Assembly: GCA_938743325.2 (NCBI GenBank)
Contig: OW568864.1
Span: forward strand, 372,001-436,000
Length of the DNA stretch: 64,000 nt
Reading direction: 5' to 3'
Origin: Pycnococcus provasolii
Lineage: Eukaryota; Chlorophyta; Pseudoscourfieldiophyceae; Pseudoscourfieldiales; Pycnococcaceae
Part shown: piece by piece, positions 1-64,000 of the stretch
Layout of the letters: each line of letters begins with the position of its first letter
Numbering within the stretch: the first letter of the stretch is position 1
Program-made: the position numbers and the translations under genes
Notes under the pieces: model-generated
What the model saw: the letters and a program-made list of their open reading frames with translations, nothing else
Databases searched by the model: none
Told to the model about the DNA's origin: nothing

Positions 1-728
1 GGGGGGGGGGGGGGGGGGGATAGGTTAGGGTTAGGGTTAGGGTTAGCACACAGCTCAGCCCAGCCTGGCATCACGTTATGCATACATAAGGGAAGTAGGA
101 AGTAGTCTAAGCATTGTTATAGTGATGATGTTGTGATGTTATGATTTTAAAAAACTATACGGCCACCCATAGCCACGCACGCCGCCCACGCGTACACAAC
201 CAGGCTGATTGTGGCTGATTGTGGGGCTGATTGTGAACCAGGCTGATTGTGATGTGGCGCATGAGCCATGAGCCAGGCATTGTGAATCAGCCAGCAGCCC
301 AGGAAAAAGATTGATTCCGGTGAGAATGTCCAGCAGTGTTGTAATGGTTACAACACTCAAACCTTCTCCAAAGACCAAAGCTGCTTTGTTTGTCGTTTCA
401 TCCCAAATGGCAAATGCACAAAGGTTGATTTCTCCACCATTCTTTCTCGACCATGAAAGGTCATTTTCGATTTCTCCACGAAGTGTCTTCGTTGCACCAC
501 TTGTGCTTCTTGGAAGGGGGGAGAAGGCTGATTACGAAGCCTGATTTTCCTCCTTTTCTTCGAGGAGTTGGTCTTCTTCTCCTTTTCTTTGACACCGAGG
601 AAAGCCGCCCGTCAGTCCGTATCCCCTACCCTAGCTAACTTTACAGTATATCCAACTTCCCCCGTCAGCCAGCCCGTGCCTCGTCAGGCCCTTTCTTGCA
701 ATTTTCCTCCTCACGGGTAGGGTGCAAG
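1..728. other. Left-end non-coding region with G-run and telomere-like array
   Basis: No convincing gene. Bases 1-19 are a G homopolymer, followed at 21-46 by about four TTAGGG units. A chromosome left end should read CCCTAA on this strand, so this is not an ordinary telomere cap. Bases about 201-255 hold four short repeats of the form ggctgattgtg. The small open frames here have no codon or domain signal. The stretch up to 728 would contain the 5' region of the E3 ligase gene. Confidence 0.6.
21..46 (+). repeat. Telomere-like array (TTAGGG), about 4 units
   Basis: Short TTAGGG array directly after the G-run. It lies far (about 680 bp) from the next start codon, unlike most arrays in the window. 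Confidence 0.9.
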
Positions 729-1547
729 ATGGACGACGCGAAGAGGACGAAAGGCCTCATGCTCCACGGCTGCGAGCACTACCGTCGCAGGTGTTCGCTC
801 GTTGCACCTTGCTGCGGGGAGGCGTTCGTGTGCAGGCACTGTCACAACGAGGTCAAGTGCGAGCGGGAGCAAGACGTGGAGAAGAAGCATGAGCTTAACC
901 GGAGAGACGTTCGCGAGGTAGTGTGCCTCCTTTGCAACACCAGACAACCTGTTGCGCGCGAGTGCAACACTTGCGCCGTCGAGTTTGGTGCTTATTACTG
1001 CGACAAGTGCCAGTTCTACGACGACGATGTCTCGCGGAGACAGTTCCACTGCGACAAGTGCGGCATATGCCGTGTGGGAGGGGCCGAGAACTTCTTCCAC
1101 TGCGACCGCTGCGGCTGCTGCTACAGCACGAGCCTGCGTGCGGACCACAAGTGCGTGGAGCAGAGCATGCACCGCAGCTGCCCCATCTGCCTAGACTACC
1201 TCTTTGACTCGATCAAACCTATCAGCGTTCTTGTTCGGTGTGGCCACGCTATGCACGAGGCTTGCCTCCAGCAACTGCACGACAACGGCATGCTGCGCTG
1301 CCCGCTGTGCAACGAGAGCACGGTGGACCAAAGTGTGACGTGGGGACAGTTCGATGCGGAGGTGGCCAACAACCCACTACCTCCAGCCTTGCAAGGTTTG
1401 CGGTCGAGAATTCTCTGCCGCGAGTGCCGCAAAGAGCAGACTGTACCCTACCACTTCCTTGCGCTTAAGTGCGGGGACCCTTCTTGCGCAAGCTACAACA
1501 CACAATTCCTGGACATGGTGTCTAATGATGCCGTTGTACAATCTTGA
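729..1547 (+). CDS. CHY-zinc-finger / RING E3 ubiquitin ligase (PIRH2/RCHY1, MIEL1 family)
   Basis: Likely an E3 ubiquitin ligase of 272 residues. Domains in order: an N-terminal CHY zinc finger opening with GCEHYRRRC and rich in CxxC/HC pairs (about residues 8-80); a CTCHY finger with repeated YCDKC, FHCDKCG and FHCDRCG (about 80-145); a RING finger from CPICLDYLF through CGHAMH to CPLC (about 150-195); and a C-terminal zinc ribbon (CRECRKE...CGDPSC). This order is the hallmark of RCHY1/PIRH2 and plant MIEL1, which bind E2 enzymes through the RING and are about this size. The frame extends to 696 only through a TTG, so the ATG at 729 is chosen. The stop is TGA. The family is certain; the substrate is unknown. 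Confidence 0.9.
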   Translation: MDDAKRTKGLMLHGCEHYRRRCSLVAPCCGEAFVCRHCHNEVKCEREQDVEKKHELNRRDVREVVCLLCNTRQPVARECNTCAVEFGAYYCDKCQFYDDDVSRRQFHCDKCGICRVGGAENFFHCDRCGCCYSTSLRADHKCVEQSMHRSCPICLDYLFDSIKPISVLVRCGHAMHEACLQQLHDNGMLRCPLCNESTVDQSVTWGQFDAEVANNPLPPALQGLRSRILCRECRKEQTVPYHFLALKCGDPSCASYNTQFLDMVSNDAVVQS

Positions 1548-2367
1548 GTGCCAATTTTTTTCTGCAAGGAAGCTGCGAAGCCTGGAGGCCGGCTCACAAC
1601 AAGCTGCACACGTCGTGTGCGTTGTGTCAAGTCGCCAAGGGAAAATCCTTAAAATCCCCCTCCCCCCCTTTCCCTACGAATACATCTTTTGTTTATTAGT
1701 ATCAATTCTTAAACCTAGAAACGTAGTAATTGTTACACTCTTTACCTAGACTATTTATGACAACTTTAAAAACCACCTGGTAACCAAGACATACAACTGG
1801 CAACCAACCAGTCAGTCAGTCCATGTCGCCTTCCCCTTGAAGGCCTCGCGAAGGCGAAGAGACGGCCATGGAGGAGCCTCGAGGAGCCCCTCCGGGGGCG
1901 AAGCACCGAAGCAGGGCCCCTCCTAGGGGCATCTGAGCTGTCACCTCTTCTTACATAGACTATGGCATGACGTCACCCCTAAAGGCCTCGGTCCCCTCCC
2001 CTGGCCCTGGATGCCTGGGGTGGGGCACGACCCTCGGGGATGGACCTATCATATTGGCACCGGGGGCCGGGGACTCCCCCCCCGGGTTAGGGTTAGGGTT
2101 AGGGTTAGGGTTAGGGTTAGGGTTAGGGTTACATAATCTAGGTGGTTGCGTCCCATCTTTCCTCTTTATCTTTGAAGGTTCTTCTTGATTGATTGTTGTT
2201 TTTCTTGGTTTTGCCTAACCTTAGGTGGAGCAATTACAGTATTAATTGTGGTGCTCTCGTCATACGCAATTGTCAATTGTTTATTTTTGTTTTTGTTTTT
2301 GTGTCGCATTTCCTCGTGAATCGTGCGTGCTGCTCTGACCTATCGAAGCTTCATTGATTGCTCAAGC
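1548..2367. other. Intergenic region between E3 ligase and Sec14-like gene
   Basis: No gene seen. It contains short AGTC repeats near 1810, GC-rich sequence with a C/G run at 2075-2086, and a telomere-like array at 2084-2131 about 240 bp before the next ATG. The T-rich stretch after 2180 probably holds the 5' UTR or promoter of the following gene. Confidence 0.6.
2084..2131 (+). repeat. Telomere-like array (TTAGGG), about 8 units
   Basis: Nearly perfect TTAGGG tandem array, sense-oriented to the downstream gene, abutting a C-run followed by GGG. Confidence 0.95.
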
Positions 2368-3660
2368 ATGTCCGCTGCCGGTGAGACGCTCAGGGACACG
2401 ATAAACAGCAGCCATATTGATGATGATGATGATGAGGAGGAGGAGGAGGAGGAACCAACCAAGCCTCATCCACCGCCTCCCAGTCTGCGGGATGATGGTG
2501 ACGACGACGACGACGATAGTCGTGACGATGCTTCGCCTTCGCCGTTTGTGATTAGAAACGCCACGAGCGACGACGTACACCGAGGTGACAGCAATCATTC
2601 CCATGATGAAGAAGACAATCTGGTGCCCAATCATGTCGATTCAATCATCGAGGATGATCATTCACGAGATGACGGAAAGCAGAAGCAGAGGCAGAACGAA
2701 CAATTCAAGCAGAGCAACATCGTCGAGGAGATGGACCGCAGCGCGGCGCAGTACGGGCCACCAGAATGGGCTGAGCTCTCGCAGACTCACCCAAATGTCT
2801 GGTATGGCGCCGTTGGACCGTCCCACGGCGGCATCGACGAACATATGTTCGATGCAGATAGGATTCGACGACGTGCGATCGAGGCGCGGCGTCTTCGGCA
2901 CATTCAGCAGCGCACCACGACGGATTGCGACGCGTTGCTGACGTACGCAACAAGCCCGGACCGTGCACGTCTCGACCAAACGTACGCAATTCACAGGCGT
3001 GGGCATCTTAGCCGTATGGCATTTCGGATGTTTGGCGGCAGAAAGCAGGCTGAGGATGACCTCGTGCAGACGTATCGCATTCGTGCGCGAACAAAGGACC
3101 TGCACTACATCGAGGCGATGAGGCTTGCAACCACCGTAAGCGTTGCAGCGCCAGTTGGTCGACTGGGCGCATTCGAGCAGGTTCCTTGTATTGTCGTGGA
3201 TGGAGCACACTGTAGCGCGTGCCGCAAGCTGAACGCGGAGGAGCGCGAAGATCTGCTTACGTGGTGCCACGTCGAGGCGCGTAAGGCTGGAAGTGCGAGT
3301 CCGTTCTACATCGTGTATTTGCACAGCGATGCGGACCTGTCCCCGCTACCCGACTGGCAGTTCTTCAAGTACTTGCACGCCGTCGTCGGAAGCGACGTGC
3401 GTCGCAATCTGCAGGGCTTGTACGTCGTTCACCCGAACGCGCACTGGTTCGTTTGGCAGGCTGCTTTTCGTTTGATGGCGGGCGACGTGTGGAGCAAGGT
3501 GCATCGCGTCGACCGTCTCTCTGCCTTGTTTGGCGTGTTCCCTGAGCTTGCTATCGACAGTGAGAACTCACACCATGGAAACATCAGTGGTGCTATTGGC
3601 GAGCACGTGAGGCTGCACGACAGGACGCTAGTACCAAGAGAAGAGGAACCCGAAGAGTAA
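2368..3660 (+). CDS. Divergent CRAL-TRIO (Sec14-like) domain protein with acidic N-terminus
   Basis: Protein of 430 residues. The N-terminal third is low complexity with Asp/Glu runs. The C-terminal part resembles the divergent CRAL-TRIO domain of GDAP2, BNIP2 and ARHGAP1. The pattern includes PFYIVYLHSDAD, a Trp-Gln-Phe-Phe-Lys-Tyr stretch, then NLQGLYVVHPN followed by a Trp/Phe-rich helix, matching the family's KNLxxLYVVHP signature (about residues 310-385). Such domains bind lipids or small GTPase partners; no catalytic role is expected. The frame reaches 2323 only via GTG, so the ATG at 2368 is used. The TAA stop is itself the first TAA of a CCCTAA array. Confidence 0.7.
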   Translation: MSAAGETLRDTINSSHIDDDDDEEEEEEEPTKPHPPPPSLRDDGDDDDDDSRDDASPSPFVIRNATSDDVHRGDSNHSHDEEDNLVPNHVDSIIEDDHSRDDGKQKQRQNEQFKQSNIVEEMDRSAAQYGPPEWAELSQTHPNVWYGAVGPSHGGIDEHMFDADRIRRRAIEARRLRHIQQRTTTDCDALLTYATSPDRARLDQTYAIHRRGHLSRMAFRMFGGRKQAEDDLVQTYRIRARTKDLHYIEAMRLATTVSVAAPVGRLGAFEQVPCIVVDGAHCSACRKLNAEEREDLLTWCHVEARKAGSASPFYIVYLHSDADLSPLPDWQFFKYLHAVVGSDVRRNLQGLYVVHPNAHWFVWQAAFRLMAGDVWSKVHRVDRLSALFGVFPELAIDSENSHHGNISGAIGEHVRLHDRTLVPREEEPEE

Positions 3661-3718
3661 CCCTAACCCTAACCCTAACCCTAACCCCTATACCCTAACC
3701 CGAACCCCTATCCCCTAA
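3658..3718 (-). repeat. Telomere-like array (CCCTAA on + strand), degenerate at right
   Basis: Four perfect CCCTAA units, then variants such as CCCCTATA and CCCGAA. It begins in the stop codon of the upstream gene and lies about 190 bp before the ATG at 3909. Confidence 0.95.
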
Positions 3719-3908
3719 TAACCTTAGGTGAGCCTGGATGGGATTCTTCGCTCCCCCTCTCCCCCCCATGGGCCATCCTGATCGGAAACAATCGGAATCC
3801 CTCCCTCCCCAGACCACTCTCCCCGGACCCGAACTCGGGAGATGTATCCCTCTGAATCTTCAATACCGGCCATTCATTTCGGCCTGTTGTCTCTCGTCTT
3901 TGTCAAAG

Positions 3909-4502
3909 ATGGCTCTATCACTCTCAAATCACTTCCGTTTTGTCTCTCACACGCGTCCTTGCTTGCGTCCTTGCTTGGGATCGCAGTTGCCATGTCGGCG
4001 AAGCGATCTTGGGTCTTCTTTAGGTCACAGTTATGGAATTAGGCGGTTTTCGGCGAATCATGTGGTAATGTGTAAAGCGTCGGGGGGTGGTGGTGGGGGC
4101 TTTGGTGGTGGTGGTGACCCAGAGACGTCGTCGGCGTCGGTATCGTCGTCAACGTCCAAGCCCGCAGTCAACCAGGAAGTACTGCGACGCATTGAAAGCG
4201 AAGTGCCCGCCTGGGAACGGGGATCGTCGCAGAAAGCTGACGGAGAGAACGACGATGGACTGCCGTGGCCGCTGTACCTGCTCGCGTCGTGTATCGTGAC
4301 CATCGCGGCAACTGGCAGCATCTTCGAATACGGGTCTCGCAACCCCATCTTCAACATCGTTCAGCCCGACTCGCCGCTTTGGGCACCCATTCTCGGCTGG
4401 TTTGTCTTCACCGGATACCCTCTCGCCGTGTACCTCTGGATGAAAGGCATCGCAGGCGCGAACGAGGCTTCAGACCGAATGGACGAGATGGATGGCTACT
4501 GA
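3909..4502 (+). CDS. Plastid-targeted membrane protein of unknown function
   Basis: Protein of 197 residues from the ATG at 3909. An in-frame ATG at 3738 would add 57 residues, but the sequence from 3909 (MALSLSNHFRF, then Arg/Ser/Cys-rich) looks like a chloroplast transit peptide, so the later start is preferred. A Gly-rich linker (about residues 60-70) and a Ser-rich segment follow. The C-terminal 80 residues contain two hydrophobic helices, WPLYLLASCIVTIAATGSIF and WAPILGWFVFTGYPLAVYLW, joined by a short loop with NPIFNIVQPDSPL. This layout recalls small thylakoid proteins conserved in plants and cyanobacteria, but I cannot name it. It is convergent with the thioredoxin gene, 68 bp apart. 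Confidence 0.65.
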   Translation: MALSLSNHFRFVSHTRPCLRPCLGSQLPCRRSDLGSSLGHSYGIRRFSANHVVMCKASGGGGGGFGGGGDPETSSASVSSSTSKPAVNQEVLRRIESEVPAWERGSSQKADGENDDGLPWPLYLLASCIVTIAATGSIFEYGSRNPIFNIVQPDSPLWAPILGWFVFTGYPLAVYLWMKGIAGANEASDRMDEMDGY

Positions 4503-4570
4503 GTCAGGCCTCGTCGAAGCACTTGGCACGCTGCGAGCAGGCTAAGCGAAGATTACTCAAAATTCTATTG

Positions 4571-5020
4571 TTACTCAATAAATTTTGGCCAGTCTTGGTG
4601 CAACCATAGTCTGTCCTCAACCGCCTGCAAGTCCGCGTCTCCACCGCCAAACCGCCGGTCGACCATCTTACCGCCACGGAAAATGGCAAAGGTTGGCGTG
4701 AAGCGTATGTTCTTCGCAGTATCCGAGCACTCCTCCACGTCCGCCACCACGAAGTCCATCTTTGGATTCGAATGCGCCATTCGCTCGAAGCGTGGCAAGG
4801 TGCCCCTGCACACGTGGCACCACGCCGCGCCGAAGTTGACGACAAGCGCCCTCTTCGCCCGACCCGCCAGGTCCACGCGGTCGCGCAGGTCCCAGTCGTC
4901 AATTGCGGTCACCAGATTCGACGGAGGTTCCGGCGCGAATCGGCCGTGCACCCTCCTTGCCTGCGTCGCACCTGCCAGCGAGGCCCTGGGGGGAGGCTCG
5001 GACGGCTGGTTGCCCGCCAT
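4571..5020 (-). CDS. Thioredoxin-fold protein with CHVC active site
   Basis: Protein of 149 residues with one thioredoxin domain. VVNFGAAWCHVCRGTLP carries the CxxC redox pair in an unusual form (CHVC rather than CGPC), and FTPTFAIF supplies the cis-proline loop. The first 35 residues are Ser/Arg/Ala-rich and could be a transit peptide, so a plastid or mitochondrial location is possible. The start is a proper ATG (CAT at 5018-5020). A telomere-like array lies about 80 bp upstream of it. The family is clear; the subclass is not resolved because CHVC is not a standard plant subtype. Confidence 0.8.
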   Translation of the reverse strand: MAGNQPSEPPPRASLAGATQARRVHGRFAPEPPSNLVTAIDDWDLRDRVDLAGRAKRALVVNFGAAWCHVCRGTLPRFERMAHSNPKMDFVVADVEECSDTAKNIRFTPTFAIFRGGKMVDRRFGGGDADLQAVEDRLWLHQDWPKFIE

Positions 5021-5385
5021 GGCCGAAATGACGACAAATGAGGGCCTACAAAATGACGACGACCGCCGACGGGAAACCAGGGGGGGGGGGGGGGGACATC
5101 CAACCCTAACCCTAACCCTAACCCTAACCCTAACATTAGGCGCCTCTTCTTCTTAGACTACCCGTACGACAGCTCTTCGTTCTTACCCGCCCGCCTGGAT
5201 GGATCGTCGCACACATACTGTACACGGCGTGATTACGACGTTTTATCGTAAGAAACACCGAAGACTCAGACATCAGAGTCTGGGTAACAAACAGCAACTG
5301 TGACTTGCAGTTACAGTGATTAGTACCTACCGTACAACCGTACGAATAATAATTAGGTAATATATTCATTAGAGTACCACTCAAG
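5021..5385. other. Intergenic region with G16 run and telomere-like array
   Basis: No gene. A 16-base G-run (5080-5095) sits next to the CCCTAA array at 5103-5141. The rest is AT-richer sequence up to the 3' end of the lipase gene. Confidence 0.6.
5103..5141 (-). repeat. Telomere-like array (CCCTAA), about 6 units
   Basis: Clean CCCTAA array. Read on the strand of the thioredoxin gene it is TTAGGG, about 80 bp upstream of that gene's ATG. Confidence 0.95.
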
Positions 5386-7110
5386 CTACATCACGAGCCA
5401 GCACATAAGTGAGACGGAGGCAGAAATGCCCGCCAACCTGATTCCAGTGCTCGACAAAACGCCAGAAGTGGCTGTAGTTATACTTGTAGTGGTCAGTGTA
5501 TCCTTCGCAGATGGGGTTACGGCAGGAGGCGGAGATGCAGGAGAAGAGGTTTCGTTTGTCGGCGGCAGAGGCGAGCTCACTGGAGGAGATGGTGATGACG
5601 TCACGGAAGAAGGTGGCGTTTGACTTTGTGCGGGAGGCGATGGCTGGCTCGGCGGTGGATCAGGAGGCGTTGGTGGCGGGCTCGGCGGTGGCGGGCTCGG
5701 CGGTGGCGGGCTCGGCGGCGGCGGGCTCGGCGGCGGCGGCGGCGCTGGCGGAAGCTCGTTCTGAACGTACCATGCGTACATCTCTGCGAAGCAAGATAGA
5801 GCAGCCATCGTGTGATTTCCCGAGACGTAGAAGGTCTCGATCTTGCCGTCCATGATTGTTTCCATGCGCCCTAAACCTTTTTCTACAACGAGCTTGGGTA
5901 CGGTCATGTCGTCGTTGCCGTGACAGATCGTCACCGGGCGTGTGATCTTCCAATCTCCGTAGAGCAAATCGCTGTCCGTTCTGACCAAGTTTGCAAGGAA
6001 GTCGGCCATCTCCTCCTTCCGTCCCGACGATGCCGGCAGTGCCGGCAGTGACGGGTCTTCCACGCGCTCCATCTGATTCGAGTAGCGCACGAGGAAGCTG
6101 TCATGAAAGACGGTGGAGATGTCGCGAGGAGTGTTTGCGGAAACGTACGCAGAACTGCGGGCACCGCTGAATAAGTCTAGCAGCTTTGTGTCCCACGGCG
6201 CCTTGACGACGTCACCGATGCGGGTGAGCTTATTTGACGCAAAGAGCGCGCCAACGAGCTGGTACAGCACCGCGTAAGGGAGAGTGTACTCTGATATTCT
6301 TTGAATCACCCAGTTCGTGTGCGCGATGACGTCGAGCGGCGCGCCAGTTGGGAATGAGGAGAGATGTCGAAACTGTCCGACGATATTGCTCTTGATCACT
6401 TCATCCAAATACCGGTGCACCGCAAGTGCTGCGTATCCACCCTCGCTGTAACCTGCCGTGTAGAAGTCGATTTTGCTCGTCGGTGGGTTGTCAACGATGC
6501 GACCCAAGGAAGTTGAGAGCGCCAGTAACATGTGCTCCACGTCACGTCCGTAAGGTTTATACTGCACGTAAGGGTGATACTCACTCGAGGCGGACAGGCC
6601 GATTCCTTCTGTGTCTGGCATAATCACCATCATGCCGAGACTAGCGAGGATCGTGCGTACTACAGAGCTGAAGGAGCAACTGAGCGCGTTGAGCGGCCTG
6701 CACAGCCGCTGTTCACTCTGCGCCTCCAAATCACCCGTGGCAGTGCTTGGCATCCATACGACCGCTTTGTCAGGAATGAACGCTTGGTTAGGAGTTTTTG
6801 CGTGGCTCGGCAGTGTGACGATCGCGCCGTTTGTAATGTACTCGCCGGTGACGCCTACGCTACCGTACGTGAACTTGTACTCCACCGCCGCGTAGCTGAT
6901 GCGTATGAGTTTTAAGCGTGGATCTCCTCGCGGGTAGAATAGTTCGAGTGCGTTGGCAAGGTCACGCAAAATCTCGATGTCGCTCTTCACCAGGTATGGG
7001 AGCTTGGCCCAACTTCCGACTTCGCCGGGCGAGAGAGCCCATGTCGCCTTGTGGTAAGTGCCAAAGAGCAGGAGCCCAAATGCTAACCGCCAGACGCTCG
7101 AGCCTCGCAT
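5386..7110 (-). CDS. Secreted, GPI-anchored lipase/esterase with Pro-rich stalk
   Basis: Protein of 574 residues. It starts with a Sec signal peptide (MRGSSVWRLAFGLLLFGTY) and continues as an alpha/beta hydrolase of the secretory-lipase (LIP) type. The nucleophile elbow is GYSEGG with Ser222; HGNDDM gives the acid at about Asp400; SGNHTM gives the catalytic His433. After residue 450 comes a stalk of SPPPP repeats, typical of green-algal hydroxyproline-rich glycoproteins, then a Ser/Thr-rich region and a hydrophobic tail (SLMCWLVM) after a Ser-Ser-Thr-Gly site, which fits a GPI-anchor signal. It probably acts at the cell surface on lipid esters. The frame extends to 7140 only by GTG; the ATG at 7110 fits the signal peptide. 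Confidence 0.85.
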   Translation of the reverse strand: MRGSSVWRLAFGLLLFGTYHKATWALSPGEVGSWAKLPYLVKSDIEILRDLANALELFYPRGDPRLKLIRISYAAVEYKFTYGSVGVTGEYITNGAIVTLPSHAKTPNQAFIPDKAVVWMPSTATGDLEAQSEQRLCRPLNALSCSFSSVVRTILASLGMMVIMPDTEGIGLSASSEYHPYVQYKPYGRDVEHMLLALSTSLGRIVDNPPTSKIDFYTAGYSEGGYAALAVHRYLDEVIKSNIVGQFRHLSSFPTGAPLDVIAHTNWVIQRISEYTLPYAVLYQLVGALFASNKLTRIGDVVKAPWDTKLLDLFSGARSSAYVSANTPRDISTVFHDSFLVRYSNQMERVEDPSLPALPASSGRKEEMADFLANLVRTDSDLLYGDWKITRPVTICHGNDDMTVPKLVVEKGLGRMETIMDGKIETFYVSGNHTMAALSCFAEMYAWYVQNELPPAPPPPPSPPPPSPPPPSPPPPSPPPTPPDPPPSQPSPPAQSQTPPSSVTSSPSPPVSSPLPPTNETSSPASPPPAVTPSAKDTLTTTSITTATSGVLSSTGIRLAGISASVSLMCWLVM

Positions 7111-7340
7111 GTTATATAACTCTGCAGTTGAACTCTGCACGGACGCACGTCTTTCACCTTGCGTTGTGTAAGAAAGAGCTAACCAAAGTCGTCTCGCCTT
7201 CCAGTCGTCGAGCAGTCAGTTTTCCCCAAGGATGTCAAAAGGATGTCAACTGCACGGCTGAGGTGAACTGTGCTGACCACGCCAACGCCACACGAGGCGA
7301 CAACACAACACCTTAAGGTTGTGCACAAGAGGGCACGGCC

Positions 7341-7427
7341 ACTTCACTCACTCACTCACTCACTCACTCACTCACTCACTCACTCACTCACTCACTCACT
7401 CACTCACTCACTCACTCACTCACTCAC
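7341..7427. repeat. CACT tetranucleotide microsatellite, about 21 units
   Basis: Perfect run of CACT units over about 85 bp. Confidence 0.97.
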
Positions 7428-8241
7428 AAGGCCGCTGACTTACACAACACACGAGACAACGCCGCACACACACGAGGACAACGAAACGAAACGCACTGGT
7501 GGCTCCACGAAACTCACTGCCTCACCGGTGCAAGGATGACTGCCTTGACTGACGAGACTTCTGAAGTTGGCCTAAAATAACCTTAATACGGTAAAGCGAG
7601 GTTGTTTTCAGCTTTGAGCTTTCCCAACGAGTCGTTCGGTCAGACGTTCGGTTAGACGGTGTGATTCACAGACGGTCAGCTTCACCTTCTAAAAGTTGGC
7701 AACGTTGCCAAATTAAATATTTGCAAGCTTGCATGGTTGAAATAAGGTTACGTGTGTGTGGGGTGTCACTGTGGTGTCACTGTGGTGTGGTGTGGTACTG
7801 TGGTGTGTTGTGGTGTCGACAACTGGTCTATTCCTAGTGCTACAGTACACGAGGCGACAACGGGTTGACAACGCGGCACCCTCCTTCTTCTTTCCTTCTT
7901 TTATTTGTCAGTCTGTGCCTCTGTGGCCTCGCAAGAGATCTGGACGCTCCGCCGCTCCGGATTTACACACATTTTGGCATTTTTGCTTTTCGTCGTTGAC
8001 CGTCGTCGTTTACTGCAGTTTTGAGTTTTCCCTTTTTTTGAGCATTTTTGGAGCATTTCTGTCCTTTCATGTAGTTACTGCAGTGGGCCGAAACGTCGAC
8101 CTAAACTTTCGTGATATTGCTAATCTATCGGGTTCGCGTCACCACCACTCAAATTGCGCCACAATTGCGAAAAATCAAGGCATCAACCCTTTCATCACCG
8201 TCCCAACGCGTCCTGCGAAGAAAGAAAGACTTAAAAGTTAA

Positions 8242-8299
8242 AACCCTAACCCTAATCCTAACCCTAACCTAACCCTAACCAAAACTCTACCCTAACCCG
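8242..8299 (-). repeat. Telomere-like array (CCCTAA), with CCTAAT and CCTAAC variants
   Basis: Irregular CCCTAA array ending about 130 bp before the ATG of the GT29 gene. Confidence 0.9.
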
Positions 8300-8427
8300 A
8301 ATTATTTCGGGGTTGGCACCAAGCACGCACTCACCCTGTACACGGTCACACGCTTGTTTGTGCGATTTCACGACGGCGACGATGGCGGTGAAGTAGTCGT
8401 AGTACATACCGTACCGGTACCTCTGCC

Positions 8428-9396
8428 ATGTCCTTGGGTAACAGGAGGAGGAGGGTGGTGGTGGTGGTGTGGCTTCTTATTGGGTTGCTTTTTGGGCTGC
8501 TCAGCAACATACCTGTCGCACACTCCTTCTCCACGCCTCTCAACAAGTGTCTCCCTCTCCCCTCCATCGTCACCAACCAAGACACCTTATCAGATATCAC
8601 CGAAGCCTTCTCGCGTCTTGCCGATAAAAGCAAAATCAAAGGCAAGTTCGAAGGGTCCAAGTCGTGCGCAATCGTCGGGAACGCGGGTGTACTCAGCAAA
8701 CAGAACTTTGGGAGCAGCATAGATAAACACGATGTGGTCATGCGCATGAACCACGCGCCAACCGGGCGAAGACAGAGTTCTCTGAAGTCACGCGTCGGTG
8801 TGAAAAGCAGCGTGCGCTTGCTGAACATCATGTGGACGAGGAGGTACGGTACCAAGCGTCTCCGGTGCGAGAAAGGCCGCAACGTGTGCACGAGTGGGGG
8901 TTCACCCGAACAGGGCACGCTCATGGCAACACGTGTGCAGAGCGGCGGCGTGAACCTCTGCACGCAGTTGAAACGTGCGCGTTCCGACGCCACGTGCCAG
9001 AGCGTCAAGGTGGTGCACGCCGCAAGCAAGCTCCTGTCCATGTTCCGAGTCAGCCTTAAAAACTGCGGGAAAGGCCCTCACCCAAGCTACGCAGAGACGA
9101 CGAAGAACTCGCCAAGCACTGGATTTCTTGCATTTTATATGGCCGCGCTTATGCCCAACTCAAGTGCAGGAAGAGGCTTGTGTCAGAAGCGAGTTGCTCT
9201 GTACGGATTTGCAGGCGACGCGGCGAAGAGCGCGCGGTATAAATACCACAGCTTCGGGCGGATGCGTGGCTATGGGTCGCACAACTTTTTGCTCGAGCAG
9301 AGTCTCATGCGTAAACTTGCGCGCAACGCGAGCGCACTTGGCCTTCCACCAATCGTGTTCTGCGGCTCCAAGCCAGATGGTGGGTGCAAGTACTAA
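8428..9396 (+). CDS. GT29 sialyltransferase-like glycosyltransferase, type II membrane protein
   Basis: Protein of 322 residues. A short basic tail (NRRRR) and one hydrophobic helix (about residues 9-30) make it a likely Golgi type II membrane protein. Sialylmotif L is clear: CAIVGNAGVL (Cys80 onward), then IDKHDVVMRMNHAPTG. Sialylmotif S is PSTGFLAFYMAAL (from residue 229) with the following YGF. HNFLLE (His285) matches the motif III/VS region. Families of this kind transfer sialic acid in animals; plant and algal members are linked to Kdo- or Dha-containing glycans, which is the likelier role here. It is short for the family, with a minimal stem region. It is convergent with the KxDL gene. 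Confidence 0.88.
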   Translation: MSLGNRRRRVVVVVWLLIGLLFGLLSNIPVAHSFSTPLNKCLPLPSIVTNQDTLSDITEAFSRLADKSKIKGKFEGSKSCAIVGNAGVLSKQNFGSSIDKHDVVMRMNHAPTGRRQSSLKSRVGVKSSVRLLNIMWTRRYGTKRLRCEKGRNVCTSGGSPEQGTLMATRVQSGGVNLCTQLKRARSDATCQSVKVVHAASKLLSMFRVSLKNCGKGPHPSYAETTKNSPSTGFLAFYMAALMPNSSAGRGLCQKRVALYGFAGDAAKSARYKYHSFGRMRGYGSHNFLLEQSLMRKLARNASALGLPPIVFCGSKPDGGCKY

Positions 9397-9522
9397 AGAG
9401 ATTCAAAGTTCGCCTCCCCAACGCACGTGAATAAATAAAGGAATGTAAAATAAAAGTGTGTGTATGATTACAGGAACAAAATAGTTTACATTTACAACAT
9501 GTTTTCGTCCAAAACCTCTTCC

Positions 9523-10083
9523 TCAAGTGTTTTGATTTTCGTCGGGTCTTTCCGTGGTTCCCGTGGTACTCCACTTCTCCGCGATGTCTGGATACGACGT
9601 GGCGATTCTCTGCTTGATGGCACGTACGTTGGTCATGACGTACGTCAAGTCCTTTTTGATGGATGTTAGAGCTTGTATTCCCGCATTAAGTTCGACGTTT
9701 GCGGCTTGAAGTTCGCGTGTAACGCGTGCGTCAGCGCCTGCTAGTACTTGAGAGGTTTGCGCAAGTTGCGACGCGATTGCGGACTGACGTCGTTCGCACA
9801 GGTCGAGTTCGTCGTGCGGCGTGATGTGCGCGACAAACTCCGACAGAGCTTGCGCGGCGTTAGACGCCAAGCCGTCCGACATGGAAGCCAGAGGTTGGTT
9901 TTCGGTCGTCGCAAGGGCATGGTTCTTCTTCTTATTTTCATCATCGTCGTCGAGGAGGATCTGAGCAGATTTTGATGAGAAGGATGATGATGACGATGAC
10001 GGACCACCACCAGCACCAGCAGCAGCAGCACCAGCAGCAGCACCACCAGCACCAGCAGCACCCCCCACAGGCAAGTTTGACAT
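9523..10083 (-). CDS. KxDL-motif protein (BORC/BLOC-1 subunit KXD1 family)
   Basis: Protein of 186 residues. The N-terminal 60 residues are Gly/Ala/Ser-rich and probably disordered. The C-terminal half is helical and ends with ALTSIKKDLTYVMTNVRAIK then TSYPD, the IKxDL signature of the KxDL domain (about residues 125-165). In animals KXD1 belongs to the BORC and BLOC-1 complexes that position lysosome-related organelles. Identity rests on that motif and the helical pattern, so it is moderate. It shares a divergent promoter region with the PcyA gene. Confidence 0.65.
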   Translation of the reverse strand: MSNLPVGGAAGAGGAAAGAAAAGAGGGPSSSSSSFSSKSAQILLDDDDENKKKNHALATTENQPLASMSDGLASNAAQALSEFVAHITPHDELDLCERRQSAIASQLAQTSQVLAGADARVTRELQAANVELNAGIQALTSIKKDLTYVMTNVRAIKQRIATSYPDIAEKWSTTGTTERPDENQNT

Positions 10084-10243
10084 GTACCGACGTTAAAACT
10101 AAAAATGCCGAACGAACGTACCGGGTACGTTTAGGAGGAGTTGAATTAGGAACAGAAAACACGAAAAACGAAACGGTCCGGAAAAAACAAAAACGGATGG
10201 ACCCTCCCTCACTCAGGCTGTCAGGTCAGGGAACGAAGGCTCA

Positions 10244-10330
10244 GTTAGGGTTATAGGGTTAGGGTTAGGGTTAGGGTTATAGGGTTAGGGTTAGGGTTAT
10301 AGGGTTCGGGTTAGGGTTATAGGGTTTGGG
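10244..10330 (+). repeat. Telomere-like array (TTAGGG with TTATAGGG variants)
   Basis: Array of TTAGGG broken at intervals by TTATAGGG, in the divergent promoter between KxDL (start 10083) and PcyA (start 10519). Confidence 0.95.
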
Positions 10331-10518
10331 TTTTTTTTTCACCTGTTCATTTGTTTGTTTCGGGTGTCCACTTTTTATCCCTCGCCGCCGCCATGAAGCT
10401 CACCAACCGCCTTTCATCCTCCTCCTCCTAGGAGTGCACAACGACGAATCTGCCCACGGGTCATTGTTATTGTTCCTCTTGCTTTTGAAGCTGAAGTTAG
10501 TTGCTCCCTGGACTGATT

Positions 10519-11967
10519 ATGAGTGTTCGAAGCCATACGTGCAGTGTATTCCCTCCTTCTCCTACTTCTCGGAGTCATCTTCGGAGTCATCTTCGGAGTC
10601 ATCTTCTTGGTGGTCGTTCTCGTCAACCTAATCAGGTCGTCTCTTGGTCGTCTCCTTGGAAATCTCACTCACTGTGCTCTCCTCAGGGAAGGGTTCTTCA
10701 ACTTGCTTGTCGTTCTTCGTCTTCCTCGTCAGATTCTCAGTCAGATTCTGGAGGTGGTGATACTGGTGGCGATGCGGCATCGAATCAGAATCAGAATAGC
10801 AGTAGCAGTAGCAGTAGTGAAAGACAGCGTGAGGAGGCGATGCGTCGTCGGATTGACTCCATGTTGCGTGAAGCGGGACTTGGAGGACTTGGTGCGGGAC
10901 TTGGGCTAGCAGATGGCGAACTGCCGTTAGATATCGAAGGACGCGCGCCATCCGCGAAACCCATGGAACCGACGCGCGTGCACGAACTTATGGGACTCGG
11001 GGGATGGAAACTCGGCAGGGAAGTTCACCCCATACTCGCTCTGCTCGGCGCGCAAATCGAAGGCGCTTGGCGCGAATTTCTACTCGAGGACATGAGGTGG
11101 ATCGCACCGCCGGGCCTGTACGAAGACGACGTTGAGCCGCGCCTGCGAGCGGCGAGCCTGCGCCTGCACGAGTACGTCGACACGCTCGGCGTCGCGGCGT
11201 TCTACGACGCGATCGAAGGCGGCGCGACCGAAAAGGAGGCGTTCGACATTGAAAGGGCTGCTCACATGCAAGAAGGACCGCCGCCGCTACCACCTACCGA
11301 GGAGGGACGGAAGCCGCCCACGACGAGGTTTCGCGTCGAAAACCGCGCGTACACGTCGCGCGTTTTCAGGAGACTTCACATGGAGCTGGCTGTCGAGGAT
11401 GGAGGAAGCGGCCTATCCGTGCTTCACGTCGTCATGTGGCCGCGTCCCGAATTCGACATTCCCATCTTTGGACTCGACCTCGTCGCGCGCAGGGGAGGAA
11501 CCGTCGGATTCGCAATCGCGGACCTGAGCCCTGTGGAGCTTGACGGCAGCCTGCCAAATTCGCACGTCGCCGCAATGGACACGCTGCTCACCGAGAGCGG
11601 CTTGGAAGAGTTCACGATCCGCTCGCTGGACAGCGACGTCAGCGGCAGCCCCGCGGCGCGCGTGCCAGATTGGGCACGCGAAATTTTCAGCGATCGTTGC
11701 GTTCTCTTTCGTCCCGGCAAAGATGAAGATAAAATCGAGCGGTTCCTAAAGTACGCGACAGCGCTCGCACGCTCGCATCTGCAGATTACCAAGCAGTGGG
11801 CCCCGGTTCCCGAAGATAAGCCAGCCACGCGCAGGCAGCTGGTAGCCGCGCAGAGCCGATACGCCTCCAAGCAGCGCGAAAATGCGCGCACCCGCGACGT
11901 GCTCGCCGCCCACTTCGGCGAGCTGTTTGCGGACAGGTACTTGCGCGAGGTGCTTTTTGATGTGTAG
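10519..11967 (+). CDS. pcyA: Phycocyanobilin:ferredoxin oxidoreductase (PcyA-type bilin reductase)
   Basis: Reduces biliverdin to phycocyanobilin with electrons from ferredoxin, supplying the phytochrome chromophore in algae that make PCB. The protein has 482 residues. The first 140 or so are Ser/Arg-rich, then Ser/Gln-rich, and probably include a plastid transit peptide. The catalytic domain shows RRLHMELAV, then VLHVVMWPRPEFDIPIFGLD. His303 and Asp320 are spaced exactly like His88 and Asp105 of cyanobacterial PcyA, and Glu289 corresponds to Glu76. Further family marks are IADLSPVELDG, IFSDRCVLFRP, and the C-terminal RYASKQRENARTRDVL...YLREVLFDV. The ATG at 10519 is used; a TTG lies 18 bp upstream. 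Convergent with the MED20-like gene. Confidence 0.92.
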   Translation: MSVRSHTCSVFPPSPTSRSHLRSHLRSHLLGGRSRQPNQVVSWSSPWKSHSLCSPQGRVLQLACRSSSSSSDSQSDSGGGDTGGDAASNQNQNSSSSSSSERQREEAMRRRIDSMLREAGLGGLGAGLGLADGELPLDIEGRAPSAKPMEPTRVHELMGLGGWKLGREVHPILALLGAQIEGAWREFLLEDMRWIAPPGLYEDDVEPRLRAASLRLHEYVDTLGVAAFYDAIEGGATEKEAFDIERAAHMQEGPPPLPPTEEGRKPPTTRFRVENRAYTSRVFRRLHMELAVEDGGSGLSVLHVVMWPRPEFDIPIFGLDLVARRGGTVGFAIADLSPVELDGSLPNSHVAAMDTLLTESGLEEFTIRSLDSDVSGSPAARVPDWAREIFSDRCVLFRPGKDEDKIERFLKYATALARSHLQITKQWAPVPEDKPATRRQLVAAQSRYASKQRENARTRDVLAAHFGELFADRYLREVLFDV

Positions 11968-12036
11968 AATATTCATATCTGATTCTTTTGTTACTTAATG
12001 CTGTACATAATCAACTTGACGATAACGAGACAAAAA

Positions 12037-13038
12037 CTAAGTCTGCTTTGGCGTCACGAGCGGCGTTGCCGCACTTGGTGTGGACTTGTTCATGCCTGCT
12101 CGGACCCCGCTGATGACGCGCCCGGTTGCGCTCGCGCATATGACGGCGGTGTGCAGACGAAGGCATTCGCTTCCCTGGGCCCCGAGCTCAACGTATTGCT
12201 CGAACGGCGGCGTGTCCATCGGATCCCACGTGCCGCCTGCAAGCACTTCAGCGTGCGGGAGTTTCTCGGCGATGATTTCGTTGACGGACTGCTCGAGTTC
12301 GTTCGCAACGGCGACGAGAGTCTGCGGCGGTGCGATGACCCTTCGTGCTTGAGGGACCGCCGGCGTGCCTGCTGGTGCTGCGTTGCTTGCCGTGTGCGTG
12401 ACTCTCGTAATTGTCTCTTCAGGCCAGCGATGGCAACTTGTGTGAACGAATTCGACGAGCACGACGAGTACCTTGTTTGCGAGGGTACACTTGAAGATGT
12501 TGATATCCACGTCTCCTCGCACGTACCGTTCCCCCTGCCACGCGAGCCTGACTCTCTTGGTGTTTGTGTCGACGAGTTTGATGAGCTCCGCCCCTCCTCT
12601 CAGTATGCGTCTTTGTTGCCTGAGTACGAGCGCGACGGCGTTGGCGTCGTCGGATCTGCGTATAATAAAAACGTCGTTCGGCGGCTTCCACGGATTTCCC
12701 GGCACGTTCGTCTGAGTTTGCGATTGTTGTCCCTTGGCGTGCTGTCCCCCCCCAACCTGCTGTCCCCCTTGCGCACTTCCCGAAGCCCCTGAAGCCCCTG
12801 ACCGAACGATATCACACGCGACAGAGATCGAATTACTATACTGGAATCCAATGTACGAGCAAGCAGCAGCGAGGGAAGACGCACCTGACAAGTCCACGTC
12901 GGGATCCCGGCCCAAGAATGATGATGACGACCCAGACAATGAAGAAGATGAAGATGTATTAAAAAAGTGCAAAAGACGAACGCTGTCACTTAAAGGAAGG
13001 CTGCTGTGAGGAGCAGACGAAGAAGACGGATCCGACAT
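12037..13038 (-). CDS. Mediator subunit 20-like protein
   Basis: Protein of 333 residues, tentatively Mediator subunit MED20 (head module of RNA polymerase II Mediator). Supporting pattern: NDVFIIRR, then a stretch running RVRLAWQGERYVRGDVDINI and FKCTLANKVLVVLVEF, which lines up by eye with the plant MED20 region from YYFIIRG to the MEVEYLP strand. Near the C-terminus, FEQYVELGAQGSECLRLHTAV resembles the MED20 FAEY...SQHTAVQYA ending. The N-terminal 60 residues and residues about 95-125 are low-complexity Ser/Gly/Gln insertions. The ATG at 13038 is chosen; the upstream extension starts with GTG. A profile search would settle it. Confidence 0.5.
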   Translation of the reverse strand: MSDPSSSSAPHSSLPLSDSVRLLHFFNTSSSSSLSGSSSSFLGRDPDVDLSGASSLAAACSYIGFQYSNSISVACDIVRSGASGASGSAQGGQQVGGGQHAKGQQSQTQTNVPGNPWKPPNDVFIIRRSDDANAVALVLRQQRRILRGGAELIKLVDTNTKRVRLAWQGERYVRGDVDINIFKCTLANKVLVVLVEFVHTSCHRWPEETITRVTHTASNAAPAGTPAVPQARRVIAPPQTLVAVANELEQSVNEIIAEKLPHAEVLAGGTWDPMDTPPFEQYVELGAQGSECLRLHTAVICASATGRVISGVRAGMNKSTPSAATPLVTPKQT

Positions 13039-13594
13039 TATTGACGTGGACGCCAATGACGTGGTTGGATTCCAAGGAGTCGGAACAACTAGTTGGCGAA
13101 GAAGAAAAGTTAAGGGAGAAAACACACATGTACATGGGGAAACCCTAACCCTACGAACCCTAACCCTAACCCTAGCCCTACGACCCCAAACCCTAACGGT
13201 GCCAGGGCTAGCACTAAGACGCTCGTCAAGACGCTAACCCTACGAACCCTAACCCTAACCCTAGCCCTACGACCCCAAACCCTAACGGTGCCAGGGCTAG
13301 CACTAAGACGCTCGTCAAGACGCTAACCGTACGAACCCTAACCCTAGCCCTACGACCCCAAACCCTAACGGTGCCACCCCTGGGGTCAAGCACCGTCAAG
13401 ACGCTCTTCATCAAGACGCTCGGCAAGACGTTCACGGGGGAGGGAGGCTCCGCGGACGCATTAATGGGGGGAAATTCCATTCTGAGTGTATCTCGCAACA
13501 GGCAACCCCTGTTAACACCAATGTTTTCTGATTAATTACGAGAATTCCACCCGTCCTCATTAATAATTGTTGTCAAAACCACTCCTTAATATTC
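13039..13594. other. Divergent intergenic region with telomere-containing minisatellite
   Basis: Lies between two divergent starts (13038 minus, 13595 plus). It is dominated by the 89-bp minisatellite described separately. The remainder (13435-13594) is AT-rich and presumably promoter for the plus-strand gene. Confidence 0.6.
13141..13395 (-). repeat. 89-bp minisatellite built from CCCTAA units, about 2.7 copies
   Basis: Copies begin at 13147, 13236 and 13325, exactly 89 bp apart. Each starts with CCCTAA-type units (ccctacgaa, ccctagccc) and ends with a non-telomeric spacer reading ggtgccagggctagcacta then agacgctcgtcaag. The third copy has diverged in its spacer. Confidence 0.93.
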
Positions 13595-14920
13595 ATGGCG
13601 TCTCCTCCTCCTCCTGGTGGCCATGGGGTTGGTGGGGTTGGAACGGTTGCTCGTGCTCCTCGTAATATTAGTAGTCCTTCTTCTATTAGTGATTCTCTAC
13701 TGATATACGAAGGTTCACACATGGGGGTCACTCAAGACGACTTGTTCGAAGGGGATGCGTCGTTATCTCGGGACTTGTCGCAGCAACATGGTACGCACGT
13801 CTCCTTCTTGCCGAGAAACACGTGGGACTCCGTGCCGGCCGCTTTCGTACCTGAAGCTGCGGCGAGAAGGTTAGCCAACGATGGAACGTATGCACAGGCA
13901 ATCGATGAAGCGAGTCCGGCGGTGGAACTTGCAAACACAAACTGGCTCGCCGCAAACGGATGGCTGGCGCCATCAAGCAAGGACGACGACACGAGGGAAC
14001 GCGAGAGGGAAAAGCACGCATTCGCGAAAGAAAAGTACGCAGCACACCTCAGAGTTCCAGGCATGCTCGCACAAGCGAGAAGGAAGGCGGAAAGCGAACG
14101 AATTGAGGCGGAGAGAGTGGCGGAGTTAGAAAAAATAACAGAAAGCAAAAAGCAGCTGCGCAAGCTGATGGTGGAACAAGCGACGAAGCAGCCACAGCCA
14201 CAGCCCGAGGAGGGACAAAAGCAGCAGCAGCAGCATCAGCAGGGCAAGGTCACCTTTGGTGCGGGCGGGAAAGCGAGACCAAGGAGCAGGGCTTCGCGTG
14301 TGCTATCTTCAGAAACGCCGTTGGAGCTTCCGAACAACAAACCAAGGCGCGTGCAGGAAGAGAGCGTGTACCAGTCGACGTGGCGCAAGGAGGTGGAGAG
14401 TGAACGTCCACAGATGAAGGTTGTTAAGTCGATAGTGGAGGAAACAGAGACAGCGGCGAAGAAGGCGAATGCTTTCCACTCGCCGGTGGCGGCAGCCACG
14501 AGCAACAAGCTGCTCGCGTTGATGACGAACGTCGCTCTTGACGAAAACCGCGAGCAGAGCTTGGGCAAGGTGTCGCAGGTGGAGTACACACTTCCGTACG
14601 GGCATATCGATCCTCAGAGCGTGTACGACGCCGCAAAAGAGTACAGTTTCCAACCACCGCCACCAGAGTGGACGGAGGAGGACGAGGAGCGCGAAGCGGA
14701 ACTCCGAGACGGCCCGCTTGATGTGATTGGTGGCAAGGGTAGCAGATCATTTCCTGCGATACAGAAGGAGGCACGCCGCCGTGCTTATGCGGCGAATACG
14801 TACGCAGCGAATGCGATCAACGTGATGGTGTCTTCAGCCAGAGAACGGCACCACCGTCCGCTGAGCCCGCCCGTGCAATTACATCCGATGGCCGACGAGG
14901 CTAGCCTCGACTTGCCGTGA
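13595..14920 (+). CDS. Conserved-looking charged coiled-coil protein, unknown function
   Basis: Protein of 441 residues that I do not recognise. Residues about 125-210 are a strongly charged helical segment (many Arg/Glu/Lys, with EREREKHAFAKEKY and RIEAERVAELEKITESKK) likely to form a coiled coil. It is followed by a Gln-rich stretch (about 205-220). The remainder is mixed polar with no membrane segment or known motif. It ends with TGA. It could be a cytoskeletal or axonemal protein, but nothing in the sequence proves it. Codon use matches neighbouring genes and the frame is long and ATG-started, so the gene itself is convincing. Confidence 0.7.
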   Translation: MASPPPPGGHGVGGVGTVARAPRNISSPSSISDSLLIYEGSHMGVTQDDLFEGDASLSRDLSQQHGTHVSFLPRNTWDSVPAAFVPEAAARRLANDGTYAQAIDEASPAVELANTNWLAANGWLAPSSKDDDTREREREKHAFAKEKYAAHLRVPGMLAQARRKAESERIEAERVAELEKITESKKQLRKLMVEQATKQPQPQPEEGQKQQQQHQQGKVTFGAGGKARPRSRASRVLSSETPLELPNNKPRRVQEESVYQSTWRKEVESERPQMKVVKSIVEETETAAKKANAFHSPVAAATSNKLLALMTNVALDENREQSLGKVSQVEYTLPYGHIDPQSVYDAAKEYSFQPPPPEWTEEDEEREAELRDGPLDVIGGKGSRSFPAIQKEARRRAYAANTYAANAINVMVSSARERHHRPLSPPVQLHPMADEASLDLP

Positions 14921-15058
14921 CGTGACGCGCGCATGGACGAATGTAAAGGTAGCATTTTTCTCTTCGTGGCCCACAACATCTAGCGCTCTGCGTCTTGCTG
15001 ACATGATGATGGGGTTCGTGATCAAAGTATACTCAATTCCATTACTGAATGAGCGATC

Positions 15059-15778
15059 TTACAGCTTCTGGATACCCTCCTTGAAGGACTTGAGTGCGGG
15101 TGGACTGACTGGGTCTTTGCCAAGGTATACGTCGAAGAGCGCGGTGGCAAGTTCCTTTGATGCGATACTCACCTTCTTTCCGTTAGCTCCGACGCAAAGC
15201 TCTGACGGCTTTTTCCAGTGCAGCGTGACGGCGCTGCCGTTTTCGAGTTTTCCCGCTTCGTGAAAAAAGTCCTTCAACTTCTTGGAAGCCTGGCTACCTT
15301 CGAACGCCTTCGCACCCATGCGCGGGCGCAGCGCGTCTGCGAGTGCTCCCCAGAACGTGTCCGCCTTGACGTTGCGTACGAGTTTGACGACCACCTTACG
15401 TTCGTACGACCCTGTCATGAGGTTTTCCGCGTCATTAGCAGCCTTGGCGCCGTTCGCGTCGACGTACAGTGCGACGGCGTACACCTTAACCCTGACAGGT
15501 CCAATTTTCTTCACTCGCACACCCGCCCCGACGCACTTCAGTCCTTCGACTGTGCCATCAAACTCGACCCCGGTTGACGGCTCTTTGACTTTTTTGTTGA
15601 CATTTTTGTGCGCGCAGCACGCAGGCTCCGCGTGTGCGACACCAATGCGTCGCACACCACGCATAGCCGGAACAGCAGAAGAGGCTATGCTGCTCAGTCC
15701 AAGGAACGACATGGACGCGACACTGCTGCGTGCACGCACGCTTCGAAAGAAACCTCCATGAGGACTACCACCGAGCAT
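15059..15778 (-). CDS. Chalcone isomerase-fold fatty-acid-binding protein (FAP type), plastid
   Basis: Protein of 239 residues. The N-terminal 50 residues are Ser/Arg/Ala-rich (RSVRARSSVASMSFLGLSS) and look like a plastid transit peptide. The core has the CHI-like fold signature: TVEGLKCVGAGVRVKK, then KVYAVALYVD, an LVRNVKADTFWGAL helix, and a C-terminal ATALFDVYLGKDPVSP. These features match type III CHI-fold proteins (plant FAP1-3), which bind fatty acids in plastids rather than cyclise chalcones. It is convergent with the upstream unknown gene and shares a divergent promoter, holding a TTAGGG array, with the next gene. Confidence 0.82.
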   Translation of the reverse strand: MLGGSPHGGFFRSVRARSSVASMSFLGLSSIASSAVPAMRGVRRIGVAHAEPACCAHKNVNKKVKEPSTGVEFDGTVEGLKCVGAGVRVKKIGPVRVKVYAVALYVDANGAKAANDAENLMTGSYERKVVVKLVRNVKADTFWGALADALRPRMGAKAFEGSQASKKLKDFFHEAGKLENGSAVTLHWKKPSELCVGANGKKVSIASKELATALFDVYLGKDPVSPPALKSFKEGIQKL

Positions 15779-15851
15779 GAGGACAGACGGAAAGGTGGGA
15801 AAGTTCTCAAAAAGTGAAATGAAAAAATCTTATCCAAATCGGAACAGAAGA

Positions 15852-15902
15852 TTAGGGTTAGGGTTAGGGTTAGGGTTAGGGTTAGGGTTAGGGTTAGGGT
15901 TA
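15852..15902 (+). repeat. Telomere-like array (TTAGGG), about 8.5 perfect units
   Basis: Perfect array in the 280-bp divergent gap: 74 bp from the CHI-fold gene start and about 157 bp from the start at 16059. Confidence 0.97.
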
Positions 15903-16058
15903 CTCCTTCCGTGAAATCCAAACCCGAAACCCGAAACCTGACTTTTTGGACTTTTTGCGATTTGCTTTTGCGATTACCCATCGCCCTGGGAAAGTTCGCC
16001 AGTGATATGGCGGCATGGCGGCAGTGATGGGACGTCGTTGACAGTTCGCTGCTGGAGC

Positions 16059-17300
16059 ATGGCCGTGCCTCGTCTCTCGGTGCTCGCGTCTCTCGCACTC
16101 GCCGTGCAAGGGGGCTTGCTCGCCGGCTTGCTGGCTGAGGGCGACGAGTGTGACGCCAGCAGTTTAGAACACGATAACGCTGTCGTCAAGCACGACTCCT
16201 TCGAAGAAGAAGAAGAAGAAGAAGAAGAACCCGGTCGCGACGACGCTGCTTCCAAAACTCCACCACATCACGACTCCTTCGATGACGATGACGACGACGA
16301 CGACGACGACGAGAGGGAGGCTGTGCGTGCAATCTTGCGCACACTACCGCAGGCCGCATCGGTCGCACTCATTTCGCACGCTCGAGGGGAAGCTTGGCGA
16401 AATGGAGAACACGCGCACGCACGTCTGAATGTGCTGCTAAGAAACGTTCCCCTCGATGGTGGCAGCACGATGGACATTTCCTTCACTTCACAGCTGGACG
16501 GCGTGACGCTCACCGACGCACTCCGCCTCTCGGGTGGTTGCATCGAAGTTCTACGTATCACTGCTTGCCCTTTGATCACGGCAGGCGATTTAGAGTCAAT
16601 TTTGCCCGTTCTCGCTCCGCGGATTCGCGTGCTTGAAGTAGGAGGAACTTCGGCGGAACTTGAAGCTGCACGCAAGGCTCTGCCACGCCTACTGCCAAAG
16701 CTGCGCCGGAACACCACGCAGCGGCGATCGACCGCAAGCTGGGAAGAGCTGGACGACGTGGACGTTGTCGAAGAAGGAAGGCTGAATTGTCTCGAACGGG
16801 TGATCATATGCACGGATGCTCCGCATTCATCTCCTTGGATGTCGTCGCTTGATACAGTCGTCGAGACGCGACGTCTCGTCGATTCATGGTATGCTACAAC
16901 CTCCGCAAATTGCGCGTCGGATGCGGATCACGCAGCGTCATGTTTCTTAGCACCGTCGGATGCACAGATGCGCACTACTTGGCAAACTCTTGGCATCGTA
17001 CCACCAAGTGACCCAACGTTTGACATTGTCTCGCATGAGTCCTGCGGCACCGAGAAGTCTGACGCGACGCCCGTTCCCTTTGGCGCGATGGCGGAGAAGT
17101 TTCGCTTGGCATTTGTCTCTCGTGATGCGCGCCTCGCCCCCAAGAGGGCGAAAGATCGGCGTCGAAATGCTCGTCGTCGTCTCGTATCTGACATTCTATC
17201 TTCTCACGCGCACCACCGACTGGGAGGTATGTCGGATGTCGACGCGCCGATTTGGCGTCCCGGGCCGGGTCGCCAAATGCGCGGCTTGCAGGTGTACTAA
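16059..17300 (+). CDS. Acidic-run protein with LRR-like segment, unknown function
   Basis: Protein of 413 residues from the ATG at 16059 (the frame extends upstream only by GTG). The N-terminus is mildly hydrophobic (LASLALAVQGGLLAGLLA). Two acidic runs, one Glu and one Asp, follow within the first 90 residues. Residues about 135-215 have a leucine-rich-repeat rhythm (CIEVLRITACPLITAGDLES, then RIRVLEVGGTSAELEAARKAL), similar to the LRRs of F-box or AMN1-type proteins, but no F-box is visible. The C-terminal third is Arg/Ser/Asp-rich. I cannot assign a family. Confidence 0.6.
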   Translation: MAVPRLSVLASLALAVQGGLLAGLLAEGDECDASSLEHDNAVVKHDSFEEEEEEEEEPGRDDAASKTPPHHDSFDDDDDDDDDDEREAVRAILRTLPQAASVALISHARGEAWRNGEHAHARLNVLLRNVPLDGGSTMDISFTSQLDGVTLTDALRLSGGCIEVLRITACPLITAGDLESILPVLAPRIRVLEVGGTSAELEAARKALPRLLPKLRRNTTQRRSTASWEELDDVDVVEEGRLNCLERVIICTDAPHSSPWMSSLDTVVETRRLVDSWYATTSANCASDADHAASCFLAPSDAQMRTTWQTLGIVPPSDPTFDIVSHESCGTEKSDATPVPFGAMAEKFRLAFVSRDARLAPKRAKDRRRNARRRLVSDILSSHAHHRLGGMSDVDAPIWRPGPGRQMRGLQVY

Positions 17301-17745
17301 GTTTTCCATGAAAATCCTGTTGTAATGTACTACAAATGTTGTTCAAAAACTCTTCGTTTCCAGTCTACATCCTGAGGGTGTGACGTCAATCGAGGATCAC
17401 GTCATTGAGCATTGTGCATGAGCGCGCAAGTCCACAGAGCGTCGAAAAGTCCGTACAGTACGTACCCTTAGAGGTGGCTGGTTAGCAAGTAAGGGAGCGC
17501 AGCACCAGCGCAGCACGCAACCTAACCCCTAAAATTTCATTCTCCCCATGAATTTGGGTAACCCTAACATTTCAAACCCTAACATTTTTCTTGTTGTGCT
17601 TTGTTGGGTCTGGGTCGGCTCTGGCCGGTCCGGTGCAGAATTCTGGCGGCGCGAAATCAAAAAAACTTTTCTCAAAAAAAGTTCAATCTCGAGTTTACTC
17701 CTGCTTGGTCGTTCGTGGTGATATTTCTCGTAGAAATACAACAAT
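17301..17745. other. Intergenic region upstream of eRF1
   Basis: No gene seen. It has scattered CCCTAAC motifs at 17519-17585 rather than a true array. The sequence after 17640 is A-rich and probably 5' UTR of the eRF1 gene. Confidence 0.5.
17519..17585 (-). repeat. Scattered CCCTAAC motifs upstream of eRF1 (weak)
   Basis: CCTAACCCCTAA, then ACCCTAACATTTCAAACCCTAACAT; not a tandem array but in the usual position, about 160 bp before the eRF1 ATG. Confidence 0.5.
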
Positions 17746-19080
17746 ATGTCGTCGAAAGGAGCTTCCGGAGAAAACCTCGACGAGCACGAGAAGCAGATTG
17801 AAATGTGGAAAATCAAAAAACTTATCAAGATGCTCACTGACGCGCGAGGAAACGGAACGTCAATGATCAGCCTCATCATGCCGCCGAAAGACCAAGTGGC
17901 GCGCGTCAACAAGATGCTCGCAGACGAGTACGGAACGGCATCTAATATCAAGAACCGCGTCAACAGGCAGAGCGTTCTAGGAGCCATCACCTCCGCACAG
18001 CAGAGGCTCAAGCTGTACACGAAGGTTCCCCCGAACGGGCTGGTCGTGTACACGGGAATGATTGTCACGGAGGAGGGGAAGGAGAAGAAGATGAACATGG
18101 ACTTTGAGCCTTTCAAGCCCATCAACACGAGTCTGTATCTGTGCGACAACAAGTTTCACACAGAGGCGCTGAAGGAGCTCCTCGAGTCGGACCAGCGCTA
18201 CGGGTTCATCGTCATGGATGGTAACGGATCGCTGTACGGAACGCTCACAGGGAACACGCGCGAGGTGCTGCACAAGTTCTCCGTCGACCTGCCGAAGAAG
18301 CACGGACGTGGTGGTCAGTCCGCGCTTCGTTTTGCGCGCCTTCGTCTCGAGAAGCGCCACAACTACGTGCGCAAGGTTGCTGAGCTGGCGACGCAGTTTT
18401 TCATCAACGACGACAAGCCCAACGTCGCGGGGCTGGTGCTTGCGGGTAGCGCGGACTTCAAGAACGTGCTGGGCGGCAGCGACATGTTCGACATTCGCCT
18501 CAGCAAGATTGTGCTGAACACCGTCGACGTGTCGTACGGCGGCGAGAACGGATTCAACCAGGCGATCGAGCTGAGCGCGGACGTTCTGTCGAATGTGAAG
18601 TTCATCCAGGAGAAGAAACTCATTGCCAAGTTTTTCGACGAGGTTGCGCAGGACTCGGGCAAGTACGTGTTTGGCGTGGAGGACACGCTGACGTGCATGG
18701 ACATGGGAGCGGTGGAGACGCTCGTTGTTTGGGAGAATTTGGAGATTTACCGCACGACGCTGAAGAACGTCGGCACGGGTGACCTCGTGACGAAGAACAT
18801 GACGCCCGAGCAGCTTAAGGACGACGCCAACTTCCACGACGACGACACTGGCGTCGAGCTAGAGGTTGTGGAGAAGGTGAGCCTGCTTGAGTGGTTTGCG
18901 AACGAGTACAAGCGGTTCGGGTGCGTGCTTGAGTTCGTGACGGACTGCAGCCAGGAGGGGAGTCAGTTTTGCCGTGGTTTTGGCGGCATCGGCGGCATCC
19001 TGCGGTACCAGGTGGACACGTCTCAGTTCGAGGTGAACGACGACGACCTCGCGGTGGACTGGTCTGACGACGACTTCTAA
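17746..19080 (+). CDS. eRF1: Eukaryotic peptide chain release factor 1 (eRF1), with NIKN in place of NIKS
   Basis: Recognises all stop codons and triggers peptide release in cytosolic translation. The protein has 444 residues, the usual length, and is colinear with plant eRF1. Domain 1 carries GTS (in GNGTSMISL), the YLCDNKF motif (YxCxxxF) and the stop-codon loop. The loop normally reads TASNIKS but here reads TASNIKN (Asn67-Ile-Lys-Asn70), encoded AAC. Domain 2 has the catalytic GGQ (Gly189-Gly190-Gln191) in [15 protein letters not shown]. Domain 3 ends in the usual acidic tail. Neighbouring genes use all three stops, so code reassignment does not explain the change. The ATG is unambiguous. 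Confidence 0.97.
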
Positions 19081-19394
19081 TACCACGACCTATTATAGGT
19101 GTTTCTTGTAACATGCATAACTAACTACCCGTACATACTAATCTCTACCTATGTACTACATAACCTCATCCTCTCATTTCACCCAGGATTCGGATTCGGG
19201 TGTAGGGTTACCGGGTTACTCATAGGGTGTAGGGTTACCGTACCGATCGTCTCTCCGAATAGGTTGGTGGTAAATAATCTCTGGAATCATCTGCGTGAAA
19301 TCTCGAATCTCTCGAATCTGGCGTGTTTTCTTGTGCTTCTTGTGGTTTTCTTGTAATGTCGTTACGCTAACGTCGTGAGTGGTTGAACACACAA
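19081..19394. other. Intergenic region between eRF1 and MFS transporter
   Basis: No gene. Contains GGGTTA variants at 19199-19242 (a degraded telomere-like tract), about 155 bp before the MFS start. Confidence 0.5.
19199..19242 (+). repeat. Degraded telomere-like tract upstream of MFS gene (weak)
   Basis: GTAGGGTTACCGGGTTACTC and ATAGGGTGTAGGGTTACCG; GGGTTA units with substituted spacing, about 155 bp before the MFS start. Confidence 0.5.
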
Positions 19395-20855
19395 ATGGTG
19401 TCCTCGTTAGCCGTCAGTGGTGGTTTTGAATTTGATTCTGAATCATCTCCCGAGCAGTCATCAGAGGAGCAGTCAGGAGTAGCATCAGCTCATGATGTGA
19501 CTCTCCGCAAGGTTGACGTTCGCGTGCTCCTCCTCCTGTGGCTCATCGCGCTCGTCGCATACCTCGACCGCTCCGCGCTCGCGTACGCCGCCCCGCTGAT
19601 GCGCTCCACCGTCAACCTCTCGGATGCGTCGTACGGCGCAGCCGCATCCGCATTCTTCGCCACATACGTTCTGTTTGAAGTGCCGTCGAATATCTGCCTC
19701 TCCCGCCTCGGCTCGCCGCGATGGCTGGCCTTCATCTTGGCGGGCTGGGGCGTTGCGGCAGCCTCAACGGCTTTCGTCACCACCTCCACGCAGCTAGTCA
19801 TCACAAGACTCGTGCTAGGCGCATTCGAAGCGGGCGCTTTTCCAGGATGTGCCTACACAGTCCAACAGTGGTACGGGTGCAAGCGATTCATAAACCGCTA
19901 CCCCGTCGTCACCACGGCCACCGCGCTAGCGGGCGCCGTGGGAGGGCCGCTCGCGGCGCTGCTTCTCGCCACGGTGGGCTGGAAAGGAGTTTTTATTGTC
20001 GAAGGTGCCTTGCTAGCTCTACCTCTTGCAGCTGTCGTGTTAAGACGGCTCCCACGGTCGCCCGAGCAGGCGACGTGGTTGTCTCCACAAGAGGTGAATT
20101 GGCTCCAGGCGGAGGCGAAATTAGGTGGAGACGACGATGGCGGTTGTACGGCACAACAAGCCTTTCGAGACTGGCGCACGTGGTGGCTTGGTGTGTGCTG
20201 GCTTCTCTTGGAGATTCCCACCTACGGCTGTGTCTTCTGGATTCCACAGTTTGTCTCATCTGCCGCTGGCTTTGCACATGATGATGACCACGATACCTTG
20301 TCGTCTGCGGATCTCGCACGACGCGCCGTGACCGTCTCGCTGCTATCTGCAATACCATTCTCGCTTGCTGCGGCTGCCAACGTCGGCGCGGGCCACCTCG
20401 TTCGTACGCGAGGCGGACGACGAGAGGTTGTTGCTGCCGTTACCGCCTTCGCAGGGTCGCTCACACTCGCCGCGGCGCCGCATGCTGGCAAGGGAACACT
20501 CGTCGTGTTGTCGCTTGCGGCTGCCCTAATTTGGGCGGCTCAGGCACCTCTCTTAGGCATCGCTCCAACGTTTCTCCGCGGCGAGGCTATGGCTGCCGGA
20601 TTCGCGGCTGTGAATGCAGTCGGACAAATGGGGGGACTTGTAGGTCCCTATCTTGTTGGCATCGTGAAGTCGAAGTATGGTGGCGATGCAGATGAAAGAG
20701 CATTTGCGGCAGCATTTGCCCTTCTGGGCGCATTTGGCGCCCTTTGCGCCCCCATGCTGCTCTTGTACGCATGGCTCACGTCGTCGAAGCGGCAAGCAGC
20801 CTCCTATCTTCGTGTCGAGGACAGTGAGCAACAAGATGCATTTGCTGACTTGTAG
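19395..20855 (+). CDS. Major facilitator superfamily transporter, ACS (anion:cation symporter)-like
   Basis: Membrane carrier of 486 residues with 12 predicted helices. Helix 1 contains WLIALVAYLDRSALAYAAP; the 'YLDR' after helix 1 and the segment FFATYVLFEVPSNICLSRLG are typical of the anion:cation symporter branch (SLC17, Dal5, tartrate and phthalate carriers). RLVLGAFEAGAFPGC matches the conserved G-rich stretch of helices 4-5 in that branch. A cytoplasmic loop lies near residues 205-240. The substrate is likely an organic or inorganic anion and cannot be fixed. The ATG at 19395 is used (TTG at 19383 rejected). Convergent with the NCA2-like gene, with a 75-bp gap. Confidence 0.85.
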   Translation: MVSSLAVSGGFEFDSESSPEQSSEEQSGVASAHDVTLRKVDVRVLLLLWLIALVAYLDRSALAYAAPLMRSTVNLSDASYGAAASAFFATYVLFEVPSNICLSRLGSPRWLAFILAGWGVAAASTAFVTTSTQLVITRLVLGAFEAGAFPGCAYTVQQWYGCKRFINRYPVVTTATALAGAVGGPLAALLLATVGWKGVFIVEGALLALPLAAVVLRRLPRSPEQATWLSPQEVNWLQAEAKLGGDDDGGCTAQQAFRDWRTWWLGVCWLLLEIPTYGCVFWIPQFVSSAAGFAHDDDHDTLSSADLARRAVTVSLLSAIPFSLAAAANVGAGHLVRTRGGRREVVAAVTAFAGSLTLAAAPHAGKGTLVVLSLAAALIWAAQAPLLGIAPTFLRGEAMAAGFAAVNAVGQMGGLVGPYLVGIVKSKYGGDADERAFAAAFALLGAFGALCAPMLLLYAWLTSSKRQAASYLRVEDSEQQDAFADL

Positions 20856-20930
20856 ATTAAAATGTTACAATCGTTACTGTATACACTAAAAAAACACCTC
20901 CGAAAAAATAACTCACACGAGAGTGGTGAT

Positions 20931-23900
20931 CTACCGCGCAACCGCGTAAAGTCTTCCAATGCGTCGTGCACAGTCAAGCCTTGCGCGATAGTCGCCGTTG
21001 GGATCCGCAAGCATCGCGATGTCTTCTCGAAGGGCGGAGTATTCCTCTTGAGATTCCACGAGACCAAATGCCGCTGCGCGCGCCACCTCGCCGTACAGGC
21101 GGTGCACCGCGAGTGTGAGCATACCGAGACGAGCCGCATCGGCGGGCGAGTACGTCTCTGCCGCGCGTCCGCCAAGTGCAACGAGAGAAACCTCCGCAGC
21201 ACGCAAGCGTGCACGCACACGTCCTCGTGCCCTCTTCGCTCCTGCCGCTGCGTCGGTGGTGATTCGCAAGGAACGAAGCAGGAGGCGGCTGCCATACGCC
21301 ATCGTGATCACGCCAATACCAACTGGTGCCATCGCGCTGACAGCAAGCGTGACCCGATTGGATGCCATCACCTCGTCCATCGAAACAAGTGCCGCCTCCA
21401 TCTCAGCCTTCAGCGCCTGCACTTGGATCAGGAGCATGCGCGGCAGCTCGCCCGCGAACAGGCTAGTGACTGGGTTGCGCAGCTCGCGCTCGTACTGAGC
21501 CATCATCGCGTCCATGATGTCGTCCATGGGAGGTGGTGGAGATGGTGGTGGCTTTGGTGAAGGCGCCTGCGAGGAAGAGCCACCGGAAGGTGCCGCAGCT
21601 GACGGAGCAGAATGTGGTACCGAATGAGGCGATGTGCCACCCACGGCGCTACCACCACCGCCAATGCCGCTACCAACACTACCACCGGTGGCGTTGGCTA
21701 CCGTGGCACCAGTCGCCACGTCGCCACCGGCAGTACTGCTACTGCTGCCGCTTTTCGTGACAACCTCCGCTGCAGCCATCACAGACTCTGTAGCGGAGCC
21801 CACAGTCTCTGCCACATAACTTGTCGCGGACTCGAGATTCTCCGCAAGCCACTTGCTGCTTGTACCCGTTGTTGTCTCCATGCCCAATCCCTTGGATTCG
21901 CTTTTCTTGGGCACGGGGTTGGTCTCCGCCCAGCTGAGCAGCATGCGCTCTAACGCATACTTAGAGTCGCTCGCACTATTGCTGGCAGTTGCCATATCGG
22001 AACGAGCTGGCGCCCCACCCGCGGAGCGGAGCACCTCGCCGTAGATCTCCTGCAGCGGGTCGCGAATATGCTCGACAAACATACCCTTCGTTGCGGACAC
22101 CGCGAAGTGGTAGAACTGACGCACCTCACCCGCCCTTGCGTACAGCGTCAGCGCCAGCGAGGCGGACCATGCAGCTCCGACGCACAGCGGAATCCAATAC
22201 ATCTGCCAGCGTGTCGGTGGAGCGTGCAGCGCATATGCAACCTCTGCAGCCTCCTCGGATAGGGCGAAGGCTGCCCTCGCCTCATGTAATGCCACAGCCA
22301 GTGGCGGTGGCGCAGGAAGATTTTCCGTGGAATCGACTTTACCATCATCTTCTGGCGTCTCGTCACCTGGCGAGTGCGGCACCAACGCCGGTGCCGGCGC
22401 GGATGCTCTCGCCGAATCTGCCTCGGCATCCCAAAGTTCACACAGAGAGCACACAGTCTCTTCCGAAGACTGTGCAAACGAGTCTGTCAGAGATAGGTGA
22501 GTGCGAAATGCAAAAGCACCGTCATTTTCCTGTGCCTTTTCCCGTGACAGCGGCTCAGAGCTCGACCTGCTGCGATTCGGGGCGCCAAACAGGCGGCCCA
22601 CCGCCATTTCCAAGCTGCCGCAAAAACGCGATCGCCATGATGTAGCAACGGGGCGAGTGGGCGGGACGAGTACTCCGCGTGCCTGCGCGACTTGCGTTAC
22701 CGCGATGATGTGATGCGCGGGAGTGAATTGCCCGGCATCACCTTGCACGCTCTCGCGTGCCGCCTGCGTCGCGGCATCAACAACGCCTCGCGAGGCATGT
22801 CTGGCCCTAGTGAGCGAAACGAGCAGTCGCTCCAAGTGCTCCTGCGGAGAGCGCTCCGGGGCAGGCACGGCCGCGGCAGCGGCGGCAGATTCTTCTCCAA
22901 GCTGCCAGGCTAGAGCATCGCGCAGTATGCGTAGACGTGCGGCACGACGGTGCACCTCTCGCCCACAACGGCCCGTCTCATCAGCCTCTCTTCCAACCAG
23001 GCCGACAAGTTTTCCCGTCGTGCTGAGGAGCCACGGCAAGTCACTGAGGGTCAATCGACTTCTGTTCGGCTTCTCTCCTGCTCCGTCATCGCCGCCGTCT
23101 TCCATTTCCTCGTCGCCGTCACCGCTTGTGTCGTGCGCGCTCAGGCGGCGGTGCAGCGCGTGGTACGCGGCGTGAACGAGCGCACTCGGACCTCGGCACA
23201 GAATCAGAAGTCTCCTGTGTCCGCTCGTGCGGTGCGCTGCCGCCTCCCAGAAGTCGACTGCGTCGCTGACTGCGCCGAGGCGATCCACGAGTCTTCTTGA
23301 GCGCCTCTGGTGCGCTGCGAGAGCCGCCGCGGCGTCGACGGCCAGCGCGTCGATTTCGCTCGGCCTCGGCGCATCTGCGTTTGCGCGAACTCTTCTCGTT
23401 GTCGTCGTCGTTGCCGTAGCTGCTGTTGACGTTGCCTCGAACGCGTTCGCCGTCGGTCTGAGAGGCGAGCGCGGCGGGACTATTTTCGTTTTGGTTGGCG
23501 TTGCTGTGCTGGCTTTTGGGTTTGCCGTCGTCGCCAAGCCCATCTGTGTGTTTGCCATGGATAGTGCGTGTTTACTTGGTGCAGCATCTCTTCTGTCTTT
23601 CACTGCACTGACGTTGTTGCTGTTGCTGCTTGTGATGTTGTTGTTGTTGTTGTTGTTGTTGTTGCTGCTGCTGCTGTTGTTGTTGTTCCAGTTGTGAAGC
23701 AGTTCCATGCGAGCCTCCTCGCGCGTGACGGGGTACATGTCTTCGAGTCCCACACTTGAGCGCGAGGACGGCAGGAGCGCGCTCGCGCCCATGCTTAGCG
23801 CGTGTATGGGCGCCACACCACTCTCTTTGGCAAGCGAGCCGTACGGCGACGGCGGAAACGACTCGTGGATGTCGTCAAGCGCGAACACACCAACGGAATT

Positions 23901-24116
23901 ATTATCCGCAACGCCTGAATTATCCAAGGGTTCCGCAACATCTCCGCTAGAAACAACCTGTTCATCTGAAGAAACGCTTGAAAGAACCTCCCGTGGAAGA
24001 AGCCCGGAAGATGGATGTTTGTAGACACCACCACCACCAACAAGGTCACCACCACCAAGGTCACTCAAGTCACAAGAGTCACTCAAGTCACTCAACGAGT
24101 CCTGCTGTGACGCCAT
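20931..24116 (-). CDS. NCA2/DGS1-like mitochondrial outer-membrane protein
   Basis: Protein of 1061 residues. The C-terminal quarter matches the NCA2 domain: RNPVTSLFAGELPRMLLIQ, then VQALKAEMEAALVSMDEVM (about residues 875-915), then a membrane helix. Yeast NCA2 affects mitochondrial ATP synthase expression, and Arabidopsis DGS1 is a mitochondrial outer-membrane relative. Two membrane segments are seen, near residues 640-660 (WIPLCVGAAWSASLALTLYA) and 915-940. The N-terminus is long and disordered, with Asn runs (about residues 150-170). A Ser/Gly/Pro-rich linker runs from about residue 740 to 880. It is longer than plant DGS1 because of these insertions. The ATG at 24116 is used; the extension to 24197 begins with GTG. 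Confidence 0.75.
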   Translation of the reverse strand: MASQQDSLSDLSDSCDLSDLGGGDLVGGGGVYKHPSSGLLPREVLSSVSSDEQVVSSGDVAEPLDNSGVADNNSVGVFALDDIHESFPPSPYGSLAKESGVAPIHALSMGASALLPSSRSSVGLEDMYPVTREEARMELLHNWNNNNSSSSNNNNNNNNNITSSNSNNVSAVKDRRDAAPSKHALSMANTQMGLATTANPKASTATPTKTKIVPPRSPLRPTANAFEATSTAATATTTTTRRVRANADAPRPSEIDALAVDAAAALAAHQRRSRRLVDRLGAVSDAVDFWEAAAHRTSGHRRLLILCRGPSALVHAAYHALHRRLSAHDTSGDGDEEMEDGGDDGAGEKPNRSRLTLSDLPWLLSTTGKLVGLVGREADETGRCGREVHRRAARLRILRDALAWQLGEESAAAAAAVPAPERSPQEHLERLLVSLTRARHASRGVVDAATQAARESVQGDAGQFTPAHHIIAVTQVAQARGVLVPPTRPVATSWRSRFCGSLEMAVGRLFGAPNRSRSSSEPLSREKAQENDGAFAFRTHLSLTDSFAQSSEETVCSLCELWDAEADSARASAPAPALVPHSPGDETPEDDGKVDSTENLPAPPPLAVALHEARAAFALSEEAAEVAYALHAPPTRWQMYWIPLCVGAAWSASLALTLYARAGEVRQFYHFAVSATKGMFVEHIRDPLQEIYGEVLRSAGGAPARSDMATASNSASDSKYALERMLLSWAETNPVPKKSESKGLGMETTTGTSSKWLAENLESATSYVAETVGSATESVMAAAEVVTKSGSSSSTAGGDVATGATVANATGGSVGSGIGGGGSAVGGTSPHSVPHSAPSAAAPSGGSSSQAPSPKPPPSPPPPMDDIMDAMMAQYERELRNPVTSLFAGELPRMLLIQVQALKAEMEAALVSMDEVMASNRVTLAVSAMAPVGIGVITMAYGSRLLLRSLRITTDAAAGAKRARGRVRARLRAAEVSLVALGGRAAETYSPADAARLGMLTLAVHRLYGEVARAAAFGLVESQEEYSALREDIAMLADPNGDYRARLDCARRIGRLYAVAR

Positions 24117-25490
24117 AGATGCAGAGCAAGAAAACTCCTGAAAAAAAAAAAAACAGATGCTTCCAAATGTCGGAAAAAAGGAAGTCTGAGCTGGCACGTA
24201 CCATTAGGGTTCACGAACACGAACCCTAACCCTAACCCTAACCCTAACCCTAACGGGCTTGCCTCTGGTTGGTTTCCGAGGTCTCTCCCTCTCCCCACCT
24301 GGACCTGGACTTGGTTTGGTTTTGGTTTTTTTCATACCTCTTTTTGGCCTTTGGATGATAGGTCCTGATAGGTTCCGACCGGCTTGACCGGCTTTCATCA
24401 CAGTTCACCGGTCCAGCGAGATGCTCTGGCCAGATGCTCTGATTCACTCTCTCTCGCAGTAAAAGCAGGTTCGCAGGAAAAGCCGTCTCGCTTTTCGCCT
24501 CGCACCTCGCACCTCGTACCTCGTACCTCGTATGTATGGGAGGGAAGACGGAAGAAGAATGCCTGCCCAACCAACTTCTTGCCTATAACTGGTAACTTGG
24601 TTGGAGAGTCTGTTGCTCGCCATTTCCCTACCCGGTACAGTACCTATGACTTTCTTTCTCCTTTCTCCTTTCCAGTTTCCGAGACCATGGGCGAGTACTT
24701 GGGCGTGTACTTGGGCGAGTGAGGAGGGATCGCCCAGGGAGAGCCTTTGTTTGGCTCAGGTGCTCAGGTCTGTCTTTGGCTCCAACTCACTCCAAGGAGG
24801 CGAAGAAGACCGGAGCATGCAGAGAGATGAAGTAAAGTTTACTGTAAGTTACTGTATTATTGAAGTGAAGTCAAGCAGACTACAGTACGGTACTGAATTC
24901 TCTGCTGAATTCATTCTCTGCTGAAATCATTCTCTGCATGTCTTCTTCTCTGCTGGACATCTTCTTCTCTGCTGTCTGCCATCTTCCAACTGACGAGTGA
25001 CGAGTGACTTGCGGACGAGTCCATACTCCTGAGGCAGTCCTGCTTCCTTCGCTCGCTCTCCCTAACCTTAGTAGTCAGTCCTGCTCGTCGTGAACAAAAC
25101 AACACGTCTTGAGCACTCCTTTGGAACCACTTCACTTTCAGGTTGGAGAGTCGGAGGAGGCTCAGAGCCATCGTCTTGAGCACACACAGCCTTACCTCCT
25201 CGTAACTCGTAGTACTTCCTAGAGCTGTAGAGTTGGAGTCGAAAACACGCTTTTACTGTAACTCGCAAGAAACACAACTCCGGGGCCCAAGGCTTGTAAT
25301 AACAGCGTCGCTTTGTTTCTTCTTAAGGCCAACGCCAACCTTAAGCGCAGCATTAATTAAGGCTTAAGGCTTAACGTACTGTAAGCAGCCTTAAGCTTGC
25401 GCGTCTTAAGGGGGGGTCGTTCCGAGGCTTTCTTTTCTTTCTATTTGTTGTACGGTAGTTGTTATTGACTACCCTAGCTAGTACTGTCAT
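24117..25490. other. Long intergenic region with telomere-like array, divergent promoters
   Basis: Lies between NCA2-like (minus) and dynein IC (plus). No supported gene; small frames lack domains. It contains a CCCTAA array (24203-24254) near the NCA2-like start, short repeats of cctcgcacctcgtacctcgta near 24490-24535, and a cluster of CTTAAG-type motifs at 25320-25412 just before the IC gene. Confidence 0.6.
24203..24254 (-). repeat. Telomere-like array (CCCTAA), about 5 units
   Basis: A single ttagggttc at 24203 is followed after a few bases by gaaccctaaccctaa, so the left edge is a small inverted repeat (agggttc/gaaccct). It is about 90-135 bp upstream of the NCA2-like ATG. Confidence 0.93.
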
Positions 25491-28400
25491 ATGGCGGACG
25501 CGGAAGCAGAAGCCGCGCCGGAGCCGGAGCCAGAGGCCGCGCCGGCCGCGGACTCTGCTGCTGAGGCGTCAGCACCGCCAGCCGCTGAGGCCGCGGAAGG
25601 GGAAGGGGCGGCCGCGCCTGAAGGAGATGCCGCTGCCGCTGAACCGGCTGCGGAGGGGGCAGCTGACGCGCCGCCTGCCGACGAGCCGTTCGAAGTTCTG
25701 CTCACAGCAGGGGAAGACAAGGCACCACCGCCGGGCGTGTACAGCTTGTACTGTTCCGGAACGACGATGGAAATCGTCGGAGCCGCTGGACTGGACGAGG
25801 ACAACCCGTACAAGTTCGTGCCGAAGAAGACCATCTTGGACGACATCCAGTTCCGTGGAGCCATCAGCGACTTCAAGGACATAACAGATAAGATCAAGGA
25901 AGGGCCGGAGGAGATTCTGATCGTGTACAACGAGAACGACGTGTACGGCGACGGAAACAACTACGCGGTGTTCTGCACAGAAGACGCCGTGGAGGCGGCA
26001 AAGGCGGCGGCAAAGGCGGCAAAGGCGCCCGCGGAGGGGGGTGGTGACGCGGCGGCGGATGCGGCGCCCGCGGAGCCAGAAAAGCCGAAGGAGCCGCCTC
26101 TGCCGCCGTACGCGCACCTGCTCCCCGAGGATGTCGAGGAGGACGACTTCGACGCGGTGGAAATCGCTCTGCAGGCTGGAACGGAGGTTGAGGTTCCACC
26201 AGCATATCAGCTTGCCGAGGACGGCACGACGAAGATTCCCATGCCCGGCGTCGAGAGCCTCTTCATCACGGGAACCACGCTGGAGCAGGTGAAGTGCGCC
26301 GAGATGGGCGACGCCGTGCCCGTGAAGTTCGTCGAAAAGAGCGTCATCCTCGCCGACATTCAGTTCCGAGGCAACATCTCCGACTTCAAGGTGATCAAGG
26401 ACAAGATTGTCAAGGGACCGGAGCAGATCATGCTGCGGTACAACGGCGACGACATCTACGGCGACGGCAACAACTTCGACGTGCTTCTCAGCGAAGAGGC
26501 GATCGCCGAGGCGAATGCCATCGAGGTGGTGGCAGCGCGAGTGCGCGAGTGCGAGGCGGCGCTCAAGGCTGTCAAGGCGCTGCCGAAGAAGAAGCGCCGC
26601 AAGAAGAAGAAGAAGAAGAAGGTGGTGTCGAAGCCGTGGGAGAGCTTCGGCTCGGAGGTTGAGATTGAGGAGTACACGATCGTGTACTCGCGCGAGCTCG
26701 TCAAGCTCGAGTGCTCGAAGCCGCGGAGAGAGTTCGGGCGCAAGGCTGAGCTCGGCGACAAGGACTCGATGGAGCTCTTCAACGCGAGCCACATGGAGGC
26801 GCGCCCGTACAAGGACCCGAACTACGACCTCAAGCCCGTGCTCGTGGACGTCGACATTCAGGCGATCCCATCGTCGTCAACGACGGCGATGCAGGCGACG
26901 CCGCTGCCCGCGTGCCCAGGATCGTCGCAGTACGAGGATCCCAGCACGTTCCCCACGGAGGTGGAGAAGCCCAAGCCGAAGTACGTCCCGCGCGGACGTC
27001 CGGAGGGAATCAAGCCCTCGCTTTCGAGAACCGCGAGCTCCGCGTCGATTGCGCCGGGGGCGGAAGCGGCGGAAGGTGGAGAAGGTGTCAACCCACTGGA
27101 GGTGATGGACGCCATTAAGGAGGGCGAGTTGCCTGCCGAGGGTGGTAGCGACGATGCGGATTACGCCATGGCGGAGGCCCCAGCGGCGATGGACGAGGAG
27201 CTGGGAGAAGAACATCTCGCAAGTTTCCTGAAGGGCGAGGTTGCTCTTTCTGGCCTCGAGCGGGCACTGCAACAGAACGAGACGTTCGATATCTTCGAGG
27301 ACGACTTGGCAACACTAGGCGAGGACGACGGCGGACCGGGTCAGCGTGCGGACGCCGACATCGTCGAGAGTCACAGCTTCACCGACCTGTCGTCGAAGGG
27401 CCAGATCGTCACATGTATTCAGTGGTGGCCAGGTAAGCGTAACGTTGTTGCGGTGTCGTGCGCGCAGCCAAAGAGCTTTGACGAGCGCGTTGATGTGGCT
27501 GGGCGAGTGCAGAATGGATGTGTGAGCGTATGGAACTTCGCAGACCCCATCCACCCGCAGTTCGTGCTGGAGGCACCCGCAGATGTTTGGCATTTCTCCT
27601 TCAACCCCACGAGACCTGAGATTGTGGCTGGTGGCCTTTTGAACGGCCAGGTCATCATCTGGGACACAACGGACGTGCAGGAGCAGATGCGTCGGAAAAA
27701 GGACAAGAAGAAGTCGGATACAACTGAGGAAGGCGGCAGCGGGCAGGAGGCTCCCGTGGTGAAGCACAAGCACATATCTCTCAACGACCAGGGTCACACA
27801 GCTTGCGTCATGGATTTGCATTGGTTTGAGCCAGGTCTCGAATTGTCAGCATCAAAGAGCAAGGTACAGAAGGCTGCCTCTGCGAATGAGACGTGGAACT
27901 TCTTCTCGTGCGCTACGGACGGGCGCGTGCTCGTATGGGACATGCGCGTTCAGATTGACAAAAAGAAGGGCGATGAGTTGTGGGCGCCGATTCTCGCCGT
28001 GCCGTTGACACGCCTCGACGTTCCGGGCGACTTGGCGTGCATGCGCATCGACATCGGACCGTTCGATAAGGTGGGATACCGCTTCTTCTGCGGCTCGCAG
28101 GATGGAGAGGTTGCAAAGTGCTCTTACGAGCGAATCGAGGGCGAGGCACATCCGGAGTACACCAAGGAGATTGCCCTTGCGCACGACGGCCCGATTGTTA
28201 GCCTGCAGCGCTCGCCCTTTTTCCCGGAAATCTGCCTAAGCGTTGGAAATTTCACCTTCAAGCTAACCTCGGACGACGTGAAGCCGCCTGTGTTCACAAG
28301 TCCAGGATGTGCAGACACGACGTACACGGCAGGATGCTGGTCGCCAACACGACCGGGTTTAATGTTCATCGGACGTGGGGACGGAATGCTTGAGGTTTGG

Positions 28401-28952
28401 GATATGATGGATCGCAGCCACGAGCCGTCTTTGTTAGCACAAGCGAGCTCAGAGACTGTGCTTAGCATGCGATTCTGGTCACCTTCGCAAGGGCAGACAT
28501 CAACTGCCCCGGCGCCGGGCCTTTTGGCAATCGGCGACACCGTGGGTGTGCTTCACATCTTCGAACTGCCTCGCAATCTGCGTCGTGCTGTGCCTGGTGA
28601 GAAGGAGACGATGTCGCTCTTCTTTAAGCGCGAGGTTACGCGCTACGAGTATAATACACGACTGGTTGTCGAGCGCGAGGCGCAGATCGCTGTACTTGAG
28701 GAGGAGGAGAAGGCTGCTGCTGAGGCTGAGGCTGAGAGGGCTGCGAAGGCTGCTGCGGCTGCTGCGAAAGCGGCGGCTGACGCGGAGGCTGAGGCTCTCA
28801 TGGATCCGTCCGCAGCAGAAAAGCCCGTCGTGGAAAAACCGACTGAGGCGGACAACGAGATTGCGAAGCACGAAAAGGAGTACCGTGTACTCGAGCAGCA
28901 GCTGCTGTTGGAGCTCGGGCTCGTCGGAGGCGAGGAGGAAGACCACTTCTAA
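25491..28952 (+). CDS. Axonemal inner-arm dynein intermediate chain, IC140/WDR63 (DNAI3) family
   Basis: A 1153-residue WD-repeat intermediate chain of the two-headed inner-arm dynein (I1/f) in cilia. The N-terminus is Ala/Glu/Pro-rich. Two homologous units follow. The first (about residues 80-165) has YSLYCSGTTMEIVG, IQFRGAISDFK and YGDGNNYAVF. The second (about 245-345) has ESLFITGTTLEQVK, IQFRGNISDFK and YGDGNNFDVL. A Lys run precedes KPWESFGSEVEIEEYT and KPRREFG, segments shared with WDR63/IC140. WD40 repeats occupy roughly 640-1050 (VSVWNFADP, VIIWDTTD, VLVWDMRV, LEVWDMMD). A Glu/Ala-rich coiled coil closes the protein. Its presence means the organism builds motile cilia. Confidence 0.88.
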   Translation: MADAEAEAAPEPEPEAAPAADSAAEASAPPAAEAAEGEGAAAPEGDAAAAEPAAEGAADAPPADEPFEVLLTAGEDKAPPPGVYSLYCSGTTMEIVGAAGLDEDNPYKFVPKKTILDDIQFRGAISDFKDITDKIKEGPEEILIVYNENDVYGDGNNYAVFCTEDAVEAAKAAAKAAKAPAEGGGDAAADAAPAEPEKPKEPPLPPYAHLLPEDVEEDDFDAVEIALQAGTEVEVPPAYQLAEDGTTKIPMPGVESLFITGTTLEQVKCAEMGDAVPVKFVEKSVILADIQFRGNISDFKVIKDKIVKGPEQIMLRYNGDDIYGDGNNFDVLLSEEAIAEANAIEVVAARVRECEAALKAVKALPKKKRRKKKKKKKVVSKPWESFGSEVEIEEYTIVYSRELVKLECSKPRREFGRKAELGDKDSMELFNASHMEARPYKDPNYDLKPVLVDVDIQAIPSSSTTAMQATPLPACPGSSQYEDPSTFPTEVEKPKPKYVPRGRPEGIKPSLSRTASSASIAPGAEAAEGGEGVNPLEVMDAIKEGELPAEGGSDDADYAMAEAPAAMDEELGEEHLASFLKGEVALSGLERALQQNETFDIFEDDLATLGEDDGGPGQRADADIVESHSFTDLSSKGQIVTCIQWWPGKRNVVAVSCAQPKSFDERVDVAGRVQNGCVSVWNFADPIHPQFVLEAPADVWHFSFNPTRPEIVAGGLLNGQVIIWDTTDVQEQMRRKKDKKKSDTTEEGGSGQEAPVVKHKHISLNDQGHTACVMDLHWFEPGLELSASKSKVQKAASANETWNFFSCATDGRVLVWDMRVQIDKKKGDELWAPILAVPLTRLDVPGDLACMRIDIGPFDKVGYRFFCGSQDGEVAKCSYERIEGEAHPEYTKEIALAHDGPIVSLQRSPFFPEICLSVGNFTFKLTSDDVKPPVFTSPGCADTTYTAGCWSPTRPGLMFIGRGDGMLEVWDMMDRSHEPSLLAQASSETVLSMRFWSPSQGQTSTAPAPGLLAIGDTVGVLHIFELPRNLRRAVPGEKETMSLFFKREVTRYEYNTRLVVEREAQIAVLEEEEKAAAEAEAERAAKAAAAAAKAAADAEAEALMDPSAAEKPVVEKPTEADNEIAKHEKEYRVLEQQLLLELGLVGGEEEDHF

Positions 28953-29144
28953 ATTTGAGTCGCTGTATTTCTCTCTCTTCTTCTCTCAACTTCCGTCCCT
29001 TTGTTTTGGTTCCAGATTTTCACATAGTTGGTACACACACACACTCACGCGCGCGACGTGACGTGACGTGACGTGCGAAGTTCCGTTTTGTTTTTTGTTG
29101 TGTGTGATTATGCTTTCAATACAATATTCGTTTTTTTCCTTCAC

Positions 29145-29683
29145 TTACTTGAGATAGGTAAGGAACGACCACTTTTCGCGCACTTCGTGACCTTCCACCT
29201 CGTCTTCTTGCTCCTCCTTCTCGCACGCGTCTCTCAGCTTGACGAGTCGCTTTCGGTGCACGTCGAGTGCCAGTTTTGCCGCTCTCGACGCCTCCGTCAG
29301 CTTTTTCAGCTCCGCCTCTGCGTCCTGTATTTTTGTGTTTTTCAATAAAGAATAGTTGTGTGAAATGATTTTGTGATTGAAAAAGGTGGTTAGAAATGGT
29401 TGGTATCGAACGAAGAGCCGAAGTTAGGCCCTAAGCTTTTCGTTTCATTTCTGAAGAGAATGTTCAAGAGTACAAAAAAACTTACGTCAACTTTCGTCTT
29501 TCGCACTTGCGCTCGTTCTCGCAGTGTCCTTTCGATGGAGGCTGCTTCAACGGCCTCTGCTCCAAGTGTTTTCATGTACGCGACTTGCTGCGTCGCGGAC
29601 AGGTCCCCGAACTGCGCCGTCGAGTCGAGAGGCAGTGCCATATTGATACTACTATTATTAGGTGCCCCTGGGACCGTCGACAT
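29145..29683 (-). CDS. Small coiled-coil protein encoded by two exons
   Basis: Proposed structure: exon 1 is 29486-29683 (ATG at 29683), exon 2 is 29145-29324, with an intron at 29325-29485 (161 bp). On the minus strand the donor reads GAC/GTAAGT and the acceptor AATACAG/GAC, both in phase 0, so splicing joins ...RKTKVD to DAEAELKKLTEASR. The product would have 125 residues. It is mostly helical and charged (TLRERAQVRKTK, EAELKKL, KRLVKLRDACEKEEQEDE), probably a coiled coil. I do not recognise the family. Neither exon alone gives a convincing protein, and the splice signals are the main evidence. It is convergent with the dynein IC gene and divergent from VTI1. Confidence 0.6.
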
Positions 29684-30260
29684 AGAATCCAACACCTGTA
29701 AACACAAACCAAGTCTTATTAAGGGGCCAACGTGATGGCCTGATGGACCCCGACCTGATGGATCCCGAGAGCGAGAGAAGGTTGGGCCGTTGGGGGTACC
29801 AACCCATCGCGTACAACACTACAACGTCGCAACTGATGAAGCTGGGGAGGCGACCACCTGGACCTGAGGCGACCTAACCTTAGTCTCGAGACCGTTAGAC
29901 CAGGGGCGGTGAGTTACCTTAGGGTAGTTCTTAGTACTAGTAAGTTCGGGTTAGGGTTAGGGTTAGGGTTAGGGCTAGGGCTAGGGTTAGGGTTAGGGTA
30001 GTAAGTTAGGGTTAGGATTAGGATTAGGGTTAGGGTTAGAGTTAGGGTTAGGGTTAGGGTCCTCGGGTCAGCCGTGTCCGTCAACCTCTACCCTAGAGCT
30101 TTGGTTGCTCGAGAGGGCATCTCTCTCCCTCTCTCAGCTCTCTCAGCCGGGACCTTCAGCCGGGCGGGTTTTCAACTTCTGTCTGGCCCTCCCCCAAGCC
30201 CCAAGAAGTTGACGAAGTTTCCGAAAAGTTATTTATTTGTCTTATTTTTTTCTTGCAATA
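29684..30260. other. Divergent intergenic region between coiled-coil gene and VTI1
   Basis: No gene. Contains a long degenerate TTAGGG array (29948-30060) and pyrimidine-rich sequence before the VTI1 ATG. A TTACAG just upstream of 29683 on the minus strand could be an acceptor of a 5' UTR intron. Confidence 0.55.
29948..30060 (+). repeat. Telomere-like array (TTAGGG with GCTAGGG, GATTAGG, GAGTTAGGG variants)
   Basis: About 17 units over 113 bp, with point variants in the middle, about 200 bp upstream of VTI1. Confidence 0.95.
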
Positions 30261-30956
30261 ATGTCCGACTCCTTGAGCGTCTTTGACGAGTACGAGCGTG
30301 CGTACTGCGACGCCGCCACCGCCGCATCGCGTCTCCTTGCCTCCTCGAAGTCATCTCCAGCGGGAGGAGATGAGCGCACAAACAATTTGCGACAAGCTGA
30401 TACCCAAATCACCGAGGCGGAATCCCTCCTGCGCAGAATGGACCTCGAAGCGCGCTCGGCATCCGCCAACACGAAAACCACACTTCTCGCTCGTCTCAAA
30501 GACTACAAAGCCGACCTCGCGAACCTCAAGAAGGAATGCAGGAGTGCGGCGGCGCCGGGAGGGGCGGCGGGAACAGATGCAGCACAACGCGCGGAGTTGG
30601 GACTCGGGGAGGACTTCGCGTCCACCGCCGCGGGACAGAGGCAGCGTCTGCTCGACGGTACCGCACGCGTCAACGCAAGCGGGGAACGTATCAGGCAAAG
30701 CAGGCAGACGCTCGCAGAAACAGAGGAACTCGGAAGCGAAATTCTTGGAAACCTCCACGCGCAGCGTGAGACCATCGTTCACGCCAGAGACACTCTGTAC
30801 GAAGCGGACGATAACATCGGACAAAGCAGGAGGGTGCTCGTTTCCATGGCTAGGCGCGCTCTCACGAACAAAATTATCATGGGTGGCGTTATTCTCGTCT
30901 TGATTGCAGCCATATTTCTCATCGTCTACTACAAGTTCATACGCAGCGACCACTAA
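30261..30956 (+). CDS. VTI1: VTI1-type Qb-SNARE
   Basis: Qb-SNARE for Golgi-endosome-vacuole fusion, 231 residues, the usual size. The N-terminal half is the three-helix VTI1 domain, starting SLSVFDEYERAYCDAA. The SNARE helix runs about residues 130-200, with the central layer in NLHAQRETI (Gln168), and is followed by a C-terminal anchor helix (IIMGGVILVLIAAIFLIVYY, about 207-228) and a short tail. The ATG at 30261 gives the conserved N-terminus; the frame extends upstream only by TTG. Convergent with the SDR gene. Confidence 0.92.
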   Translation: MSDSLSVFDEYERAYCDAATAASRLLASSKSSPAGGDERTNNLRQADTQITEAESLLRRMDLEARSASANTKTTLLARLKDYKADLANLKKECRSAAAPGGAAGTDAAQRAELGLGEDFASTAAGQRQRLLDGTARVNASGERIRQSRQTLAETEELGSEILGNLHAQRETIVHARDTLYEADDNIGQSRRVLVSMARRALTNKIIMGGVILVLIAAIFLIVYYKFIRSDH

Positions 30957-31151
30957 ACGGACAAACGAAACGCAAGGAAAACCCAACTCCAAACCCACAC
31001 CAAAATATTGTTGATGAGGATGAGGACTTATACGAACAGCTCTCATCATATGATGGCCTCTCCTACCCCGGGTAGGTTGGTATGACTGCTAGTTGTTTTT
31101 TTACTCATTCAGTGTAATGATTGCATCCAACGGTCAATATATGTGAACATT

Positions 31152-32612
31152 TTAGTTTGTCAAGCCCTCGTACAGCGAGGCACCCGAACGACATGCCGCG
31201 ACGCGCTTTGGTCCCTTGAGGCGGAGTGCGAGATTGGCGACGAACGGTACAAAGCGATAGAGCAGCGCGAATCCAAGGAGCGGTGGGGGCGCGAGAAGAG
31301 CCTCGTTCGCCCCTGCCTCAGTCGCATCCACGCATACCTGCGCCACCCACAGCGGATCCAAGCGTTTCTCCTTCTTGCCGTCAACCGAATTGACCGACGC
31401 CTTGTCGTCCGGAGATGACACGACCGAAACACCGGGAACGTCAGTCTCTGACATGCTCGCTGGTGCACGAGAGTGCTGCTCAGCGCCGTCGGCGTCAGCT
31501 TCGAGAACGGCTCCAAACACACTGCGGGGAGCGCCGCCAGCTGGACCAGGGCAGCACACGGTGACTCCGACTCCATCCCGCGACGGGTGCATCTCCGCGC
31601 GCAGCGTTTCAAACCAAGCGCGCAGCGCGTGCTTTGCCGCACAGTAGCTCGCCTGAGCCGGGCTTGGCACAGTTCCAGCTAGCGAGCAGATGACAAGGAA
31701 ACGGCCGCGTTCACGACCTCCCGCTGGTGAGCCGCCTGGTGGAGATGCCCTCAGGAGCGACATGGCGTGCTTGGCTACGCAAACGGGTCCGTGAAAGTTC
31801 ACCTCCATGGCGGCACGGTCAACCGCAAGACTTGTCTCGTCCGCCGGCGCACGTTGACTTCTTCCGACGCACAGTGCGACACACGACACCGTTTCTTTCA
31901 CGGAGTGCTTAACAGCACGCACCGCGGACACGACGGACGGCTCGTCAGTCACGTCCACGGGCACGACGACGTGCACGTTCGGGTTCGGCAGTCCACTCTT
32001 CACCGCCTCGAGCTTGGCCCGATTTCGGCTCGACAGGATAAGCCGTGCACCTCGTCTGGCGAGCTCGTACGCGACGACGTACCCTAGTCCCTGGCTTGCG
32101 CCGACGACCCACACTGTCTTGTTGTCCCAAGCGTTGGATGTCCACTGCGACTTTTTCGTGGATGCCGCGTGAGCGAGTCTTCCTCTCCGCCCTGTGATGG
32201 CGAAGCGCGCGTCGCGCAGCATGGACGCGGGGTCGCGGTGCAGGACGAAGATGGCGGCTGCGGCTGCGGCGATGGCACACGCCGCGGCGGCTGCGACCAG
32301 CACGGTTGCGTTCGCCGCAACCGACGCGGCGGCGAGACCTGACGTTTGCGCCTGCGCCTGCTGCGTAATCATCGATGAAGCTGCTGTGGAAATCATAGTC
32401 ACTGCTGAGTCCCCCGCTGAAGCCAACAAGGGACACGTCCCCCTCAAGTTTGTCGAATTCGAATGGTTGCTTTCTTTTCTTCTGCTTCGTTGTTGTTGTC
32501 CCTTAGGACAACGACAAACACGGCGGCCTTTTTTAGAGTCGAAACAGGAAACACGAGCCTCAAAGCGAGCAGAGGCCAATGAAGTAGAAATAGGTGAGGG
32601 TATAAGAGGCAT
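31152..32612 (-). CDS. Short-chain dehydrogenase/reductase, membrane-anchored (DHRS7-like)
   Basis: Protein of 486 residues from the ATG at 32612; a later in-frame ATG near residue 72 is possible. After a basic, Ser-rich N-terminus there is a hydrophobic Ala-rich segment (about residues 95-120), probably a membrane anchor. The SDR domain begins with VWVVGASQGLG (dinucleotide loop GASQGLG, residues 171-177). The catalytic set is Ser in VICSLAG and Tyr323xxxLys327 in SYCAAKHAL. The usual NNAG element is replaced by CVGRSQR, so the structural Asn is not evident. It probably reduces a lipid or small carbonyl substrate at the ER. An acidic, Ser-rich insertion lies after the catalytic domain. Confidence 0.82.
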   Translation of the reverse strand: MPLIPSPISTSLASARFEARVSCFDSKKGRRVCRCPKGQQQRSRRKESNHSNSTNLRGTCPLLASAGDSAVTMISTAASSMITQQAQAQTSGLAAASVAANATVLVAAAAACAIAAAAAAIFVLHRDPASMLRDARFAITGRRGRLAHAASTKKSQWTSNAWDNKTVWVVGASQGLGYVVAYELARRGARLILSSRNRAKLEAVKSGLPNPNVHVVVPVDVTDEPSVVSAVRAVKHSVKETVSCVALCVGRSQRAPADETSLAVDRAAMEVNFHGPVCVAKHAMSLLRASPPGGSPAGGRERGRFLVICSLAGTVPSPAQASYCAAKHALRAWFETLRAEMHPSRDGVGVTVCCPGPAGGAPRSVFGAVLEADADGAEQHSRAPASMSETDVPGVSVVSSPDDKASVNSVDGKKEKRLDPLWVAQVCVDATEAGANEALLAPPPLLGFALLYRFVPFVANLALRLKGPKRVAACRSGASLYEGLTN

Positions 32613-33510
32613 ATACCTCCTTTATCTAAGAGTATGTACCTTAGGACTTAGAGTACTGTACTTTTTAATGACGCTACTGTATTGACGCCGGACGAAAGCA
32701 GCTATTGACGCTATTGACGCGAGTAATAGACGCTGTGCACAAATAAATGCGAGCGACGCGATCGGACGGAACCGGGAGGGACAGCTGGTGCGGATGATGG
32801 TTGGCGGCGACTTCATCTTCAAGAGGCCAAAGGGGCTCTCAGGCGCTGGGATAAGGAGGATTCTCAGAGGTGCCGTTTGGGGGTTTGGAGGGTACCTTTG
32901 GGGGTTTCACAAGGGGGGTTTCACACGGGGGTTTCACAAGGGAGGTTCACAAGGTCCTACTCTTTAAAAAATGTGACGTCATGCTAGCTAAGTTTAGGCG
33001 TCTTTGCGACTTTTTTGTCTTGAGGTGCTTCTTGATTGCTAGTCTATTGATGGTTCTTGACTCTCTTGAGTTGCTTCTTGATGAGTTGCTTCTTGAGGTG
33101 CTTCTTGAGGTGCGTCGTTGGTTACGGTGCTTCGTTATATGCATATACGGCTATGGGAGTAAGCTTCGTTAGCAAAGCCTATCGGGTACTGCCTATTCTA
33201 TTTTAAAGTATAGCGTTTCATTTCGCGTTCTGAAAGGTGGTCAAGACGGGCAAGAACTTCAGACCTCATTGGGAAAGAAATCAAATGCAATGCAATGCAG
33301 TGCTAAATTTTAGTACATATTTTACATTTTTACCAAGGGATCAATCCACTGATCAACAAACGTAAAATACCGGTGCAGTGCAGTGAAGCATGCTGGGTAG
33401 TACTAACTTAGGATGTACACGGCTACACGCACGTTGCACGTTGCACGTTGAAAGGCGCGAAAGACGTTGGCAAAAGCAAAGCGTGTTATGTAAGGCTTAG
33501 CAGGAAGTAC

Positions 33511-34431
33511 ATACAGTCATTTGTTCTCAGTTTGTCCCACTTTTCGAACTCCGTAGGTGCCGTTGAACTAAACTTTGGAGGAACTCTGGAGGAACTCTGG
33601 AGGAACTTTTGGAACTCAAAGAGGAACTTTTGGTCGAGGAACCCTCTCCGACCCTCTCCAGCGTCCCCACGCTAGGAGGCCACGGTCCAGCGTCGCAACT
33701 CTTGTTGGTTGTACCTTCAGGTTGTACGGTTGTACGGTTGGCCCCTGTCTCGATACTTTGTCTACACCAGGAAGGTGGTACGGCTTGTGGCGCCATGGCG
33801 TCATCGCAGGCGGTGGTGGCGCGCGTAGCGGCGCAGCATGAGGTGTTGGGCTTGAAGACTGGCTTACTGGGTGACTGGTGAGGCGTAAGTATACTTAATG
33901 TAAGTTCATGTTGTAACAACTTCCTCAACATCAAACCAACATGGAGGGGAAAGACTAAAGAAGGCGACCTTAAGGGAGAGTGGGTTGACCTTAAGGTTGT
34001 ATACAACGAGATGTTGTTGACAATGTTACAACATTAACTTACATGAGGTATACTTACGCCTCACCAGTCACCCAGTAAGCCAGTCTTCAAGCCCAACACC
34101 TCATGCTGCGCCGCTACGCGCGCCACCACCGCCTGCGATGACGCCATGGCGCCACAAGCCGTACCACCTTCCTGGTGTAGACAAAGTATCGAGACAGGGG
34201 CCAACCGTACAACCGTACAACCTGAAGGTACAACCAACAAGAGTTGCGACGCTGGACCGTGGCCTCCTAGCGTGGGGACGCTGGAGAGGGTCGGAGAGGG
34301 TTCCTCGACCAAAAGTTCCTCTTTGAGTTCCAAAAGTTCCTCCAGAGTTCCTCCAGAGTTCCTCCAAAGTTTAGTTCAACGGCACCTACGGAGTTCGAAA
34401 AGTGGGACAAACTGAGAACAAATGACTGTAT
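33511..34431. repeat. Large inverted repeat, arms of about 407 bp with a 106-bp spacer
   Basis: Left arm 33511-33917 and right arm about 34024-34431 are reverse complements. Identity is complete or nearly so from the outer end (atacagtcatttgttctcag) to ggtgaggcgtaagtatac, then falls to about 90% over the last 30 bp before the spacer. Each arm contains the same 88-codon open frame, read outwards-in from both sides. The frame is a shadow of a repeated ggaggaactct motif and does not look like a real gene. Transcripts across it would fold into a hairpin of about 400 bp. It could be a foldback element or a recent inverted duplication. Confidence 0.95.
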
Positions 34432-34611
34432 ATACAGTAAGTTTACAGCGTGTTCTCGTTTGTGTGTTCTTGAAGAGAAGAGAAGAGAAGAGAAGAGCGA
34501 AAGTTTGGCCAAATTCCCAAACCCTGCTGCGCGCGCTTCCCCTGTTCTTTGGAAACCTCTTGTTGGCCAGCAAACTTTTTTATTTTTTTTTCTGTTCAAA
34601 TCTGTTCACGT

Positions 34612-34649
34612 GCGCTGTGCTGTGCTGTGCTGTGCTGTGCTGTGCTGTA
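34612..34649. repeat. TGTGC pentanucleotide microsatellite
   Basis: About seven units immediately upstream of the LysM-thioredoxin gene. Confidence 0.9.
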
Positions 34650-34692
34650 CTGAGCTCAGTAGTACTACATCTCAGTTAAGCTCGTTAAGGTT

Positions 34693-35127
34693 ATGGCCGC
34701 CCCTTATGGTGTAGCCGGCCGCAATCGTGTAACACACGCACAGCCAGCGAGCTCGAGATCGAGATCGAGGAGGCGAGCGGTTCACGTCGCGGCACAAGCA
34801 AACTCAAACAGTACCGCGACAAAACAGTACGTCGTGCAGGCTGGAGACTCGCTCTTTGACATTGCATTCAAGCACGGAGTCACGCTCGCGGAACTGCGCG
34901 ACGCGAACAGCCTCAAGGGCGACAAGGGAAAGGGAAGCTGGGCGGTGACCATTTCGCCAGGTCAAGCACTCAACCTACCACCCAACGCACGACCTGCTGC
35001 ATCTTCAGACAAAAAAGAAGAAACCAAGTTCGTTTGGCCAAGCTTACCCAGCCTGCCCAAGTTCAACAATACCGCCGCAAGCAGCAAGGCGAATCAGCCG
35101 ACGACGGTGACGACAGCGAAACCTCGA

Positions 35128-35167
<40 letters not shown>

Positions 35168-36216
35168 CGACGGCGACGTCAGCCAGCCCACTGCCCGAAT
35201 TCTACACGGTAAAGCCTGGGGATACGCTCGAGGATATCGCGGAGAGACACGGAACGTCAGTGGCGGAGATAAAAGGCCAAAATTCAAACCGCAAGCGACT
35301 AAAGCAGGTTGACAATAACACGACTCCCTCGGCGGCCGCACAGACTAAGTCTGCTGAGAAGGGCTGCGACAGCAACGGCGGTCCCACGTCGAGCACTGAT
35401 CCAGACCTGTGGCCTGCGAACCAATCCGCCGTGCGTACCCTAACACGCGCGCAGGCGGAGCTCATGCTTGATGGAGAGGTGTCTCGCGACAGCGTGCTGT
35501 GCGTGTACGCGCCGTGGTGCCGTTTCTGCAAGGCAATGGAGGACGACTTTGAGAATTTCGCCCGCCGCCTTCCACGTGGCAAGGTTGGCGTGTACTGCCT
35601 TCGTGGCGACGCAACGCCGTCCGATCGCGAGTGGACACGCGAGGTGCTGAATACCTCCACATTCCCCACAATCATCGCATTTCCCGCGAGCGACCGAAGC
35701 GGTGTTGGTAGCACGGCGTACAAGTACGACGACGACGTCCGCACGCCAGAGGCTCTGCTCGCATTCTTGAATGGGACGACCGGAGCGAAGTATCGCCTCG
35801 ATTCGCCTGCCAAGGCGAAGCAAGCGGTGGCGGCGGCGCCGGTGCCGGTAAACGCGGTGTCTGACCCCAAATACAAAGTGTCTCTTTCCATCGGGCTTGT
35901 CGCCTGCGCTGCGGCTGCGGCTGCGGCTGGTGTAGTGCTCGCTGTACGCGATCGAAGCCTACTTCCCAAGCCCAAGACGGATAAGATGCCGCAGGGCCCT
36001 ACGACCGTGACATACAATTCCGCGGCAGAACCGTCGTCAACCTCGGAAGATGTCGAGAGCAGCAGCGGTGTAAACAAGGTGGATCCAGAGCCGCATGCAC
36101 CCAAGGAGACTCGTGAGCGTGCGGCTGCGGCAAAAGAGCTCGTTTCGGTCGTGGGAAAGGTGCCACGTCTAGTTTGGCAGATTGCTGTCGGACGAGAGAA
36201 GGTTGTGAAATCGTAA
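34693..36216 (+). CDS. LysM-LysM-thioredoxin (APR-type) fusion with C-terminal membrane helix, probably plastid
   Basis: Protein of 507 residues with an uncommon domain order. Residues 1-40 are Ser/Arg/Ala-rich and look like a plastid transit peptide. LysM 1 (about 46-98) has YVVQAGDSLFDIAFKHGVTL and a terminal PGQALNLPP. A Thr-run linker follows. LysM 2 (from 170) has FYTVKPGDTLEDIAERHGTS, apparently truncated after its second helix. The thioredoxin domain (about 245-370) has YAPWCRFCKAMEDDF (Cys276, Cys279) and STFPTIIAFP. It resembles the C-terminal glutaredoxin-like domain of plant APS reductase, without the reductase part. A membrane helix lies at about 397-418. LysM domains bind peptidoglycan or chitin-type glycans. 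A membrane-held redox protein touching glycan is the inference. Confidence 0.82.
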
Positions 36217-36559
36217 TCAGCACTGGCGCTTTTTTCATCTTCTATTTCCAAGAATTTCTCAACTTCAAACTCCAGTCATCATTGCAAGCAAGTTTATTAA
36301 AACTCCAAGGCAGATTTCGTTCCCCAAAAATAGGCAATTCCTTATTAGAGTATGTAGTGCATTTGACACTCACCAATCCTATCACGTTGATGCGTGGTGG
36401 CGACGACAAGAACGACAACAAGCGCAAGCGGAATTTCGTCGTTGAATGGGCTGAATCGTGGATGTGAATGGTGTAACTGGACGACCGCTGGACAAAGTGA
36501 CTCACATTTCCATTACTATAAAAAGGGGGCGGATTTAGGTATTATTAACAAGAGCTCAT
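36217..36559. other. Convergent gap between LysM-Trx and SMP-domain genes
   Basis: No gene and no telomere-like array. The sequence is AT-richer and likely holds both 3' UTRs. Confidence 0.5.
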
Positions 36560-37906
36560 TCATGTCCGGCTTGACGTGCGTCGCGCTGCCGTCAAGGGCG
36601 ACATGTCGAACATTTTCGCAGCGAGCGCCGCTGCCTCCGCCTGTGCTACCTCGTCGTCTGTAAGAGCATTCGTGCGCATCTGAGGTGGTGGACTCGCTGC
36701 ATCCTCGTCAAATTCTGAAGGTGGCGGATTCGTGCCCTTGACTGGAGACACGAAACCTTCGTCAACAATCGATAAATCATTCTCTTGGTCATCACTGGGT
36801 GGTTGCATTTCCCCGTCCGTCATATTGCTCGCACTCGCTGGTGCCGGTGCCGCGTTGTTATTGTCGCTGCTGCTGGTGTTGCCGTTGCCGTTGCCGTTGC
36901 CGTTCGCGGAATCCTTATCCTTGTTTTTGTTGCGACCCAACAGCTTCACTTCGAGCTCCTTGGGACGCTGCATGAAGTTTTTGAGGAAGTTACGAAGCTC
37001 CCCGAGCACAAGACTCTCAATGCGTGCTTTCAGCGGCAACGGCACGACGCCCCAAGTGACGTTCGAGACGACGCTGAGACCCACGTTTGGCTCCTCGTCA
37101 AAGCTCAGCCATATGGACTCCAGCCCTGCCGATGCGCGCGCCAGCAGCGTGCCCTCGACACTCAGCCCGCTCACGTGCACGCCAATGGAGAAGGCACCGA
37201 AACCACCCGCGACAGAACCCTCGATGGCAGCGTCAACGGACCAGGAGCGGGGCGACCACATCACGTCCCAAGCTGTGTCGTTGAGGCTGTTGAAGTGTCG
37301 CAGGCTGAGCACTGGAGCCTCGGAAGGTACGGTGGGGAACGACGGGTGTACGGCACTGCCCTCAATGAATCCGCTGTTATTCAGCGCTCTTCCCAGCGCC
37401 TTGACCAGCTCCCTCCTGTACAGCGAGCACATGTGCGGTCCAAGAATGAGCGGGAATAGTATGCGCCTCGTCGCCTCTGTCCACATGTCGTCGCGGTATA
37501 GCGCCTGCGCGAGTCTCGCCTCCGCTCTCGCTCTTCCTTCCTCCGCCTCGCGCAGTCGGCTCCTCAGCAGCTCAAACTCGGCATCTGCGGAGTTCGAGTC
37601 GGCATCGACGTCGGTGCGTGGGCTCAGCGGCACCACCCCATCCTTCTCACGCTCTTCGGGATTACCCAACGGGCTCCGGGGTACGGGAGGGGGAGCCTCT
37701 TCCCCTCCTCCTCCGAGCGCCGCGATGGCACCACCACCACGACTCGCTGCATGAGCGTGTGGGTCATCGGGACCACACCCGATCATGTCAAGTAAAAACG
37801 CCATCGTACCACGCGACGACTGCTGAGACGACGACTGCGACTGCGACGACGACTGCGACGACCCGGAGGAGGAAGCTTGGAGGTTCTCTGGATGTCTCTC
37901 CGCCAT
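36560..37906 (-). CDS. SMP-domain-like lipid-transfer protein
   Basis: Protein of 448 residues. The N-terminus is Ser/Gln-rich and disordered. A helical stretch (about 95-130) leads into a domain of about 200 residues. Key segments are GPHMCSLYRRELVKALGRAL, then WSVDAAIEGSVAGGFGAFSI, VHVSGLSVEGTLLARASAGL, IWLSFDEEPNVGLSV and SNVTWGVVPLPLKARIESLV. The alternating strands with two long helices match SMP (synaptotagmin-like mitochondrial lipid-binding) domains, as in TEX2/NVJ2 proteins that move lipid at contact sites. The C-terminal 110 residues are low complexity (Asn/Gly repeats, then acidic). No membrane helix is evident. The frame extends upstream only by GTG. Confidence 0.7.
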   Translation of the reverse strand: MAERHPENLQASSSGSSQSSSQSQSSSQQSSRGTMAFLLDMIGCGPDDPHAHAASRGGGAIAALGGGGEEAPPPVPRSPLGNPEEREKDGVVPLSPRTDVDADSNSADAEFELLRSRLREAEEGRARAEARLAQALYRDDMWTEATRRILFPLILGPHMCSLYRRELVKALGRALNNSGFIEGSAVHPSFPTVPSEAPVLSLRHFNSLNDTAWDVMWSPRSWSVDAAIEGSVAGGFGAFSIGVHVSGLSVEGTLLARASAGLESIWLSFDEEPNVGLSVVSNVTWGVVPLPLKARIESLVLGELRNFLKNFMQRPKELEVKLLGRNKNKDKDSANGNGNGNGNTSSSDNNNAAPAPASASNMTDGEMQPPSDDQENDLSIVDEGFVSPVKGTNPPPSEFDEDAASPPPQMRTNALTDDEVAQAEAAALAAKMFDMSPLTAARRTSSRT

Positions 37907-38486
37907 TCTTCTTAGACACCACCCGATTGTGGATGATGAGATCGGCGGAATCCCGAACACTTTAGAGGGGCCTTGGAGACAGACAGAATTCTACTCGCGG
38001 GAGAACGTTGAAAGTGGGTTGGTTGGGGGATCCCCCGGGCCCGGGGGTCGGGATAAATGGTCGGGATCCGATTCGGGGGGATACACACTTGCACAATAGG
38101 ATCCGCAGACAAGTACACACACTACTTTTTACTCTTTAGGATTTGATTGGTAGGGGAATCTCGCGCCCTTCCTCCCAAAGTATTCACCTTAAGCAAGCCT
38201 TAGTTAAGAAGTTTTTTGTCTTAAATAATAACGGGAGAAGTTTAACTTACACTTCCTAGTACTAGTGGTAATAAAAGGGAATCGGTCTGTCGGGGGCAAC
38301 GTTAAGTTTCATACGTGGTTTCATAAGTTACCGGGTAGCGCCTCCCTTTGATAGGACTATTTATCCTCGGGGTATGTATCCTCTTCATAAGTAACGTAAG
38401 CCTTAGTGGTATGTAGGTAAAATATATCGAGTACTGTGGACTTACATAAGTACAGATTTTTTTATTTCTGTAAAAAAACCTTGGTA
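37907..38486. other. Intergenic gap between MurE 3' end and SMP-domain gene start
   Basis: About 580 bp with no gene and no telomere-like array. AT-rich near the MurE stop. Confidence 0.5.
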
Positions 38487-38690
38487 CTACCGCATTTCCT
38501 CCTCGTCATCATCATCATTGTCATCATCATCATCCTGGTCGTCGTCGTCGTCGTCAGAACCGTCAGGCGCATCTTCCGCCGCATCCGCCGCCGCATCCGC
38601 CGCCGCGGCCTCGGCAGCGGCAGGATCCTTGCCGTCGTCGTCGCCGCCGCCAGACTCGTCGTCAGAGTCACCACCGTCCTCCTCCTCATC

Positions 38691-38723
<33 letters not shown>

Positions 38724-41700
38724 TTCAGCCTTAGCGGAGGTGGCATCCTCCTCCTCGTCGTCGTCGGGGAAGAGGCCATTGTCGCCCTCACCCCACGCAT
38801 CGTTGCCACCACCCATCATGTCGTTGCCGTCCACATCCATCCACGTGTTCACCCAAGGGATCACCGACGTGTCAATCACAGGCATGGACTTAGACTTCAT
38901 CGCCGCCTCCATACGCCCCTTGATGTGCAGCGCACTTCGACATTCCACGCGGTCGTCGAACCAACCCTTGACGATGCTTCCCGTCTCGTCTTCCATGATT
39001 TGGTAGTCCTCGTGGCCCTTGCCAGCTATCAGCACGAGGTCATTCTTGCACGCCATGGAGATGGCAAGACCGATCGCACGTTTCCGATCCTCCACGACAA
39101 ATCGCTGCACCGTATCCTGTGCCACCATATGACGGTACGGATGCCACTCCAAGTTCTTCCGCCAGTCACTCACATCCCACGCAAAGTCGCGCATCGAACG
39201 GAACATGTCACGCAGCCAGTCGAACGGGATTTGAGGATTCGCGCCGCGCACATCGTCGCGGAATCCAGCCACAACGTCGCTCACGATGTCGCCCGTGTCC
39301 TCGGAGCGACTGTTGTCGCTCGTCACGAACACGACGTCAGCACGCTGGTCCGCCTCACGTCCCATGAGAGGACGCTTGCCCCTGTCTCGATCTCCCCCTG
39401 CACCAAACACGACAATGACGCGACCCTCGGAACCGAACCAGTTTTCGTAGTTGCCGTCGATATCTTGCCATCTCTTCATGATGCGGTCCATATCTTTCTT
39501 TTTGAGCTCGTTGTTGGCAATCATTTCCTCCGCACGCGACGGGCTCACGTCAAGGTATCGGCCCAAGTCACGCATTGATGTCTCGTGCAGTCTCTGAGCA
39601 TGTTCCATGTTCACAGGTCCCCAGAACGAAGAATCCGGGTGAATGTACTCGTCCTTCATCTCATCGAATGGCACGCCGTTGATGCAGTGGTTGCGAAACG
39701 CAATGTCCCATGCCTCGTTTACCTCCGCAGCCGTCAGCGGTCGATTCTTCCATGGCGGTGCACCGTACGTGCGCCACCGCTCCTCGAGCCTGTCCATCGC
39801 ATCCGCCTCGGCGGACAGTGCCTCACAGCGCTCGATGTCGCCTCGCGAGAGCGACATTTCCGCATAAGCGCGCATCATGTTGGCATCAGGGTGCGTCTCC
39901 GGGCGGTAGCGCATGCGCTGCAGCCTCGTCTCGTCCACAATTTCGCACGCGGCATCGAGGGCACGGGCGAGCGCATCCGGGGTGTGCGCGTAATCAACCA
40001 CCACGGGGAAGCTCTGCCCCTCGTCAATCACCTCGAAGCGGCCGGGAACGCCCTCTAAGCTCTCGAGGCCTTCAACCGTTGCGCTGAGCGCGAAGCGAAG
40101 GAGATCCCTTTCCAGGTCGCTCGACGGAATGGCGCCATCCGCCAAGTCAATGTCGCTCGGCGGTTCCTCAGCCGCTGCCATGCGGCTGTACTCTTCAAGC
40201 GTGGAGACCACAGCCAGGTCGTCGTCCTCGTCGTCGTCGGAGGGTATCGCGTACTGCGCGACGAGCCTGGCGTCGTGAGGGGAGAGCGGCAGGTACGCGC
40301 TAAGCGCCGGATCTTCCACACCGTCGGCAGATTCGTCGAGGCTTAGACGCCGCAGGGGTACGCCGAGCACCACCGCAGTTGCCACTGCCGCGAGAACGTT
40401 CTCGATGTTGAACATGCCCAGCAGCCGACTGTTCACTTGCGCGACGCCGACGGGCGTGTGAATCGTGAGCAGCTGAGTGACAAATCCCTCGTATTCGCTG
40501 TACTCGCGCTTCACGAGATACACGTCGGCATCCGGCGGCGAATCGTGCTCGCTAAACGCGCCATTGCTCGATCGTCGATGTGCCGCGTACGTAATCACTG
40601 GCACACGCGAACTCGCCTCGATAAACGGTGCAGCCGCGACGGGATCCGTAACATTAATGACAGCGCGCTGCCTCTCAGGATCGGTGAGGCGTCGGAATAA
40701 GATCAGCTTCGCCTCGCGGTATTGGTCAAACGTCTTGTGGTAGTCGAGGTGATCACGCGTGAGATTCGTGAACACGGCAACGTCAACATCCACGCCATCG
40801 AGGCGATGCTGCTCCAGTGCATGACTCGAGCACTCCATCACCGCAGCCTTGCATCCGCTCGCGCGCATCTGGCTAAGGCACATGCTCACGGAGACTGGCC
40901 CTGGCGTCGTCAGCGACGAAGCGTACACCGCTCCGTCGGCATACGGCATAACCTTGTACGCCTCGCTGCCTTCGCACATCCAACCAAACTCGCTGTCAAA
41001 TCTGAATTCCCTTCGAGACTCGTATGGGTCAGGCCGGTTCGGGCGCCAGAATTCACCCTTGGGCGTCAGCAGAAGTGGCCGCCGCTCCATCTCCTCATCG
41101 TCGTCTCCATCACCGGCTGCGTCGTATCCGCGAATGATATCGCCTGCAGTATACTGGATCGTGCCGAGAAGGCCAACGCGGCTGTGCATCAGCGGTGTCC
41201 GATCGGGATCCGAATAGATCCAGCCCAGCCAGCTCGTAGGCGCGAAAGCTCCCCCGGGCTCAGTGCCGCTGTCGATAATGGCGCGCATGTGCGCGTAGTC
41301 CTTGCCGCCCTCAGCCACATCCATTGCGTGCAGCGCTCGGTAAGCCATGTGCGGGCTCGTCTGAACCAGCGCCTGCACGGCGCTGGTTGCTGGTGCATTT
41401 CGGATCGCCTCCGCGCACTGCGCACCGCTCTTCATGGGATCGTTGAGGTAATTGATCAGCGAGAGAACCTGCTCCCACGGCAACGCTCCACTGCTGTCAA
41501 ACGTGCTCAGGCTTTCGTCATGATTCGTCATCTTTGCGCTGTCCTTGTATCGATCCAACTCATCTTGGAATGATATTCCATCGCCCTCAATCTCAATCTC
41601 GCTGATTACGTCGCTGTCACGCACCAGATTGTCACCCTCAAAGAGTACACTGTTGCCTTCGGCATCGAGTGTGTCTTCCGCCGACTCTTTGAGCCACTGC

Positions 41701-43094
41701 GTCGCCATGGCGTCAAGGCGCTTCGCAAACGCAATCAGCTCATCCGTCTCATCTTGCATGGCGATAGCAAGATCAAGTTTTCCCTGCATTCCGTCGAATC
41801 GTGTGTCCCAGTACGCATCGCTGTTTCGAGGTGGTAATCTGCTGTCCGGCTCGAAATCGAGGTCCCGCTTCATGTGCTGCAGCTTTGTCATCGCCATCTT
41901 TGCGCGAGACGCCGCGTTTACCGCACGACTTAGCACGAACGGCTCGGTATACTTCATACCGCGCAGCGCGCGTCCAGCGCGCTCATCCATCGGCACAGGT
42001 CCCACAAGTCGCTCCAGAATGCGCTGGATGAGGAAGGTGCATGTCGACTTGCCGTTCGTGCCCGTGACACCCACCATCACCATGCTCTGTGACGGATTGT
42101 CGAGCAGTGCCGCGGCAAGTTTCGCAACGATACTCCGCGCGTGTCCGTCGGTGCACCTGATGACGGGACGATCTGGAAAGTCGCGAGCCACCTCGAACGG
42201 CACCGACGCGCTGTTTTCGACGATCGCAGCCACCGCCCCTTTTTTGAGCGCGTTGAGAACGTAGTCTGAGCCGCTACGACCAGCCCCCGGTACGAGCGCT
42301 GGGCATCCGACGAAGACGGCTCCAGGCACGACGTCGTCGGTGTGGTCAGCAACGGATGAGACGCGCACGTGCTCGACAAGTTCTGGTTCCCAGCCGAGCA
42401 GTCCAGACGCGGTAAGTAGAGTTGCGAGCGACTTGGGCTCGAAGTCATTTGTGTGCGGACTCAACGTTTGTTCCGCCGCGTTATTTCCCGCAACTCTTCT
42501 CGGTCGCGTCGTCGTATTCGTGGTGGCAGTCGTCCCTCCTCCTCCTCCTCGTCTTCCCGGTTTGTTGCTGTTTGGTTCCCCAGACACGGTTCCCGCCGCC
42601 AGTTCAAGGATGGACGAGGTATTGTTTTCGAGGTCCGCGAGCCAGTCGCTCTCTTCCACGTCGACGATATTCTGCACGTCGTCGTCGTCATCGTAGTCAA
42701 ATTCGATTTGCATATCCTCATCATCATCATCGTCGTCGTCGTCGTCGGAGTCATCGTCGTCAAAGACTTCGTCGGAGTCGTCGGAAGAGGGTGAGGAAGA
42801 CGCCGCCACGACTGCCAAGGCAAGATTTCTCCGTGACGCGAGAAGCACGACAGCTGTCCTACTACTACAGGTGGTATCACCCGAAAAAAAAGGACGACCA
42901 CCTAATCCAGCTCCACCATTCCTGCACACAATCCTGTGTTGGTTAATTCTAGTAACCACCCTTGTAGAATTACCAATACTACCACAGAATACTGCACGAA
43001 CACCACGATGAATCTTCCTGAGCTTAACCCCACCACGGTTAGCATGAGCCTGAGGAGCACGCCTAGCTATAGGAGCAGAGTGCGCCGCCGACAT
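38487..43094 (-). CDS. murE: Plastid MurE (UDP-MurNAc-tripeptide ligase) / PAP11-like, greatly enlarged
   Basis: Protein of 1535 residues, about twice plant MurE length. It has a plausible transit peptide, then an acidic run (about 100-145). Core motifs are GVTGTNGKST at 342-351 (P-loop), ECSSHALEQHRLDGVDVD at 754, VVVDYAHTPDAL around 1034, FGAGGDRDRGKRPLMG at 1230, and DNSRSED at 1260. GKGHEDYQ lies beyond. Bacterial diaminopimelate-adding MurE carries DNPR at the fourth of these sites; here Pro is Ser. Insertions of roughly 340 residues sit between the P-loop and ECSSH, and about 165 between VDYAHTP and FGAGGD. The last 100 residues are an Asp/Glu tail. In mosses and some algae MurE makes plastid peptidoglycan; in flowering plants the homologue is a plastid RNA polymerase subunit (PAP11). 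Either role fits. Confidence 0.93.
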
Positions 43095-43868
43095 GTTTCA
43101 GAGACAAGTTTAGTCTAGGATAGTTCCAAAACCAACGTTGAACTTGTTGGGGTGGGGATAACAACAAGGCAGTCGTCCCGAGCAGTCCGGCGGCGCCGAG
43201 GTTGAACCTCGGGGAAAAAAAGCCAAAAAGGGCAACTCTTCGAAAAAAATCCCCTATCCCCTGCACTTTTTGACTTTTTCACAAGGGGGCAATGCCGCAA
43301 CAAGGGGAGGATAAACTTTATCGGGTAACTTTATCGGGTAGGCTTTGGGGGTTGGGTTTGGATAGACTAAGCCTTAAGCCTTAGTAAGTAGGGGTTTCCA
43401 CGGTTCTGTGACCATTTCCACCTACCTTAAAGTTTACCCTTTCCACAGATACCTTAGAAAAGATCACACCTGCTGTGTCTGTGGTCTGTGGAGCACGACT
43501 GGTCACATTTTTACTTTTCTACTTTTCTTCTTTTCGTTTCCGCATTTTGGCTTTTGCAGGGTTTTGCTCGATGTGATATGCTGATATGAGCCGTACAACA
43601 TGTATTTCGATTAAGCCGCGCGAGTCGCGACAGACGACTTTACCCCGCCGCCGGCTCGCTCGCTTCGACGACTGGGGGACCCTGTCACTACTCACTGCTC
43701 ACTGGTCATCATTTTATTTTTCACACCGATGATGATGATGATGATGAGGGGTTGGTTGCCGTGATTGCGTCGAGGTGTAGGCAAAAAGAAAAAACGAAGT
43801 AGTTTACAATACATTGCGTGTGCGCGCGTGCGCGTGTAAAGTTCTGAACTCCATGGCCTTACCATAGA
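43095..43868. other. Intergenic region upstream of MurE
   Basis: No gene and no telomere-like array. Contains a GAT microsatellite at 43720-43746 and G/A-rich tracts around 43210-43250. Confidence 0.5.
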
Positions 43869-45599
43869 CTAATTATAAATGTCCACCTGCTCAAGCCCCG
43901 AGCGACGAAGCACATCGAAGCACCGACGCTCGTGGTGCCAGCTGTGACGAGCATTGAACGAACGCTTCGATTGCATCGTGCCCTTGTTCTTGCGCTCCTT
44001 GCCGAAGTAGTGACCCTCCGTCTGCCCGAAGCCGTACAAGGAGACTTTGCCGCACAGGTGAAGAGCTAGCGCCACGCCGAAGAAGCCAGCGCTCAGCTTC
44101 TTGCTGTCGCGTTCGTTCGTGCTTTTCGCAAGACGTGCCAACCCCCAGTGCCAATGCACGTACCGCTCCATGCGCTTGCTCGGGTGCACCACCTTGCAGC
44201 TTCCGCGCTTCCACCAAATCTGCTTGCACCTGTGCGTCGGAGTGGACGAGTACTGCAGGCACAGCTCGCCCGCCTTCGCCTCCGAGTAGCCGCAGTGGTC
44301 AATGTTCTGAACGCGGATCGTCGTTTTCGATCCCACAAGGCTCGCAAAACCTTCGACGGGCGCTTCGTTGAACCGGATCACAGCCGTGTGCCTGTCAATG
44401 TCCGCACCGAAGTTGCTGGTGCGCAAACTCGGCCCAGATCCGACAACCGCGCACGTGCTCCAGTCGGCGCGATTCGGCAGATCGGCCGACCCGCTCTCGA
44501 CCAGCCTTTCTCCGAGAAGCCCCTCGCCCTTCTTCGCCGCCACACGCGTGAGCTCCGCGCTCAGGTAGTGCAGCGGACACCAGCTCGGGAGCTCCTTCGG
44601 CCGCGCGTTGCACAACCCGGGGGTGCCGCCGCTGTACAGCACGGGGCACTGGCACACGCCTAGGCTGTTTCCAGGCTTGCTGCGCACGCAGAGCTGCCGG
44701 CCCTTGCACACGGCGTTGGAGGTGCACGCCTTGCCCTTGAACGCCTTCTTCGCGAGCTTCTTCTGGCTTGCAATGCTCTCGTAGCCGTCCCACTTGCCCA
44801 TCGCCGCCTTGTCGCTCAGCGTGACGCCGTGTCGGCGACGCCTCTGCGCGGCGCTCGCCTCGCTTCTCGTCAGGTTCGTCTCGCGGCTGATGGCCTTCCT
44901 GAAAGCGCGAGAACGTCTCCTTTCTCGCGCACGCGAGTCTCGCGCTACGAGACTAAGCGGATCAACTTCATCAGGCTCAAGCGTGCTGTCACTGGAATAC
45001 GTCTCCCCGCTCGAAGCCGGTGCTTCGACCTCCACCTCCACCTCGTCCTTCGCGCCGTTGAGGTCGTTCGAGGCGCTGTTGCGTGCCTCTGTGGCGTCGA
45101 GGAAGTCGAGCACTTTCATCTGAAACTCGGCAAGCTCCGAGTCTGTTGCAACTTTCGCCTTGCGTTTCGCCCCCTCGACGTTCGCGATTCCGGGCACCAT
45201 TGCCCACGTCGCCGTCATCAGACTTTCGCTCACCACCGCGACTTTCGCTTCAATCTCCTGCATGCCCACGTACGCCTTCCACGCCGGTTGCGTCGCGGCC
45301 AGCATCGCGGCGAACGCCGCACACCCTGCAACGACGCCAACGATCGCGAGAAGGCAGGCGCAGCACCCGCCGCCGCCCGTATTTGCTCCCGTTGCGTTTG
45401 CTACGCGGTACGGACGTCTTGGCGTGTTTTGTGTGCCCGCCGAGGTGAACGTCCATCTGTCTTGGGTGTCTTGGCTGCTTGCGTCAAGGGGTATGGCCTG
45501 CGACACGCTTCCTTGCACGCCGTAGCTGTACCGAGCGTTATTACCCGTACCCGTGGCCGTGCCCGGAGGCAGCCATGAAGGTGTCGATGTGATCGCCAT
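43869..45599 (-). CDS. GT29 sialyltransferase-like protein with Cys-rich (EGF-like) region
   Basis: Protein of 576 residues from the ATG at 45599. A TTG-led extension to 45662 would add a hydrophobic segment, so an unseen upstream exon is possible. A membrane helix lies near residue 80-100 (CCACLLAIVGVVAGCAAFAA), giving type II topology. A charged stem follows. A Cys-rich block (about 300-345: ACTSNAVCKGRQLC, then CQCPVLYSGG) resembles an EGF-like fold. Sialylmotif L starts at CAVVGSGPSL (Cys383), followed by IDRHTAVIRFNEAPVEGF. Motif S is in AGFFGVALALHLCGKVSLYG, and HSWHHERR (near 550) is the late motif. It is distinct in architecture from the GT29 gene at 8428. Confidence 0.85.
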   Translation of the reverse strand: MAITSTPSWLPPGTATGTGNNARYSYGVQGSVSQAIPLDASSQDTQDRWTFTSAGTQNTPRRPYRVANATGANTGGGGCCACLLAIVGVVAGCAAFAAMLAATQPAWKAYVGMQEIEAKVAVVSESLMTATWAMVPGIANVEGAKRKAKVATDSELAEFQMKVLDFLDATEARNSASNDLNGAKDEVEVEVEAPASSGETYSSDSTLEPDEVDPLSLVARDSRARERRRSRAFRKAISRETNLTRSEASAAQRRRRHGVTLSDKAAMGKWDGYESIASQKKLAKKAFKGKACTSNAVCKGRQLCVRSKPGNSLGVCQCPVLYSGGTPGLCNARPKELPSWCPLHYLSAELTRVAAKKGEGLLGERLVESGSADLPNRADWSTCAVVGSGPSLRTSNFGADIDRHTAVIRFNEAPVEGFASLVGSKTTIRVQNIDHCGYSEAKAGELCLQYSSTPTHRCKQIWWKRGSCKVVHPSKRMERYVHWHWGLARLAKSTNERDSKKLSAGFFGVALALHLCGKVSLYGFGQTEGHYFGKERKNKGTMQSKRSFNARHSWHHERRCFDVLRRSGLEQVDIYN

Positions 45600-46014
45600 G
45601 AACAAAAATACAAATAACAAATATATGATCAACGTGCTCGCTCGCTTGCTATGGCCAAACAAAGCTCATCCTACCTCCACCCACCTTCATCACCTTCCAA
45701 GCTTACCTACTGCATGCATGCATTCTTGAATGGAATGGAATGGAATTGACCACCTTTATAAACGTCATGGAGCAACGGCAGACCGGTTCAAGTGTTCAAC
45801 TTTCCCATGTGTCTGAAAATATGAGAGTTGATGGTTACGATGACTCCTGGCTGACTGGACACGAATAATAATGGCATACGTTGATGACAAAGCCTGGGTT
45901 AGAATATCCTGAATAGTATACACAATATAATTTGTTCAACGCGTTTGTCGAGGGTGCTCGCCGTGCGATGGCAATGGCAGTGCCGCATCCAGCCGCGTCT
46001 CCGCGAGGCGGGTC
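45600..46014. other. Intergenic gap with short GGAAT repeat
   Basis: No gene or telomere-like array. Three GGAAT units at about 45731-45747. The AT-rich rest probably holds the 5' UTR of the GT29 gene. Confidence 0.5.
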
Positions 46015-46686
46015 TCATCCGCCCGCGTCGGCGAGCGCGGACACGTACCGGCGCAAGCGCACGCGCCACGCGTCGCTGCGGATCTCAGTGTCGAGGCGCC
46101 AGCCCGTGGACTCGTCGATGTGCGGGCGCTTGTGCGGCGTGAGCACGTAGAGCGCGCCCGCGTGCCGCGCGAGCTCCTGGCACACGAGGGCCAAGTAGTG
46201 CGGCGCGCAGAGGTGCAGCGCAAAGCTGACGACGACGCATCCCCACTGGCGCCCCTCGAGGCTGCCGCCCGCGAGGTCCGCGAAGGACCACGGGAAGGCG
46301 TCGCGCCCGTGGCGCTTCCGATACGCCTCGCCCGTGTATGGGTCGCACGCATCAACGCTCGCCGCCTCCACGCCCGCCGCCACCAGCGCCGCCGACGCCT
46401 CGCCGCTGCCGCAGCACAGGTCCAGCGCGGCGCGTCGCGTGGTGCCGTCCGGCGGGCCGGCGGGCGCCGCAAAGTCGGCGGGCCATCGCCCCACGGCGCC
46501 GACGAGCAGTTCTGCGAGGCCCCCCTCGTGCGGGTTTGTGTAGATGCCCCCCTCCGCTTCGTAGTATCCGTCCACCCCGTCCGCCGCGTACCGGTTCCGC
46601 ACGCCGTCGGGACCACTTCGCACCTTGGGCGCTTTCGCTTTCTCCCCAGGGTTCGCTGTCGCCGCGCCGTGTTTACTTCTTATCAT
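46015..46686 (-). CDS. SAM-dependent methyltransferase, unknown substrate
   Basis: Protein of 223 residues from the ATG at 46686 (upstream extension is a GTG-rich repeat). Class I methyltransferase fold: motif I is ALDLCCGSGEAS (about residues 85-96). The acidic post-I segment is SVDACDPYTGEAYRKR, and motif IV lies in WGCVVVSFALHLC. YLALVCQELARHAGALYVLTP follows the usual strand order. The N-terminal segment GVDGYYEAEGGIYTNPHEGG may help bind substrate. The C-terminus contains a His-Lys-Arg-Pro-His-Ile loop. GC content is higher than in most neighbours. The substrate class is not identifiable. Confidence 0.8.
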   Translation of the reverse strand: MIRSKHGAATANPGEKAKAPKVRSGPDGVRNRYAADGVDGYYEAEGGIYTNPHEGGLAELLVGAVGRWPADFAAPAGPPDGTTRRAALDLCCGSGEASAALVAAGVEAASVDACDPYTGEAYRKRHGRDAFPWSFADLAGGSLEGRQWGCVVVSFALHLCAPHYLALVCQELARHAGALYVLTPHKRPHIDESTGWRLDTEIRSDAWRVRLRRYVSALADAGG

Positions 46687-47136
46687 CGCCACACACACAC
46701 ACACGCTAAATCGAAATCGCCAGACCTAAACCGCAAATGCTATAAGCATCGCCCAAAAATGCACAAAGTTTCCCTAAAGTGCGATTGAAACTCAAAAAAA
46801 CAGGCCCGAAAACATATGGTTTTTTCCGACCAATTTCTGGGACCCGTTCAGGCATAAGGGGGAGCCAGATACTATCCCCTAAAAGAACATTTATGGCCCC
46901 CGACCAAATTCCCCGTTATACAAAACCACTTTTGCAGTTTAGCACTTTGGCGCCCCGTCAACCTTTAGCGTCGCCGGAAACGGGTGCCGTGAGCTGCCAG
47001 ACGACCGAGCTGCTCGTTGCTAAAGGTACATAGTTGGTAACTTAGGGTGGTAGTTTGAAATCCTACTCCCTGGCCTCAACTGGCACCTCGACATTAGTGG
47101 CGCGAATCATTATTTATTTGCCGGCCATATCATATC
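46687..47136. other. Divergent gap between methyltransferase and coiled-coil gene
   Basis: No gene and no telomere-like array. Contains a short CA repeat at about 46687-46703 and otherwise ordinary AT-rich sequence. Confidence 0.5.
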
Positions 47137-49038
47137 ATGCCCTCCTCTTCGTCCCCGTCCCCGTCCCCGTCACCGTCGTACTTATCAGGCTTAAGCCATA
47201 CAGTGCGTCAGTCACTGTTCACACTCGCTGTGGGACCCTCGTCTGACTCCACCATGTCCGCTGTTACCATGTCCGCTCTCTCTTTAGCTTCGCGTGAGTC
47301 CTTGTTAGGACAAGCGGAAGACTTGGGGGACGCGGCGGAACTTGGCAGGGAGCTGCTTGTTCCTGTGCCTGACAACCTTGGTCTTGCACAACGTCCAAGA
47401 GTTCAGGGAGCTCAGAGGTTGCCTGTTACTCAGCAGGGACTTACACAAGCGGGTGGCAGAAGGATTAGGCAAACCTCGTCGTCGTCGTCAAAGGAAACTA
47501 CCGCGAATCGAACGCCGCAGGGGGGCGCGCAGAGGTCGCTCTGGGGTGCACTCAACGCGTCGCCGCCGCCCAGGCAGCAACAAACTGCCGTAGGTGTCGG
47601 CGAAGAAACCAACGCAGGAGGGGCAGCTGAGGACCGAGGCGAACGAGGCGCACTCGCCGCGGAGGTGGCGCGACTTCGCGTGCAAAGCGCTGCTCTCGCC
47701 GCGGAGAACGATCAGCTCAGACACCAGGCCAACGCTGCGGAGAAGGATGCCGAACAGGCGAGGCGCGCTTCCGAGGCGCAGGCGAGTGAGGCGGCCACGT
47801 ACGACGGAGTCGCGGTGGAGGCTGCCGCCAACGCAGGAAGGCTGGCAGCCGCCGAGGCAAGAGAAGTACGCTTGCGCGAACGCACGACGCGGCAGAAACG
47901 CGCGCTGGGTAAGCTTGCCGCCGCCGCCGCGGACGTCGCGGGGGAACACGACCGCGTGGCAAAGGAGCTCGTGCTCGCTAAGCAAGCGGCGCTGGAGGCG
48001 AACGAGCGTGCGGGCAGGCTCGAGCGACGACTCAATGCCGTGCAGGAGCTCTACCTGAACCAAGGTGCCGCCGCCGCCAGTGGAGGTGGTGGTGGTGCGC
48101 ACGCGATTGGCGACGGCGTCGTTGTTCGGGACAGCTTGGCAACCCCAGATGCCGCGCTCGCCGACCCGGCGCTAGAGCGAGCGCTGCACTTGCTCACCCC
48201 GGAACTGCTTGCCGCGTCAGCACCACCTGCGGACTTTCCATCAAGACCGAGTGACCTGGGAGCAATGCCGCTCAAGCAGCGCAATGGAGCAGCAACAGAC
48301 GCACCAACGGCTGTGCTGCGGCGGCGTGAGAAGCAGCTCATCATGGCGTTGAAGGAGAAAGAAAAGGAGGTCAGGGCGTTGCAGGAGCAGGTGGCTGTGC
48401 TTGAGAGAGATCGAGAACGCGCACACAGTGCCACAACGCGAGGCGTTCGCGAGCGCCGAGAGCTGGAGACGACGTACACCACGCGGCTGGCAGGTGCTGC
48501 AAGAAGAATTCGGTGGCTGTTGGAGCGTGAGACGAGCTGGCGCGCCGGTCTAAAGCGCGCGGAGGAGTACGGATGGCAGCTCGAGCGGCGTTTGCTACAC
48601 ATTACACAACAAAATCATGAGCGTCGTAGCACCAAGCAGGCTGCGACTGATGCAGGTACGAAGGCGGAGCCAGCGGTGGTGCCGGCAAAGAAGGTGGTGG
48701 TGGAGTCGCCATCCCATGCAGACGAGGCAGAACGTGAATCGGCGCAGCAGGTTGCTGACACCACGGACACGACGTCAGAAAAGGAACTCGTTCTCAACCT
48801 GAAGAACTCTCTCGAGGCTCTTGATGCTGCAGTTGCCGCCGCGGATGCGAGAACACCGCAACGCGATGGCACCGACCCTGATCCGTTTGGCACGCCACAC
48901 CCGGAGATAGACGTTGTAGCCGCCGAGCAAAAGGCGGCACGTGGCGCCGAAGAGGACGCGGAGGCAACTCGACACGATGGCGATGGCGTGCGTGAGGCGG
49001 ACGATCTTGTCGATCGACTTCGTCGTTGTCTTGAGTAA
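47137..49038 (+). CDS. Long coiled-coil protein, unknown function
   Basis: Protein of 633 residues. The N-terminal 165 residues are Ser/Pro/Gln-rich. Two coiled-coil blocks follow: about 165-310 (ALAAEVARLRVQSAALAAEN onward, heptad Leu/Ala/Glu pattern) and about 385-495 (RRREKQLIMALKEKEKEVRA onward). The C-terminal part is acidic and ends in a short helix (DDLVDRLRRCLE). No motor, membrane or catalytic motif is seen. It sits beside DNAAF9, so a ciliary or cytoskeletal role is possible but unproven. A second ATG near residue 40 could also be the start. Convergent with DNAAF9. Confidence 0.7.
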   Translation: MPSSSSPSPSPSPSYLSGLSHTVRQSLFTLAVGPSSDSTMSAVTMSALSLASRESLLGQAEDLGDAAELGRELLVPVPDNLGLAQRPRVQGAQRLPVTQQGLTQAGGRRIRQTSSSSSKETTANRTPQGGAQRSLWGALNASPPPRQQQTAVGVGEETNAGGAAEDRGERGALAAEVARLRVQSAALAAENDQLRHQANAAEKDAEQARRASEAQASEAATYDGVAVEAAANAGRLAAAEAREVRLRERTTRQKRALGKLAAAAADVAGEHDRVAKELVLAKQAALEANERAGRLERRLNAVQELYLNQGAAAASGGGGGAHAIGDGVVVRDSLATPDAALADPALERALHLLTPELLAASAPPADFPSRPSDLGAMPLKQRNGAATDAPTAVLRRREKQLIMALKEKEKEVRALQEQVAVLERDRERAHSATTRGVRERRELETTYTTRLAGAARRIRWLLERETSWRAGLKRAEEYGWQLERRLLHITQQNHERRSTKQAATDAGTKAEPAVVPAKKVVVESPSHADEAERESAQQVADTTDTTSEKELVLNLKNSLEALDAAVAAADARTPQRDGTDPDPFGTPHPEIDVVAAEQKAARGAEEDAEATRHDGDGVREADDLVDRLRRCLE

Positions 49039-49203
49039 AAAAACTAAGTTCACTCATTCAGTAAAGTAATACAATTTACTTCGTCCAATGGTCGTCCATT
49101 CACACCATTCAGCGGCGCCATTCAGCAGCGCGTTGTTGCACATGTTCTCGAGTAAAAACAAAGTCGTAAGCTTTACAAAATCAAAATCGTTCTTTCAAAA
49201 TTT

Positions 49204-52200
49204 TTAAGCCAGGCGAAGCTTCTGGATGCCCGCATTGGCCTCCCGCGCACTCGCATTTTCGGCGCGAGCCAAGTCGTTCTTCTCCTCGGCAAATGCAGCA
49301 AGTGCCTCGCCGAGTCTCGGGTGATCGGGAAGGACATCACCGAAGCAGTCGCGGTAGCTCACGCCGTCAAAAACAACATCGTCCGGCAAAGGAAATCGCG
49401 CGGCATCGTTGACGACATGTTTCTTCACGTGAGCCACCTCCTTCGCGCTCAGATCCCGAGCAGTGAGTCGTTCGTTCGCCATCGGCGGCGGTGGAATACC
49501 AGAGGCCAAGACTGTACGCTGGACGTCGTTGATGTCCAAGCCGATGCATCTTACAACTATATCCAAACCGGGTGAAGATGAAGCGACAATGTCGGGTAAG
49601 CCACTGCATGCCTGGCGTGCCGTGAGTTCGCCAAGCCATGCACATGGGACTGTCAGGATGTCCGAGCCTGAACCTAAGATCTGCAATACAGTCGACTGCC
49701 CAGGGTCCGAACGTATCGTGGAATTGTGTCGAACGAAACCGTGCACGTCAAGAACGAGCTTTGGTGAAACTTGACGTTCCTCAAGGTCCACAGCAAGGGC
49801 AAAGGATGCAGGCTGATCACAAGTGAGCACGTGCGAAAGGCCTGCAAGCTTCTCGCAGAGTATTGTGGTGTCCACATCGCCCACGGCGCGAACGTGCACA
49901 GCTATGGGCGCAAATCGCGGATCCGGAATCCACCGGCCAATCTCAGGCCTGATTCCAACCGTAAGGCTTGGTGCGCTTTCACTGCGTAGCGCAGCCAGGT
50001 CCGATGCGTCCGAGCGCCCAGTGATAAGATCTTGCCATGCATCAACGACATTGGCGGCGAGCAGACTACCACGCTGGCCCCCTGAGAAAACGCACCTCAC
50101 GACGAGTCGGGTGGGATCGTCTTGCCACGCAATCGCATCGTTGACGTCTGCAAGCAATGCCGACTCAGCACTTTTTGCGGAATCAGTGGAATCTGAAGCT
50201 TTTGCGCTACCATTGGTACTTCGTGCATTCACCCGAGCGCTAGCTGGTCGAGCGGAAAAGGGACGGCTCGTGGCGCGACCACCGGATGCAGACGCACTTG
50301 GCTCGATCGAAACAACAGAGCGCACGTAGCGGCTGTTTAGCTGCTCCAACGCACCCGGAGTAAAGCCGCGGTGGCGGATGAACAATCCGCGCCGGAATGC
50401 CGCCGCCGCCGTTCCACGTCTGGCTGTCACAGAGTCCGTGTGCACGGTAGTTATACCGCCGAGGATTGAAAAGACGCCAGGATGTCGTGTTTCAGCCTCC
50501 GTGCAAAGCATGCGGTAAAGCCATGCAGCATCGACGTATGAAGGTAGCGCGATCAAGGCAAAGCGATTGGAACTATCCGCCGCCTTGCATGCAAATGCAT
50601 CAACAGCCGAGTCGAGCAGAGCACCTAGTGTCGCTTCATTGGGGCAAATTGGCGCGTCGAGCGGGTAAAGGCTCACATGCACGTGCGCTGAGTCCCCGGC
50701 ATAACGTACAATGCTCGCAGCAACGTTCTCGTGGTGTGCGCCGGGCAAGCCAAATAGCGGCACGAGTCGAATCGTGCGTGAGTCGTCGCCGTCGTTCGTG
50801 CCACCGTCCGCGACTGGGCGCATGGCTCGCTGCTCAAGCTGAGTCACCACGTGCTCCAGCTCATCGGGAATGCAGGCTGTACGATCAAGAGAAGTCTCGC
50901 TGAAATCGAGTGCCTTCAAGATGCCGTCTTTCGCCGGAGTTAGGGTGGACAGGTCGTCCTCATTTACTGCGCTCTGCTGCACAAGAGGCATCATCTCCGC
51001 GAACGAATCTGGCATCCTTGCATAGTCAACGACGGTGTACGGAATGTCGAACTGCAGCGCCGCCTCCTTCCATGTCGGTAACGTCTCGCGCTGCATGATC
51101 CGCTGAGCGGAACGCGTGAAGGATCCAAGAGGGAGATAAACGAAGGGCGCTCCACCAAGGGCGGCATACGGTGGCTGCTCCACTTGTAGCGCGATGTAAG
51201 GGCCAAGTTGGTCACGTGGGTCGTCAATCTCAGTCTGGCCATCTTCTCCAAGGCCGCACACGTACACAGCTAGAATGCGACAGCTAAATCCAGTATCGGC
51301 ATCCCTAACCTCCTCGGCAGCTCCCTGAAAGCAGAGAACGATCGGAGCGTGATGCGGGCAATCAAAGAATCCGAGGCCGTAGCGAAATGCAATGAGCTGT
51401 CCTTGCAAGGCGATGGGCAGGCACAGGCCTCCTCCGCACCAAAGCGAACATGGTTCGGATCCGTCGAAGAGTGCACGGCCGAGCGTATCACGCTTCGACG
51501 CCAGGCGATTGTTCGCAACTTGTTCCGACGTCGAGCCGCCGAGATTTGTACGCTCGCCGAGTGTAGAGCTTGGCTTGCGCATGGACGAAATCGCCTTTAG
51601 GCTTCGCGTGAGCTGGCGGTTGAGACGTTCCTCGCCACCGCTCTGGAGATAGCTCGTGAAGAGTGGTACATGCTCCGTGAGCAGTGCGACCTGCCCGTCG
51701 TGCTCGACGAACGAGTCTGCGTACACGAGTGCCCCAAGCAACGCCTCGCCGTCGAGAGACGTGATGTCGTGCAATGCAATGCGGCAAACCTTAATTTGTC
51801 GCGAGCCCTGGGCTGGATTAGCGAAGGCGTTGTTCGCGTGGTCGCCCGCCCAGAGCGCGAATTTGACTCGCGAACGCAGGGCGCTGGTGTCGCCGTCATC
51901 TCCCACGAGCGGAATGCCCCGCATCGCTGCACTTTGAGCCAGCGTCTCGAGCGCGACATGACGTGCCGAGCGTGCCGTGGCTTCGGGAGAAGTGGCAAAG
52001 TGTGAGATAGCCGCGAGGCACGCTTCACGCAGCGCGCAGTACAGCCGCATGAGTAGTACGAGGTCGTCCGCGCCGTACGTGCGAGTTTTGTCTGCGCTAT
52101 CGTCGGCATCGCGTGCTTCCTCGAGAGCCTCGTCAGCAACCTCGGCGCTGAGAAGCTCGTGCGCCGCGGCGGCGGATGCAAGTGATCCAGAAGCGAGGAA

Positions 52201-53241
52201 GAAGGTGCGAGCGCAGCGCAGTGGGCTGCGGGGGTCGGCAGCCTCGAGCACCGCATGCAGAGCGCGCTGTCCGTCTGACCCGAGCGTGCAGATTGGCACC
52301 TGAGCAGCATTCCCTGGCGAGTCCGCCTCGGAGTTTGTGTGAATGCCCGCGGCGCACCGTGGTCCCATGGTGAGAAGGCGTCCACACTCAGGCGGTGGAC
52401 GGAGGCTGCCGTAAGCGAAGAAGCTTACAATCGGCTCTCCCACCTGCTTTTCAGTAAGGTGTTCACGGTCTGGTGGCAGCTTTGCGTCGAGAAGTGCGAA
52501 TAATTCGCGTGCGTGCTTGCCGAGCAACACGCAGGCGTTGGACAGCATAACACGGACTGTGTGCGCGTCAAGCTCCGAGTAGCACTGCTCTCGTATTGGC
52601 TCGGAGATGTCGACGAGTGTGTGGCTCATGGTAAGGAAGCCCGGCCTTCCGACACCCTCGAGTCCGTACGCCTGCACGAGCGGCCAGCGCTCCACCTCGT
52701 TCGTGAGTCCGCCGGCGGCCGCGGGTTCTTTTGCGGACGTTTTCTTTGACGTTTTTTTTGGCGCCGTTGCAAAACCGAGGCGTTCACGCCCTGCAAGCAT
52801 CTGCACGAAGCTCGCCACCTTGTGTTCCTCTGCGTCGTCTGGGTTGTCCTCGACGTCTGCGCTTGGGCAGTAGACGGCGACGTTTTCCCACTGTCCGCCG
52901 AAGGTGGTTGGCGCGATAACATCGTATCCTTCGCGCGAGACGTATATGGCCGCGCCGTCTGGATACACGCACACGACGACACCCTCCAATGAAGTCGGCA
53001 GTCTCGCTACGTCCAGTACGTCTCGTGCGGCCGCGCCCATGAGTAGCCAAGTGAGTACTTGTCTTGCCGCGACATCGTCGGTGGAGTCGACACCCGCGAC
53101 GAACACCAGGGCATCGCACTTCATTGCAGTGCACAGCTGCTGCAAGCGTCTGAGTCTAATATAGGAGGATGAAGGCGAATACATAGCAGTAGCAGTAGCA
53201 GTAGCAGAAGGAGGAGCGTTCATGATGGATGCAGCGACCAT
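49204..53241 (-). CDS. DNAAF9: Dynein axonemal assembly factor 9 (Shulin / C20orf194) homologue
   Basis: Protein of 1345 residues, somewhat longer than human DNAAF9. In ciliates Shulin packages outer-arm dynein for delivery to cilia. Matches recalled from the human protein run through the N-terminus: LRRLQQLCTAMKCDALVFVA, then GVDS, EEHKVASFVQML, and VERWPLVQAYGLEGVGRPGF. Further along are RCARTFFLASG, VPLFGLPGAHHENVAAS (a degenerate nucleotide-binding-like loop) and a C-terminal LTARDLSAKEVAHVKKHV with FPLPDDVVFDG and CFGDVLPDHP. The final helix is charged. The ATG at 53241 is used; the frame begins with GTG at 53253. A telomere-like tract lies between it and the divergent gene at 53479. Confidence 0.85.
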   Translation of the reverse strand: MVAASIMNAPPSATATATAMYSPSSSYIRLRRLQQLCTAMKCDALVFVAGVDSTDDVAARQVLTWLLMGAAARDVLDVARLPTSLEGVVVCVYPDGAAIYVSREGYDVIAPTTFGGQWENVAVYCPSADVEDNPDDAEEHKVASFVQMLAGRERLGFATAPKKTSKKTSAKEPAAAGGLTNEVERWPLVQAYGLEGVGRPGFLTMSHTLVDISEPIREQCYSELDAHTVRVMLSNACVLLGKHARELFALLDAKLPPDREHLTEKQVGEPIVSFFAYGSLRPPPECGRLLTMGPRCAAGIHTNSEADSPGNAAQVPICTLGSDGQRALHAVLEAADPRSPLRCARTFFLASGSLASAAAAHELLSAEVADEALEEARDADDSADKTRTYGADDLVLLMRLYCALREACLAAISHFATSPEATARSARHVALETLAQSAAMRGIPLVGDDGDTSALRSRVKFALWAGDHANNAFANPAQGSRQIKVCRIALHDITSLDGEALLGALVYADSFVEHDGQVALLTEHVPLFTSYLQSGGEERLNRQLTRSLKAISSMRKPSSTLGERTNLGGSTSEQVANNRLASKRDTLGRALFDGSEPCSLWCGGGLCLPIALQGQLIAFRYGLGFFDCPHHAPIVLCFQGAAEEVRDADTGFSCRILAVYVCGLGEDGQTEIDDPRDQLGPYIALQVEQPPYAALGGAPFVYLPLGSFTRSAQRIMQRETLPTWKEAALQFDIPYTVVDYARMPDSFAEMMPLVQQSAVNEDDLSTLTPAKDGILKALDFSETSLDRTACIPDELEHVVTQLEQRAMRPVADGGTNDGDDSRTIRLVPLFGLPGAHHENVAASIVRYAGDSAHVHVSLYPLDAPICPNEATLGALLDSAVDAFACKAADSSNRFALIALPSYVDAAWLYRMLCTEAETRHPGVFSILGGITTVHTDSVTARRGTAAAAFRRGLFIRHRGFTPGALEQLNSRYVRSVVSIEPSASASGGRATSRPFSARPASARVNARSTNGSAKASDSTDSAKSAESALLADVNDAIAWQDDPTRLVVRCVFSGGQRGSLLAANVVDAWQDLITGRSDASDLAALRSESAPSLTVGIRPEIGRWIPDPRFAPIAVHVRAVGDVDTTILCEKLAGLSHVLTCDQPASFALAVDLEERQVSPKLVLDVHGFVRHNSTIRSDPGQSTVLQILGSGSDILTVPCAWLGELTARQACSGLPDIVASSSPGLDIVVRCIGLDINDVQRTVLASGIPPPPMANERLTARDLSAKEVAHVKKHVVNDAARFPLPDDVVFDGVSYRDCFGDVLPDHPRLGEALAAFAEEKNDLARAENASAREANAGIQKLRLA

Positions 53242-53360
53242 TCTTCGAAGCACTTACTGGATCAACGCATGTGCCCTTAAGGGTCTCTTCTCTGGGGAAG
53301 AAATACAGTATTTGGGACGCGCGCGCGAAAATAAGAAAAAGATCCGCGGCCTAACTTAAC

Positions 53361-53417
53361 TTAGGGTTAGCGGGTTAGGGTTTTATGAATATGTTATGAT
53401 AGGGTTAGCGTAGGGTT
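53361..53417 (+). repeat. Degenerate telomere-like tract (TTAGGG)
   Basis: TTAGGGTTAGCGGGTTAGGG followed, after an AT-rich stretch, by AGGGTTAGCGTAGGGTT. It is in the divergent gap between DNAAF9 and the gene at 53479. Confidence 0.75.
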
Positions 53418-53478
53418 CCTTGGAGGATTCATCCGGAAAGTATACCCTCGTAGCGAGCAGTGAATCGGATGCCCAGTG

Positions 53479-54669
53479 ATGAGTCCGAGAAAAGAAACCC
53501 CTCTAGATGGGTGTGTTTTCGGGGATAGCTCAACGCCAGCCTCGTCTTCGTCGCTCACTTACCAGCACCAAGCACCAGCAGAGTTTCGCGCTTCATCGCA
53601 TTTGCGTTTTCGTCTTAACATGGGCAGTATACACACACTTGCAAGCTTGTCAAGTGCTCTGTCACGTGCACACGTGGATGTTGAGAAAGGCCTAGTGGTT
53701 ACGCTGACTACTGAAAAGGTGGCCGTTTGTAATACGAACAGCGGTGCTTGGTCGCGGAAGCGAAAGGCGTCTAACGTCTCGGGTGTGTACCGTTCCTTTG
53801 TAGACATTTCTGCCGAAGAAGTTGACGTCTTGAAAGGTCTTACAACCTGTGGCCAAGGGAGTGTCGAAGAATATGTGAGTGCACATCCTGAAGTCGTTGA
53901 AACATTTGTGAGAATCGCAAACACTGCACGAGAGGGGGTGAGACTCATACGCGCGCCGCTTCAGCCGGGTCCCATTGCGCGGGAGCTTGTTCCTCCGAGT
54001 GTCGAAGGCCTTTTCTTTAAAGGCGGACCGAGCGACAACGACAAGAGGTGTGCGCTGAGATATCCGCACACCTTACAGTCTGACAGCGAATCCGAATGCG
54101 ATACGTATAAAGTCTTTGTTGCAGTTTCCGATAAAACGCGCGCACCTGTGGTCTTCTATGACGAAGGCTGCGTGCTAAATGGTCAGGACGAAAACGGAAC
54201 AGACGACGATACTCCAAGTTCATCGACACAACGTCCTAGCTCACTTAGCGAGGACTTGTCACGCTTATATGGTGACGACAATATCGTTGCAAAGTGCTCT
54301 TCACGTGGCATACACCCGGCGCTATTGTTTCCTCCTATCGACCTTTTCACGCGAATGCGACCAGTCGCCCGTGACGATTGCAGAAGAGGAGAAGTTTTTG
54401 TCTTTCGCAATGATGTCTTACGCGCATTTTGGAACCGTGTTGAACACTTGGAATTCACGTTTCGTCGTTCGTCGCCAACACCGCCTACTACACAGGTCGG
54501 TGCGTTGCCTACCTGCGTGTTCCCTTGGACAGCTGCGGCCATGCTACATGACCTCTTCCCTGTTTCTGACGACGACTGGGAAATAGAAGACATGTGTTTT
54601 GAGCTCGAGGTCTTGGTCGAGACAAATGCGGATGTCGCGTTAGCTGTTCTTCTGGCCTTGGAGGGGTGA
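53479..54669 (+). CDS. Hypothetical protein, no recognised family
   Basis: Protein of 396 residues from the ATG at 53479. No known motif, signal peptide or membrane helix. It alternates predicted helical and strand segments and has a low-complexity stretch (DDDTPSSSTQRPSSLS, about residue 245) and an acidic C-terminal region (DDDWEIEDMCFELEVLVE). Codon choice looks more relaxed and less GC-biased than in the housekeeping genes to its left, and it borders the repeat-rich island. It is followed within 10 bases of the stop by a run of 22 T. It could be a lineage-specific or horizontally acquired gene; nothing decides between these. Confidence 0.6.
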   Translation: MSPRKETPLDGCVFGDSSTPASSSSLTYQHQAPAEFRASSHLRFRLNMGSIHTLASLSSALSRAHVDVEKGLVVTLTTEKVAVCNTNSGAWSRKRKASNVSGVYRSFVDISAEEVDVLKGLTTCGQGSVEEYVSAHPEVVETFVRIANTAREGVRLIRAPLQPGPIARELVPPSVEGLFFKGGPSDNDKRCALRYPHTLQSDSESECDTYKVFVAVSDKTRAPVVFYDEGCVLNGQDENGTDDDTPSSSTQRPSSLSEDLSRLYGDDNIVAKCSSRGIHPALLFPPIDLFTRMRPVARDDCRRGEVFVFRNDVLRAFWNRVEHLEFTFRRSSPTPPTTQVGALPTCVFPWTAAAMLHDLFPVSDDDWEIEDMCFELEVLVETNADVALAVLLALEG

Positions 54670-54894
54670 CAAGAGTGTTTTTTTTTTTTTTTTTTTTTTG
54701 TTACTTCAACACATTACTTGAACACATTGATATTACAAACAAAACACACACCTGACACCTTGTTACACTTTGGTGTACTCGTAGCCGGTGACGGTGACAG
54801 CTTCACCTGATATGCAAGGCCATGGCAAAGGCACGGCCGAAAGTATTACGTGCGCGGCCTGCTGCGAGGCATGTTGTGTGTCTCTGTTCACTAT

Positions 54895-54981
54895 GGGTTA
54901 GGGTTACGGATTAGGGTTAGGGTTAAGCTAGGGTTAAGCTAGGGTTACGGATTAGGGTTAGGGTTACAGGTAGGGTTACGG
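54895..54981 (+). repeat. Telomere-like tract (TTAGGG with TTACGGA and TTAAGCTA variants)
   Basis: Higher-order pattern: units of GGGTTA separated by acggatta or agcta, repeated twice, about 1 kb from any start codon. Confidence 0.85.
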
Positions 54982-55494
54982 CAAATTGCGTTATCTGCGC
55001 CGTTATAGGTGCTTTCAGCATGTCATTTTTTTAATACGACACGTCCTAATTATGCTTAAGATGATGCCATGTCAAACTTTAACAGATCTGAAAACTTTTT
55101 TTCTTCGGTACATATTTCGCGTCTAAAAATAAAAGCACGCTCTTAACCTATGTGTATATTTACTTTGATTATAAATATTTTGGAATTTCACACAAACTTT
55201 TTTGTACGGCCAGGTGGTAGTGCGCGCGTTGTCGCAGCGCGTGCGCGAGGTCTTCGGCACGTCGTGCACGCCGACGCTAAGCTTAAAATCACGTCTGGGT
55301 GACCCGGAACACGTCACGAAGATAACCCCGAATCGGTATTTTTTGACCTTTTTTAACCCCGAATTCAAGAATAACGTTTTTCACGAATTGTTTCTTCGCA
55401 CGCGTGTACTACGTTTGCTTAAGGACGTCATCGACCTTGCATACGTGAAAACTCGCCCCGTAAGTGCCGTACGAATAACGTGTCATCTCCATGT

Positions 55495-55517
55495 TTTCGT
55501 GTAGTAATTACACGAAA
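55495..55517. terminator. Stem-loop at end of tandem copy 1 (possible 3' processing or termination signal)
   Basis: Perfect 9-bp stem with 5-nt loop. Its conserved place at the end of both copies suggests a function or an element boundary; calling it a terminator is inference. Confidence 0.35.
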
Positions 55518-55852
55518 TAAATGAAGAAAGAAACCCCCACCAAAATCTCCCTAAACTTTTTCGTACGGCCAGGTGGTAGTGCGCGCGTTGTCGCAGCGCG
55601 TGCGCGAGGTCTTCGGCACGTCGTGCACGCCGACGCTAAGCTTAAAATCACGTCTGGGTGACCCGGAACACGTCACGAAGATAACCCCGAATCGGTATTT
55701 TTTGACCTTTTTAACCCCGAATTCAAGAATAACGTTTTTCACGAATTGTTTCTTCGTACGCGTGTACTACGTTTGCTTAAGGACGTCTTCGACCTTGCAT
55801 ACGTGAAAACTCGCCCCGTAAGTGCCGTACGAATAACGTGTCATCTCCATGT

Positions 55853-55875
55853 TTTCGTGTAGTAATTACACGAAA
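55853..55875. terminator. Stem-loop at end of tandem copy 2 (possible 3' processing or termination signal)
   Basis: Same hairpin as in copy 1, located 34 bp beyond the stop codon of the minus-strand ORF at 55909. Confidence 0.35.
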
Positions 55876-55908
55876 TGAAGAAAGAACCCCCCCCCCCCTA
55901 GCACTCCA

Positions 55909-58900
55909 CTAGCTTAGTCTGCCCATCCACGCCGGATTGCGCGGATTGCACGTCGTGACCGGTTTGCATCTGCAATAAGGCCTACCACAACGCCTTGACC
56001 TTCCATCACACATGAACACTTCCACGGCGCAGCGTTTGACGTGGCGGTCGTGAGCATCTACACCTCGGCTTCCAACGAATGCAGACAAGGATGCCATTGC
56101 AACCCCGTGCGAGGGGTCGTTGAAACGGGGAACCTTTGCGTTCTGCTTGGCCACGTCGCCACCCATGTTGCGCACCAGGTGCAGGAGACCTGTGCGCGCC
56201 CCGACACCGCACTGCTTGGACAGAAATCTTTGAAAGGCAAGCAGTGTGTTCCCGTCTGTATCGTCGCACATTGCTGAGGCGAATTGGACGAGCTTCATAC
56301 CCATGAAGTCAGTCGACGTTTGCAATCCCATCACCTTACGACACAAGGTTCCAGCGACGATGTTCCTCTTCTTGTCGAGGATTTCCGTCAACATGACCGA
56401 CAAGTCCGCCGCGTCGATTTTGCCAATCGCCCGGATCGCTTCGCCAGTCTTCACGTGTTCCGGCACGGCGAACTGCGGTTTATCCGGAAACGCGGGCAGC
56501 TCAGCAGCATTCGTCGTGAGCACACGAGATAGATCGCTCGCAACACTAATCGAAGTGTACTTGGCCTTCCCTCTGCTCGTGCTCCTGCTCTTGTGGAGCA
56601 AGGCGCTCGCCTTCTCCACGCGTTCCTTGGTGATCAAGCTGAGCGCTATACCTGCAAGGACGAAGCTGTCGAAGAAGGTGACGCGGTTGCCGTTCACCAT
56701 TGCCTTCACTCCAAGAAGCACCGTATCGAATTCCTGGTGGACGATGAAGACACTATCGTCTTTGGCCACATCCAAGAAACCGTCGAGAGCTGGAACAGGC
56801 ATTGACCGCATTTGTCGTTTGTTGAAGAAAGCACTTTCGCGTTCTCGAACGGCATCGATGCACTTGTCGACGTCTTTGAAGAGCTTGGCTACCTCGATTA
56901 GGAGAGAGGTGGTGTCGGTGCTCTTGAAGCTTCGTGTCGACGTGTTCGGAACAGACGCGAGCAACTCGATCACTGTGCGGTGCGCCTCGTCCCGAAGCGT
57001 CTTCGCGTGCATCCCTCCTAGTCGACCGCGCATTGTGTTGCTCATGGCACTTGTGAGGATGGCTCTTGCTGTCTCCGACACGAGCTTGTCCACCAGCTCG
57101 GGAGTTGCCTTCCCTGAGTCGGCGCGGTATCTGCCTTGACGAATGATGTATTGTTCATCTGGCGATATGAGATCGCGGAAAACCTCCTCGAACTCGTTCA
57201 GGACGCTTGCAAGCTTGCTGGACACCGGCAGGACAGACGATACGTCCATGAAACCTGCTCGTCCCATGGCACTGATGAATGCGGCGGCGCGATACACAGT
57301 GAGCTGGTCTTCCTCCGTGTTCGTCGTGTCCATTGACGAGCACACCTTGCAAGTGAAGAAGCCGAGCATGTAGTTCATGGTCCAACCCTCTTCGGGAATG
57401 GCTTTGCTGCAGCACGGGCACGCGCTCTTCCCCAGAATGCATGACACAGCGTGCTTCATGTTGACGGCGTTCGCCGCGCCGTCCTCGCCGCCGTCGGTGA
57501 TGTCCTCGCCGCCGTCGGTGATGTCCTCGCCGCCGTCGGTGATGTCCTCGCCGCCGTCGGTGGTGTCCTCGCCGTCCGTGCCGTGGGAGTGCTGCGCGAA
57601 TAGGTCCTCGCGCAAGCACACGTTCATGAGCTTAAGCGAGGTTGGGCGCTGGGAGAGAGCGCCTACGGCGCGTGATTGCGTGCCACCCCACGCACGGCAC
57701 ACCGAGACGCGCCCTGGCAGTCTTGGTGTGACCATGCCATCGGAGTTAACGTATGGCCTGGCGTACATAGTCGCAACCACTTGCCAGTAGCCGCCGTTCA
57801 GGTGCATGGATCCCAGGAGCGATTGCCTTAACGAAGCAGCATCCGAGGGGGGGAGCTTGTACAGCTTGAGGAGGTGTTCGAGTTGTGCGTGCCTGCCACG
57901 AGGAACATCGTACTTCGACGGAATGGCGTCGATGTCATTTTCCTTTTGGTGCATGTACCACGAATACGCGGCGTCGAGCTCGCCGAGTGCTGCGATGGCC
58001 TCGCAGAACTCATTCGCGTCATCCAATTCCTTCAACACAGTGGGGATGGTGACGATGACCCTGAAGGGCATGGCGCTATCGACGTTAATGTCCACGCGAT
58101 GTGCCGTCGTGTTGTTGTCGTGACACACCCTCGACCGAAGCACGTCGATGATGGCAGGATCCCGAAGTGCACGTCGAGCACCAGAAGAGACTTTGCGCCT
58201 TGCACAAATCGCGTCGAGGAGTGCCAGAACGTTGTCTCTACACTCCGGCGCTGCCTTTAACGTTCCCCCGGGTGACCCGAGGACAACGGGCGTCGTCGCG
58301 ATGGAGAGCCAGTCGGCAACGCTCTTTACCGCATCGCCAGCGGCGAGGGTGGCGACCGTCGCGAATCCGAGCAATACCGATCGCGGGTCGAACACGCTGA
58401 TTTTTACCTCCGCGAGGCCGAGCTGGCCACACTGGTGGTGAAGCCCAACCTTGGTTGTGACCGGCTCATGAACGGCTTGTCCTGGGAGCACGTCACACTC
58501 GGAGAATCCGTAGTGCTTCGTGTCGAAGGCACTAACACATTTCCCCATGGGCTGCAGCGTGTCCGTGTGCACGAACTTCTCGCTATCCGCGAATCCGCGT
58601 GCTTGGTGCACGGCACGAGGATCATAGAACCGAAGGTTCTCCCCAATCGTAGTGCCGCGCTCGCACATGGCCATCGGCGCACCCTGCGTTGACGTTACGA
58701 TCGGCTCGTCCAAGATCTTGGCAATCTTTCCGAGGATCGAGAAATCGTCAACCGGCGGGGCAGTGATTCCCTTCGTGCTCGCGCTCGCAAACGCGCTCCT
58801 TGTCTTCGTCTTCGTGCTCGCGCTCGCAGGCGCGCTGATTCCCTTCGTGCTCGCGCTCGCAGGCGCGCTGATTCCCTTCGTGCCTTCGTGCCCTTTTGGC

Positions 58901-60495
58901 CAGAGCCATTCAATTTGTTCATGCCGAAGCTTGAAGGCCTTCTCGAACTCGTCGGTGATGACACGGCATGGCCGTGTCGTTGCCGTGAACCGCTTGCCTG
59001 TGGCGTTCGGATTCGTCGGTTCGAACGCGTGGTTGGAGCCTGGCTTGTTCGCCCCTTTGCACTGCAGATGTCCTTCCAAGCCTCCGAGCAAGGGGAAGCG
59101 GAACTGGTTAACGGGAATGCTGCTGCCGCCAGGGGGGTTATACTTCCAAACGAATGCCCCAGCGCCGGCGCTACGCGACAGCGTTGAGCACAACGTCTCA
59201 ACGACGAGCTGGTCGCCGCTCGGCACGGAAAAGAACTCCTTGGAGATATCCGTGAAGTCGTTGTGGAACGCGTACTCCTTGCCGATGTTGATCATGATGA
59301 CGTTGTTAGGCGGACGTGGCTCCTGCGCAATCGTGCGCATGGCTTCGCAAGATTTCATGACGAAGCGTACCACGGCGCGCTCCGAATCGGTCTGCGCACT
59401 CCACTTCGTAGACACGACCACGAAGGCCTTGCTCTTCGATCCGAGGCCTCCGATCGGGATGGCGCGCCATTCGTCGTCGTCCTTCATGTTCAAGGCGAGA
59501 ACTTTCCTTGAGCCAGCGACGCGCCCTCGCATTGCCACCTTTTCGAATGCGCGGTTCACATCAACTATTCCGTCGTCGTCGTTGTCGTTGTAGAACACCT
59601 TGACATTAGGCACTTTGTCTCCACCAACGACGAGCTGTCCGATAGGGGAAAGTTTGCTCATTTTCCACGTGCAAGGCCACACGTCGTTCTCGTCTTCGAC
59701 AGGGACATCATCGTCATCGGTTTCCTCATCAAGAGTGTCGTTCAATTCGGCATGTACCTGCGATGGCAATGGCGGCGGCGGCGGCAACAAGAGTTGCTTT
59801 CCCTGGAGTTGCTTTCCCTGCACAATGTCCTTCGCAAGGACGAATGTTTGAAACACTATGCCGTGCTCGACCTTGTGAACGTGTTGCGAGGCTTGCCGAA
59901 CGTGCCACACAATCTTCTGCAGGCTTTCAGGCTGCATGCGAGACAACTCGTCCAGGTTATACCAATCCACCAAGGCAGCAACCAAGGGACTCGCCATGTC
60001 CAGCGCGTCCCGCGGACTCTTCCAAAACTCTGAGAGCCAGTTGCCAAGACGATAATTCCTGTAATCCGAACGTGTCGCCGAGTTTTCTAGCCCCGTGAGG
60101 ACGTCGAAGCCTCCGATCGGGATGGCGCGCCATTCGTCGTCGTCCTTCATGTTCAAGGCGTGGACGTCACTTGATGAAGAGCTCGTCGCTGTCTCTTCAA
60201 AAGAGTCGTCGCTGTCTCTTGTAAAAGATTGCTTGACCTCGCGTATCAGCTGAATCGCCGTCGTGCTCCAAGTGCCATTGCGCGCTGCAACGGCGCGCGC
60301 AAGCTCAAGAAAGGTGAGCACCTTTCGAACGGCCACACCGAGGTGCGCAGCCACTTCGAGCTCCACGGCCTGTAATAAACCGGCCGCCGCCCTGTCGTGT
60401 TCGGCGGGTAACGCCAAGGCGGTCTCGGTGGCCAACGCCAAGGTGTTCTCGGTGGCCAACGCCAAGGCGGCGGTTCGTCGCCTCGTCATGGCCAT
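55909..60495 (-). CDS. 1528-residue protein of unknown family
   Basis: One uninterrupted frame of 1528 codons from the ATG at 60495, with no recognised domain. Visible features: an N-terminal Ala/Leu/Thr repeat (LALATENTLALATE); a 52-bp DNA repeat giving MKDDDEWRAIPIGG twice, near residues 115 and 340; an acidic stretch near 250; Ser/Ala/Lys 11-residue repeats (ISAPASASTKG, about 540-575). A GGEDITD 7-residue repeat lies near 980-1005. A CPCC...CKVC zinc-ribbon-like pair (about 1020-1055) and a Cys/Arg-rich C-terminus (CDGRSRRCGRPYCRCKP) follow. The segment with NPNATGKRFTATTRPC (about 470-530) has a second copy beside the ZIP gene. A long intact frame with many young internal repeats suggests a mobile-element or lineage-specific protein; no polymerase, integrase, capsid or helicase signature is seen. 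Confidence 0.75.
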   Translation of the reverse strand: MAMTRRRTAALALATENTLALATETALALPAEHDRAAAGLLQAVELEVAAHLGVAVRKVLTFLELARAVAARNGTWSTTAIQLIREVKQSFTRDSDDSFEETATSSSSSDVHALNMKDDDEWRAIPIGGFDVLTGLENSATRSDYRNYRLGNWLSEFWKSPRDALDMASPLVAALVDWYNLDELSRMQPESLQKIVWHVRQASQHVHKVEHGIVFQTFVLAKDIVQGKQLQGKQLLLPPPPPLPSQVHAELNDTLDEETDDDDVPVEDENDVWPCTWKMSKLSPIGQLVVGGDKVPNVKVFYNDNDDDGIVDVNRAFEKVAMRGRVAGSRKVLALNMKDDDEWRAIPIGGLGSKSKAFVVVSTKWSAQTDSERAVVRFVMKSCEAMRTIAQEPRPPNNVIMINIGKEYAFHNDFTDISKEFFSVPSGDQLVVETLCSTLSRSAGAGAFVWKYNPPGGSSIPVNQFRFPLLGGLEGHLQCKGANKPGSNHAFEPTNPNATGKRFTATTRPCRVITDEFEKAFKLRHEQIEWLWPKGHEGTKGISAPASASTKGISAPASASTKTKTRSAFASASTKGITAPPVDDFSILGKIAKILDEPIVTSTQGAPMAMCERGTTIGENLRFYDPRAVHQARGFADSEKFVHTDTLQPMGKCVSAFDTKHYGFSECDVLPGQAVHEPVTTKVGLHHQCGQLGLAEVKISVFDPRSVLLGFATVATLAAGDAVKSVADWLSIATTPVVLGSPGGTLKAAPECRDNVLALLDAICARRKVSSGARRALRDPAIIDVLRSRVCHDNNTTAHRVDINVDSAMPFRVIVTIPTVLKELDDANEFCEAIAALGELDAAYSWYMHQKENDIDAIPSKYDVPRGRHAQLEHLLKLYKLPPSDAASLRQSLLGSMHLNGGYWQVVATMYARPYVNSDGMVTPRLPGRVSVCRAWGGTQSRAVGALSQRPTSLKLMNVCLREDLFAQHSHGTDGEDTTDGGEDITDGGEDITDGGEDITDGGEDGAANAVNMKHAVSCILGKSACPCCSKAIPEEGWTMNYMLGFFTCKVCSSMDTTNTEEDQLTVYRAAAFISAMGRAGFMDVSSVLPVSSKLASVLNEFEEVFRDLISPDEQYIIRQGRYRADSGKATPELVDKLVSETARAILTSAMSNTMRGRLGGMHAKTLRDEAHRTVIELLASVPNTSTRSFKSTDTTSLLIEVAKLFKDVDKCIDAVRERESAFFNKRQMRSMPVPALDGFLDVAKDDSVFIVHQEFDTVLLGVKAMVNGNRVTFFDSFVLAGIALSLITKERVEKASALLHKSRSTSRGKAKYTSISVASDLSRVLTTNAAELPAFPDKPQFAVPEHVKTGEAIRAIGKIDAADLSVMLTEILDKKRNIVAGTLCRKVMGLQTSTDFMGMKLVQFASAMCDDTDGNTLLAFQRFLSKQCGVGARTGLLHLVRNMGGDVAKQNAKVPRFNDPSHGVAMASLSAFVGSRGVDAHDRHVKRCAVEVFMCDGRSRRCGRPYCRCKPVTTCNPRNPAWMGRLS
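57481..57575. repeat. 21-bp coding minisatellite (GGEDITD), about 4.5 units
   Basis: Nearly identical 21-bp units inside the 1528-residue ORF, keeping the frame. Confidence 0.95.
58784..58885. repeat. About 33-bp coding repeats (ISAPASASTKG)
   Basis: Three to four units of attcccttcgtgctcgcgct and following bases within the 1528-residue ORF, frame-preserving. Confidence 0.9.
59446..60160. repeat. 52-bp exact repeat pair inside the 1528-residue ORF
   Basis: 59446-59497 and 60109-60160 are identical over 52 bp, both encoding MKDDDEWRAIPIGG in the same frame, 663 bp apart. Confidence 0.95.
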
Positions 60496-60931
60496 GTTGT
60501 TCAGAGCTGTCAATTTTGCCTACGAGAAGGGCTGGTTGGGCTGGTTTGGCTGGTTTGGCGGGAACACATCCTGGGAGGTTAACAACGCACGGTTTGGTTT
60601 CATGCGCATACGACGTCGTTGTGCAAGGTGGGATACCCCTGGTCGAGAGTTTAGGTCCATTGGTCAGGATGGGCATCCTGACCAATGGACCTAAACTCTC
60701 GACCAGGCATGGCCAAGCCATCTCGCCCTTAAAAATACGGCCGTTTTGGTTTCATGCGCTACGAGATCGTTGTGCAAGGTGGTCAACGCAACGATTAACG
60801 CATGGTCGAAAGTTTAAGTCGTGGGATTGCCGATATGTAGCCTCCCGACCATCACGCGTTGACCTTGCAACTTTCGCCTTCGTGTTCCTACCCTAATGCA
60901 AGGAAGGTTTGAATAAACCAACTCGTTCAGC
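60496..60931. other. Divergent gap with 70-bp palindrome and duplicated block
   Basis: Between the 1528-residue ORF (minus) and the oxygenase-like gene (plus). It contains the palindrome at 60638-60707. An imperfect repeat (about 60593-60656 and 60739-60824) shares ggtttcatgcgc and cgttgtgcaaggtgg. A second weaker inverted repeat (gttgtgcaaggtggtcaacg against cgttgaccttgcaac) lies at about 60768-60870. Confidence 0.8.
60638..60707. repeat. Near-perfect palindrome, 34-bp arms with 2-nt centre
   Basis: cctggtcgagagtttaggtc on the left is mirrored exactly by gacctaaactctcgaccagg on the right; the central bases are GG. All 34 arm positions pair. Confidence 0.98.
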
Positions 60932-61657
60932 ATGCCGGAGCCATGGCCATGCATCCGCGGTGATGCCGTGCGGCTCACCGGTCAGGTGTTCACCAAACGC
61001 ATGGCGGACACCATTGTCAACCATGCCAACAAGAAGCTGCAAGCTTGCAAGGAGGCTGAAGCTGAAGCAGCAGCAGCAGCAGCAGCACCACGGAAGAAGA
61101 GAAACAAGAACAAGAGGTTGTTCACCAGAAACAAGAAGGGAAAGAAGAAGCAACCCCCCCGTCGCCGCCGCGATTGCAGAATCAAGAACGGTGGAACTAG
61201 CCTCCATGGCGACCTCGGAGATGGGAAGAGGTGGCACTTCGAGATGCGCGGCACGCCGCAAGCGAAGAGGAAGCTGCAGGAAGAGATAGGCGAGTTCGAG
61301 GAACGGCACAACCTGTACGGCCTACGCGCGGTCGGGTTGGCATGGCTCGTCGCGGAGGACGGGTGCGAGGCTCAGGGGTGGCACTTCGACTACGGCGACC
61401 ACATCGAGAACAAGAACAAGGCGTCGTTGATGATCGCGTGCAGCAGAGAGGGCGCGACGTTCGAGTACATGGACAAGGACAAGAAGGTCAAGACGATCAA
61501 CCTCCGCCAAGGGTACGGAGTCATGTGGGGGAGGAAGGTGGAGCATCGTGGAAGCGCGTACAAGAAGGAGAACGTGCGCTTACACGCGTACATCATGGGC
61601 GGCGACAGGGGACCGCACGCTTCGTACCCCACTACAGTATGGAGATACCACTTTTAA
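60932..61657 (+). CDS. 2-oxoglutarate/Fe(II) oxygenase-like protein
   Basis: Protein of 241 residues. The N-terminal 90 residues are Ala- then Lys/Arg-rich (APRKKRNKNKR, KKGKKKQ), probably a nucleic-acid-binding or nuclear-targeting tail. The C-terminal domain has the jelly-roll metal site HxD...H: His151-Phe-Asp153 in GWHFDYGDH and His205 in KVEHRGSAY, with Arg216 in NVRLHAYI placed where 2-oxoglutarate is usually bound. Such enzymes hydroxylate proteins or demethylate nucleic acids; the basic tail hints at a nucleic acid or chromatin substrate. Assignment is by motif and spacing only. It is divergent from the 1528-residue ORF across the palindrome. Confidence 0.6.
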   Translation: MPEPWPCIRGDAVRLTGQVFTKRMADTIVNHANKKLQACKEAEAEAAAAAAAPRKKRNKNKRLFTRNKKGKKKQPPRRRRDCRIKNGGTSLHGDLGDGKRWHFEMRGTPQAKRKLQEEIGEFEERHNLYGLRAVGLAWLVAEDGCEAQGWHFDYGDHIENKNKASLMIACSREGATFEYMDKDKKVKTINLRQGYGVMWGRKVEHRGSAYKKENVRLHAYIMGGDRGPHASYPTTVWRYHF

Positions 61658-61814
61658 GAAAACTTTAATAATTTAAAGTTTTAAAGTTTTAGTTACGCGC
61701 GGCGACGCGCCGGTCCCAAGCCTCGTCGGCGGAGTCCATGAGCACGAGCACGACGTCGAATCGGCTCAGCAGCTCCTCCTCAGGCCGGTATTCAGCTCCA
61801 CGCTGGTGTTCGGG

Positions 61815-62826
61815 TCAAAGTGGCCGCGCAGCGGCTGCCCCCCCCGCTTCCCAGTACGCGCTGTACGCGCTTCTTCGCCTCGCCTCGCGAGCGCGCACGG
61901 CGTCGGGATTTTCGTCGTTCTGCTTGATGGACGCACCGGCCCATACGAGCAGCACGGGAAGCCATGAGGCGAGGTGCTGCGCGCCAAGGTAGAAAAGCAT
62001 CGCGCCAGGCACTTGAGGCAGGTGAGTGATGATTGCCCAGAATGCTCCCGCGGCGTTGGAAAATCCGCTGCTGGTGAGCACGAGCGCGATGGCGAGTCCT
62101 TCGCACGCGTTATGCAAGCCCATGCTGAAGGCTACACGCACGCCTTGTTGCCATCCCCTCTCCGCCTTGAATGCGACACCCATGGAGATACCCTCGCCGC
62201 TGTGTATGCACAGGCAGACGAGCAAGTCACAGGCAGACGAGCAAGTACAGCAAGCACTGCACCTGCTTGGCTTTACTCAGCTCCTCTCTCTGCCCTGGTC
62301 CTTGGCAAAGATCGTCCTTTGTGTTTCCCATGCCCGCAGCGTTGAGCGCCTTGACGATCTGCCTGGCTGCGTCGTCGTCGTCGTCGTCGCCGTCGTCGCC
62401 GTTGCCCGAGAAGAAACGCTTCACGGAACCCATGGTGGCGATTCCCAAGAGCGCACCTACGAGCAATGCCACCTTGTGACTTCCCGCGTTTCCGAGATAT
62501 GGCAGAGTCGTCCCAAGCGCGTTTCCGTTCGACCCATCCTCGAGCAGGTCGAACGAGGCGGCAAGCATCATGCCGCACGCCACGGCGAGTCCTGGTCCTT
62601 CCCACGTGGCGTCCACCTTTGCGACGTACAGCGGCAGAACGCCTAGACCCGCGAAGAGCGCCATGGCGAGCACGACGATGGTCATCGTTCCAAAGTCGAC
62701 GTCGTCAGCTGCTTGCTTTTGGCGGTTGAGCTGGTGTGCGTGTGCGTGCGCGACGGCCATGTCGATCATTGAGGTCGAGGTGGGGACGACCACGGAGTTG
62801 TCCGTGTCGTCGTCGACGTCGCGCAT
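61815..62826 (-). CDS. ZIP-family metal transporter, interrupted by a 19-bp tandem duplication
   Basis: ZIP (SLC39-like) metal transporter of the plasma or organelle membrane. From the ATG at 62826 the first part reads MRDVDDDTDNSVVV, a His-rich AVAHAHAHQLN, then helices including MTIVVLAMALFAGLGVLPLY and a His/Asp-rich loop. It stops at about 62227 in LLYLLVCL. The downstream frame (61815-62225) resumes with VCLCIHSGEGISMGVAF, GLHNACEGLAIALVL and HLPQVPGAMLFYLG, the ZIP helix 4/5 metal-site region. At the junction the 19-bp unit cacaggcagacgagcaagt occurs twice in tandem. One copy would leave a single open frame, so the duplication causes the frameshift. It may be a real broken allele or an assembly error. 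After its TGA at 61815 the same frame stays open 41 more codons to TAA at 61689. Confidence 0.7.
62208..62252. repeat. 19-bp tandem duplication within the ZIP gene
   Basis: Two adjacent copies of cacaggcagacgagcaagt; 19 is not a multiple of 3, so the ZIP frame shifts here. Confidence 0.95.
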
Positions 62827-63064
62827 CAGTGTCCATGCCGACGCTTGCAGGCCTTCTCGAACTCCTCGGTGATGACGACACATGGCCGTGTCGTTGCCGT
62901 GAACCGCTTGCCTGTGGCGTTCGGATTCGTCGGTACGAACGCGTGGGTGAAGCCCTGCTTGTTCGCCCCTTGGCACTGCACATGGCACTGCAGATGTCCT
63001 TCCAAGCCTCCGCGCAAGGTCGAGGTGGTGACGACCACGGAGTTGTCCGTGTCGTCGTCGACGT
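62772..63064. repeat. Copied segment of the 1528-residue ORF flanked by 48-bp direct repeats
   Basis: 48-bp direct repeats at 62772-62819 and 63017-63064 differ at one base. Between them, about 62829-63019 is roughly 90% identical to 58915-59095 of the 1528-residue ORF, including the NPNATGKRFTATTRPC coding stretch. An extra 12-bp internal repeat (ggcactgcacat/ggcactgcagat) is present in the copy. The left direct repeat encodes the ZIP N-terminus (VDDDTDNSVVV). Confidence 0.9.
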
Positions 63065-63071
63065 TGACCAT
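62826..63071 (-). CDS. Short ORF carrying the copied segment; ends overlapping the ZIP ATG
   Basis: Open frame from the ATG at 63071 (MVNVDDDTDNSVVV, then the copied NPNATGKRFTATTRPC segment). Its TGA shares one base with the ZIP ATG (TGATG at 62828-62824). The frame stays open through the copied part. It may be an upstream ORF or a by-product of the duplication; no separate function can be claimed. Confidence 0.3.
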   Translation of the reverse strand: MVNVDDDTDNSVVVTTSTLRGGLEGHLQCHVQCQGANKQGFTHAFVPTNPNATGKRFTATTRPCVVITEEFEKACKRRHGH

Positions 63072-63523
63072 CACGCTGCGTCGGCAGGGCACTGCCCGCA
63101 CACCTCGGTCCTGTCGTACTGCGTCCTGGCTGTGCGCGCCGCCAGGCGTTCCGCTGAATGTAAAGCGCCAGTGGCAGTGGTGGTGGTGTTGTCAGCACTG
63201 AGCGCCTGGCGCACCCATGACAAACCCCCAAACTCGCGTCCTTCGCAAAATCTGCGACCAAACTGACCCCATAACTAAAGTCTTTAATTATGCCCTAGGG
63301 CCTAATTAAAGACGTTTTTCGCCTGAATCAGGGCCTAATTAAAGGTGGCCGGAAGGGGCTGACCTGCATCCGGTTTAACTAACTTCGTTAGGGTTTAGGG
63401 TTTAGGGTTTAGGGTTTAGGGTTAGTGTTAGGGCGCCGCCGCCGCCAGGGCGTCGTGCTAGCACGTCGGCCTCAACAGACAGACAGCCTCAAGTGGATTG
63501 GTTTGGTTTTCCATAGATACACT
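63072..63523. other. Intergenic region with short repeats and TTTAGGG array
   Basis: No gene. Contains repeats of taattaaag(acg/gtgg) around 63275-63345 and the TTTAGGG array. Confidence 0.5.
63388..63433 (+). repeat. Telomere-like array of the plant type (TTTAGGG), about 4 units
   Basis: Four TTTAGGG units followed by TTAGTG and TTAGGG, about 90 bp upstream of the ATG at 63524. It is the only TTTAGGG array in the window; all others are TTAGGG. Confidence 0.93.
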
Positions 63524-64000
63524 ATGCCGCCGCGCCGCTCGTCTCGTAGCGTATCCAATCAGAAGTCGAATACACAGCCTTCCTTGGAAACTCCTGCTGA
63601 ACATCCTGCTTCTGTTCCTGCTTCTGCGAAGAATCCTCGATCGTCGAATTTGACTTCGTCTGCGAAGTCGTCTGCCTCATCTCGAAAAGCTCAGTCTCAT
63701 TCGTCTCACAAGAATGTGAACGTGTCTGCGGACATGATGGTCGCCGCAGCCGCCGCAGGAGCCCCTATCGACGTGGTGCCCGTTACGGCGACTGGTAATG
63801 GTGGTGACACTTCTGGTACGCCAGCCTTGAATGAAAGGAAGCATTCATCAGCACGAAAGCGTGCGCGGGACAACGACGCACCCCCCGGGGCGCGCAATCA
63901 GAAGTCGCAAAAGTCAACATCACGACCGCCGACCGACGACGACGATGAGAACGTCGGCGCGAACGCCGACGCCGTCGACATCGTCGCGCACGCCGCCGCG
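63524..64000 (+). CDS. Ser/Lys/Ala-rich protein, 5' part only (runs off the window)
   Basis: Open frame of 159 codons from the ATG at 63524 to the window end without a stop. Starts MPPRRSSRSVSNQKSNTQPS, with many Ser, Ala, Pro, Asn and Lys residues, a basic ARKRARDND cluster that could be a nuclear localisation signal, and an Asp run near the end. It looks like the disordered N-terminus of a longer protein. No family can be given from this part. Confidence 0.55.
   Translation, partial: MPPRRSSRSVSNQKSNTQPSLETPAEHPASVPASAKNPRSSNLTSSAKSSASSRKAQSHSSHKNVNVSADMMVAAAAAGAPIDVVPVTATGNGGDTSGTPALNERKHSSARKRARDNDAPPGARNQKSQKSTSRPPTDDDDENVGANADAVDIVAHAAA

Follow-up and report, generated by a model that had tools for sequence, protein, structure and literature searches.

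Telomere-repeat tracts in the window

The window, which is the whole stretch of 64,000 nucleotides analysed here, belongs to chromosome 4 (372–436 kb) of the prasinophyte alga Pycnococcus provasolii, whose genome of 32 Mb is compact and intron-poor. Gene models were predicted in this analysis without transcripts. An array was scored in the window where at least two TTAGGG/CCCTAA hexamers lay within 30 bp. At the window edge, a (TTAGGG)3 tract (25–42, plus strand) lies 687 bp from a start. (TTAGGG)7 (2087–2128, plus strand) occupies a same-direction gap, 240 bp upstream of the predicted start (2368) of a CRAL-TRIO-domain gene. A CCCTAA tract of six hexamers and variants (3661–3718, minus strand) takes up most of the 77-bp gap between a stop at 3660 and a start at 3738, being 1 bp past the upstream stop and 20 bp from the start. 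(CCCTAA)5 (5104–5133, minus strand) is 84 bp from the start (5020) of a minus-strand gene.

Several tracts lie in divergent gaps. These are a degenerate CCCTAA tract (8244–8295, minus strand) with a start (8428) at 133 bp; a TTAGGG/TTATAGGG tract (10245–10316, plus strand) upstream of a bilin reductase gene in the gap 10084–10518; a minisatellite of approximately 90–100 bp with CCCTAA units in three copies (13143–13368, minus strand); a perfect (TTAGGG)8 (15852–15899, plus strand) in the gap 15779–16058; one TTAGGG followed by (CCCTAA)5 at 24224–24253 (24204–24253 in total, of mixed orientation), 108 bp from the start (24116) of an NCA2-domain gene; and two TTAGGG hexamers (53361–53380, plus strand) in the gap 53242–53478. 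Two separated CCCTAA hexamers (17562–17582, minus strand) are 164 bp from the eRF1 gene start (17746) and belong to a weak tract of three scattered hexamers (17527–17582). A tract of 12 TTAGGG hexamers and variants (29951–30059, plus strand) has a start (30261) at 202 bp, and a TTAGGG/TTTAGGG tract (63388–63433, plus strand) has a predicted start (63524) at 91 bp. The exception is a TTAGGG tract (54898–54963, plus strand) in the convergent gap 54670–55908, where it overlaps a dispersed repeat (54939–55125, 81% identical to L008:9460–9657). Scanning the window for Rfam families and tRNAs gave no matches.

A sequence-only reading of the window had described scattered telomere-like arrays in both orientations, and this description was right. 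The window contains 98 TTAGGG/CCCTAA hexamers (mean 12.7, maximum 21 in 100 dinucleotide shuffles) and 17 clusters of at least two hexamers (mean 0.02, maximum 1). Among the 13 positions listed in that reading, 11 are arrays by our definition; position 17519 is weak, and position 19199 has zero intact TTAGGG and only TAGGGTTACC-like variants.

Abundance of the tracts in the genome

TTAGGG is the telomere unit of P. provasolii, and chromosomes C3 and C4 start with long CCCTAA runs. The tracts are internal and built of the species' own telomere unit, as are short interstitial telomeric repeats (s-ITSs). Three units of TTAGGG gave 5217 overlapping matches genome-wide (telomeres included) compared to 2 for the reversed control. 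The variant TTCGGG in three units gave 117 matches, many of them inside one array; thus, the telomere unit dominates.

Independent DNA consisted of a 250-kb systematic sample and 20 array-centred loci. The latter were chosen by a pattern of three perfect units preceded by a non-G base and so do not represent arrays in general; chromosome-end entries, entries of the same cluster, and loci already included were skipped. Four telomeric tracts (in L001, L014, and L019) were dropped before counting. The density was 14 tracts per 64 kb in the window and 15 per approximately 247 kb in the systematic sample, so that the window is approximately 3.6 times richer (p = 0.0008). Extrapolation from the 15 tracts puts the genome-wide number in the order of two thousand. 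Between its closely packed genes, the alga carries an unusual abundance of such short tracts. An array was present within 400 bp at 11 of 83 sampled promoters. The G strand was in gene sense in 18 arrays and opposite in 13 (window and samples), and an orientation rule relative to genes was rejected on this count.

Position of the arrays relative to genes

Predicted coding sequence makes up approximately 77% of the window and the systematic sample, and classified intergenic DNA approximately 19%. In independent DNA, the median gap length was 154 bp for convergent gaps and 520–627 bp for divergent and same-direction gaps. None of the 15 tracts that the systematic sample has away from telomeres was in predicted coding sequence (193,872 of 250,000 bases); of the 22 tracts in array-centred loci, 2 were in predicted coding sequence and one in a predicted intron.

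The sequence-only reading had placed the arrays close to start codons and outside convergent gaps. In the window, its positions other than 19199 are indeed 20–240 bp from the nearest predicted start, but the tracts 25–42 and 54898–54963 are not near one. The nine convergent gaps that it named as array-free contain zero hexamers. Our gene models give 11 convergent gaps, with an array only in 54670–55908. Positional inference in the window is nevertheless weaker than it looks. The array-free convergent gaps are 68–343 bp long, compared to 1239 bp for the array-bearing one.

Gap-type tests included 13 arrays from the window, 13 from the systematic sample, and 15 from the array-centred loci (28 independent, 41 in all). 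Tracts in edge-cut gaps (one in the window, two systematic, four array-centred) and the three array-centred tracts in predicted coding sequence or intron were omitted. Convergent gaps held 1 of 13 arrays in the window vs. 1.9 expected by base share (p = 0.41) and 1 of 28 in independent DNA vs. 4.1 expected (p = 0.067). Divergent and same-direction gaps in independent DNA held 11 (12.0 expected) and 16 (11.8 expected), respectively, so that independent arrays are divided among gap types approximately as base share predicts. For all 41 arrays, a sum that includes the window that suggested the idea, convergent depletion had p = 0.047. At 50–300 bp from a start codon, within-gap permutation gave 11 of 13 arrays in the window vs. 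7.6 expected (p = 0.0075) and 19 of 28 in independent DNA vs. 16.0 expected (p = 0.13); all 41 arrays, again including the window that gave the idea, gave 30 vs. 23.6 (p = 0.007). In same-direction gaps of independent DNA, 9 of 16 arrays were nearer the 5′ side, with 8 expected by chance.

Other microsatellites served as a control. The tandem-repeat comparison used 21 telomeric repeats, 19 of them in classified gaps, with a clustering that differs from the array list. Telomeric repeats were nearer the 5′ end in 15 of 19 cases and convergent in 2 of 19; non-telomeric repeats with a period of up to 10 were nearer the 5′ end in 57 of 77 cases and convergent in 5 of 77 (Fisher p = 0.77 for telomeric vs. 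other repeats). The share at 50–300 bp from a start leaned the opposite way, with 13 of 19 telomeric repeats vs. 34 of 77 others (Fisher p = 0.075). Non-telomeric microsatellites themselves slightly exceeded the geometric expectation (nearer the 5′ end, p = 0.042; convergent, p = 0.022), so that geometry alone does not fully explain the placement of either kind of repeat.

That multi-unit arrays in particular mark 5′ sides and avoid convergent gaps is not supported, given a compact genome whose convergent gaps are short and in which other repeats are placed much alike. In independent DNA, geometry accounts for most of the positional claim. Arrays outside the window come close to the equal distribution that the earlier reading had set against its own claim; isolated single hexamers do not. 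A small true position effect of arrays is possible. Mostly, however, their placement near starts reflects the spare DNA that sits there, and where gaps measure 150–600 bp, lying near every promoter is largely what one would expect from any intergenic DNA.

Another explanation of this placement is that arrays enter preferentially at nucleosome-free promoters, where breaks occur, and are functionless afterwards, as in the telomerase/recombination model of Gaspin et al. The excess of all 41 arrays at 50–300 bp from starts is in line with it, as is a 5′ bias common to microsatellites, which was also described for plants (PMC3022908). Independent arrays alone speak against it with their p = 0.13, and we regard this explanation as unlikely.

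Isolated hexamers and a candidate TRB-like protein

Single copies of the telomere motif do favour gene starts. Isolated CCCTAA was nearer the 5′ end in 28 of 32 cases with the window included and in 19 of 22 without it, ranking second among 60 permuted words. Isolated CCTAAC ranked first (25 of 27, window included). The counts for both words are small. Permuted non-telomeric words pooled were nearer the 5′ end in 67% of cases. Other rotations of the hexamer were weaker, and GGGTTA was unbiased (24 of 45). The single-unit motif is therefore over-represented in 5′ compared to 3′ flanks and controls, as in plant telo-boxes.

The exact TRB signature peptide pattern had no matches, and a domain search was then used. 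It found two close Myb matches. One, at C37:387953–388117, is followed on the same strand and in register by a PF00538 linker histone domain (388280–388468) within one open frame of 419 aa; the other, at C9, has no PF00538 in the same frame. The C37 Myb domain is 64% identical to that of Arabidopsis TRB1. By these domain matches, the genome encodes a predicted TRB-type reader with an N-terminal Myb and a central H1/H5 domain, which makes the TRB-type binding suggested by the sequence-only reading a sensible candidate.

The arrays could accordingly be functional promoter elements, namely multi-unit telo-boxes at which a TRB-type protein opens promoters or recruits chromatin modifiers and which are selected at 5′ sides. 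The bias of isolated CCCTAA and CCTAAC, the C37 frame, the lean of telomeric repeats toward 50–300 bp from starts, and the 5′ bias of plant telo-boxes (PMC3022908) argue for this. But the 5′ preference of arrays is not significant in independent DNA, non-telomeric microsatellites are placed much alike, arrays lie within 400 bp of 11 of the 83 promoters sampled, orientation is unconstrained, and the GGGTTA rotation has no bias. As an account of the arrays, we consider it rather unlikely.

Relation of the arrays to a dispersed repeat

A mobile element ending in telomere-type sequence could also carry the arrays. One repeat family, whose end word occurs in 94 copies (93 of them exact, against 4 for a control word), shows units of the TTAGGG type at the junctions, and some tracts outside the window (arrays L020, L026, and L040) adjoin it. 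However, either end word is absent from the window, so membership of the window arrays in this family was rejected, and of 100 array places listed, only 4 (counted by eye) had the right-end word at a distance of 20 bp or less. No dispersed element was recognisable around the arrays in window positions 1–18000. The flanks there were unrepeated except 49–119, beside the tract 25–42 (repeated once, 94%), and 9985–10065, 180 bp from the tract at 10245 (repeated many times), with 39 of 512 candidates scored; beyond 18000, flanks were compared with the sampled loci only. Mobile-element carriage is thus very improbable. Telomere-associated retroelements include endonuclease-deficient Penelope-like elements and TRAS/SART. 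The 94-copy family likewise abuts telomere-type units, but it is absent from the window, and six open frames of one long copy lacked any match to a reverse transcriptase, their sole domain hits being weak coiled-coil ones under the curated cut-offs. For known RNAs, the family gave only sub-threshold Rfam matches.

End phase and probable origin of the arrays

Array 3′ ends prefer one phase, GGGTTA followed by C. Among perfect runs, 20 of 58 ended in the register phase GGGTTA (simulated p = 0.004), and 884 runs genome-wide ended in GGGTTA and a non-G base. That base was C in 65 of the first 100 runs listed (C1 to early C4, one telomeric; counted by eye) compared to 34% after TTA in intergenic DNA. 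Such end polarity is what a templated polymerase would give. A fixed phase is foreseen by neither slippage nor pasted telomere fragments; alternatively, it could reflect a site for protein binding (GGGTTAC) that was retained.

Simple slippage of a microsatellite that began as one hexamer, whether chance or functional, would agree with the variant units, the interrupted tracts, and the units within the minisatellite at 13143–13368. Considering the preferred end phase and the approximately 45-fold excess of the telomere unit over a one-base variant (telomeres included), slippage is hardly credible as the source.

A TERT RNA-binding domain is encoded at C10:563906–564304. Together with the end polarity, it makes telomerase healing, another suggestion of the sequence-only reading, a sensible one. 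The best reading, which we hold at about even confidence, is that the arrays are s-ITSs built of the alga's telomere unit, made mainly by telomerase and surviving in non-coding DNA. Telomerase, or a telomerase-like reverse transcriptase, would add repeats at broken or nicked DNA, which would then be sealed in. Arrays would survive where they disrupt nothing and so collect in the roughly 19% of sequence classified as intergenic; with median gaps of approximately 520–630 bp (divergent and same-direction) and 150 bp (convergent), most survivors would have a start codon at a distance of a few hundred bases or less. The insertion event is what we infer from the identity with the chromosome-end repeat, the density, the rarity in coding sequence, the gap geometry, the end-phase polarity, and the TERT domain.

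A second layer, likely but weaker, would be the use of some copies as promoter elements (telo-boxes), since single telo-box units are enriched at 5′ sides and the genome has a predicted TRB gene of the plant type. That the telomere repeat forms a genome-wide promoter module, seeded repeatedly by telomerase as short arrays in intergenic DNA and read by the TRB-type Myb/linker-histone protein, which would here occur outside the streptophytes, with telomere maintenance and gene regulation sharing one sequence and one protein at many promoters, is a speculative extension that we think improbable.

Comparison with known systems

Short ITSs of primates and rodents were attributed to telomerase-assisted break repair (Nergadze et al., 2007; PMC2246262). 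As described there, they resemble the tracts of the alga in being short and scattered, with mostly unrepeated flanks (where checked) and non-random junctions; the alga differs in its density (15 tracts per approximately 247 kb). A strain-to-strain comparison would reveal insertion events directly. With its many tracts, this compact genome is well suited to studying how interstitial telomere repeats originate and whether they turn into promoter elements.

Yeast sites of the general regulatory factors Tbf1 and Rap1, as presented in PMC6410037, share with the alga a telomere-type motif in promoters. In yeast it is read by a telomere-binding protein, whereas the candidate reader of the alga is of the plant TRB type. 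One survey places the TRB-type telomere/Polycomb adaptor in streptophyte algae (PMC10167121). A chlorophyte TRB-like Myb/linker-histone protein, if the full sequence confirms it, would move back the origin of this plant adaptor.

Plant telo-boxes, in the description of Gaspin, Rami and Lescure (2010; PMC3022908), agree with the alga in three respects: telomere motifs are enriched at 5′ sides, microsatellites share the bias, and a TRB-type protein is encoded. They comprise approximately 1.1–1.3 units of TTTAGGG, in contrast to the multi-unit TTAGGG tracts of the alga, whose array 5′ bias is not significant in independent DNA while single hexamers show it. A link to ribosomal-protein and translation genes would be expected of plant telo-boxes; one translation gene in the window, that of eRF1, has a weak tract.

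Arrays in the window and in the genome

The arrays of TTAGGG/CCCTAA hexamers are real and dense. The window (C4:372001-436000 of the assembly) contained 98 hexamers vs. a shuffle mean of 12.7, and 17 hexamer clusters vs. a shuffle mean of 0.02. From 15 array tracts in ~247 kb, the number of arrays extrapolates to near 2,000 genome-wide (46 contigs, 32,333,900 bases). With telomeres included, TTAGGG x3 had 5217 overlapping matches in the genome and TTCGGG x3 had 117. CCCTAA telomeres were present at the starts of contigs C3 and C4, and TTCGGG, which differs from the telomere unit by one base, formed a long array at C23:504227-504514. Among the 13 array positions listed in the sequence-only reading, 11 were plain arrays, 17519 was weak, and 19199 had no intact hexamer. 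No description of these tracts was found in the consulted part of the P. provasolii genome note (PMC11130579) or, with limited search words, in titles and abstract beginnings of open-licence papers.

The window eRF1 was 99% identical to a P. provasolii entry, and the genes, according to our own models, were mostly single-exon and closely packed. Bilin-reductase, sialyltransferase, Mur-ligase, and DAAF9 matches among the predicted proteins fit a green alga. The open frame at window 38487-43094 (1535 aa) had Mur ligase middle and C-terminal domains; bacterial Mur ligase is far shorter. Window 740-1315 was duplicated on the opposite strand of the same chromosome (C4:965720-966298, 96% identity). 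A 5′-terminal segment (~50-80 bp, window 9985-10065) of the gene at 9523-10083 matched several other places with 82-96% identity, perhaps as a shared leader or transit-peptide segment.

Position of arrays relative to genes

A simple two-strand gene finder, written for this analysis, was run on the window, on 25 systematic 10-kb loci picked by coordinate ahead of reading (L001-L025), and on 20 array-centred 2-kb loci (L026-L045). The latter followed the list order of genome-wide array matches, skipping entries at chromosome ends, within one cluster, or fetched earlier. Outside the window, 28 independent arrays were classified. Median gaps in the window and systematic sample were 520 bp (divergent), 627 bp (same-direction), and 154 bp (convergent), and 64% of divergent-gap bases had a start codon no more than 300 bp away.

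The proposal that arrays mark gene 5′ sides and avoid convergent gaps arose from the window. There, 11/13 arrays lay 50-300 bp from a start vs. 7.6 expected when each array was relocated randomly within its own gap (p=0.0075), and all nine convergent gaps named in support of it contained no hexamer. Of the independent arrays, 19/28 lay at this distance (16.0 expected, p=0.13), and 1/28 fell in a convergent gap vs. 4.1 expected by base share (p=0.067). By the same share, 11 were in divergent (12.0 expected) and 16 in same-direction gaps (11.8 expected), 9 of these 16 being nearer the 5′ side (8.0 expected on random relocation). The systematic sample alone gave 6/13 arrays at 50-300 bp (4.9 expected) and 4/8 same-direction arrays nearer the 5′ side. 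For all 41 arrays, window included, the counts were 30 at 50-300 bp (23.6 expected, p=0.007) and 2 in convergent gaps (6.0 expected, p=0.047). The closeness of arrays to promoters is mostly a product of gap geometry.

The sole array-bearing convergent gap of the window had, at 54939-55895, a dispersed repeat also present in the systematic locus L008 as well as ~345 bp that occur twice (55194-55541 and 55553-55895, 97%).

Other tandem repeats from the window and systematic sample served as controls. In classified intergenic DNA, telomeric repeats were nearer the 5′ end in 15/19 cases and in convergent gaps in 2/19; the counts were similar for non-telomeric repeats of period up to 10 (57/77 and 5/77) and of longer period (34/43 and 2/43), and the 5′ bias is therefore largely common to both. 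A bias likewise common to microsatellites and telomere motifs is described for Arabidopsis and rice in the consulted part of PMC3022908. The bias of non-telomeric microsatellites slightly exceeded base share (p=0.042 toward the 5′ side, p=0.022 away from convergent gaps). At 50-300 bp from a start, we found 13/19 telomeric vs. 34/77 other repeats (p=0.075), and in coding sequence 0/21 telomeric vs. 107/196 other short-period repeats.

Single motifs outside arrays

Isolated hexamers, counted outside arrays in the window and systematic sample, differ from arrays in positional behaviour. CCCTAA was nearer the 5′ end in 28/32 cases and CCTAAC in 25/27, ranking second and first of 60 same-letter permutations, respectively; the four other rotations were weaker (38/47, 28/38, 33/45, 24/45). 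The base share nearer the 5′ end was 64%, and pooled non-telomeric permuted words gave 1086 to 534 (67%). CCCTAA without the window still gave 19/22 (p=0.014). Among 7-mers, the ratio was 12 to 0 for ACCCTAA and 14 to 6 for AACCCTA. In the systematic sample, 11/83 promoters had an array within 400 bp, 16/83 at least one ACCCTAA, and 4/83 the control word; the window values were 17/32, 20/32, and 1/32.

Array ends and adjoining repeats

End phase was determined for 58 perfect runs with two or more units (30 from the window and systematic sample, 28 from array-centred loci). On the G-strand, 20/58 runs had GGGTTA last at the 3′ end (~9.5 expected); for the distribution as a whole, simulation gave p=0.004. 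Genome-wide, 884 runs ended with GGGTTA plus a non-G base. Counting this base by eye in the first 100 listed gave 65 C, 23 T, and 12 A; in intergenic DNA, C makes up 34% of A/C/T following TTA. At G-strand 5′ ends, the first out-of-register base was A in 17/30 runs of the window and systematic sample. A fixed end phase, not expected from random breakage or slippage, is compatible with a templated polymerase halting at its template boundary or with a selected binding site. A TERT RNA-binding domain is encoded in the assembly. The most economical account is that telomerase-type insertion would create the arrays, that these would be tolerated mainly between genes, and that some could possibly serve as telo-boxes.

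About 38 kb inward of the C2 end, an interstitial tract of 37 hexamers (L045:672-1156) was accompanied by 182 bp matching, with 99% identity, DNA next to the C3 telomere (L014:342-523), perhaps a chromosome-end piece relocated inward.

Some arrays outside the window adjoin a repeat family, which starts with TTAGGGGGGGCCAGTATTGCC and ends with AACAAGTAGAACTGAAGA. The end word had 94 sites in the assembly at ≤2 mismatches (93 exact; control 4), and the 15-base core of the start had 94 at ≤1 mismatch (90 exact; control 0). Both ends were read for ten copies (L046-L064): GGGTT closed the left flank in 10/10, and TTAGGG or TTCGGG opened the right flank in 8/10. The end words were absent from the window, and the flanks of window arrays within 1-18000 were not repeated except 49-119 and 9985-10065 (39 of 512 candidates scored). 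The family was homogeneous with a variable interior, and many sites of its end word formed same-strand pairs separated by 0.6-5.6 kb. Among the loci read, it was represented at L046, L026, L020, L038, L040, and L041, and its junctions carried telomere-type hexamers. Six open frames of a single long copy had no match to reverse transcriptase.

Candidate array-binding protein

With the Arabidopsis TRB1 Myb domain as the query, matches were obtained at C37:387953-388117 (64%, E 4e-18) and C9:345311-345475 (62%), and a weak one at C8:541672-541815 (50%). The linker-histone family PF00538 matched at C37:388280-388468 (42.7 bits vs. a cut-off of 22.4), in register with the Myb match and on its strand, within one 419-aa open frame; the C9 Myb locus had no PF00538 match. 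From the match coordinates, C37:387953-388468 may encode a TRB-like Myb and linker-histone protein, a possible reader of the arrays. The consulted part of one survey places the origin of TRB in the streptophyte Klebsormidiophyceae (PMC10167121); the TRB-like Myb (C37, C9) and linker-histone (C37) matches in a chlorophyte lie beyond that streptophyte range.
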